Of a stretch of 34,157 nucleotides of DNA, positions 1-34,157 are shown piece by piece. Under the pieces are notes generated by a model, which saw only the letters and a program-made list of their open reading frames with translations, did no database searches and was not told the origin of the DNA. The translations under genes and the position numbers were made by a program. Numbering within the stretch: position 1 is the first letter of the stretch; each line of letters starts with the position of its first letter. Location of the stretch: assembly GCA_017853605.1 (NCBI GenBank), contig JAFMJG010000012.1:1-34157 (forward strand). Reading direction: 5' to 3'. Source of the stretch: a bacterium (GTDB lineage Bacteria > Bdellovibrionota_C > UBA2361 > OMII01).

Positions 1-995
1 ACCACGGGGCTGATATCATCCGCATTGCGATCGACAGCCGGCGAGACGTGGAGGCTCTGGCAGAGCTGCGGAAAGGCACAGCGGCGAGGCTGGTCGTGGA
101 TCTTCAGGAGAGCTACAAGCTCGCAAAGAGCGTCGCGCCATACGTGCAAAAGATACGCTACAACCCTGGACATCTCTACCACCATGAGAAAGATGTGCCG
201 GTCTTTGAGAAGGTAAAGTACATCGTAGCGACCGCTCGCGAGCACGACTTGGCCTTGAGGATAGGGGTGAACTTTGGGTCTCTCGACCCTGCCCAAGCGG
301 CTTCGGGCCAGGACCGCTTCGATGTGGCGCTCGACTCAGCGCGAGAGCACATCGGATACCTTGAGGACCTCGGGTTCAGCAACTACGTAGTCTCTCTTAA
401 GAGCTCGGATCCGAACGATGTCATGGACATTAACCTTCGATTTGCGAAGGAATTCCCGGAAATCCCGCTTCATCTTGGGGTGACCGAGGCGGGAATGCTT
501 CCGATGGGCGAGATCAAGACGCGAGTTGCGTTTGAAAACCTTCTTGCTCAGGGCATAGGTGACACCGTTCGCGTGTCCCTCACGCTTCCCCATGGAGAGA
601 AGCACCAAGAGATTCATGTCGCAAAGAAGATTATTGAGGACGTCTACGCAGGGCGCTTCAGGTCTGTGCCCCGATTTGAGCACCAAGGCCTCAATATTAT
701 CTCCTGTCCGTCATGCTCTCGCGTTGAGAACGAGGCCTTTGTGGAGCTTGCCCAGAAGGTCCGTGAGATGACACAAGAGTTTGAACAGGAGAGGCTCACG
801 ATCGCAGTGATGGGGTGCCGGGTGAATGGCCCCGGAGAGACCGATGATGCGGATCTTGGCCTCTGGTGCGCGCCCAGCCACGTCAACCTGAAGCGGGGCA
901 AGGAGCTGCTTGGGCAATTTTCATACGAAGAGATCATCCCAATACTCAAGTCGGAGATTGGGAATGTCCTCTCAACTCGTGCGGCCCGATCCTAA
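1..995 (+). CDS. ispG: 4-hydroxy-3-methylbut-2-enyl diphosphate synthase, 5' partial
   Basis: The product makes HMBPP from MEcPP in the MEP isoprenoid pathway; it is a cytosolic [4Fe-4S] enzyme. The reading frame is open from base 3, with residues [11 protein letters not shown] at the window edge, so the true start lies upstream and the ATG at 48 is internal. The C-terminal part carries the iron-sulfur ligands: CPSC near base 705 and GCRVNGPGE near base 815. The last motif contains the third Cys and the conserved Glu of the family. The reductive TIM-barrel part is seen only in part. The stop TAA at 993-995 is followed 27 bases later by the next gene on the same strand, so the two may be co-transcribed, but no functional link is apparent. 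The family assignment is near certain; only the N-terminus is missing. Confidence 0.96.
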
Positions 996-1022
996 GGGCG
1001 GCTTGCTCCAGGGGGGGGTGCT

Positions 1023-3290
1023 ATGAAGCTTGTCTCGCCGGATGAATTGAGCGACGAGCAGCGGGCGCGCCTCGGTTCGTATCGTCCCTGGCTCCCTGCA
1101 GGCGCCGTCTGCGTGAATGTTGGCCTGGGTCCGGAGCCATGGGACGTCCGGCCGCTCGTTCTGGATGGCGCCAAGGTAACGCTGTATCGCTTCTCGAGAA
1201 GCCTTCCGGAGGCCCTCTGCAAAAGTCTCGGCGCCGAGCTAGAGGGCTTTTCGGTCCTGTCGAGTTGTCAGGTCATCGTCAAGCGCCGCCCAGGCAGTGG
1301 CCAGTTCGCAGTTGCGCGTCCATACCATGCGGCGACTGTTCAGGAGCTCCTTGAAAGGGGCGAGATACGGCCCGGCGAGCACAACCTCGGCCTTGTCAAG
1401 GAGATGATCTCTCTCGTGAAGGAGATGCGCTCCTCCCGGCTGGTGCATGGGCACCTCTGCCCGAGCAACCTTGCGCTGGTTGACGGGCGATTCCACCTTT
1501 TGGATCCGCTGATCGCAACCGTCAATGGCTCTGAGTCCGCTACCATGCCGCCGGAGGCGGAGCCCGGACATGAGGTTCAGCCTGCGAGCGATATCTTTGG
1601 CTTGGCGCATGTTGTCTCCTCGCTCCTTGGGGAATCCGCTTTGGGGAGCCAGCAGCAGATGCTGAAGCGGATGTTGCTCCCCTCTCCAAAACAGCGGCCA
1701 ACGCTCGAGGAGGTGGAGGCAGTGTTTGCGGGCGCCGCCAGCACCGGTGCGGGCCCATCTGCATCCGGCAAGGTGCTTCGGAGACAGGAGCCAGGGGCTG
1801 CCGAAAAGCCGGCAGAGGCGGTGAGCCCCCGGCCAGAGCAGAGTTCCTTCTGGCGCGCGGCGCGCGCTTTCGTGGCCTGCGGAGCAATCGTGGCTGGGTC
1901 CGGTTTTGTGCTCCGTGAGCAGTATCCGTCGGCATACTTCAAGATAGCGGGCCGGGTGCCTCTCCTTGCCCCGCAGCGGAGCGTCGAATTTGAGAATGAC
2001 TGGGCCAGCGGAGACAAGAGCCGCATGCTGCGTGTTGCCCAGGCTGCCGTCAAGGACCGGAACCCGGCGGCCGAAAACGCGGTCATTGAGTCGATCATGA
2101 GTGGCGCTAATCCTCCCTTCACGACGGCCCGGCTGATGCGCGTAGCCTACGACAGCCTCTGGCGAGACCAGCTGCGGGACTCTGACGTGGATGCGGTTCT
2201 CAGGCTGTCCCTCGCGCCGCTGTATCCAAAGGGGCTTGAGGACATGCCGGCTCTTGGATCGCTTCACCCGGGCGTTATCCTGGCCGTGGCGGGGCAGATG
2301 CCGCCGAGCGACCCGAGCCCTCAGCTTAAGCAGATTCAGGTATCAGTGTTCTCAAGGCTTCCGGATCCCGTTGGCGGGGTGTTTCGCCAGCTCTCAGAGC
2401 TTGGGATCAGCTCAGCTGGCTCCCCAGAGGCTGTTGCGTTGGCGGCAATCGTGTCCGGGTCTGCAAGCGCTGGGGTGTTTGATGCGTTTATAGGGAGCGA
2501 CTCGAGCCCCAAGAACGTGGTTGCGAAGCTGGCGATCATCCTTCCGATCATCCGGAACAACGACGCAGCAACTGCGCAGTTGGTAACTGCCCTGAGGGAC
2601 GGGGGGGCGGAAATTGGGCAGGTGCTGAGCTGGTTCGACATCGAGGAGCTTCCGAAGTGGAGCGCGGTATCGGGCGGAGACAAGCTCTCAATCGTGCTCA
2701 ATCAGCTGCCGGAGAAGGGGCTCAGCCAGGCGCAGTACGCGGACCTCCTGGCCTTTCCCCTTGCGACCGTTCGAGAGCAGGCGGCAGGGGCCCTGAGGCA
2801 GAAGTTCTTCAAGGATGCTGACACCAAGCTTCTGCTTACGCTCTCTGGGGACGGAAATCGCCTGACGAGGGACCAGACGATAGCGCTTGTTGCGTCGCTC
2901 ACGCTTGAGCCTGCCAAGAGGGGAGCTTTTGTTGAGGTGTGGTTTGGGCTCAAGCCGGACCCGGACACGGTCTTGCTGCTGCTCCTAGCCCGCAACTCAT
3001 ACGACAGCAGCGACGTTTTTAACCTTCAAGCCGCCCGGTACCTGCGACGCACGCAGTGGAAGCCCTCTGCGGACGTCCTTCGGCTGCTTGCTGAGCATCC
3101 TGAGCCGCTCGCGCGCTCCTTGGCCTACGCGCGCTTGGATCCCAAGGAGGATGCCCAGAGAAAAATTTTGCAGGAGCGGGTATCGTCAGAAAAGGACGCG
3201 GGGCTCCTTAAGATGGTGACCAGCAAGCTCTCCAGTAGCCTGCCGCCTCTGCCGGCTAAATCTCCAGGTGTTGAGGTTCGGCCGAACTAG
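1023..3290 (+). CDS. Membrane-anchored pseudokinase-like protein with helical C-terminal region
   Basis: This is a 755-residue protein. Residues about 60-240 look like a degenerate protein kinase fold. A catalytic-loop-like HGHLCPSN (near residue 141) stands where kinases have HRDLKPxN, and LLDP (near residue 153) replaces DFG. The catalytic Asp and the metal-binding Asp-Phe-Gly are therefore not conserved, and activity is doubtful. A low-complexity Pro/Ala/Glu linker follows, then one membrane segment (about 276-297). The last 450 residues appear helical, with stretches such as LATVREQAAGALRQ that resemble HEAT/ARM repeats. The predicted topology is a cytosolic pseudokinase head and a periplasmic helical domain. 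A G-run (GGGGGGGTG) just before the ATG can serve as the ribosome site. It lies between ispG and the convergent T4SS pilin; a link to the T4SS is possible but unproven. Confidence 0.6.
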   Translation: MKLVSPDELSDEQRARLGSYRPWLPAGAVCVNVGLGPEPWDVRPLVLDGAKVTLYRFSRSLPEALCKSLGAELEGFSVLSSCQVIVKRRPGSGQFAVARPYHAATVQELLERGEIRPGEHNLGLVKEMISLVKEMRSSRLVHGHLCPSNLALVDGRFHLLDPLIATVNGSESATMPPEAEPGHEVQPASDIFGLAHVVSSLLGESALGSQQQMLKRMLLPSPKQRPTLEEVEAVFAGAASTGAGPSASGKVLRRQEPGAAEKPAEAVSPRPEQSSFWRAARAFVACGAIVAGSGFVLREQYPSAYFKIAGRVPLLAPQRSVEFENDWASGDKSRMLRVAQAAVKDRNPAAENAVIESIMSGANPPFTTARLMRVAYDSLWRDQLRDSDVDAVLRLSLAPLYPKGLEDMPALGSLHPGVILAVAGQMPPSDPSPQLKQIQVSVFSRLPDPVGGVFRQLSELGISSAGSPEAVALAAIVSGSASAGVFDAFIGSDSSPKNVVAKLAIILPIIRNNDAATAQLVTALRDGGAEIGQVLSWFDIEELPKWSAVSGGDKLSIVLNQLPEKGLSQAQYADLLAFPLATVREQAAGALRQKFFKDADTKLLLTLSGDGNRLTRDQTIALVASLTLEPAKRGAFVEVWFGLKPDPDTVLLLLLARNSYDSSDVFNLQAARYLRRTQWKPSADVLRLLAEHPEPLARSLAYARLDPKEDAQRKILQERVSSEKDAGLLKMVTSKLSSSLPPLPAKSPGVEVRPN

Positions 3291-3334
3291 GGAGCTCAAC
3301 TAATCGTTGTGGCGCAGGCGATCAGCCGCTCGGC

Positions 3335-3367
3335 AAAAAAAAAGCCGGGAGGCTAGGCCTCCCGGCT
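3335..3367 (-). terminator. Intrinsic terminator of the pilin gene
   Basis: An 11-bp perfect stem (AGCCGGGAGGC at 3343-3353 paired with 3357-3367) has a 3-nt loop. On the minus strand it is followed at once by a run of nine T (A-run 3335-3343 on the plus strand). It lies 49 bases past the pilin stop codon. On the plus strand there is no T-run, so it would not be a standard terminator for the upstream pseudokinase gene. Confidence 0.9.
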
Positions 3368-3415
3368 CCGATGCATGGACTCGCCAATGGACTCGCCAGA
3401 GGCAAGGCCTGCGCC

Positions 3416-3823
3416 TTACGGCTGAATGTTGTCGTCGTTGAAGAACGTCGACATGAATGAGCGGAGGATGAACGCGCCAACAGCGATGATCATCAAGCCC
3501 ATTGCAGCCTTGTACTGGCCGAACGCTGCGCTAAAGATCGCGCCGATTCCAGCAGCCGCCATAACGAGGGCGCCCAAGCTTCCTTCGAGGTAGGTGAGCA
3601 CTGCGTTCACGGCGTTGGCGATCTTCAGGTCATTGTAGGTTGTGAGAACCTTTCCTCCGTTGCCCGACTGAGCGATAGCATCGATGGAGAGGCTCAGGGC
3701 GATCATCCCCAAACCAGCAACAAACAGCACAACACGGGCCTGCTTCTCAGTCGGAGCCGTAAAGGCCGCCGAGACGCGCTGGCACAGCGTGGTAATCTTT
3801 TCCTTTATGAGTAGCTTCTTCAT
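3416..3823 (-). CDS. VirB2/TraA-like T4SS pilin precursor
   Basis: This is a 135-residue prepilin. A long leader of about 51 residues ends in a hydrophobic segment (VVLFVAGLGMIALSL) and a likely signal-peptidase site, DAIA before QSG. The mature subunit would be about 84 residues with two hydrophobic helices (about 72-95 and 104-123) joined by a short polar loop containing FGQYK. This is the topology of VirB2/TraA/TrbC pilins. The leader length is close to that of F-pilin TraA (about 51). The start ATG is preceded by AGAGGTTACGT. The gene is set apart from the T4SS operon by 254 bases, has a probable promoter of its own and is closed by a strong terminator, which fits the need for many subunits. 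It has no strict signature motif, so the call rests on topology and context. Confidence 0.75.
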   Translation of the reverse strand: MKKLLIKEKITTLCQRVSAAFTAPTEKQARVVLFVAGLGMIALSLSIDAIAQSGNGGKVLTTYNDLKIANAVNAVLTYLEGSLGALVMAAAGIGAIFSAAFGQYKAAMGLMIIAVGAFILRSFMSTFFNDDNIQP

Positions 3824-3906
3824 ACGTAACCTCTTTAAAGTTTAATGGACACTAACTTGCTTCTTCCGTGTAACGGCGCGACTAGCACGCCCCAGTTTCA
3901 TAGAAG

Positions 3907-3935
3907 GTTATAGCAGAATCGATCCCGTATGTTGC
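3907..3935 (-). promoter_or_regulatory. Candidate extended -10 promoter for the pilin gene
   Basis: On the minus strand TGC-TATAAC (hexamer at 3912-3907) forms an extended -10 element. A weak -35 (GCAACA, 3935-3930; three of six consensus matches) lies 17 nt upstream. This would give a leader of about 75 nt before the pilin ATG. It was found by eye and is only suggestive. Confidence 0.35.
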
Positions 3936-4077
3936 ATAAGCGACACCCCAAAGCGCAGAAATACTGCCAATCATGACAGCGACTTACAGCTTTAATTACG
4001 CAGGGCGCTTGCAACACTGGGTGGCACGGGGTGAGAGGGGGCGCTGGCATGAAAGAACGCGGGCGAGGTTGCCGCGG

Positions 4078-4620
4078 CTAGCCCTCGGCCCCGGCGGCGA
4101 GCCCGGGGAGAAGACGTTCGGGATTGAGGGCTTTGCCAGTTTTTCGAAGCTCAAAGTGCAGGTGTGGCCCAGTTGAAAGCCCTGAGCTTCCCACGGCTCC
4201 TATCACCTCTCCGGCCCGGACAACGGCGCCTGGCTGGACCGCTATGCGGGAACAGTGGCCGTAGTGGCTCGTAAGCCCATCAGGATGCTCGATGACGATG
4301 AGATTGCCGTATCCGCCGTGTGGATCGGCAAACATCACGCGGCCCGCCGCGATCGCCCTGATTGGGGCGCCCTGAGGGGCTGCGAGATCAATGCCCTCGT
4401 GGTGGTGGCGCACTCGCCGGATTGGATGCTTGCGGCTGCCGAAAACGCCTGAAAGCCGCGGGCCCATAACCGGGTACACGAGAGCGTCTTGCGGCCCGGG
4501 GGACACTCGTTCAGCTGGAGAGAGGTCGTCCGACTTCGCCCACGATACAGTTGGGCTTGCCACCACGGAGATCAGCAGCGCCAGAAGCATCACTGCAGGG
4601 GCCTTTCGCACTACGGTCAT
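4078..4620 (-). CDS. M23 (LytM-type) peptidoglycan endopeptidase of the T4SS cluster
   Basis: This is a 180-residue exported metallopeptidase. A signal peptide spans residues about 1-28 (hydrophobic core VMLLALLISVV, cleavage near SWA-KS). The M23 domain fills the rest, with zinc and catalytic motifs HEGID (H74, D78), SHYGH (119-122) and HLH (153-155). All the canonical residues are present, so it should be active, cutting peptide cross-links in the periplasm. The start ATG at 4620 overlaps the stop of the upstream SH3 gene as ATGA; the frame stays open to 4803, but the longer version would put an unlikely Arg-rich stretch before the signal peptide. The overlap implies translational coupling. 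T4SS clusters often carry a lytic transglycosylase; here an endopeptidase may open the wall for assembly of the apparatus. Confidence 0.88.
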   Translation of the reverse strand: MTVVRKAPAVMLLALLISVVASPTVSWAKSDDLSPAERVSPGPQDALVYPVMGPRLSGVFGSRKHPIRRVRHHHEGIDLAAPQGAPIRAIAAGRVMFADPHGGYGNLIVIEHPDGLTSHYGHCSRIAVQPGAVVRAGEVIGAVGSSGLSTGPHLHFELRKTGKALNPERLLPGLAAGAEG

Positions 4621-5663
4621 TTTGCGGACCCTCCGCCTGCAATCTTCTGGAGGCGCCGAAAGGCCTCCTCCTCGACGTTGCTCGAGTATCCCTTGACGCG
4701 GACGGAGCTTCCATCGTTCATCGAAGAGGCTCCGTCGCCGAAGGTGATGAGGCTGGAGTGAATCCATGCGCGCTCTCCGTTCGGCGCAAACACCCGGTAC
4801 CACTCTCCCTGCAGCTTTTCAACCGACAGGCGGGAGCCACGGCGAACGGTCATGATCGCGGAATTGTTCTTGCCCGGACCTAACCGTAGTTCCGCCTTGT
4901 CAACGGAAACGGTCGCGACTGTAAAGTCTGCTTCGGGGCTCGGAAGCTTAACGTCTGCCATCTTTCGCTCGGTCGCGGCCGGCTCCGCGGCCCGTTGCGG
5001 CTCGGGGCTCGTTAGCGCGTCTGTCGGCGGCACCGGAACATTGAGGCGGCTGAGGCTGGCTCGAGTCCTTGCATCTACCATCGTGGAGAGTCGGCGCGTT
5101 TCGGTCTCAGCAACCGTAAGCTGCGTCTTTGTCTCGTGCAGCTCCTGCTCAAGGGCAGAGTTGCGGTTCCGCAAGGAATCCACCTGCCTCTTTAGGGACT
5201 CATTCTCTCGCGCCAGGAGCGCGGCCTTAATCTTCTCATCCTCGCCGCTGGAAGGGGACGTAGTAGCCGCCTTAATCTTTTGGGGCGCAGTAGCAGGGCT
5301 CGTCGTCACTGCACCTCTCTTTGCGGCCACCGGCGCGGGCGGAATTTTTGCTTTTGTGGGTGCCAAAGGGGCTTTTGGCGCAACCACTGGCTGGACCTTG
5401 CCTGGCGCAGTGATAACAGCCGGCACGGCGATCGCCTGCTCAAGGGGAGCTGAGGCGCCCTCGGCAGAGAGGTTCTCCATTATCGCTAACTCGGCGTTAA
5501 TAAGGGTTTGCTGAAAGTCGTCCCGGGGATCAGAACTCGACATAGGCTCACCGTACGAGACTGAGCACATCCAGAACGATCCGAGCAAGGCTGCCATCGG
5601 CAAAATGGCCCAACGCGCCACTCCCGCCCTGCTCGAATTTGATAATGTGAGATGGGACCCCAT
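4617..5663 (-). CDS. Exported coiled-coil protein with bacterial SH3 domain
   Basis: This is a 348-residue protein. An N-terminal hydrophobic segment (about 17-37, ending VSYGEP) is a signal peptide or anchor. A Pro/Ala/Lys-rich linker (about 75-140) follows, then a strong coiled coil (about 141-200, ENESLKRQVDSLRNRNSALE). A bacterial SH3 domain (about 249-306) ends with the typical AWIHSSL strand. SH3b domains commonly bind peptidoglycan or peptide partners. The start ATG has AGAGG five bases upstream. The gene is translationally coupled to the M23 peptidase by an ATGA overlap, so the pair probably works together, with this protein placing the peptidase on the wall near the T4SS. It is not a recognised Tra protein. 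Confidence 0.72.
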   Translation of the reverse strand: MGSHLTLSNSSRAGVARWAILPMAALLGSFWMCSVSYGEPMSSSDPRDDFQQTLINAELAIMENLSAEGASAPLEQAIAVPAVITAPGKVQPVVAPKAPLAPTKAKIPPAPVAAKRGAVTTSPATAPQKIKAATTSPSSGEDEKIKAALLARENESLKRQVDSLRNRNSALEQELHETKTQLTVAETETRRLSTMVDARTRASLSRLNVPVPPTDALTSPEPQRAAEPAATERKMADVKLPSPEADFTVATVSVDKAELRLGPGKNNSAIMTVRRGSRLSVEKLQGEWYRVFAPNGERAWIHSSLITFGDGASSMNDGSSVRVKGYSSNVEEEAFRRLQKIAGGGSAK

Positions 5664-5780
5664 AGAAACCTCTGGTTAACCAACCACAAGTCCGGGCTAG
5701 CCGTTGAAATGCTTCACACTTTCCGAGAAATCTGCCTAGGTTTAGGCGAAATCCCCGGCCACGGTAAGAAAAACGCGTAG

Positions 5781-6164
5781 TTAATCGAGGCCGAGGGAGC
5801 GTCGAACATCGCCCAAAGGGCGGGGAGAGGCAGCGCCGCTTCCGCTGGAAGGGGGGGGCTGAGGAGACTCCAGCCCCTTGCCCGCCACCAGGTCATCGAG
5901 AGTAGGGTCCGCCCCCGGGGCCTTTTTCGGCGCCACCGCGAGCCGCTTCTGCTGCTCCGCCATCATCGCCTTGAGGCTGTTCGCCAGGGGATCCTCCTGC
6001 TCGCCGGCGGAGAGGGTCTGCCGTGAGGAAGCCCCCGGCGAAGGGGTATCGGTTTGGGCGCCGATACGGAGGACAAACGCCAGGAAGGCGAGCACCAGCA
6101 GGGCTCCGATCTGGACCTTGCTGTAAAACGGCGCGAGGAAGTTTTTGAAGCTAATGAGGCTCAT
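5781..6164 (-). CDS. Small single-TM protein of the T4SS operon, function unknown
   Basis: This is a 127-residue protein I do not recognise. A short cytosolic N-terminus precedes one membrane helix (about 17-35, LLVLAFLAFVLRIG). The remainder is polar and low in complexity: Ser/Thr/Pro-rich, then a helical patch (KAMMAEQQKRL), then a Pro/Gly/Ser tail ending in a conserved-looking LGDVRRSLGLD. It starts 6 bases after the stop of the upstream lipoprotein gene and is clearly part of the same transcript. Position and topology would suit a periplasmic accessory protein of the channel. No catalytic motif is seen. Confidence 0.6.
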   Translation of the reverse strand: MSLISFKNFLAPFYSKVQIGALLVLAFLAFVLRIGAQTDTPSPGASSRQTLSAGEQEDPLANSLKAMMAEQQKRLAVAPKKAPGADPTLDDLVAGKGLESPQPPPSSGSGAASPRPLGDVRRSLGLD

Positions 6165-6170
6165 GAGCCG

Positions 6171-6467
6171 CTACTCTTTGTTCTTCGGGCGCTTGTAGTA
6201 TTGCCATCGACCCTGCCTAATCTCAACTACCTCTTGATGACCGGGCCGGTAGTAATGCCCCTCAGGGTCCAGCCCTGGCGGGACATCAACTACGTCTACC
6301 ATCGGCTCCTCCCAGATATACTCCACCACACCAGGCACATTACGCACCTCAAACTCCACAGGCCCTGGGTCTGGGGGAGGGGGTGCAGGCTCGCTGCTAC
6401 ATCCAAACATGACGGGGCATAGGGCAAGCAGCGCAGCGACACGGGCAAAACGGGTAAGGTCACTCAT
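6171..6467 (-). CDS. Small lipoprotein with TraV-like C-terminal motif
   Basis: This is a 98-residue lipoprotein. The signal peptide ends in PVMFGC, giving lipid attachment at Cys23; a run of Pro follows. The C-terminal half contains VPPGLDPEG followed by RPGH and GRW. This arrangement (VP..L...G....P(A/G)H, then a hydrophobic strand and a Trp) is also present in the TraV-like lipoprotein encoded upstream in the same operon. The ATG has AGGAG eight bases before it and lies 11 bases after the TraC stop, so the gene is co-transcribed with the ATPase gene. It is probably an outer-membrane lipoprotein of the T4SS core complex or its periphery. The exact family is unknown. Confidence 0.65.
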   Translation of the reverse strand: MSDLTRFARVAALLALCPVMFGCSSEPAPPPPDPGPVEFEVRNVPGVVEYIWEEPMVDVVDVPPGLDPEGHYYRPGHQEVVEIRQGRWQYYKRPKNKE

Positions 6468-6478
6468 GGTAGTCTCTC

Positions 6479-9220
6479 CTAAACACCGGAATCTCTAAAG
6501 CCCGAATCCATTATGGAGCTGATAGCGCCAGATACGCTGCCGGCGTCATCCGGCTGGAATCCTGCACCCCCCATCATGCGCTCCTGGAGGTCTTTTGCCC
6601 CGTAGGGCGCGATCATGACCACCTCTTCCAGGGCGCGGCTGAAGTCGTTGTTATGCCTGGTCAGGGAGTCGCTGAACAGCTGGTTGTCATCCCCGTTGTT
6701 TGTGCTCACCCAGTAGAAGGCCGGCTCAACTGGCAAAACAAGGGCTCCCTCCCCGATGTCCGACAGGAGGTAGAACTGAGACTCAAGCCCCTTTACGGTC
6801 CGCAGCCGCATGATCACGTCCGCCTGCTGTGGAGTCAGGTTGAAGGCCTGGGCCGTCAAGTGAAACTTGTTCGGATCTTGCCGCAGGAAGATCTTATGGG
6901 CGCTATTCTGGACGATCGCCTGGCCCCCCGAGCCGACGTAGAAGTCCTCTCCTGACTGAGAGGCTGCTATCACGATTCCTTTGCGCTTTCGGTAGAGGCG
7001 GAACGCAGTCTCGATTGTATTCGCCTGAGTTTTCCCGATGAGCTCGTGGGCCTCGTCAAAGACCAGGATCTTCCTGGTGTCGAGCTCGCGCGGATCGTTC
7101 ATGACAGTGTCTGCCCAGACCATAGAGATCTTCAGGAACACCCGCTGAAGGTCCGGATTCCTGCTGAGCGCCTTGAGGTCAAATACGATGAAGCGCTCCT
7201 TGAGCTTGAGGGATCCTGGCCGGTCAAAGAACCTCGCGTAGGTTCCTTCGCCGTAGTAGTCGGCGATGAGCAGCGCAATTCGCTGGCGGCGCCTGGCCGC
7301 GTCTTCAGTCTCGTCCACCCGCCGGGGCGCGCGCAGTACCGACACGCAGTCACTTAGTATGAACTCCCGGCGCATCGGCCCGCTGCGGTAAATCCGGTGG
7401 GCCTCAATAAGGGACTCCGCAACACTGCCGCGCTCAAGGCGGTCTGGAATGTTACTCCCATCGGTCGCCATGTCACAGATGACATCCGCGCACATGTCAA
7501 CGAGGTCCTTGTAGTCGTCGTTTCGTGAGTCAGGGGTAAGCTCGCCAAGCCGGGCGAGGAAGTTCATGGCCGGGGCCTTCGAGGGGGTGGCCTCATAGAC
7601 GCGGCCGCCGAACAGCCGGGCGATCTTCTCAAATCCGCATGGCTGCCCTGTCATGCCCTTGTCGAAGATGAACGTGATGGGGTTTCTCTCCACAATCCGC
7701 CCATCTGACAGCGTCGCGTAGTGGCCCCGGTTCAGCATGGTAATAAGGAAGCACATCAAGTAGCTCTTTCCGGCTCCTGACACTCCGCTGATGAGGACGT
7801 TAGGGGCGATGTTTGAGTCGTAGAGGTCAAAGCCGATAAGCTCCCGGTTCCAGAGGCTGGGAAGCAGGATCTGGGCACCTGAACTGCCGCGCCAGTTGCC
7901 CCACAGGGGAAACATCCTCACAGCGCGGGATGACTGCATTACTGTCGTCCAGCCGGCGCCATCGGTCATCGGATCATACGCGCATGGCATGCTGTTGATG
8001 AGCACCGCCATGTCCGAGATCTCATGCACCATGCCCCGGGCCCCGTTTAGCTGCGGGAACGTCGCCACTGCCTCAGAGGTCGCGCGCACCGCCTCGTCAT
8101 CGGTCTGGCAGACAAACGTCTGATGGACGCCGACCCGCACGATCTGCTCGCGAGAGTCATAGAGCTCCTGCCGCGCGTTTCGAATGGCCTGAATCTGGTG
8201 CAGGACCTTCTGGTTTGATCGCCCGCCCCAGGCCCTTTCGCGCATCCCGAGCGTGCTGTCGAGACGGTCAAGCCGCTCGAGCTGCTTTTCCTTCGGATCC
8301 TTTGAGAATGTTACGCTGATGATGTTCTCGTACGGTGCCGACTGCAGCGGGGCGATCATCAGCGGCATGCACGACTTTGGCGGCTTCACCATTGATACCG
8401 AGCGGAATACCCGGCCATCCTTGCGGATAATGCCGTCCTTGGGGTGATCCACGTGAGTCTCAGAGATCTGGTTTGCCAGCAGGTCGTCGGGATCGTACTC
8501 GGGAACGGGAATGGCGGTTGTGCGGCCCCTTCGGTGCTTGCCTGGCTTTACGCTCCGGCGGTTTAGGATAGGGTAGAGGAGGTTAATAAGGGACTGGCCA
8601 TCAACCCGTCGGGGAGCAAAGCCGAGGTCTGCAAGCTTGGCGGATGAGCCGTCCATCAGCCCCTTGAACTTGTTTGCAAAGCCCATGAATTCCGCCGTTC
8701 TCTGGTCGGCGTTGCGGCCGACAGCGCCGTGCATGAGGACCTTGAGGGTGCGCGCTATCTGTTGCAGCAGCCCCTTCCCTTGCCAGGGCGGGTCGTACCG
8801 GAACGCAATGAAGAGCCTCAGCCGCCGGGGACGCCGCTGCAGGACACGGCTCTGGCTAGCCAGGCGGATGGAGCGTATCCAGCGCCGAGTCATCCAGCCC
8901 GCTGGGCCGGAGAGTGGGTATCGGGAGATGCACTCGCGCAGCAGATCTTCGACATCAAATGTCGTTATCCATGATACCTGCGCAGACAGGGTGTGCTCCA
9001 GGGAGTCTAGGAGCTCCTGAACTCTCTCTGTAAGCTGGAACGCGTCTGCGTCCGAGACCTTAGTAATCCACTTGGGCTGAAGCTCCCACATTGACCAAAG
9101 GGACGCGTCGGTGTGAATGAAGATTTCGTTCTGCTCATCCCACTTGGCGAATGGCAGGAGCTTGTTGAACACCTGCTCATCCTGAAACAACCTTTGGCGG
9201 GTCAACCTATTGATGCTCAT
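6479..9220 (-). CDS. traC: TraC/VirB4-family T4SS ATPase
   Basis: This is a large cytoplasmic AAA-type ATPase that powers pilus assembly and substrate transfer. The N-terminal half (about 1-450) is the TraC/VirB4 membrane-associating region. The C-terminal half is a RecA-like motor with Walker A GVSGAGKS (near residue 480) and Walker B ILVFDEAHE (near residue 720), followed by a sensor-like AASQSGEDF. The length (about 913) is close to that of F TraC (about 875). The start ATG at 9220 is chosen because GTGAG lies four bases before it. A GTG at 9229, overlapping the upstream stop as GTGA, is possible but has its Shine-Dalgarno too close. Both motor motifs are intact. In gene order it follows TraB, TraV and the DotD-like gene, as TraC does in F-type operons. 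Confidence 0.93.
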   Translation of the reverse strand: MSINRLTRQRLFQDEQVFNKLLPFAKWDEQNEIFIHTDASLWSMWELQPKWITKVSDADAFQLTERVQELLDSLEHTLSAQVSWITTFDVEDLLRECISRYPLSGPAGWMTRRWIRSIRLASQSRVLQRRPRRLRLFIAFRYDPPWQGKGLLQQIARTLKVLMHGAVGRNADQRTAEFMGFANKFKGLMDGSSAKLADLGFAPRRVDGQSLINLLYPILNRRSVKPGKHRRGRTTAIPVPEYDPDDLLANQISETHVDHPKDGIIRKDGRVFRSVSMVKPPKSCMPLMIAPLQSAPYENIISVTFSKDPKEKQLERLDRLDSTLGMRERAWGGRSNQKVLHQIQAIRNARQELYDSREQIVRVGVHQTFVCQTDDEAVRATSEAVATFPQLNGARGMVHEISDMAVLINSMPCAYDPMTDGAGWTTVMQSSRAVRMFPLWGNWRGSSGAQILLPSLWNRELIGFDLYDSNIAPNVLISGVSGAGKSYLMCFLITMLNRGHYATLSDGRIVERNPITFIFDKGMTGQPCGFEKIARLFGGRVYEATPSKAPAMNFLARLGELTPDSRNDDYKDLVDMCADVICDMATDGSNIPDRLERGSVAESLIEAHRIYRSGPMRREFILSDCVSVLRAPRRVDETEDAARRRQRIALLIADYYGEGTYARFFDRPGSLKLKERFIVFDLKALSRNPDLQRVFLKISMVWADTVMNDPRELDTRKILVFDEAHELIGKTQANTIETAFRLYRKRKGIVIAASQSGEDFYVGSGGQAIVQNSAHKIFLRQDPNKFHLTAQAFNLTPQQADVIMRLRTVKGLESQFYLLSDIGEGALVLPVEPAFYWVSTNNGDDNQLFSDSLTRHNNDFSRALEEVVMIAPYGAKDLQERMMGGAGFQPDDAGSVSGAISSIMDSGFRDSGV

Positions 9221-9225
9221 GGAAC

Positions 9226-9735
9226 TCACTCTCTAAAAAGTCTTGGCTGCTCCCCAGTCGCTGCCAGAAACCTAACTTCTTTGCCCTCATGGTCCACTAC
9301 CACCTGAATGCCAGCCTTGCGCTCGATGAGCCGCGCGAGCTCGTCGATCGTTCCAAGGTTTCGTATCGTAATCTTTTGCGATGCTATCGATGGCTCCGTG
9401 TAGCTTTGGTAGCGCGATGTGGCGGCGAGAACACGGGCCGCCTCCTCAAGAGAGACATTCGCAAGGTTCAGCTGAAAGACGGGGCGGATAGGCGGGCCCG
9501 CCTTTGCTTCGCTTGAGTCGGCGCTGCCAGGCCTTTCCCTGTTGGGCAAAACCTCAGGGGGCTGCACCCACCTAGTCCTGGAGTACACGGGCTCTGCGCC
9601 AACCCTCCTCACCGATGGCAGAAACAGGGTGCGGTTGTGCGAGGCCTTCGGGTCATACGGCTTGACATCCGATGAGCACCCGGCCGTTGCGACCACCAGC
9701 AATGCACCCAGGAGGGGACGGCAGAGCCTGATCAC
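9226..9735 (-). CDS. DotD-like lipoprotein with N0/secretin-type domain
   Basis: This is a 169-residue lipoprotein with a lipobox TAGC, lipidated at Cys20. A disordered linker reaches about residue 84. Residues about 86-157 then show the strand-helix-strand pattern of an N0/STN domain: FQLNLANVSLEEA, then KITIRNLGTIDELARL, then GKEVRFL. Short N0-domain lipoproteins are known in Dot/Icm and IncI T4SSs as DotD/TraH. The pattern of a first helix, PS...I.I strand, second helix with a late AG, and V..R.L strand fits what I recall of DotD. The GTG start at 9735 overlaps the stop of the TraV-like gene as GTGA, and GGAGG lies seven bases upstream, so this start is well supported. F-type operons have no such gene at this place. 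The fold call is moderate; orthology to DotD is inferred. Confidence 0.62.
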   Translation of the reverse strand: MIRLCRPLLGALLVVATAGCSSDVKPYDPKASHNRTLFLPSVRRVGAEPVYSRTRWVQPPEVLPNRERPGSADSSEAKAGPPIRPVFQLNLANVSLEEAARVLAATSRYQSYTEPSIASQKITIRNLGTIDELARLIERKAGIQVVVDHEGKEVRFLAATGEQPRLFRE

Positions 9736-10175
9736 CGAATGTCCTCCGGATTAACGTAGCCAACACTTGAGGAGGAGCCTTGTCCATTGTTGAGCTGGGC
9801 CTCAAGCTCAAAAGCGTCAGTGACGGCCCAAGAATCCTTCTTCACCTTAAGGTAGTAGTAGTGGGCAGGGACGAGGTCCCCGTGAGAGTTCAAGTGGTCC
9901 GGAACCCACATCAGGCGAACGACCGCCGGCTGCATCACAGGGTTGACCGGCTGGGGAGCAAGCGCTCTCTGGTACGTCCCCATCTGCTCCAGCGCCTGCC
10001 GCGCGGAATTTGCGCTTCCCCCATCAGAATTGAGGGCAGAGTCGTTCTTCTCGCCTAGGTAAGCCTCCGGCGGTGGCGACTCGTAGAACGGGTTGAAGAT
10101 ATTCCCGATGCTGCCGCAGCCAGAGAGCAGCGCCGCAGCCGCGAAAGCAAGGGTATATGTGATGCGCCTCTTCAT
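9732..10175 (-). CDS. traV: TraV-like outer-membrane lipoprotein
   Basis: This is a 147-residue lipoprotein with lipobox LLSGC (Cys20). A low-complexity stretch follows, then a C-terminal segment VVRLMWVPDH with SHGD, PAH and a Trp (about 85-117). This resembles the C-terminal motif of TraV proteins of conjugative elements (a WVxP-type strand, then xGDL, then a strand ending in Trp). It sits directly after TraB and before TraC with one gene between, which is the F-type order. TraV/VirB7 lipoproteins anchor the TraK/VirB9-TraB/VirB10 core to the outer membrane. The start ATG at 10175 has a modest GGGATAGAG upstream. The assignment rests on lipobox, position and motif. Confidence 0.65.
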   Translation of the reverse strand: MKRRITYTLAFAAAALLSGCGSIGNIFNPFYESPPPEAYLGEKNDSALNSDGGSANSARQALEQMGTYQRALAPQPVNPVMQPAVVRLMWVPDHLNSHGDLVPAHYYYLKVKKDSWAVTDAFELEAQLNNGQGSSSSVGYVNPEDIR

Positions 10176-10193
10176 ACTCTATCCCAACATCCC

Positions 10194-11357
10194 CTAGTCA
10201 AGCGACGTGTACACCAGCGATGGATTCTCCTCGTCAAGAGCCTCAAGAAGGTCTGGTATCGGCAGAGACTGGGAGAAGACCGCAGTGGCCTCCCGATTCG
10301 ACAGCACCTGGACGACAGGAACGAGCTGCGAAACGCGGTCCCGGATCAGCTGCTGCCACTCGCCGGCGGCGGAAGAGAGTGCCACACCCCCGGCAAAGGC
10401 CGGAATCTGGCTGGCGTCAACGTTGCTGCTTCCGGTGCCGTTGCTGTACAGCGTGTACTGCTGGTTTGCGGCGGCTATGCCCTGTCCCAAGCCCGCCAAG
10501 GCGCCCGCCATGCCTGCGCCGCCGATCGCCTTGCCGATAGGGTCAATCAGCACGCCGGACAGGCCGCGAATTCCATCCTCGCCGACGATCCATCCATCAA
10601 TGCCGAATTCCTTGCGGCGCCCATTCGGAAGCCGGAGGCTGAGGCGAGTAAGACGAAAGAGCACTCGAGAGTCGGTGAGGGAGCCTTGCGCTGCCGCAAT
10701 CAGCCGGGCCTCCCCAAGAGGAATAGTGTTGCCGTCGGGCCCCATTACGGGCCCTAGGAGCTTGAGGACAACTGGATATGGCGTCCCGTCCGTCGGCGCA
10801 TTGACGCCAGCGAGGAGCTTCACCCGCACTGAGTCCCCAGGCATGATCGCCGCGAGCTTTGGCTTCGATGGTGGTGGAGGGGGAGCTACCGCGATCGGAT
10901 CCCCGCCGTTTATAGAGTCGAGCTCGTCGTCCGCAACTGGCACGATGTCCGGTCCAGTGATGTCCCCAACATCCTTCGGCGTCAAGTTCGCTGTCTGGCT
11001 TGCAGGGCCAGCCTGAATCTCGGCAAGGCGCTCAAGAACCTTCTTGAAGATCTCTGCAGTTGTTGCCTCCAGGTCCTGCATCATCTTGCGCTGGTTCTCC
11101 TGCTCTGACTGCAGGGTATTAAGCTGCTGGGCTTGCGTCTTTAGCTGGGTGTCAAAGCGGGCAACGAGGTCCACCCAGCGCTCATCTACGTTGCCAGAGC
11201 CGGAGGATGTCTCTGTCAGGCGCGGGGCGCGAGCCCGGCGCGGCGTATTCTCCGAAAAGGCCAGGAACACAACCGCGATTAGGGCGAGCCCAGCGATGAC
11301 CTGCGTCTTGCGGTCGCTTTTGAGCTTTAGTCCGAGGTCCTTGAGAAACTGCGACAT
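10194..11357 (-). CDS. traB: TraB/VirB10-family T4SS core protein
   Basis: This 387-residue protein spans the envelope. It has a short cytosolic N-terminus, one membrane helix (about 17-34), a coiled coil (about 65-118), a Pro-rich hinge with PPPPPSK (near 165), and a C-terminal VirB10/TrbI domain (about 175-380). That domain has the typical IMPGDSVRVKLL opening, GPDGNTIPLGEARLIA and the helical hairpin region GKAIGGAGMAGAL that forms the outer-membrane pore in VirB10 proteins. The ATG has AGGA seven bases upstream. It lies 15 bases after traK and 18 bases before the traV-like gene. Length and domain order agree with F TraB, though this one is slightly shorter. Confidence 0.92.
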   Translation of the reverse strand: MSQFLKDLGLKLKSDRKTQVIAGLALIAVVFLAFSENTPRRARAPRLTETSSGSGNVDERWVDLVARFDTQLKTQAQQLNTLQSEQENQRKMMQDLEATTAEIFKKVLERLAEIQAGPASQTANLTPKDVGDITGPDIVPVADDELDSINGGDPIAVAPPPPPSKPKLAAIMPGDSVRVKLLAGVNAPTDGTPYPVVLKLLGPVMGPDGNTIPLGEARLIAAAQGSLTDSRVLFRLTRLSLRLPNGRRKEFGIDGWIVGEDGIRGLSGVLIDPIGKAIGGAGMAGALAGLGQGIAAANQQYTLYSNGTGSSNVDASQIPAFAGGVALSSAAGEWQQLIRDRVSQLVPVVQVLSNREATAVFSQSLPIPDLLEALDEENPSLVYTSLD

Positions 11358-11372
11358 AATACGTCCTGTTCG

Positions 11373-12167
11373 CTAGCGCGAGCGCGTAACGATGTACACC
11401 TTCGCGTTATGCTTGTTCGATATCTGCTCCTCAACGTTGAGCGGCCGCGCCGCGAGATCCCACGAGGAGGCAGACACCGCACGGGTTCCATCAATCCGGA
11501 ACGAGGCCGGATTGATCTTCTGTGACTGGTCAAGCAAATTTGTCGTGTCGAGCACATATCCCCACAGGTTTGGGCCAATGAAGATTCGGTCAATCTTTGC
11601 GAGGATGGCCCCATCGCTCACGACGGTCTGCCCCTTAAACCGCTCGCTGGCGGTGTAGCCGGGGATAGCCTTCTTCCCGAACTCAGCAACCAGCACCATC
11701 TCGCGCATGAGGCCAGAGACCTTGCTCGGCGGCGCATAGTCGTAGCCGCGCTCCTTGTACGGTGCCTCCTCCTCTTCCTCAGGGCCAAACGCCCCCTTGC
11801 CGTCCTCGATGAGGATCTGCGCATCACGCGGATTGTCAGAGCTGGCGATCTTCACTCGGATTGGGTACGACCTCCCGTCATCCAAACGCACCAGGAGGGC
11901 GACTCCCTCCGGAGTCATGTTTTGCTTGCCGAAAACGATCAGCGCATTGCCCTTGTTTTCAAGCGCGATCGCCGCGTTTGAGTTCTTGAACCCGTCCTTG
12001 ATGCGGCTGCCCTCGAATACGATCTCGGTTGGCTCGCCCACATTGACGAAGACATCGATCTCACCGTCCCCTTGGGCGTACTGCACGTCGCGGCCCCAGG
12101 CTGGCGAGACTGAGCATGCAATCAGGGCAGCCAGTGCCACCGCGAGCTTTTGTGAACCGCAAACCAT
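11373..12167 (-). CDS. traK: TraK/VirB9-like secretin-type T4SS core protein
   Basis: This is a periplasmic/outer-membrane core component, with a signal peptide (core LAVALAALIACSV, cleavage near AWG-RD). The mature part is beta-rich, with an N-terminal domain (VFVNVGEPTEIVFEG) like the start of TraK, an acidic EEEEE linker, and a C-terminal domain with GPNLWGYVLDTTN that would contact TraB and TraV. I chose the ATG at 12167 because it is preceded by CGAGGTTTCAGT, the same context as other genes of this operon. An in-frame ATG at 12191, also with a GAGG, is the alternative. The gene lies between traE and traB, as in F. The length of about 264 is near that of F TraK (242). Confidence 0.87.
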   Translation of the reverse strand: MVCGSQKLAVALAALIACSVSPAWGRDVQYAQGDGEIDVFVNVGEPTEIVFEGSRIKDGFKNSNAAIALENKGNALIVFGKQNMTPEGVALLVRLDDGRSYPIRVKIASSDNPRDAQILIEDGKGAFGPEEEEEAPYKERGYDYAPPSKVSGLMREMVLVAEFGKKAIPGYTASERFKGQTVVSDGAILAKIDRIFIGPNLWGYVLDTTNLLDQSQKINPASFRIDGTRAVSASSWDLAARPLNVEEQISNKHNAKVYIVTRSR

Positions 12168-12207
12168 ACTGAAACCTCGAAACGTTCTCATGCCTGCCTC
12201 GTGCCTG

Positions 12208-12897
12208 CTACTCCATCTGCCCTGGGCGCTCTCCGCGCGTATTCGGCGTGAAAATCACGTTGGTAATTACGATACCGTAGGGATTGACTGGATTGCGCGG
12301 GATGGTGGTCATCTCGATCCGGTAGCGGCTTGAGACGCTGGGGATGGCGGCGCCAGCGATCACTTTCCACCGCTCTCCGGAGATAGACACGATGACCCTG
12401 TTGCCCTCTCGATCCACCCGGGTAAGCAGGGGATCAACGAAGAATACCTGTGTCCTGAGCGTCGTCTCGATTGCCGGCAGCTCCGAATTCATGTTCTCGT
12501 CATTAAACTTGGTTAGGAGCGGCTCCTTAAGCATAGCCCTGGCGACCTCAAACTGCTTGCGGGCGGTGTTTGGCTGGTACGTCGCGACCAGGTTGACATA
12601 GTCATTCGCCACGTTGACGTACTCGGTGTCAGGTATGTCCTGCGCAGCATAGTGGCCCGGCATGGGCTTGGACGGGACATTGAGCGTTATCTCACGGGTG
12701 AACCACATGGCGAGCGCGAAGATAATTGCGACAAGAGTGGTGGGAAGCTGCAGGAGCGAGAGGGCCCGCCACATGAGGGCCTGGTCCTTGTAGTTCTCCC
12801 AAAGACGGATCGTGTCGTTGCTGCTGCGCGCAGCAGTCAGCTGGGTGTCAGCAACCCGCTCCTTGACTCCCTGCGTCGCCTTGTCGAGCTTGCTCAT
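12208..12897 (-). CDS. traE: TraE/VirB8-like inner-membrane T4SS protein
   Basis: This is a 229-residue bitopic protein. The N-terminal cytosolic tail is followed by one membrane helix (about 46-66, LSLLQLPTTLVAIIFALAM) and a periplasmic domain of about 160 residues with the NTF2-like alpha/beta pattern of VirB8/TraE proteins. The C-terminal motif RYRIEMTTIPRNPVNPYGIVI is close to what TraE proteins show before their last strand. It is slightly longer than F TraE (188). The start ATG has AGAGGTTTAC upstream. It lies between traL and traK, in F order. It should link the inner-membrane complex to the core. Confidence 0.88.
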   Translation of the reverse strand: MSKLDKATQGVKERVADTQLTAARSSNDTIRLWENYKDQALMWRALSLLQLPTTLVAIIFALAMWFTREITLNVPSKPMPGHYAAQDIPDTEYVNVANDYVNLVATYQPNTARKQFEVARAMLKEPLLTKFNDENMNSELPAIETTLRTQVFFVDPLLTRVDREGNRVIVSISGERWKVIAGAAIPSVSSRYRIEMTTIPRNPVNPYGIVITNVIFTPNTRGERPGQME

Positions 12898-12921
12898 GTA
12901 AACCTCTTGCCCAAACCGTCT

Positions 12922-13314
12922 CTACCGCTCATCAGACTCGCGACTCTTGCTTATGACCTCATCGAGACCGAGCTGCACGAAGAGACAGCTCTCCCCAAGC
13001 TTCCGGAGAGGGGCACCGCTCCATACCGGCTGAAGCCTGGCAGGTGACGGGATGCCGATCGGCTCGAATCCGCACGACGCCATGACCAGGTTCCGCACCC
13101 CACGCTCCTCATCCGGAAAACGCTTGCGCAGCGTCGCCAGGAGCAGCGTAGTTCCTATCCAAACCAGGACGAGGAAGGGCATGTAATTCGCAGGCTTCTC
13201 AAAAGCCGTTCCTACGAGAAGCGCCATCATCAGGCCTGCCATCCATTCCATGGCTTTGCAGCCGGCAAAGGTCCAGTCCTCGTTTAATCCTGGTATGACG
13301 TCGCCGTTATCCAT
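12922..13314 (-). CDS. traL: TraL/VirB3-like inner-membrane T4SS protein
   Basis: This is a 130-residue protein with two close membrane helices (about 21-38 and 43-61), then a basic and polar C-terminal tail. This is the topology of TraL/VirB3, which associates with the TraC/VirB4 ATPase. It sits directly upstream of traE, as traL does in F-type operons. The tail is longer than in F TraL (91 residues). The ATG has AGAGG twelve bases away, a long spacing, so translation may be weak or coupled. The call is mostly from topology and order. Confidence 0.72.
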   Translation of the reverse strand: MDNGDVIPGLNEDWTFAGCKAMEWMAGLMMALLVGTAFEKPANYMPFLVLVWIGTTLLLATLRKRFPDEERGVRNLVMASCGFEPIGIPSPARLQPVWSGAPLRKLGESCLFVQLGLDEVISKSRESDER

Positions 13315-13349
13315 AGGTCGAATAAGCCTCTTTTAGTAATCAAGCCCCC

Positions 13350-13709
13350 TTACTTCTTTGCTTCAGGCAAAAGTCTAGGGTCGGCAGAAAACCTAATCCC
13401 CCCTCGGGTGGCCTTGGGCTGCGGGTCGAGCACACGCTCCAGATCCTCCGCTCGATCAATCAAGGTGTTGCGCCACTTCACTGGGTCTAACAGCTCGTCA
13501 GGACGGGCGATTTTCCGAGCCGCATCGAACTCATTAAGCGCCGTGATGAGCAGGGCACGGGCTCTCGCATAGTGAGCTACCGCCTCAACCGTGGTCTCCT
13601 GGTCGGCTTGGCCTAGCAAAACCCCGCGAGACTCGCCATAAGAGGTTGGAACGGCAGAGAGTAATGAGAGGCATGCCAGGGCTGCGCATGCGGTGATTCT
13701 TGTAAGCAT
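13350..13709 (-). CDS. Small secreted helical protein heading the T4SS operon
   Basis: This is a 119-residue protein of unknown family. The signal peptide (MLTRITACAALACLSLLS, cleavage near YGES) is followed by a helical, charged mature part (VAHYARARALLITALNEFDAARKI and WRNTLIDRAEDLERVL). The frame is open to 13841, but the start is set at 13709 because TTGAGGTTTCAG precedes that ATG and the signal peptide begins there. It is the first gene of the minus-strand T4SS operon, 36 bases before traL. In F that place belongs to the pilin gene, but this product has no pilin-like helix pair. It may be a periplasmic accessory protein. Confidence 0.65.
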   Translation of the reverse strand: MLTRITACAALACLSLLSAVPTSYGESRGVLLGQADQETTVEAVAHYARARALLITALNEFDAARKIARPDELLDPVKWRNTLIDRAEDLERVLDPQPKATRGGIRFSADPRLLPEAKK

Positions 13710-14092
13710 CTGAAACCTCAATATTTTTAATCCCTTGAGGGGTAACCTTTCCCGCCTATCTCTCCTATCGCCACTTTTCCCCGGGTAACTGGAGGAAAGC
13801 CAGCTATTCTGTAAATCCCGAAAGAGACCGAAGTACAACATATAGAGAAGTGGGGGACCGTATTCACCCGCTTCGGCGCTATCCGCCTTCTTTGGGGGTA
13901 TGGGGAATTGCGGCTAATCTGTTACTTAAGGGGGTTAAGCGGTTGGAAGCGAGCATCCATGGGATTTTCTTGTCCGGAGCAGCGAGCCGCCGAACGGTAT
14001 AGTCCGATCCGTCGGGGCCTGGATGCCATTCTCGTAACAAGGCCTCCGTGGCCGTTTGTTTTTGCTAAGCCGGTTTTTCGTAGAGGAATGCA
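13710..14092 (+). other. Divergent intergenic region between the two T4SS transcription units
   Basis: These 383 bases separate the minus-strand T4SS operon from the plus-strand coupling-protein operon, so promoters for both must lie here or nearby. Reading both strands, I found no convincing -35/-10 pair. TATAGT at about 13998 (plus) is an isolated -10-like hexamer. No gene with a ribosome site was found; short frames here lack any recognisable content. Confidence 0.5.
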
Positions 14093-16150
14093 GTGGTAGA
14101 GGGATTGCCAGCGCCGGACAGCAAGGATCTGGATCTCCTGAGAAATAACCAGCGGAGAAACTATTCCCGCCTGGTCATCAAGGCTGTTGTTGGCATATTT
14201 GGCGCCCTCCTTGGAATCTTGCTGACGGTCTACCTCGTTCGTCAGGTCAAAAACGATGAGGCCTCGCCGGCGTACGTGCAGGACCTGCTCTCCGCAAGCG
14301 GGTTTAATTGGGAAGAGGATGTCCCGGGCCAGATAGCTGCCTACCGTGAGTGGCTGGGGTCTCATGGCACCGCCATGGAGGCTTCGATCTTCGACGATAC
14401 TTCGCTCCTGCTGGTGAAGAGCATGGTCGCTAGCGTCGGCAATGAGCCGAGCCGCTCCGATCTCGGGATCTTCCGGCAGCTCTACCTGTCTCTCCACATC
14501 GGGCTAATACGGGTGGTGTTCCTTGTGCTCGCCTCCCTTCGGGCCTGCATCGTCCTGGTGCTGGGCGCGGTTATTTTCGGCCTGCGCTCCTATCGGCCGC
14601 ACGAGGGGGATGACGCCCTCGGCCAGATGGGAAACGGCAGGCTCTTTTACTCGGGTGTTCGGGCGGGCCTTGAGAAGATCACTCCAGAGGGGGCGCCTGA
14701 CGTTCAGGTCAGGGGGCTCGCGTGCCCCCAGTTCTCGCCGCAGGGGGAGACTCGGGCATCCCAGATCTGGAAGGTGCTTGGAGAGTATGGGGCGCAGAAC
14801 GCCACAAACGAGGCGCTCGCGGCGATCGTCGTAAGGAATGCGGGGATATCTTCCTACGTAGCGACGCCGGAGGACGAAGGCCGGCTCTCAAAGGCTTTTG
14901 TGGCGACAGCGCTCGGGGCGCACACTGCCGATCTCCTTGCTGCTGCGCTTTCGCTTCACGCCAGGTACGCGCAGGGCGAGGCAGATGGGCCCATTGAAGC
15001 GCATGCCGAAGAGGTTGGAGGCGCTCCGCTCTCTTCTTGGGAGTATGCGCAAGCCGTGCAGTTGGCGATGCATAGGGTTCTTTCGCCGGACTTGCGGCGC
15101 GAGCTCGGCGAGCTCTCTCCAGCAGAGATAGCAACTGCAGTTCTCTCCTTCGAGTGCGGCAAGGTGCTCGCCCACTCATTTGAGGGAGGGCGCTGGATCC
15201 GGCGTTCGCAATTCCCGCAACTGAGCGCCCGAGCGGTTCTTCACTCTATCGTTGCCTACCCTCAGGACTACGGCTTCGATGAGCGCCGCCGGATCCGCCA
15301 GGCGCTCATCTACTCGTCTCGCTCCAGCTCGTTCGCCCCGGTGCGCATGCCGCTCGGGCTTGACAGCGTCACATGGGCCCTGCGGCAATGGATGGAGATC
15401 CTCTTGGCGAGCCCACACCAGCTGCGGCCTGTTGCTGATGAAGTGGAGCTTGTTGGCCTGGTGCGGGCAGCCCATACGACATGGTGCGCCGAGCTGCTTG
15501 ACGGCTCGGCCCTGCTGTCCCCTGATACAGCCGGGCAGAGCTTCGCAACCGGGGCAGGGCTGCTCCTGGTTCCGCTTCGGGGCGTCATCACTGCCCTGCG
15601 GCGCAGCATCAGCCCTTCCGACATCAGAAGAATTGAGTCGCTGCTGGTGGCGGTGACTGTGAGCCAGAGGCAGGCGGCTGCTGAAGCGGCAAAGCGTGAT
15701 GGAGAGGCTGCAGACACGGTCTCGTTTGAGCGCATCCTCCCGCCGCTTCGGGATGCAGAGGTCACATCACTGGCGCTCCTGCACGGAGTTGCGGTGGAGG
15801 ATCTCAAGGACTGGTCCGCTCTCCGGATAGTGCTGACCTCATACGGGTGGCTGGCCCGACGGGTGGGGGACTACACGGTGCCAGAGAGCTCGGTGATCTT
15901 TGCGGTGTTCAAGTCGAGGGACCCGCTGCCAGGCGCCAACATGCTCGGCCTCGTTGGAAAATCGGGCTTGGTGCCGTTTCGGGGGGCAAAATTCGAGGCT
16001 ACCTGGGGAGGCTCTTGGGCCGCGCATTTTGCGCTCGCCGACAAGGCGACTATGGCGGAGACGACAGAAGATTTTGAGAAGTTAATGAAGGGCATCGAAG
16101 AGAAAGCGGAAGAGGAGAGCCCCGGCGGGGGGTCTCCGGTTACTGCGTAG
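14093..16150 (+). CDS. Large two-TM T4SS partner of the coupling ATPase, possibly DotM-like by position
   Basis: This is a 685-residue protein. It has a short cytosolic start, membrane helix 1 (about 28-49), a periplasmic segment of about 85 residues, membrane helix 2 (about 136-166), and a cytosolic domain of about 500 residues rich in helices. It ends in an acidic, Gly-rich tail. The GTG start has AGAGG six bases upstream. It is followed after 10 bases by the coupling ATPase gene. In Dot/Icm and IncI systems the coupling ATPase (DotL/TrbC) pairs with a membrane protein, DotM/TrbA, encoded next to it. This gene has that position and a similar topology but is much longer than DotM (about 380). 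I see no sequence motif that proves homology. Its job is probably to hold the coupling ATPase or recruit substrates. Confidence 0.6.
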   Translation: MVEGLPAPDSKDLDLLRNNQRRNYSRLVIKAVVGIFGALLGILLTVYLVRQVKNDEASPAYVQDLLSASGFNWEEDVPGQIAAYREWLGSHGTAMEASIFDDTSLLLVKSMVASVGNEPSRSDLGIFRQLYLSLHIGLIRVVFLVLASLRACIVLVLGAVIFGLRSYRPHEGDDALGQMGNGRLFYSGVRAGLEKITPEGAPDVQVRGLACPQFSPQGETRASQIWKVLGEYGAQNATNEALAAIVVRNAGISSYVATPEDEGRLSKAFVATALGAHTADLLAAALSLHARYAQGEADGPIEAHAEEVGGAPLSSWEYAQAVQLAMHRVLSPDLRRELGELSPAEIATAVLSFECGKVLAHSFEGGRWIRRSQFPQLSARAVLHSIVAYPQDYGFDERRRIRQALIYSSRSSSFAPVRMPLGLDSVTWALRQWMEILLASPHQLRPVADEVELVGLVRAAHTTWCAELLDGSALLSPDTAGQSFATGAGLLLVPLRGVITALRRSISPSDIRRIESLLVAVTVSQRQAAAEAAKRDGEAADTVSFERILPPLRDAEVTSLALLHGVAVEDLKDWSALRIVLTSYGWLARRVGDYTVPESSVIFAVFKSRDPLPGANMLGLVGKSGLVPFRGAKFEATWGGSWAAHFALADKATMAETTEDFEKLMKGIEEKAEEESPGGGSPVTA

Positions 16151-16160
16151 GGAGAGAGAC

Positions 16161-18344
16161 ATGGCACGGACCTATAAGCGGACTGACTACTCGGCTATCC
16201 GTGATGAGCGGATACGGCAGTCCCTGCTAACCTCCGGGCTCGCTTCGCTTGGAACATTTGGGGCGGTGCTCTCGCCGCTTGCTGGCGCCCTTGATCCGAT
16301 GGTGCTCTTTGGCATGGGGCTCATACCCGCTTGCGCTTTTGGGCGCAGCGCCCTTGAGTGGGGCAGGCAGCAGGCCCTGGAGCTCGAGCGTGCAAGGGAG
16401 TCCCAAATGCGGGGAGGGAAGGACGTGCTCGGCATGCCGCCGATGCGTGAAGCTTTTGGCAGGGCGGTTGAGACAGCGCGGCTCAAAAACAAGAAGATGC
16501 TGGACCGCTACCTGGTGGGCTTTGAGCTCGATTCCGGGGAGCCGCTGTGGGTTGATGATGATGAGATCTGCACGCACGGCGCTGTGTTCGCAAAGACGGG
16601 CGTCGGAAAAACACTGTGGCTAGAGTCCCTGATTTTTCAGCAGATGGCGCGTGGGCGGGCGAGCGGCTGCACCTTTATCGATGCCAAGCGCGACTCTGCA
16701 ACGCTCGCCCACATCATCCTCATGGCGATGATAACGGGACGAATTGAGGATCTCATTGTGGTCGACCCATTTGAGAGCGTCCATGCGTACAATTTTGTGA
16801 TGACCAACCAGCGGGCAGACGTCAAGGCCCGCAAGGTGCTGCGCGCTGGGCTGCCCCCGACCTCAGACCAGAGCACGACGAAGCACTACGATCGGCTTGC
16901 TGCAGACTCCATATACCGCATGGTGCGGGCGATGGAGAGCTTTGGGCTGGCGTGGTCTATCCGTGACATCGCGGTCGCGTTGTCAGCCTTCCAGCTTGCC
17001 TATCCGCACCTGCGGAACATGCTCAACAAGATCGGCGCCCGGCAGGCTATGGTTGAGTTGGGGCACCTTGCGTCCAGCTACCGCAGCGTCAAGGGGGTCC
17101 TCGACACGGCGCGCATTACCGACAACCTTCGGGGAATCGCTTCTGAGCTGCACGCAATCTCGGGCAGCGAGGCGGGCGAAATTTTTTGCACGAAGCACAC
17201 GGACCTTGTCCTCACGGACGCCATCCTTCGGGGCAAGATCATTTACTTTATGCTTCCGCGGCTTGAAGAGGCAGAGAGCGCCGCCCGAATGGTCAAGGTG
17301 TTCCGAGAAGACCTTGAGGTCTCAATCGGGGAGATAACTTCCTCCAGGATCCACAATTTGGAGGACCCTCACCTAGTAATTATTGACGAGGGCTCCTCCA
17401 CATTCGGCCCCACTTGGGCGAACCTGTTTGAGCTGGCGCGGCGAGGGCGGTTTGCGCTGCTCTTTGGTGCCCAGTCGACTGGAGGCCTCACGGATGCCGC
17501 GATGGGCCTCAGCGAGGCCTTCTATGAGCGGGTGATGGCTAACGTCAACCTCAAGGTCATGATGAGAATCGGGGACAATCGCACGGCCTCGGACATGACG
17601 GAGTGGTTTGGCAAGATAACCTCCACAAAGAAGTCAGTAGGGGCGGGAGTCACGACGGGCATGTCGAGCGCGCTCCTGAAGGGGACTCTTGACCTGAATG
17701 CGCGCCGCTCTGGAGGCGAGTCGCAGAGCGTTAGCTACCAGGAAGCCGAGGAGGACCTCGTCAGCGCTGAGGAGCTCAAGCACGAGATGTCGGCCGAGAA
17801 GGGGTTGGCATGGTTTGATCTCGGCAACGGCAAAATTGTCAAGGGTAGGTCGTTTTGGTTCAACGCAAACCTGCCCGATACGTGGGAGGGCCGCGAGTTT
17901 ATTGTTCATCCGGAAAAGCTCGAGGTGGATGAGATTGGGCTTGCGGATTGGGTTGATGAGCAGATCTTGTCGCAGGAACAGGAGGAGACTTCACAGAAGT
18001 TCGCGCCGAAGCCCCGTAGCCAGCAGGAGCCAACGCTGCCGGAGAGGAGGCCGGGGGCGTCCGGCACCGCCTCCTCTCAGACTCCATCTGATGCGCCTGT
18101 TTCATCATCCTTCAAGCTGGGACCGATGCCGAGGGGAGGCATGAGGCCCCGTGGGTCGGTGACCTCCATAATGAAGCCAGCGGCACCCGCTAGCGAGGCG
18201 CCGGCGGCTGCAACTGGAGCACCACCGGCGAAGGGTTCTTCCCAGCAGCAAGGAGGTGCTTCGGGGGATGCAAAGGCAAAGGGCGGGGAGCCTTCAAAGA
18301 GCGGATGGGGACCCAAAACAGGACCCCTTAAGCTGCGAAAATAA
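16161..18344 (+). CDS. TraD/VirD4/DotL-family type IV coupling ATPase
   Basis: This is a 727-residue protein that should bring substrates to the T4SS channel. Two hydrophobic stretches (about 27-62) anchor it in the inner membrane. The motor has Walker A KTGVGKT (about 145-151), a following FIDAKRD, and Walker B LVIIDEG (about 404-410). A downstream FGAQSTGG is typical of VirD4-like proteins. The region ANVNLKVMMRIGD and the final GNGKIVKGRSFWF resemble the end of the ATPase domain in DotL/TraD. After about residue 610 the tail is disordered, rich in Pro, Ala, Gly and Ser; such tails often bind adaptors. The ATG has GGGAG upstream. No relaxase gene is next to it. Motifs alone cannot separate TraD from DotL. 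Confidence 0.9.
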   Translation: MARTYKRTDYSAIRDERIRQSLLTSGLASLGTFGAVLSPLAGALDPMVLFGMGLIPACAFGRSALEWGRQQALELERARESQMRGGKDVLGMPPMREAFGRAVETARLKNKKMLDRYLVGFELDSGEPLWVDDDEICTHGAVFAKTGVGKTLWLESLIFQQMARGRASGCTFIDAKRDSATLAHIILMAMITGRIEDLIVVDPFESVHAYNFVMTNQRADVKARKVLRAGLPPTSDQSTTKHYDRLAADSIYRMVRAMESFGLAWSIRDIAVALSAFQLAYPHLRNMLNKIGARQAMVELGHLASSYRSVKGVLDTARITDNLRGIASELHAISGSEAGEIFCTKHTDLVLTDAILRGKIIYFMLPRLEEAESAARMVKVFREDLEVSIGEITSSRIHNLEDPHLVIIDEGSSTFGPTWANLFELARRGRFALLFGAQSTGGLTDAAMGLSEAFYERVMANVNLKVMMRIGDNRTASDMTEWFGKITSTKKSVGAGVTTGMSSALLKGTLDLNARRSGGESQSVSYQEAEEDLVSAEELKHEMSAEKGLAWFDLGNGKIVKGRSFWFNANLPDTWEGREFIVHPEKLEVDEIGLADWVDEQILSQEQEETSQKFAPKPRSQQEPTLPERRPGASGTASSQTPSDAPVSSSFKLGPMPRGGMRPRGSVTSIMKPAAPASEAPAAATGAPPAKGSSQQQGGASGDAKAKGGEPSKSGWGPKTGPLKLRK

Positions 18345-18722
18345 AAGGGCTTACTGAACGATAGCCAGCGGGTGAAGTCAGATGAGTTGTCCTTCAACCT
18401 GAAGGAATGATTGCCTTTGCGAATCCGCCGAAGTATCGTCTCTGTGGGGCCAAGGAATGTTGCCTCTAGTTCCTTCAGTCGCGGTCTGCAAGGACCGATA
18501 GAGTTGGGAAGGGGAGGCGGTAGGCTGTTCGCTCGACATGAGAGACCAGCTGCACGTTCCGAAATCCTCAAAACGACTGGCTATCGCACCCAGCTTTAAT
18601 GGCGAAGGGGTGCCTGTGTGGATGCTTGGCGCGGCGGTGGTGGTGGACTTTCAAACCGCCCTCCGCGATTGAAGTAAAGCGTTCAAGAGGGACGCACAGG
18701 TTTTAGGAAAGGTGAAGGTTCT
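18345..18722 (+). other. Gene-free stretch with inverted and direct repeats (possible structured RNA or oriT)
   Basis: A 10-bp perfect inverted repeat, CGATAGCCAG (18359-18368) and CTGGCTATCG (18577-18586), encloses about 208 bases. Inside are a 7-bp hairpin TCCTTCA-ACC-TGAAGGA (starting near 18390), a near-direct repeat AAGGAATG(A)TTGCCT (18402-18416 and 18452-18465), AAGGAA/TTCCTT arms, and CGGTC/GACCG arms. No T-run terminator follows. A 62-codon frame at 18411-18599 lacks a ribosome site and is probably not a gene. Lying just after the coupling ATPase gene, this could be a small RNA or a transfer origin. Neither is proven. Confidence 0.35.
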
Positions 18723-19202
18723 ATGTACCGCGGCGGAGTCACATTTTCAATCAACAAGTCCTTCGGCCGGCTTCAGCTGATCCCAGAATCCCAGGGATTG
18801 AGGCTTTTTTACACCCCTATCGTGGATGGCGCGGAGGCACCGGGTGCGCCGGGGAGCCTTGATATGCTCCTGCCGATCGACGCGATCGGAGGCCTGTGGG
18901 CGACTACGAGGGCCTTCCTCTACGGCGTTGAGTCGCTCGACGAGAACGTCATACTTCAGAGCGGAGAGAGTGAAAGCGACTCTGACACCCTGATAAAGCT
19001 TTACCGAGACAAGCCGCGGGGGCAGCAGGGGAAGCTCAGCGGCGAGGAGACGTGCTGGCTCCGGATCGTCACGGGGCGCACCGAAGAGGAGCGCCGCCGC
19101 ATCAAGCTAGGGCCCCGTGACCTGCTGTGCCTGGAGCTGTCGTGCAATTCTGTGATGATGCTCGCTAGCGAATCAGGAAGCCACAAGCCAGCGCTGATGT
19201 AG
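18723..19202 (+). CDS. Hypothetical protein, 159 residues
   Basis: I do not recognise this protein. It is soluble, with no signal peptide or membrane helix. It is likely beta-rich at the start (VTFSINKSFGRLQLIP, then LRLFYTPIV), has a central helix region, and a charged C-terminal part (GRTEEERRRIKLGPRDLL). The ATG has GAAGG a few bases upstream. It follows the coupling ATPase gene after 378 bases and ends 4 bases before the stop of a convergent gene. The strand-rich start could be a small nucleic-acid or ligand-binding fold, but that is only an impression. A role with the T4SS is possible because of its position. Confidence 0.6.
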   Translation: MYRGGVTFSINKSFGRLQLIPESQGLRLFYTPIVDGAEAPGAPGSLDMLLPIDAIGGLWATTRAFLYGVESLDENVILQSGESESDSDTLIKLYRDKPRGQQGKLSGEETCWLRIVTGRTEEERRRIKLGPRDLLCLELSCNSVMMLASESGSHKPALM

Positions 19203-19206
19203 CCGG

Positions 19207-20520
19207 CTACTTCGACACCACCTCCAAGAAAGCTGTCAGGTGCTTTGCCTGGAACGAGATAGTAGTGCGCGTGGCAGTCCCTTTTGCTGGATCAATCATG
19301 CGTAGGCCATAGTGGTCGAGGAGGGGAATGCCGGCCCACTCGAGCAGGTGTTCAAGGTCGAGATCCTTAGGCCTCTTGAGAACGTGGCACGCCCCCTCCG
19401 CGTCTGGGCGGTACAGGGCGGCATCGATAAGCCGACGCAGCGATTCAGTCTCGCCTGTTCGGCGCTCCAGGGCCCGCTCGACCTCAAAAACCGCCCCCAT
19501 ATCCCGCCTTTCGGTCAGGACAGACATGGCCTCTTTGAGCAGCGCCCGAGCTGGCGCTCCAGATTCGAGACGCTCCGCGAGCTCTGTGGCCTCAGCAGCA
19601 GAGAGGGAACTGCGCGCCCGGTCTTGGTTCCTCTCGAGCACTATGCGCACTGCAGGATCGCTATCATAGAGCTCCTGGAGACAGGTGCGGACAAGCCCGT
19701 CCTGCTCCTGTAGGGGCATCCCGTACAGCTGAAAAACTCCGGGCGCTAGCTCGTCAGCCTGGCGCCAAATAGAGGAGGCTATAGCGCGAGCGGAGTCAAA
19801 ATCCTCCCCAAGCTGGCGAAAGATTGAGGGCGCTCGGGAGCCCGAAGAGAGGTCTATAACGAGCTCGGCGAGCTTCTCGTACGGGTTGGTCGGATCACGC
19901 CTCTCAAGCCGCGCCCGCAGGCCGGAGCGAACCTGGAGTGCGGTGAGCACCTGCCCAAGGCGATCCCGGAAGCAGCGATCTTCTGGTGCCGCCGGAACCT
20001 CCTCAGCAAGCCTCAACAGCTCCTCTACGATGTGGTCACCCCTGTTTCCGAGGAGGTGGCGGACGAGCGGCAGCACGGGGGGGCGGGGATTCTTGCGCTT
20101 GCCAATCGGCACTTCGTCGTCAACAAGAACGGACTTGCCGAGAAGGAACGCATCCCGAACGGCATAGGTCCCCGCCAGCTGCGCAAAGTCGCGCATCGAG
20201 AACGTCGCGGAGGTCACCAAAAGGGTGGTCTGCGAGGGAAAGATGTCTCGGGTAATAGGGCTGGAACCAAATCCCTTTGCCCAATTTGCGAGTGGCACCT
20301 CGCCCACAACGGTGAGAAGAGGCTCGCCTGGCCGTTCGAGGGCGATGCCCCTGTACAGAGCCGCCGTCGCCAGGAGGTTGGGCACAAGCGTATCGTAGGG
20401 AGCGCTCTCTGCCACAAAGAGTATGGCGTCGACACACTGAAGGTGGACACGAGCCTTAGGGAGCCGGGGATCCCGAAGTGTGCCGGAGGTGCGCTGGTTG
20501 GGGGCGGGGGTAAGATCCAT
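19207..20520 (-). CDS. Hypothetical cytosolic protein, about 437 residues
   Basis: I do not recognise this protein. The first 140 residues look alpha/beta (VDAILFVAESAPYDTLVPNLLATAA, then LLTVVGEVPL, then TTLLVTSATFS). The rest is mainly helical and charged, with Arg/Glu-rich stretches (ERRDMGAVFEVERALERRTGE). It has no signal peptide, membrane helix, P-loop or metal motif. I take the ATG at 20520; a TTG at 20559 would add 13 residues but has poor context. No clear Shine-Dalgarno precedes either. It is convergent with the 159-residue gene, with 4 bases between the stops, and divergent from tlyA. Confidence 0.6.
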   Translation of the reverse strand: MDLTPAPNQRTSGTLRDPRLPKARVHLQCVDAILFVAESAPYDTLVPNLLATAALYRGIALERPGEPLLTVVGEVPLANWAKGFGSSPITRDIFPSQTTLLVTSATFSMRDFAQLAGTYAVRDAFLLGKSVLVDDEVPIGKRKNPRPPVLPLVRHLLGNRGDHIVEELLRLAEEVPAAPEDRCFRDRLGQVLTALQVRSGLRARLERRDPTNPYEKLAELVIDLSSGSRAPSIFRQLGEDFDSARAIASSIWRQADELAPGVFQLYGMPLQEQDGLVRTCLQELYDSDPAVRIVLERNQDRARSSLSAAEATELAERLESGAPARALLKEAMSVLTERRDMGAVFEVERALERRTGETESLRRLIDAALYRPDAEGACHVLKRPKDLDLEHLLEWAGIPLLDHYGLRMIDPAKGTATRTTISFQAKHLTAFLEVVSK

Positions 20521-20659
20521 AGGGACGCAGCATAACAGAGTTCGGGGCGAGCGGGGCAAGCTTAGGCGCCCTGCAGCGCCGTTTGTGGTGGTTGTGGGTG
20601 CGCTAGGGTCGGTTCGGGGCGAGTTCGACCCGGCAGAAAGCCTGTGAGATACTCATGGA

Positions 20660-21406
20660 ATGAGCAGGAAGAAGCCGCAAAAGCGGCAGCTCCATGAGCG
20701 CTTAGTGCTAGACGGGCGGGCTGCGAGCCGTGAGGCTGCGGAGCGCGAGATTATGGCCGGAGTCGTCCGAGTCAATGGCGAGCGGGTCGACAAAGCTGGG
20801 ACGCTGGTCGCGGACGACGCCTCAGTGGAGGTTGAAAAGCGGCGCGAGCACGTTGGGCGGGGCGCCTTGAAGCTAGAGGCCGCATTCACGCATTTCCCGA
20901 TCTCATGCCAAGGCGAGCCCTGTGCGGATGTCGGCGCCTGTACCGGCGGGTTTACCGAGATTCTTCTTCGGCACGGAGCGTCGCGCGTATACGCCATAGA
21001 CGTTGGATATGGGGACCTTGACTGGAGCATACGGTCTGATCCCCGGGTGGTTGTCATGGAGAGAACCAACGCACGCCACGTCAAGGAGCTTCCGGAGAGG
21101 GTGGGCTTCGTCTCGGTCGACGTCTCGTTCATATCTCTTAAGAAGATCCTGCCGGTTGTGGCCGGCTGGCTGTCGCCGCATGGCACTGTGGTTGCGCTCG
21201 TGAAGCCCCAGTTTGAGGCCTCGCGTGATGAGGTAGAGGCAGGCGGAATCGTCAGGGACCCTGAGGTGCATGCGAGGGTGGTTGAGGAGATTAGGGAGGT
21301 GCTCCCAGCGTGTGGGCTGGAGGCCCGTGGAGTTCAGGATTCCCCGATTTTAGGGGGTGATGGCAACCGGGAATTCCTTCTTTGGGCAGCGCTGTCAGGA
21401 AGGTAA
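20660..21406 (+). CDS. tlyA: TlyA-family rRNA 2'-O-methyltransferase
   Basis: This 248-residue enzyme belongs to the TlyA/hemolysin A family, which 2'-O-methylates cytidines of 16S and/or 23S rRNA with SAM. An N-terminal S4 RNA-binding domain (about 8-65) is followed by an RrmJ/FtsJ-like methyltransferase. SAM motif I is ADVGACTGGFTE (about 89-100), with Cys where ASTGGF is usual. The expected catalytic residues are present: Lys in RGALKLE, Asp in DVSFISL and Lys in VKPQFE. The length is normal. The ATG at 20660 has no strong ribosome site. Upstream is a divergent gene of unknown function. The older name hemolysin should not be taken as a function. Confidence 0.93.
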   Translation: MSRKKPQKRQLHERLVLDGRAASREAAEREIMAGVVRVNGERVDKAGTLVADDASVEVEKRREHVGRGALKLEAAFTHFPISCQGEPCADVGACTGGFTEILLRHGASRVYAIDVGYGDLDWSIRSDPRVVVMERTNARHVKELPERVGFVSVDVSFISLKKILPVVAGWLSPHGTVVALVKPQFEASRDEVEAGGIVRDPEVHARVVEEIREVLPACGLEARGVQDSPILGGDGNREFLLWAALSGR

Positions 21407-21435
21407 GAATAACCGATGGTGCCCAGGGGCTAAAT

Positions 21436-21468
21436 AATAAAATGACCGATAAGTAAAGTTATCGGTCA
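21436..21468 (-). terminator. Intrinsic terminator of the sugar dehydrogenase gene
   Basis: A 10-bp perfect stem TGACCGATAA (21443-21452) and TTATCGGTCA (21459-21468) has a 6-nt loop. On the minus strand it is followed by TTTTATTATTTAG. It lies 28 bases past the stop of the minus-strand gene at 21496. It may also block read-through from tlyA on the plus strand, although that side has no clear T-run. Confidence 0.75.
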
Positions 21469-21495
21469 ATAAGGAAGTGCCCCCAAATCGTTAGC

Positions 21496-23982
21496 TTACC
21501 GCACCCTCACGCGTATCTGCTGGCTCCCCATAGTGCCTAGAGAATCGCGCACCCTCAGGAGCACGGGGTACGTGCCGCGCTTCGGAAAGCGCTTGCTGAC
21601 TACCGCGCCAGAGCGGCGTGTTCCATCCGAAAACTGCCATTCATACCTTAGTGAGCTTCCCTCGGGATCGTGAGATGCGCTCGCATCGAGCAGGTACACT
21701 GCACGGCCGGGCGCTCGCCGAACAGACGCTCGGGCCAGAGGTGGGCGGTTTGTGAAGATTGCAGTTAAGCTTCTCGAGCTTTCTGTAACGGTGAAGGTCC
21801 GGGCGATCGCGCGGACTCCATCACTCCAGTGGTCAAATGTTCTGCCTGCATGAAACGGCGCGGCAGCGATTGTCTGGGTTGAGCCTACGATCGGATTGAG
21901 GGTGATGGGAGCGATAAATTCCTGCTCATCATCTACGTACGTGATAGATGCGCCGGTGGGCCGGCTTGATACTGAGTATGTTGAGGTGCTCGGCTGCAGG
22001 GGAAGGCAGCGCTGGTCGGCGAGCCCCTCCCCTGCTGATGCGCTTAGGCAGAGTTCGTAGGAGGTGTTGTCGCTGTGCTCCTCTGGCACAAATGACCCAC
22101 TTGCCCCCATGACTTCGCTGACGAGGTGCTCATGCTCATTGTGCCGCTGCAGTATGAGCCAGGTGAGCGAAACCGGGCTTCCGTCGCTGGAAGCAGCGTG
22201 CCCGGCGAACTGTACCGGGGTCCCGACCTGGTATGTTGCTCCGCTCAGGGGGAGATCAATAAAGGCTACGGGAGGGCTTACACCCGTCCGTACCGTTACC
22301 GATTCGAGGGTGTTCGTGAAGGGAGGGCTCTCTTCGGCCACGGTTAACGTCGCCTCGAAGGTTCCTGGTCGGGTGTAGACGTGCACGGGGTTGGGATCGG
22401 CAGAGATGGGGGTCCCATCACCGAAATCCCAGAGGTAGGTAAGAGCTTGCCCATCGGGATCGTGAGAGCCAGCGCTTGAAAATGAGACTGTAAGGGGGAT
22501 ATCGCCTGCCACAGCGGAGGCGGTGAGCCGCGCCACTGGCGGCGAGTTGCTGCCGCCAAGGTACTTGAAGCGGCGCACCTCACTGGTGCGCTTCTTGAGA
22601 TCGATGTACACGGCGTATAGGTTCGTGTCCGGGCCCGTTAACAGCTGCACCGCGCCGTATCCCGACGACTCCACGGCGAAGTTATGGCTGGTGGAACGCC
22701 CCTTATCGTCAAACGTCAGGTAGCGGATGAAGCGTTGCGCGTAGTCTGAAAAGAAGAGCGAACCCTTGTAGCCCGTTGGATACGCATCTCCCGAATAAAA
22801 TGCGAGGCCGGTGACGGAGGCTCCTAGATCCTTTCCTGTGGCGTCAACGGGGTGCCGGTACGCAAACAGGGGCTTGGCCACGGCCTCCTGCCCCCGGGCG
22901 TACCACCCGTCGCAGGTGGGGGCGGTCTCTGCGGCACGCTTAAACCCTACTTGGCGCACACTCTCATCCGCTGGCCCTTCTCTTGTCGACCGCTCGTAGA
23001 AGCCCCCCTCGTAGCACGGCCACCCGAAGTTTGCGCCCTTCCCGACATTTATCTCCTCGTAGTACGAGGAGCCCACGTCGCCAGCATAGATCTGCCCATT
23101 GTCGGGGTTTATCGTGATTCGGAATGGGTTTCTAAGCCCGAGAGACCACATTTTCGAGCGGTTCGAGAAGGGATTTTGGGGATCAAAGAAGGGATTGCCC
23201 GCCACGCCCGCCCCTGTGTCGGGATCAACACGCACAATTCTGCCCGACATCGCGTCCGGGTCGAGGCTTCGAAATGCGAGCGTGGATGGCCGGTTGTAGT
23301 CTGCTCCATCCCCGAATGAGGCCACGAGCGTGCCGTCGGGCGCAAACATCAAGGTTCCCGCCGTGTGCGAATCTGCATCTGACGGAATGCAGTCCTCAAT
23401 CGGTGTTCCCCCCATCGTCAAGCCGGTCATGCAGCTGGCCGCCTCCGGGCTGTTCGGGGCGTCCGAAGGGATGGCAGGGGCCATGTTCTCAAGAGTGGAT
23501 CTCTTGCCCAACAGGATCTCCGCACTGCCGGGGATGGCGGTGTTGTAGTTGCTGGCGGCATCCGCAGAGAATCGGATGACACGGATGATGCGCGGGTCGT
23601 GAGAGTCTGGCGTTGAGCCAGGGGGATCAAAGACGTACGAGAGATAGATGAACGGCCTGGCAGGAAAGTTTGGGTCGACGGCGATGCCGAGCAGCCCACG
23701 GTCAGTTCCCTTGTTTACCTCGGCAGAGATATCCACAAATGGAGTTGGCAAGAGCTCTCCGCGAACAGCGACCCGAACGAGCCCATTTTTTACGGCAACG
23801 AAGATCCGCTCGCCGGGCGCGAATGCAATCGCGGTTGAGACAGGTATATCCTTGAGGACGATCTCTTCCATGAACATCTCCCCAGCGGCGAACTCAGACT
23901 GGGAGAGTGCCCAACGCGGCAGGAGGAGCGCGAGGCAAAAGATAGCGATACGTCGATGCACATACGTCTTGCTGCGCTGCAT
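21496..23982 (-). CDS. Secreted PQQ-dependent sugar dehydrogenase-like protein with PKD domains
   Basis: This is an 828-residue exported protein. The signal peptide is about 1-27 (IAIFCLALLLPRWALS). Residues about 40-470 form a six-bladed glucose/sorbosone dehydrogenase propeller, recognisable by DRGLLGIAVDPNFP, WSLGLRNPFRI and NFGWPCYEGG. These enzymes oxidise sugars at the periplasm or surface using PQQ. A PKD domain follows (about 480-562, with YLWDFGDGT), then an Ig-like segment (about 570-660), a bacterial repeat domain (about 665-745, HAGRTFDHWSDG) and a second PKD domain (about 748-828, YEWQFSDGT). The ATG has GGGGGA upstream. Single gene with its own terminator. No PQQ synthesis genes are nearby, so cofactor supply and substrate are unknown. 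Confidence 0.87.
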   Translation of the reverse strand: MQRSKTYVHRRIAIFCLALLLPRWALSQSEFAAGEMFMEEIVLKDIPVSTAIAFAPGERIFVAVKNGLVRVAVRGELLPTPFVDISAEVNKGTDRGLLGIAVDPNFPARPFIYLSYVFDPPGSTPDSHDPRIIRVIRFSADAASNYNTAIPGSAEILLGKRSTLENMAPAIPSDAPNSPEAASCMTGLTMGGTPIEDCIPSDADSHTAGTLMFAPDGTLVASFGDGADYNRPSTLAFRSLDPDAMSGRIVRVDPDTGAGVAGNPFFDPQNPFSNRSKMWSLGLRNPFRITINPDNGQIYAGDVGSSYYEEINVGKGANFGWPCYEGGFYERSTREGPADESVRQVGFKRAAETAPTCDGWYARGQEAVAKPLFAYRHPVDATGKDLGASVTGLAFYSGDAYPTGYKGSLFFSDYAQRFIRYLTFDDKGRSTSHNFAVESSGYGAVQLLTGPDTNLYAVYIDLKKRTSEVRRFKYLGGSNSPPVARLTASAVAGDIPLTVSFSSAGSHDPDGQALTYLWDFGDGTPISADPNPVHVYTRPGTFEATLTVAEESPPFTNTLESVTVRTGVSPPVAFIDLPLSGATYQVGTPVQFAGHAASSDGSPVSLTWLILQRHNEHEHLVSEVMGASGSFVPEEHSDNTSYELCLSASAGEGLADQRCLPLQPSTSTYSVSSRPTGASITYVDDEQEFIAPITLNPIVGSTQTIAAAPFHAGRTFDHWSDGVRAIARTFTVTESSRSLTAIFTNRPPLARASVRRAPGRAVYLLDASASHDPEGSSLRYEWQFSDGTRRSGAVVSKRFPKRGTYPVLLRVRDSLGTMGSQQIRVRVR

Positions 23983-24083
23983 GGGTCCCCCAAAGAGAAG
24001 GCTTTAGCCGGGCGCAACATGACATGCGCGACTCTTTCGCCCCATGACTGGTCTCAGCGCGGTGTCGAAGCACAGATACGGGC

Positions 24084-24119
24084 AAAAAAAACGGCCGAGA
24101 TTTTTTAAGTCTCGGCCGT
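24084..24119 (-). terminator. Intrinsic terminator downstream of the FMN reductase-like gene
   Basis: A 10-bp perfect stem ACGGCCGAGA (24091-24100) and TCTCGGCCGT (24110-24119) has a 9-nt loop. On the minus strand it is followed by a T-run (A-run 24084-24091 on the plus strand). It lies about 155 bases past the stop of the minus-strand gene at 24275 and before the start of the dehydrogenase gene, so it separates the two units. Confidence 0.85.
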
Positions 24120-24274
24120 CGACCGTGTCTGGGAACTATGCGCCCGGACGATGACGGGGGGATGTCCCGCCCAGGCGAAAAGAGCTTTTGGGCTCCAAAC
24201 CCTACTCTGCAGCGCAGGCGAAACTGCTTCTAAAAATCTTTAAGTTATTGATAACACGAGCGAAGCGCGCGCGC

Positions 24275-24889
24275 CTACATACCGTAGGGGAATTCCTTAA
24301 GGTTGATGCGGCCGCTGGCCCGAACAGCTGTAAAGGCCCTAGAGTACTCAATGAGCATGCTCAGCGAGTAGTGAAGCCGCTTGCGGATCTCCGCATCACG
24401 GTCGGACGCCGGCTGATCCCCGCCTAGCACGGACTCTGCCTCTCGCACGATCACATGATCCGGCACGTACACGATGCGGTTGTTTTTGTATGAAGAGGAC
24501 CGCAGCTCAGCAATCGGATAGCTCCCCCCTATCCCGCTAGAGACTGCTACTAGCATGGCGGGCTTATGCCCTACCTCTGTCGAGTCGCACAACAGCAGGA
24601 AGTTCTTAAGCCCTGCCGGAACCATACCGGACCACTCCGGCGACACGATCACAAAACCATCGCTCGCCTTGAGCGTCTTGGAGATCGGCCCCCAGACAGA
24701 GATCCATTTAGGGTCATCCCCCCAAACACCCTCATCCCAAAGGGGCAGCGGGTTCCGTCCCAGAGATAGCACCTCTGACTCGACGCCCTGGCGCTTGAGC
24801 TCCGCTTCGCAAAAGCGGGCTACCTTCTCTGACTGAGAGCTCTCTCTATGGCTGCCTGACACAACGGTAATCTTCATGGTCGGGAGCAT
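24275..24889 (-). CDS. NADPH-dependent FMN reductase-family flavoprotein
   Basis: This is a 204-residue flavodoxin-fold oxidoreductase. The first strand and phosphate loop KITVVSGSHRESSQS bind FMN. SPEWSGMVPAGLKN matches the PEYNxSxPGxLKN signature of the family, and later VSSGIGGSYPI lines the flavin site. Such enzymes reduce flavins, quinones, chromate or azo dyes with NAD(P)H; the substrate here is unknown. The start may be the ATG at 24889 (TTGAG just upstream) or at 24877, which would begin MKITVVSGS as in many relatives. It is divergent from cysD, with a short intergenic region, so shared control is possible but not shown. Confidence 0.85.
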   Translation of the reverse strand: MLPTMKITVVSGSHRESSQSEKVARFCEAELKRQGVESEVLSLGRNPLPLWDEGVWGDDPKWISVWGPISKTLKASDGFVIVSPEWSGMVPAGLKNFLLLCDSTEVGHKPAMLVAVSSGIGGSYPIAELRSSSYKNNRIVYVPDHVIVREAESVLGGDQPASDRDAEIRKRLHYSLSMLIEYSRAFTAVRASGRINLKEFPYGM

Positions 24890-24930
24890 CGCTCAAGGGA
24901 TAGTATCGGGACAAGGCAATTTTCATCGGA

Positions 24931-24972
24931 GCCAAAAAGCCTGATTTTACAGGGAATTTTGACAGGCTTGGC
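24931..24972 (+). promoter_or_regulatory. Inverted repeat between the FMN reductase gene and cysD
   Basis: AAGCCTG (24937-24943) pairs with CAGGCTT (24963-24969), and GCC (24931-24933) with GGC (24970-24972) beyond a 3-nt bulge. The loop is AT-rich and contains TTGACA on the plus strand (24959-24964), although no -10 hexamer sits 17 bases after it. This could be an operator for one or both divergent genes or a leader hairpin of the sulfate genes. It has no T-run right after it, so it is not a simple terminator. Confidence 0.3.
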
Positions 24973-25011
24973 GTTGTGACCGGCGCCCCACCTATGTTAA
25001 AAAGCCGCAGT

Positions 25012-25914
25012 ATGCACATACCTTCTCACCTAGAGCAGCTTGAGGCAGAGAGCATCTTTATTATGCGCGAGGTTGCGGCCCAGTTCGAACGGCCCGTCCT
25101 CATGTACTCGGTTGGCAAGGACTCCTCATGCCTCCTTCGGCTTGCCCAGAAGGCGTTCTACCCCGGCAAGATCCCTTTCACGTTCCTGCATGTCGACACG
25201 TCGTACAAGTTCCCAGAGATGTATGAGTTCCGGGACCGGACCGTAAAGGACCTCGGGGTGCAGCTCATTGTGCACCGTAACGAGCCCGCCCTTAAGGATG
25301 ACGCGAATCCCTACGCTTTGGGCACTCAGCGATGCTGCGCCCTGCTCAAGACGGGGGCTCTGCTCGAGGCGTTGGCGAAGCACGAGTTTGATGCGGCGAT
25401 CGGGGGTGCGCGCCGGGAGGAGGAGCGCAGCCGGGCCAAGGAGCGTGTTTTTTCGTTTCGTGACAAGCACGGCCAATGGGACCCAAAGAGCCAGCGGCCA
25501 GAGCTCTGGAACCTCTACAACGGGAGGCTCGGCAAGGGCGAATCTATGCGGGTGTTCCCCTTAAGCAATTGGACCGAGCAGGACATCTGGCACTACATCC
25601 TTCAGGAGCAGATCCCGATAGTTCCGCTCTACTACGCAAAGAAGCGGAAGATGGTGGTGCGTGGCAATATGCTTATTCCGGTGATGGAGTCAGACCCACG
25701 CACTTTTCAGGGGCATAGGGTGGAAGAGGTCATGTGCCGCTTCCGTAGCTTAGGCTGCTACCACTGTACGGGAGCGGTGCGCTCCGAAGCCGATACCCTC
25801 GAGAAGATTGTGTCGGAGATGACGCAGGTTACGACGTCAGAGCGCGCCACTCGCATCATCGATTTCGACACGGACGGCTCGATGGAGATCAAGAAGCGGG
25901 AGGGATATTTCTAG
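25012..25914 (+). CDS. cysD: Sulfate adenylyltransferase subunit 2
   Basis: The product makes APS from sulfate and ATP together with the GTPase subunit CysN; this is the first step of sulfate activation in the cytosol. The 300-residue PP-loop enzyme has YSVGKDSS (about 32-39) at the ATP pyrophosphate loop. It also shows the long conserved blocks [19 protein letters not shown] and [14 protein letters not shown], and ends in KKREGYF as CysD proteins do. The ATG at 25012 is chosen because it gives the usual short N-terminus before [10 protein letters not shown] and a length close to E. coli CysD (302). An ATG at 24994 and a GTG at 24976 are in frame. None has a strong ribosome site. The stop codon abuts the ATG of cysNC with no gap. 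Confidence 0.95.
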
Positions 25915-27816
25915 ATGTCGCCCAAGAAACAGGCTGAAGCAGCTGGATCGCACCTCAGCATACTGCGCTTTTCGACCGCTGGCAGCGTGGACGATGGTAA
26001 GTCAACCCTCATCGGCCGGCTGTTGCACGATTCCGGAAATGTCTACGAGGATCACCTTGCAGCGCTCGAAGCTAGCGCAAAAAAGAGCGGGAGCGAGCGG
26101 GTCTCGCTCGCCCTGCTTACAGACGGCCTGAAAGCTGAGCGCGAGCAGGGAATCACGATCGATGTTGCCTACCGCTACTTCTCAACTCCGAGGCGTCGTT
26201 TCATCCTGGCTGATTCGCCGGGGCATGTGCAGTACACACGAAACATGGCGACCGGGGCATCGACCGTCGATCTCACCATTGTTCTCGTTGATGCCAGGAG
26301 CGGTATCATCGAGCAAACCAAGAGGCATGCCTTCATCGCGGCTCTTCTCGGCGTGCCTCGGCTGGTGTTGGCGGTCAACAAGATGGACCTCGTTGGCTAC
26401 GCCGAGGAGCGCTTCCAGGACATCGTTGCCGATTTCACCGAGTTCTCCGCTAAGCTCGGGGTGCGTGAGATAACGTTTATTCCGGTGTCGGCACTCGAGG
26501 GCGACAACGTCGTTGAGCGCAGCGGCAAGATGCCGTGGTACAGCGGGCAGACGGTGCTCGAGCACTTAGAGAGCGTGTACATCGCTGGCGACCAGAACTT
26601 GGTGGACTTTCGCTTTCCGGTTCAGTACGTGCTTAATCCGAGCCAGAACTTTAGGGGCTACGCGGGGACGGTGAGCTCGGGAGTAATCCGGGTTGGAGAG
26701 GAGGTGGTAGTCCTCCCCTCCCTGCGCAGGTCAAAGGTCAAGGCGATTGTTTCGGCCGGAGACCAGATGTGCGGCTTGCAGAAGTCGGAGGCGAGCAGCC
26801 GAGACGCTGTTGTCCTTCAGCTCGAGCACCAGCTCGATATCTCGCGCGGGGACATGCTCGTGCGGCCAAAGAACATGCCCCGTGTGGCCACTAACTTCGA
26901 CGCCATGGTCGTGTGGCTCGGCGACGCTCCGATGGATCCTTCGGTCCGTTACATCATTCGCCATTCGACACGTGAGTCAAAAGCGCTGGTCACGGGGATT
27001 GACTACAGGATCGACATCCACACCCTGGGGCGCTCTGATCCCTTGCCGCTGCAGGGCAATGAGATCGGCCGAGTGTCGGTTGCCACCACGACGCCGCTCT
27101 TCGTTGATCCGTACCAAAAGAACCGGTCAACTGGGAACTTTATCCTGGTAGATCCGGTGACATTCCTCACTGTTGGCGCTGGAATGGTCATCGATCGGGC
27201 GCGCTCGGAGGATGATGCCGATATCGGCGGGAACCTGCACCAGGAAGCTGCGCTAGTTACCGATCGCGAGCGGGAGGCGAGGAGCGGCCGCAAGGCAGTC
27301 ACGGTGTGGATGACGGGTCTTTCGGGCTCGGGGAAGTCAACGATCGCGAAGGGCGTTGAGAGGGCTCTCTTTGACGACCAGGTGCCGGTATTCTACCTAG
27401 ACGGCGACAACTTGCGTCATGGGCTTAACAAGGGCCTTGGATTCTCGCGCGAGGACCGCTCGGAGAACCTTCGGCGTGCGGCGGAGGTGGCAGCGCTCAT
27501 GAACCGGGCGGGAGTGAGCGTGATCTGCGCATTTATCTCCCCGTATGCGGAGGACCGGGTGCGTGCGCGGGAGATTATCGGGCACGAGCGGTTCCTTGAG
27601 GTTCACGTTGATGCCCCGCTCTCTATCTGTGAGGCTCGGGATCCTCACGGGCTGTATGGCAAGGCCCGCAGCGGCGAGATTAAGAATTTCACGGGCGTGA
27701 GCGATCCCTACGAGGCGCCAGAGGCTCCGTCGCTCCGGATACGCACGGCATCCCAGCCGGTGGATCAAAGCGTGGCTGAGATCGTGTCCCTCGTGCTCCG
27801 TTCCTCGACGGTATAG
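25915..27816 (+). CDS. cysNC: Bifunctional sulfate adenylyltransferase subunit 1 / adenylylsulfate kinase
   Basis: This 633-residue fusion does two steps: its GTPase half (CysN) drives APS formation with CysD, and its C-terminal half (CysC) phosphorylates APS to PAPS. The CysN part has G1 GSVDDGKST (about 22-30), G3 DSPGH (about 100-104; Ser where many relatives have Cys) and G4 NKMD (about 155-158), followed by EF-Tu-like beta-barrel domains. The CysC part begins near residue 460 with P-loop GLSGSGKST, then LDGDNLRHGLN, FSREDRSENLRR and FISPYAEDR. All kinase motifs look intact. The same fusion is known as NodQ/CysNC. It directly follows cysD. No PAPS reductase or sulfotransferase gene is in the window. 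Confidence 0.96.
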   Translation: MSPKKQAEAAGSHLSILRFSTAGSVDDGKSTLIGRLLHDSGNVYEDHLAALEASAKKSGSERVSLALLTDGLKAEREQGITIDVAYRYFSTPRRRFILADSPGHVQYTRNMATGASTVDLTIVLVDARSGIIEQTKRHAFIAALLGVPRLVLAVNKMDLVGYAEERFQDIVADFTEFSAKLGVREITFIPVSALEGDNVVERSGKMPWYSGQTVLEHLESVYIAGDQNLVDFRFPVQYVLNPSQNFRGYAGTVSSGVIRVGEEVVVLPSLRRSKVKAIVSAGDQMCGLQKSEASSRDAVVLQLEHQLDISRGDMLVRPKNMPRVATNFDAMVVWLGDAPMDPSVRYIIRHSTRESKALVTGIDYRIDIHTLGRSDPLPLQGNEIGRVSVATTTPLFVDPYQKNRSTGNFILVDPVTFLTVGAGMVIDRARSEDDADIGGNLHQEAALVTDREREARSGRKAVTVWMTGLSGSGKSTIAKGVERALFDDQVPVFYLDGDNLRHGLNKGLGFSREDRSENLRRAAEVAALMNRAGVSVICAFISPYAEDRVRAREIIGHERFLEVHVDAPLSICEARDPHGLYGKARSGEIKNFTGVSDPYEAPEAPSLRIRTASQPVDQSVAEIVSLVLRSSTV

Positions 27817-28255
27817 GGCTCTGCTCAACTCTCCGCTTTGGCCGTGCGGCAGTCGGCGCCGCGCTGCGTCTCCCGCCGCCTTGAGCCAGCTGCTGGCGCC
27901 CGGTTCAGGGACGTCGGCCACTTTAGCGCCTGTGGCCGCAACGCGGTGAGGCGCATCGTGCGGTCCCGGCGACCGGTCCAGCGTCGGGGCAAGCGCCGCG
28001 CAGCTGCGGTCTACAGTAGGGGGGCGCAGGGTGCCACGGCGAGAACGGGATCGAGATGCCGATACTGGCCCTGACCAAAGGGGGCGCACAGCCCTAGGGG
28101 GTCTCTTTGGCGAGACGGCCAGGGGAAGGCCTGCAGGTGACAGGTAAACCCCTGACAGGCATGAAGAAACGAGTCAGCCACCTGTTCTCAAGTAGATAGC
28201 AAAAGCAGCCGATGGTGTTTTGGGGTGGTTTTATCCGCCGCCAACGAGTATCGGC
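27817..28255 (+). other. Gene-free stretch with many GC-rich hairpins
   Basis: These 439 bases between cysNC and the giant repeat protein hold several short perfect inverted repeats. They are GCCAGC-T-GCTGGC (27885-27897), CGGCCAC/GTGGCCG (27915-27921 and 27932-27938), CGGTC/GACCG (27961-27965 and 27971-27975) and GTCTC/GAGAC (28101-28105 and 28112-28116). TGACAGG occurs twice near 28138-28159. None is followed by a T-run. A 78-codon frame at 27838-28074 is Arg-rich and looks like chance. I checked for tRNA, tmRNA, SRP and RNase P landmarks and saw none. The promoter of the next gene should lie in the last 100 bases, but no clear one was found. Confidence 0.4.
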
Positions 28256-31200
28256 ATGCGCACCGTATCGAAAATATTAGCGTTCCTCTTGGCAGTGCTT
28301 TGCTGCCGGATGGTACTGGTGTCGGGAACGCCCCTGCACTCGTGGCAGAGAGGACCTCCCGCATCGTCACTAGCTAAGGCCACCAAATTCCAGGTCACCT
28401 CTAGCTCCTTCTCAAACGGGGGTCAGCTGCCCCTTGAGGGGACCTGCTGGGCGGGGGGACTTAGGGAGTCTGGAGAGGGGCAGTCTCCCGCACTCTCGTG
28501 GAAGAACGCTCCGCGCAGCGCGGCTGCTGTCGCCGTGCTGGTGCACAACCCGGATGCAGACCTCGTGCATTGGTTTGCGATTATCACCAAGAAGAGCCGC
28601 TACTTTAAGACAGGGCTTCCGCGGGATGTTCCAGACTCAGTTGGCGCTCCCTCAAAGATCTTTTATCAAGAGCCGAATGACTTCGGTGTTGTCGGCTACA
28701 GTGGCCCCTGCCCAGATTTGGGGGTAACTGAGCGCGTAAGCTTTGAGGTCTACGCGCTCCGTTCCGCCAAAATAATGAACTACCCCGAAACCGCAGCGGG
28801 CATCAGAAAGGCCCTAAAGAAGGGAACGTTGATGAAGGTTACCCTATGGGCGAGGTTTACAGGCCTTGGCGACGCCAAGGACCTCCCCACGCCCACCCCG
28901 GAACAGGGGGACCCAGAACCAACACCCACCCCAGAGAGTTCGCCAACTCCAACGGCAACCCCAACGACGACTAATACGCCGACTGAAACTCCCACCGCAA
29001 CGGCTACGGGAGCAGGCACCTCGACTGACACGCCGACTACGACACCAACCCCGTCAGTGACACCGACGGGGACGCCCACTCAGACTCCATCATCCTCTCC
29101 AACCCGTACTCCAACCTCAACAGAGACACCCACCTCGACAAGCACCCATAGCCCGACAGCTACGCCGTCGGTTACCCCGACTAATACACCGAGCGCAACG
29201 CCGACGGTGACTCACACCCCCACTGCAACGCCCACAGGCACCCCGACCTCGACACCTTCAGTTACCCCGACCGTTACTGACACTCCAACCATAACACCCA
29301 CCCCCTCTGACACGCCCACTCACACCCCGACCCCTACCGACACGGCAACACCTACTGAGACGCCAACCCCTACCGAGACCCCGACAGTCACCCCGACCAA
29401 CACCCCGACTGAGACCCCTACCGCCACAGACACTCCGACAGCGACGTCGACCCCAACGGCCTCTCCAACCGACACGGTAACCTCTACTCCAACTCAAACA
29501 CCTACTGACACTCCTACGCCGTCCCCAACGGCCACACCCACCGACACAGATACTCCTACGGCTAGCCCGACCGACACCGCGACCCCAACGGACACTCCGA
29601 CTGCCACGAGCACTGACACGCCGACCGTGACTCCGACCAGTACAGACACTCCCACCAATACCCCAACGGCGACCAGCACCGTAACTCCTACTGAAACGCC
29701 CACGCCTAGCGACACGCCAACGTCAACTCCAACTGATACGCCGACAGGCACCCCTACTCCGACAGACACGCCGACCCACACACCTACTGCAACGAACTCT
29801 CCGACCGATACGCCGACCGACACCCCGACAGAGACGCCAACTCACACCCCAACCCCGTCTCCCACTGACACTCCAACTCCGACCGACACTCCGACAGTGA
29901 CGCCAACAGATACTCCGACACCTACGGATACACCTACGGATACGCCGACGATAACCCCGACCAACACGCCTACAGAGACGCCGACAGACACCCCCACAGA
30001 CACTCCAACGCCGACGGATACTCCTACGGTAACGCCGACGGACACCCCGACCGACACACCGACGGATACGCCGACTGACACGCCGACTCATACACCGACC
30101 GTTACTCCATCTGAGACGCCAACCGATACCCCAACTGAGACACCTACCGATACGCCAACAGACACCGCGACCGACACGCCGACGGTCACTCCAACAGACA
30201 CGCCAACCGATACGCCAACAGAGACTCCCACTGACACGCCTACACCTACCGATACTCCTACGGATACCCCGACGGACACTCCTACGGATACCCCGACGGA
30301 CACCCCAACTGAGACGCCGACTCACACACCGACTGTTACTCCAACCGATACGCCAACCGATACCCCAACAGACACGCCGACTGATACGCCTACATCTACC
30401 GATACCCCTACGGTGACACCGACCGACACTCCGACGGATACTCCGACGGACACTCCGACCGACACCCCAACTCACACACCGACTGTTACTCCAACCGATA
30501 CGCCAACCGATACGCCAACGGAGACGCCGACTGATACCCCTACACCTACCGATACCCCCACAGTGACACCGACCGACACTCCGACGGATACGCCGACGGA
30601 CACTCCGACCGACACTCCAACCCACACGCCAACCGACACTCCAACTGATACTCCAACCGATACGCCAACAGACACACCGACTGACACGCCTACACCTACA
30701 AATACTCCCACGGTGACACCGACGGACACCGCGACGGATACCCCGACGGACACCCCAACTGACACGCCGACCCACACACCGACGGTTACGCCGACTGAAA
30801 CGCCAACTGATACTCCGACCGATACGCCTACCGATACTCCAACAGAGACTCCTACCGACACGCCAACGCGCACACCGACGCCGACGAACACGCCAACGGC
30901 TACTCCGACCCTTACTCCGACTGACACCCCCACCAGCACGCCGACCGCTACCCCGAGCAGGACGCCTACGCAGACGCCCACCAATACCCCGACGAACACT
31001 CCAACGAAGACGCCAACCGCCACCCCAACGGCCACGCCGACTCATACCCCGACCGGCACTCCAACCAACACCCCAACAGCTACGCCGACGGTCACGCCAA
31101 CCAACACCCCGACCGATACCCCGACTAAGACGCCAACAAACACGCCCACCAGCACTCCAACCGCCACACCTACAATCACGCCGACAAACACGCCAACGGC

Positions 31201-32131
31201 GACGCCTACGGTGACGCCGACCAACACCCCGAGCAGCACGCCAACTCCGACAAATACGCCGACCAACACCCCTACGAGGACGCCGACAAACACTCCAACC
31301 AACACTCCAACGAACTCCCCAACGATCACGCCAACGAGCACGCCGACCAACACGCCTACGAAGACGCCAACGAACACTCCTACGAACACCCCAAGCAATA
31401 CTGCGACGATCACCCCGACGAACACGCCGACCAATACCCCCACGAGGACTCCAACGGCGACCCCCACCAATACCCCAACGGTCACTCCGACGCGGACTCC
31501 AACCAACACTCCAACCAGAACCCCAACGGCTACACCGACCTACACGGCCACTAACACCCCGTCATCGTACTACCTAACGGTGAATGTTGGATCAGGGGGA
31601 ACCGTCAGCCAGGGCAGCGGGTACTACGCTACCAACAGCACTGTAAGCATGAGCGCATCTCCATCGAGCGGCTACACGTTCGCTGGATGGTCGGGAGACT
31701 GCGGCGGCACAGGAACGTGCAGCGTGACTATGAGCACCAACAGGTCTGTCACCGCATCCTTCACCGCTTGGGGGGTTGCTAGCGCCTGGTTTGCCGGTAG
31801 CTCATGGGTGTCAGGAACCTACACGCCTTCCGGGAGCTTCAGTATCGTCCCCTACCCTGGCTTTGGAGGCACGGTCGTTCCGCTCGTGTGTGACTGGAAC
31901 AGCGATGGGCGCAATGATCTCTTGACGGGAGTTGGAGCCGGTGGGGGCCCGCACCTTAAGATCTACACCGTGCCCGGCGGGGGAGGATTAACCGAGGTGG
32001 TGAGCTCTTTTGTCGCCCAGTGTGATGCCTCTTACTGCTATACAGGGGGCGCATGGCCGATTGCGTGTCTTGGAAACCGCTGGGTTCGTATCCAGTACGG
32101 AAATGGCGTAGTGCAGGACCACTACCGATAG
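28256..32131 (+). CDS. Giant secreted PEBP-like / Thr-Pro repeat / FG-GAP-like surface protein
   Basis: This is a 1291-residue exported protein. The signal peptide is about 1-24 ([14 protein letters not shown]). Residues about 35-205 resemble the PEBP/YbhB fold: [37 protein letters not shown] and VYALRS stand in family order. The DPDAP loop reads NPDAD, so the ligand site may be altered. Residues about 211-1101 are an almost unbroken TPTX repeat. A bacterial repeat domain follows (about 1103-1175, [14 protein letters not shown]), then an FG-GAP-like tail with a DWNSDGRND calcium-type loop and [12 protein letters not shown]. The ATG at 28256 is preferred; an upstream TTG at 28220 would bury the signal peptide. 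The Thr-Pro stalk is probably extended and perhaps O-glycosylated, holding two end domains apart at the cell surface. Function unknown. Confidence 0.82.
28888..31560 (+). repeat. Degenerate 12-nt coding repeat (Thr-Pro-Thr-X), C/A-rich strand
   Basis: About 2.7 kb of ACN-CCN-ACN-NNN units encode the TPTX stalk. Third-codon positions vary widely among copies, so most units are old and kept by selection on the protein. The plus strand is very rich in C and A. Long open frames on the minus strand here (GVSVGVSV-type and Arg-rich) are by-products of the repeat and not genes. X is mainly D, E, S, V, P or H in the first two thirds and N, K, R, A, V or S in the last third. Confidence 0.95.
30321..30920 (+). 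repeat. 150-nt higher-order tandem repeat inside the Thr-Pro stalk
   Basis: An HTPT landmark (CTCACACACC or CCCACAC) recurs at 30321, 30471, 30621 and 30771, exactly 150 nt apart. Each copy encodes about 50 residues made of HTPT, a few DTPT units, a two-residue phase shift (STD, PTD or PTN), VTPT and more DTPT. A looser relative starts at 30087. Sequence identity between copies is visibly higher than between neighbouring 12-nt units, which points to recent duplication or conversion. Confidence 0.75.
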
Positions 32132-32190
32132 TCGGTTGGCTTCGGCCGATACGAGAGCTGCTATCTACGAGTTGGAGCAGCCAGACCAGA

Positions 32191-34157
32191 TTAGCTCTTC
32201 TGAACGGGAGATCCGTCCATCTCTGGCGGGACCTCGATGCCAAAGCTCGCCAGTATGCTTGGCGCGAGGTCCCAGATTCCGTGGTTCCCCGCTCTTAGGT
32301 CTCTCTTGTTCGAGAGCAGCACACCGGGGACGAGTCCAGGCTCAAAGCAGTGATCTGCCGACCAGAGGTTAGTGCGGTCGCCGATTACCTCAAGGGGGAA
32401 CTTGCCCAACACGGCTTCGTCGGAAACGCGGAATCCCCGGTTGTAGCCTACCAAGACGTCGGGGGCGAGCGCCATGAAGGGCCCCGAGTAGATCTTGCCC
32501 GAATCGTAGGCGGTGGAGACTATGCGCTGCCCCGTCCGGGGATCGAGCGCTGTCGGCAGGCGGGCGATGATCTGATCCTTGATAGCCTGCGCCTCGGGCG
32601 GAGTCACGATTCCGTTTGGCTCACGATCCTTCATGTTCAGGTAGATGCCGTTTATCCCCAGCGCGTAGGCCTTCGATCTCGACCAGTCCACCTGGTCAAA
32701 GAGGTCTCCTGGCTCTTTCGACTGCGGATCCTTGAGAACCGTGAAGCCCTCCTCGACGAGCCACCTGCTCAGGTGAAACTCCCGCTCGAAGGTGCCGAAC
32801 CCGTGATCTGAAAGCACGAAGAAGGTGGTGTCTTGGTCAACCCTTGAGAGCACCAACTTGAGCGCCTCATCCATCCGGCTGTAGAGCCACTTTACCGAGT
32901 TCTTGAGCTCGACACTTGCGTCGGGCTTGTAGAGCGGGTGGCTCGGGTCACACAGCCTCCACAGCATGTGGCAGTTCTGGTCGATACAGGAGAAGTAGAA
33001 AAAGAAGAAGCCATCTGAGTAGCGCGAGAGCTGGTAGTCCAGGATCCGGAAGTTCTCCTCAATCACTATCTTCGCCTGGTGGAAGTACTCCTCATCCGAG
33101 AGGACCCCCATCGCCAGCGCCTTCTGGTCGGCAGGAAACCCCTGGGTGTAGAAGCGCCCGGCAGCCTGTGCGATCTCGGTAGCGTAGGATGACGGGGAGC
33201 CTATCGGAAGGGTCGGGTCCATCGGGTCGATATTGATCGGGGACACGTACACCTTGAGGGTCGGGTGCACCTGCTTCACGTAGAACCGAACCATCCCCCC
33301 CACTGACGCGAAGAGCGGCACGAACTCAAACGACAGCGGCACCCACTCAGACCACTCCCCTTGCTTGATGATGAGCTGCTTCCCGCTAATGTCGATCTTG
33401 ACCAGGGGCTCTGTAGGATCCCGCGCAATGACGACCGGCAAGGAGGCAGGCGCGGAGTCGCGCCTGAACGAGTTAGGGGGTCCCTCCAGGGAGGCTTTGA
33501 AAACGTTGTTGACTGGGCGCACCCTAACGAGCCTGCCGCCGTTCCATCCCTTAGAGTCAGGCACATCGACCTCCGAGAAGAGGGTGAACGTGCCGTAGGT
33601 TCCGAGAAGGTCCGGAGTACCCATCCCCGAGAGGGATTGCACCCCCGCTTCCTCAATAACGGGAAAGTTCGCCGGGATTGCAAAGATGGTTGAGGATATC
33701 CCCTGCTCCTCCAGAATCGACCAAAACGGGCGACCCTTGCGCATCAGCTCCACGTGGCCGCTTTCGAGGGGGAGGTTCCACTTGCCGAGCGAGATCCCTG
33801 AATCCGATCCAAAGGAGCGGGACGTCGACAGGTAGGGCAAAAGGAGCTTAGGGTCCCGGTGCACGAAGTCGAAGATCCCGTGGCCTCCGGGATTAGTGCC
33901 CGAAATGAAGCTTGACCACGCAACTGGGCTCTGGGGAGGCATCGTCGTCGACAGCACCCCCGACGCGTTGCGTTCCATGAAGGCTTTGAAGGTTGGCATG
34001 GCCCCCTCCGCGACGAACCGCTGAAGGAGGACGGGGTCCATACCGTCGATGCCGAGGACTATCGTCTTGCGGCTGTTTTTGGTGCTTCTGAACGCAGGGG
34101 CCTTGCCGCTTCCAAGCATGTCAGAGAAAACTGCGCTGCCGAAGCTCGCGGCTGAAC
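32191..34157 (-). CDS. Alkaline phosphatase-superfamily (type I phosphodiesterase-like) protein, 5' partial
   Basis: Residues from the ATG at 34119 include IVLGIDGMDP with metal ligand Asp25. PPQSPVAWSS has Ser64 at the place of the nucleophilic Thr/Ser, followed by GTNPGGHGIFDF; much later comes FVLSDHGFG with further metal ligands. This is the layout of the phosphodiesterase/nucleotide pyrophosphatase branch of the alkaline phosphatase superfamily. The substrate is unknown. The frame stays open upstream of 34119 to the window edge and reads AASFGSAVF, which looks like the hydrophobic core of a Tat-type signal peptide. I therefore think the true start is outside the window. It is convergent with the giant repeat gene, with 59 bases between the stops; that gap holds a small GGC-TTCG-GCC hairpin without a T-run. 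Confidence 0.85.
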   Translation of the reverse strand, partial: SAASFGSAVFSDMLGSGKAPAFRSTKNSRKTIVLGIDGMDPVLLQRFVAEGAMPTFKAFMERNASGVLSTTMPPQSPVAWSSFISGTNPGGHGIFDFVHRDPKLLLPYLSTSRSFGSDSGISLGKWNLPLESGHVELMRKGRPFWSILEEQGISSTIFAIPANFPVIEEAGVQSLSGMGTPDLLGTYGTFTLFSEVDVPDSKGWNGGRLVRVRPVNNVFKASLEGPPNSFRRDSAPASLPVVIARDPTEPLVKIDISGKQLIIKQGEWSEWVPLSFEFVPLFASVGGMVRFYVKQVHPTLKVYVSPINIDPMDPTLPIGSPSSYATEIAQAAGRFYTQGFPADQKALAMGVLSDEEYFHQAKIVIEENFRILDYQLSRYSDGFFFFYFSCIDQNCHMLWRLCDPSHPLYKPDASVELKNSVKWLYSRMDEALKLVLSRVDQDTTFFVLSDHGFGTFEREFHLSRWLVEEGFTVLKDPQSKEPGDLFDQVDWSRSKAYALGINGIYLNMKDREPNGIVTPPEAQAIKDQIIARLPTALDPRTGQRIVSTAYDSGKIYSGPFMALAPDVLVGYNRGFRVSDEAVLGKFPLEVIGDRTNLWSADHCFEPGLVPGVLLSNKRDLRAGNHGIWDLAPSILASFGIEVPPEMDGSPVQKS

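What the first reader, a model, noticed from the sequence alone, without database searches (positions are those of the whole stretch)
3416..18344. T4SS of mixed F-type and Dot/IncI-type character on a probable chromosome
The gene order TraL-TraE-TraK-TraB-TraV-like-TraC on the minus strand is that of F-type T4SSs. Between TraV-like and TraC sits a lipoprotein with an N0-like domain as in DotD. The divergent operon pairs a large two-TM protein with a coupling ATPase, as DotM-DotL are paired. Neither textbook type has both sets. It may be a separate T4SS lineage. The mixture is inferred from motifs and order, without alignment.
Basis: partly seen in the sequence, partly recalled or inferred. Interest (0 to 1): 0.75.

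Follow-up and report, generated by a model that had tools for sequence, protein, structure and literature searches.

The report
Class-wide chromosomal F-like secretion machine
An entire class of uncultured, mostly freshwater deltaproteobacteria-like bacteria carries one chromosomal copy of a DNA/protein-injection machine related to those of F-type plasmids, apparently inherited from parent to offspring and usually without the enzyme needed for plasmid transfer, so it has probably been turned to another job.

Summary
The gene order described is real. It is a single-copy T4SS core, flanked by housekeeping genes and conserved across a whole class: VirB4/TraC in 44 of 46 genomes, the 685-residue protein in 41, the coupling ATPase in 39. 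Identity falls with taxonomic distance and TraC is as conserved as its neighbour IspG, so inheritance looks vertical. The relaxase families tested hit only 6 of the 46 genomes and never this one. The proposed F plus Dot/IncI mixture is mostly not supported. The coupling ATPase falls outside the IncI/DotL clade (AU p = 0.018 against joining it) and sits with pSTY-type F-systems and IncP-2 plasmids. The 685-residue protein matches neither DotM nor TrbA by sequence, profile or fold. The 169-residue lipoprotein does have an N0 domain, but DotD, secretins, STN domains and Xanthomonas VirB7 share that fold. The closest known architecture is the T4SS of IncP-2 Pseudomonas megaplasmids, with the same order TraL-E-K-B-V-N0-VirB4-lipoprotein. 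A second conserved locus carries a TraF-like protein and TraG-like paralogs, often in tandem. Verdict: a new variant of the F-like kind, probably non-conjugative, with a class-specific coupling partner of unknown fold.

The parts
13350..13841 (-). p163: small exported periplasmic protein; real start probably 13709 (119 aa, as in orthologs)
   Evidence: conserved at this position in all complete class loci; best profile match is IncP-2 g116 at the same position, weak (P=19)
12922..13314 (-). TraL/VirB3-like small membrane protein
   Evidence: position, size, hydrophobic segment; no HMM hit; conserved
12208..12897 (-). TraE/VirB8-like
   Evidence: Pfam TraE 6.3e-6, over cut-off; duplicated in L049 and L050
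11373..12191 (-). TraK/VirB9-like outer-membrane core subunit
   Evidence: Pfam TraK_N/TraK_C 0.03, below cut-off; full-length profile match to IncP-2 TraK (P=81, E=1.2e-5)
10194..11357 (-). TraB/VirB10-like
   Evidence: Pfam TrbI 1e-15; profile vs F-type TraB E=4.7e-27
9732..10175 (-). TraV/VirB7-like lipoprotein
   Evidence: Pfam TraV 4.6e-5, over cut-off; profile vs F TraV P=94, IncP-2 TraV P=93
9226..9735 (-). 169-aa lipoprotein with C-terminal N0 domain (residues 87-157)
   Evidence: lipobox Cys20 conserved in >=90%; AF2 pLDDT ~97 over the domain; Foldseek N0/STN/DotD
6479..9229 (-). TraC/VirB4 ATPase
   Evidence: TIGR02746 TraC-F-type 4.6e-55 (below its equivalog cut-off), Pfam TraC_F_IV 5.7e-13 over cut-off; 44/46 class genomes
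6171..6467 (-). lp98: small lipoprotein
   Evidence: profile match to the IncP-2 lipoprotein right after VirB4 (P=95, E=2.7e-8); duplicated outside the order
5781..6164 (-). p127: small membrane-anchored protein
   Evidence: conserved position; no family
4617..5663 (-). exported coiled-coil + bacterial SH3 protein
   Evidence: Pfam SH3_3 2e-9; conserved position
4078..4620 (-). M23 peptidoglycan peptidase (the ORF opens at 4803, but orthologs of ~178 aa start near 4620)
   Evidence: Pfam Peptidase_M23 5e-36
3416..3823 (-). VirB2/TrbC-type pilin candidate
   Evidence: Pfam TrbC 0.015, below cut-off; hydrophobic segments; conserved position
14093..16150 (+). 685-aa class-specific membrane protein with ~500-residue cytoplasmic domain; partner gene of the coupling ATPase
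   Evidence: 41/46 class genomes; no family, no PDB sequence or fold match
16161..18344 (+). VirD4-type coupling ATPase
   Evidence: Pfam TraG-D_C 2e-6; NCBIfam SXT_TraD 1.2e-16; tree with pSTY-type and IncP-2 coupling proteins

Best explanation
This is the main locus of a chromosomal, class-wide, vertically inherited F-like type IV secretion system. Shown: it encodes the conserved core (VirB4, VirB7, VirB8 and VirB10 homologs by HMM, VirB9 by profile, VirB2 and VirB3 candidates by position and topology) plus a VirD4-type coupling ATPase. Also shown: most relatives carry a second locus with a thioredoxin-fold TraF-like protein, a conserved unknown and TraG_N-like membrane proteins, the likely VirB6 part. 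Inferred: TraK/TraB/TraV form the outer-membrane core. The N0 lipoprotein sits on the outer membrane and adds a peripheral ring, as the N0 domain of Xanthomonas VirB7 and DotD do. The M23 peptidase opens the wall. The 685-aa protein sits in the inner membrane next to the coupling ATPase as a class-specific substrate-receiving partner: DotM-like in role at most, not in ancestry. With no relaxase found in most carriers, the most likely substrate is protein delivered to neighbouring cells rather than a mobile element.
For: Class-wide presence and single copy. Identity tracks kinship: TraC 83-94% in genus, 64-74% in order, 55-64% in class. TraC is as conserved as IspG: 94/87/68 vs 88/83/69. Fixed gene order. 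Gene-by-gene match to the IncP-2 layout. Trees. Relaxase families: MOBP 5/46, MOBF 2/46, MOBH 0/46, none in the own genome. TraG_N-like proteins in 38/46, with a TraF-like Trx domain next to them.
Against: No substrate is identified and nothing is experimental. MOBC, MOBQ, MOBV and other relaxase families were not searched, so 'no relaxase' covers three families only. The link of locus 2 to locus 1 is by family resemblance, not by proven co-occurrence (Fisher p = 0.2). In the own genome only a contig-end fragment of the TraG-like gene was found. The second locus has no detectable TraH.
Confidence: 0.6

Rival explanations
1. One reading: F-type channel combined with a Dot/IncI coupling module (DotM-DotL) and DotD.
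For: Only solved-structure sequence match of the coupling ATPase is IcmO/DotL, 7.9e-12; NCBIfam IncI TrbC 8.8e-13; the N0 domain aligns with DotD among others.
Against: The coupling ATPase scores better against SXT_TraD (1.2e-16) and far better against pSTY/IncP-2 proteins (E=1.4e-30 and 3.6e-22 vs 2.4e-6 for R64 TrbC). Joining it to MPF_I is rejected (AU p=0.018). The 685-aa protein matches neither DotM in the PDB by sequence or fold nor R64 TrbA (P=0.6).
Confidence: 0.07
2. A DNA-secreting or DNA-exchange machine, like the gonococcal island (F-like ssDNA release), acting on chromosomal DNA.
For: F-like TraC, coupling ATPase and TraG-like proteins are kept; GGI-type systems are chromosomal F-like machines (PMC12857230).
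Against: GGI uses a relaxase; the three relaxase families tested are absent from most genomes, including this one.
Confidence: 0.2
3. A conjugative plasmid or ICE (or its remnant) that happened to be captured in the contig.
For: The nearest relatives outside the class are on conjugative plasmids; IncP-2-like plasmids transfer between strains (PMC7070040).
Against: Flanked by IspG, TlyA and CysN/C genes; same place next to IspG/kin755 in the genus and in L057; single copy and kinship-ordered identity in 44/46 genomes; no relaxase nearby.
Confidence: 0.05

Closest known systems
IncP-2 Pseudomonas megaplasmid T4SS (e.g. NZ_CP083367.1; pTTS12 relatives)
   Same: Same order: small periplasmic protein, TraL, TraE, TraK, TraB, TraV, N0-domain protein, VirB4, small lipoprotein; nearest TraK, TraE, N0 and lipoprotein profiles; coupling ATPase in the same wider clade.
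   Different: Plasmid-borne, in plasmids that transfer; its N0 protein lacks a lipobox; the coupling ATPase follows a helix-hairpin-helix/RecD-like gene, not a 685-aa membrane protein; pilin lies inside the operon; TraB and TraC of the window are closer to classical F-types. Some are typed MPF_I by MOB-suite.
MPF_F systems of the SXT/IncA and pSTY kind
   Same: TraL-E-K-B-V-C order; TraC and TraB similarity; pSTY has the coupling ATPase divergent from traL, as here, and it is the nearest characterised-plasmid coupling protein by profile apart from Leptolyngbya.
   Different: Have TraU and/or TraH, TraF, TraG, TraN and a relaxase, with a pilin and/or DsbC-like gene rather than an N0 lipoprotein between TraV and TraC.
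Dot/Icm and IncI (MPF_I)
   Same: A lipoprotein with N0 fold (DotD); a membrane protein gene beside the coupling ATPase gene.
   Different: Different coupling-protein clade; no DotM/TrbA match; VirB4 does not match R64 TraU (P=0.4).
Xanthomonas citri T4SS (VirB7 with N0)
   Same: N0 domain on an outer-membrane lipoprotein, proposed to form an extra ring (PMC3093366).
   Different: There VirB7 motif and N0 are one protein; here TraV and the N0 lipoprotein are two adjacent genes.
Patescibacteria chromosomal T4SS
   Same: Clade-wide, chromosomal, mostly relaxase-free T4SS (PMC12102498).
   Different: Related to MPF_FATA of monoderms, not F-like.

Membership tests
MPF_F (F-type) | TraC-type VirB4 | tested here: met
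   Pfam TraC_F_IV over cut-off; TIGR02746 4.6e-55 but below its equivalog cut-off
MPF_F (F-type) | TraL-E-K-B-V set in order | tested here: met
   E, B, V over Pfam cut-off; K below; L by position only; order conserved
MPF_F (F-type) | TraU | tested here: not met
   0 in own genome, 1 of 46 in class, that one a 26.6-bit match
MPF_F (F-type) | TraH | tested here: not met
   0 of 46; the protein at the TraH position in locus 2 has no profile similarity
MPF_F (F-type) | TraG N-terminal domain protein | tested here: met
   PF07916 in 21/46, 6 over cut-off; homologs in 38/46; own genome only a contig-end fragment
MPF_F (F-type) | TraF (C-terminal thioredoxin fold) | tested here: inconclusive
   profile P=78 vs F TraF over the Trx domain only
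MPF_F (F-type) | TraN, TraW, TrbC | not tested
   no genome-wide HMM search made; no match among locus 2 genes
MPF_I / Dot-Icm | coupling protein in DotL/TrbC clade | tested here: not met
   tree 99/97 MPF_I clade excludes it; AU p=0.018
MPF_I / Dot-Icm | DotM/TrbA partner | tested here: not met
   no PDB profile hit, no fold hit, P=0.6 vs R64 TrbA; caution: model pLDDT 76 from 13 sequences
MPF_I / Dot-Icm | DotD lipoprotein with N0 domain | tested here: inconclusive
   N0 fold shown, but no sequence match to R64 TraH (P=7), and the fold is shared by unrelated proteins
IncP-2-type T4SS | TraV - N0 protein - VirB4 - lipoprotein order with TraL-E-K-B upstream | tested here: met
IncP-2-type T4SS | VirB4 and coupling ATPase forming one clade with IncP-2 | tested here: inconclusive
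   neither shown nor rejected (class+IncP-2 coupling AU p=0.21; VirB4 unresolved)
Conjugative element | relaxase | tested here: not met
   own genome: no MOBP, MOBF, MOBH; other MOB families not searched

The most novel reading that the evidence does not exclude
A separate T4SS class, marked by an N0-domain protein encoded between TraV and VirB4, with two branches: a mobile one on IncP-2 plasmids and a domesticated one that has been a core trait of a whole bacterial class, the latter with a coupling-protein partner of new fold and expanded TraG-like arrays, delivering proteins into other cells.
Probability: 0.3. Interest if true: 0.75.

Novelty: new variant of a known kind. Interest (0 to 1): 0.56.

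Why it matters
T4SSs are mostly thought of as mobile. An F-like one kept as a single-copy core trait by nearly every member of an uncultured class, with a VirB4 as conserved as a housekeeping enzyme, implies an essential or lifestyle-defining role, as has been argued for Patescibacteria. It also shows that the little-studied IncP-2 megaplasmid transfer system, labelled MPF_I by typing software, has an F-like architecture with an N0 protein, and it offers a new type of coupling-ATPase partner to study.

Tried and rejected
DotM identity of the 685-aa protein: profile vs PDB, AF2 plus Foldseek, and profile vs R64 TrbA were all negative. DotD-specific assignment: only generic N0/STN similarity, no PDB sequence hit. 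Coupling ATPase in the Dot clade: rejected. A TraU/TraH-complete F system: rejected. Relatives of the N0 or 685-aa protein on plasmids by tblastn: none. TraH-like reading of the ~560-aa protein in locus 2, and identities for g280/g462/g262: no profile match. Pfam on ORFs downstream of the TraG-like genes found no clear effector domain. Significance of locus 1/locus 2 co-occurrence: not shown. VirB4 tree position relative to IncP-2 and MPF_I: unresolved because of long branches.

Full report
Observation. The minus-strand genes from 13314 to 6479 are TraL-, TraE-, TraK-, TraB- and TraV-like, then a 169-aa lipoprotein, then TraC. A divergent pair, a 685-aa membrane protein and a VirD4-type ATPase, runs from 14093 to 18344. 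Pfam supports TraC, TraB, TraE, TraV and the ATPase above curated cut-offs; TraK is weak and TraL has no hit. NCBIfam calls TraC F-type (4.6e-55, below its equivalog cut-off) and the ATPase SXT-TraD-like (1.2e-16), with IncI TrbC second (8.8e-13). The window is the whole of contig C200 of a 3.0 Mb MAG.

Conservation. The 685-aa protein is in 41 of 46 class genomes, the ATPase in 39 of 46 and at recognisable closeness in none of about 337 other genomes (the one other hit is 26% identical), and TraC in 44 of 46, in one copy apart from genes split between contigs. Identity follows kinship: TraC 83-94% within the genus, 64-74% in the order, 55-64% in the class. TraC is as conserved as the neighbouring IspG (94/87/68 against 88/83/69% in the three loci where both can be compared). 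Gene order is the same in named loci from the collection of titled genomes. NCBI titles call these organisms Deltaproteobacteria, Bdellovibrionales or Oligoflexia MAGs; the class itself is unnamed in the tools. All this points to vertical inheritance. I did not test it against a marker-gene tree.

The N0 lipoprotein. AF2 predicts residues 87-157 at pLDDT about 97. Foldseek finds PupR STN (9.3e-4), DotD in the Dot/Icm complex (2.2e-3), GspD N0, MxiD, PilQ and Xanthomonas VirB7. So the N0 fold is right, but DotD-specific ancestry is not shown. Xanthomonas VirB7 carries an N0 domain proposed to form an extra layer around the core complex (PMC3093366).

The 685-aa protein. No Pfam or NCBIfam family, no credible PDB sequence hit by profile and no fold hit (cytoplasmic part mostly pLDDT 80-97). 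Against R64 TrbA, the IncI counterpart of DotM, the profile probability is 0.6%. The predicted topology is one N-terminal and one second membrane helix, then about 500 cytoplasmic residues. Its partnership with the ATPase is inferred from the operon, which is conserved wherever both genes are visible.

Trees. In the coupling-protein tree the class (with one Leptolyngbya plasmid protein) joins pSTY-type MPF_F and IncP-2 proteins (94/95), then SXT TraD (81/84). IncI/Dot-type proteins form a separate clade (99/97). Forcing the class into MPF_I is rejected (AU p = 0.018), whereas class plus IncP-2 alone is not (p = 0.21). In the VirB4 tree the class is its own clade and deeper placement is unresolved, but profiles match F-type and IncP-2 VirB4 (P 98-99) and not R64 TraU (P 0.4).

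The closest architecture. IncP-2 Pseudomonas megaplasmids carry, in order, a 116-aa periplasmic protein, a pilin candidate, TraL, TraE, TraK, TraB, TraV, a 157-aa N0-domain protein, VirB4 and a lipoprotein. Profile comparison puts the syntenic IncP-2 protein first for TraK (P 81; F TraK 4), TraE (33; F 1.7), the post-VirB4 lipoprotein (95) and p163 (19). For the N0 protein the alignment covers exactly the N0 domain, but with modest probability (38). TraB and TraC are closer to classical F-types. Several of these single matches are weak; the collinearity is what carries the argument. PLSDB/MOB-suite types some of these plasmids MPF_I, and the pTTS12 paper mentions a further Dot/Icm-like T4SS in the host (PMC9537497); whether that is this cluster I did not check.

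Second locus. TraU and TraH are essentially absent from the class, but TraG_N-like proteins occur in 21/46 genomes by Pfam and 38/46 by homology. Their locus has a protein with a C-terminal thioredoxin fold resembling TraF (P 78 over that domain), a conserved-position ~560-aa protein with no match, and the TraG-like protein. Outside the order four or five TraG-like genes stand in tandem. In the own genome only a contig-end fragment is visible (C60). This is the likely home of the VirB6 function, but statistical co-occurrence with the main locus is not shown.

Function. MOBP relaxases are in 5/46, MOBF in 2/46 and MOBH in 0/46 genomes, none in this one; 6 of the 41 genomes with the ATPase or 685-aa protein have any. 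A conjugation role is therefore unlikely for most carriers. Protein delivery is the leading reading, by analogy with other relaxase-free chromosomal T4SSs such as that of Patescibacteria (PMC12102498); DNA release remains possible. No substrate is known.

Noticed in passing
L059:17872-19941 (Leptolyngbya boryana plasmid pLBX): A coupling ATPase 61% identical to the window's over 78% of its length, on a cyanobacterial plasmid with no other T4SS gene nearby; four Leptolyngbya records match. Looks like transfer between phyla or something unexplained.
   Followed up: partly
L121:3760-16560, L123:532-10051, L145:2736-16946: Four to five tandem TraG_N-like genes of 690-1130 aa in class members outside the order, reminiscent of multiple VirB6 paralogs in Rickettsiales (recalled from general knowledge).
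   Followed up: partly
L053:9072-11792 and L054:10001-12724: In one reduced family (f14; G029, G031) TraC stands alone among housekeeping genes; the 685-aa protein, the coupling ATPase and the TraG-like protein were not found there, yet TraC is intact at 55% identity.
   Followed up: no
L122:2095-6457, L138:4939-6985, L139:1112-3240, L137:1-2847: Variable soluble-looking ORFs directly downstream of the TraG-like gene in each genome, no clear Pfam domain; candidates for substrates or chaperones. One has a weak VopL C-terminal dimerisation match (E=0.006, below cut-off).
   Followed up: partly
window 1023-3290: 755-aa protein with weak kinase-like similarity (Bud32, E about 0.01), next to the pilin gene in the genus and in order members L042 and L057.
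   Followed up: no
window 28220-32131: 1303-aa ORF: N-terminal YbhB/YbcL-type domain, then a long Pro-Thr repeat tract and a C-terminal part with a weak FG-GAP match; it coincides with the strong GC/AT skew at 28-32 kb.
   Followed up: no
L049:4724-6249, L050:5189-6658; L045/L046/L047/L050/L055/L056: TraE is duplicated in L049 and L050, and the post-TraC lipoprotein is duplicated in many class members outside the order.
   Followed up: no
window 13922-14497 (-): 191-aa ORF antisense to the start of the 685-aa gene, without any family match; probably spurious.
   Followed up: no
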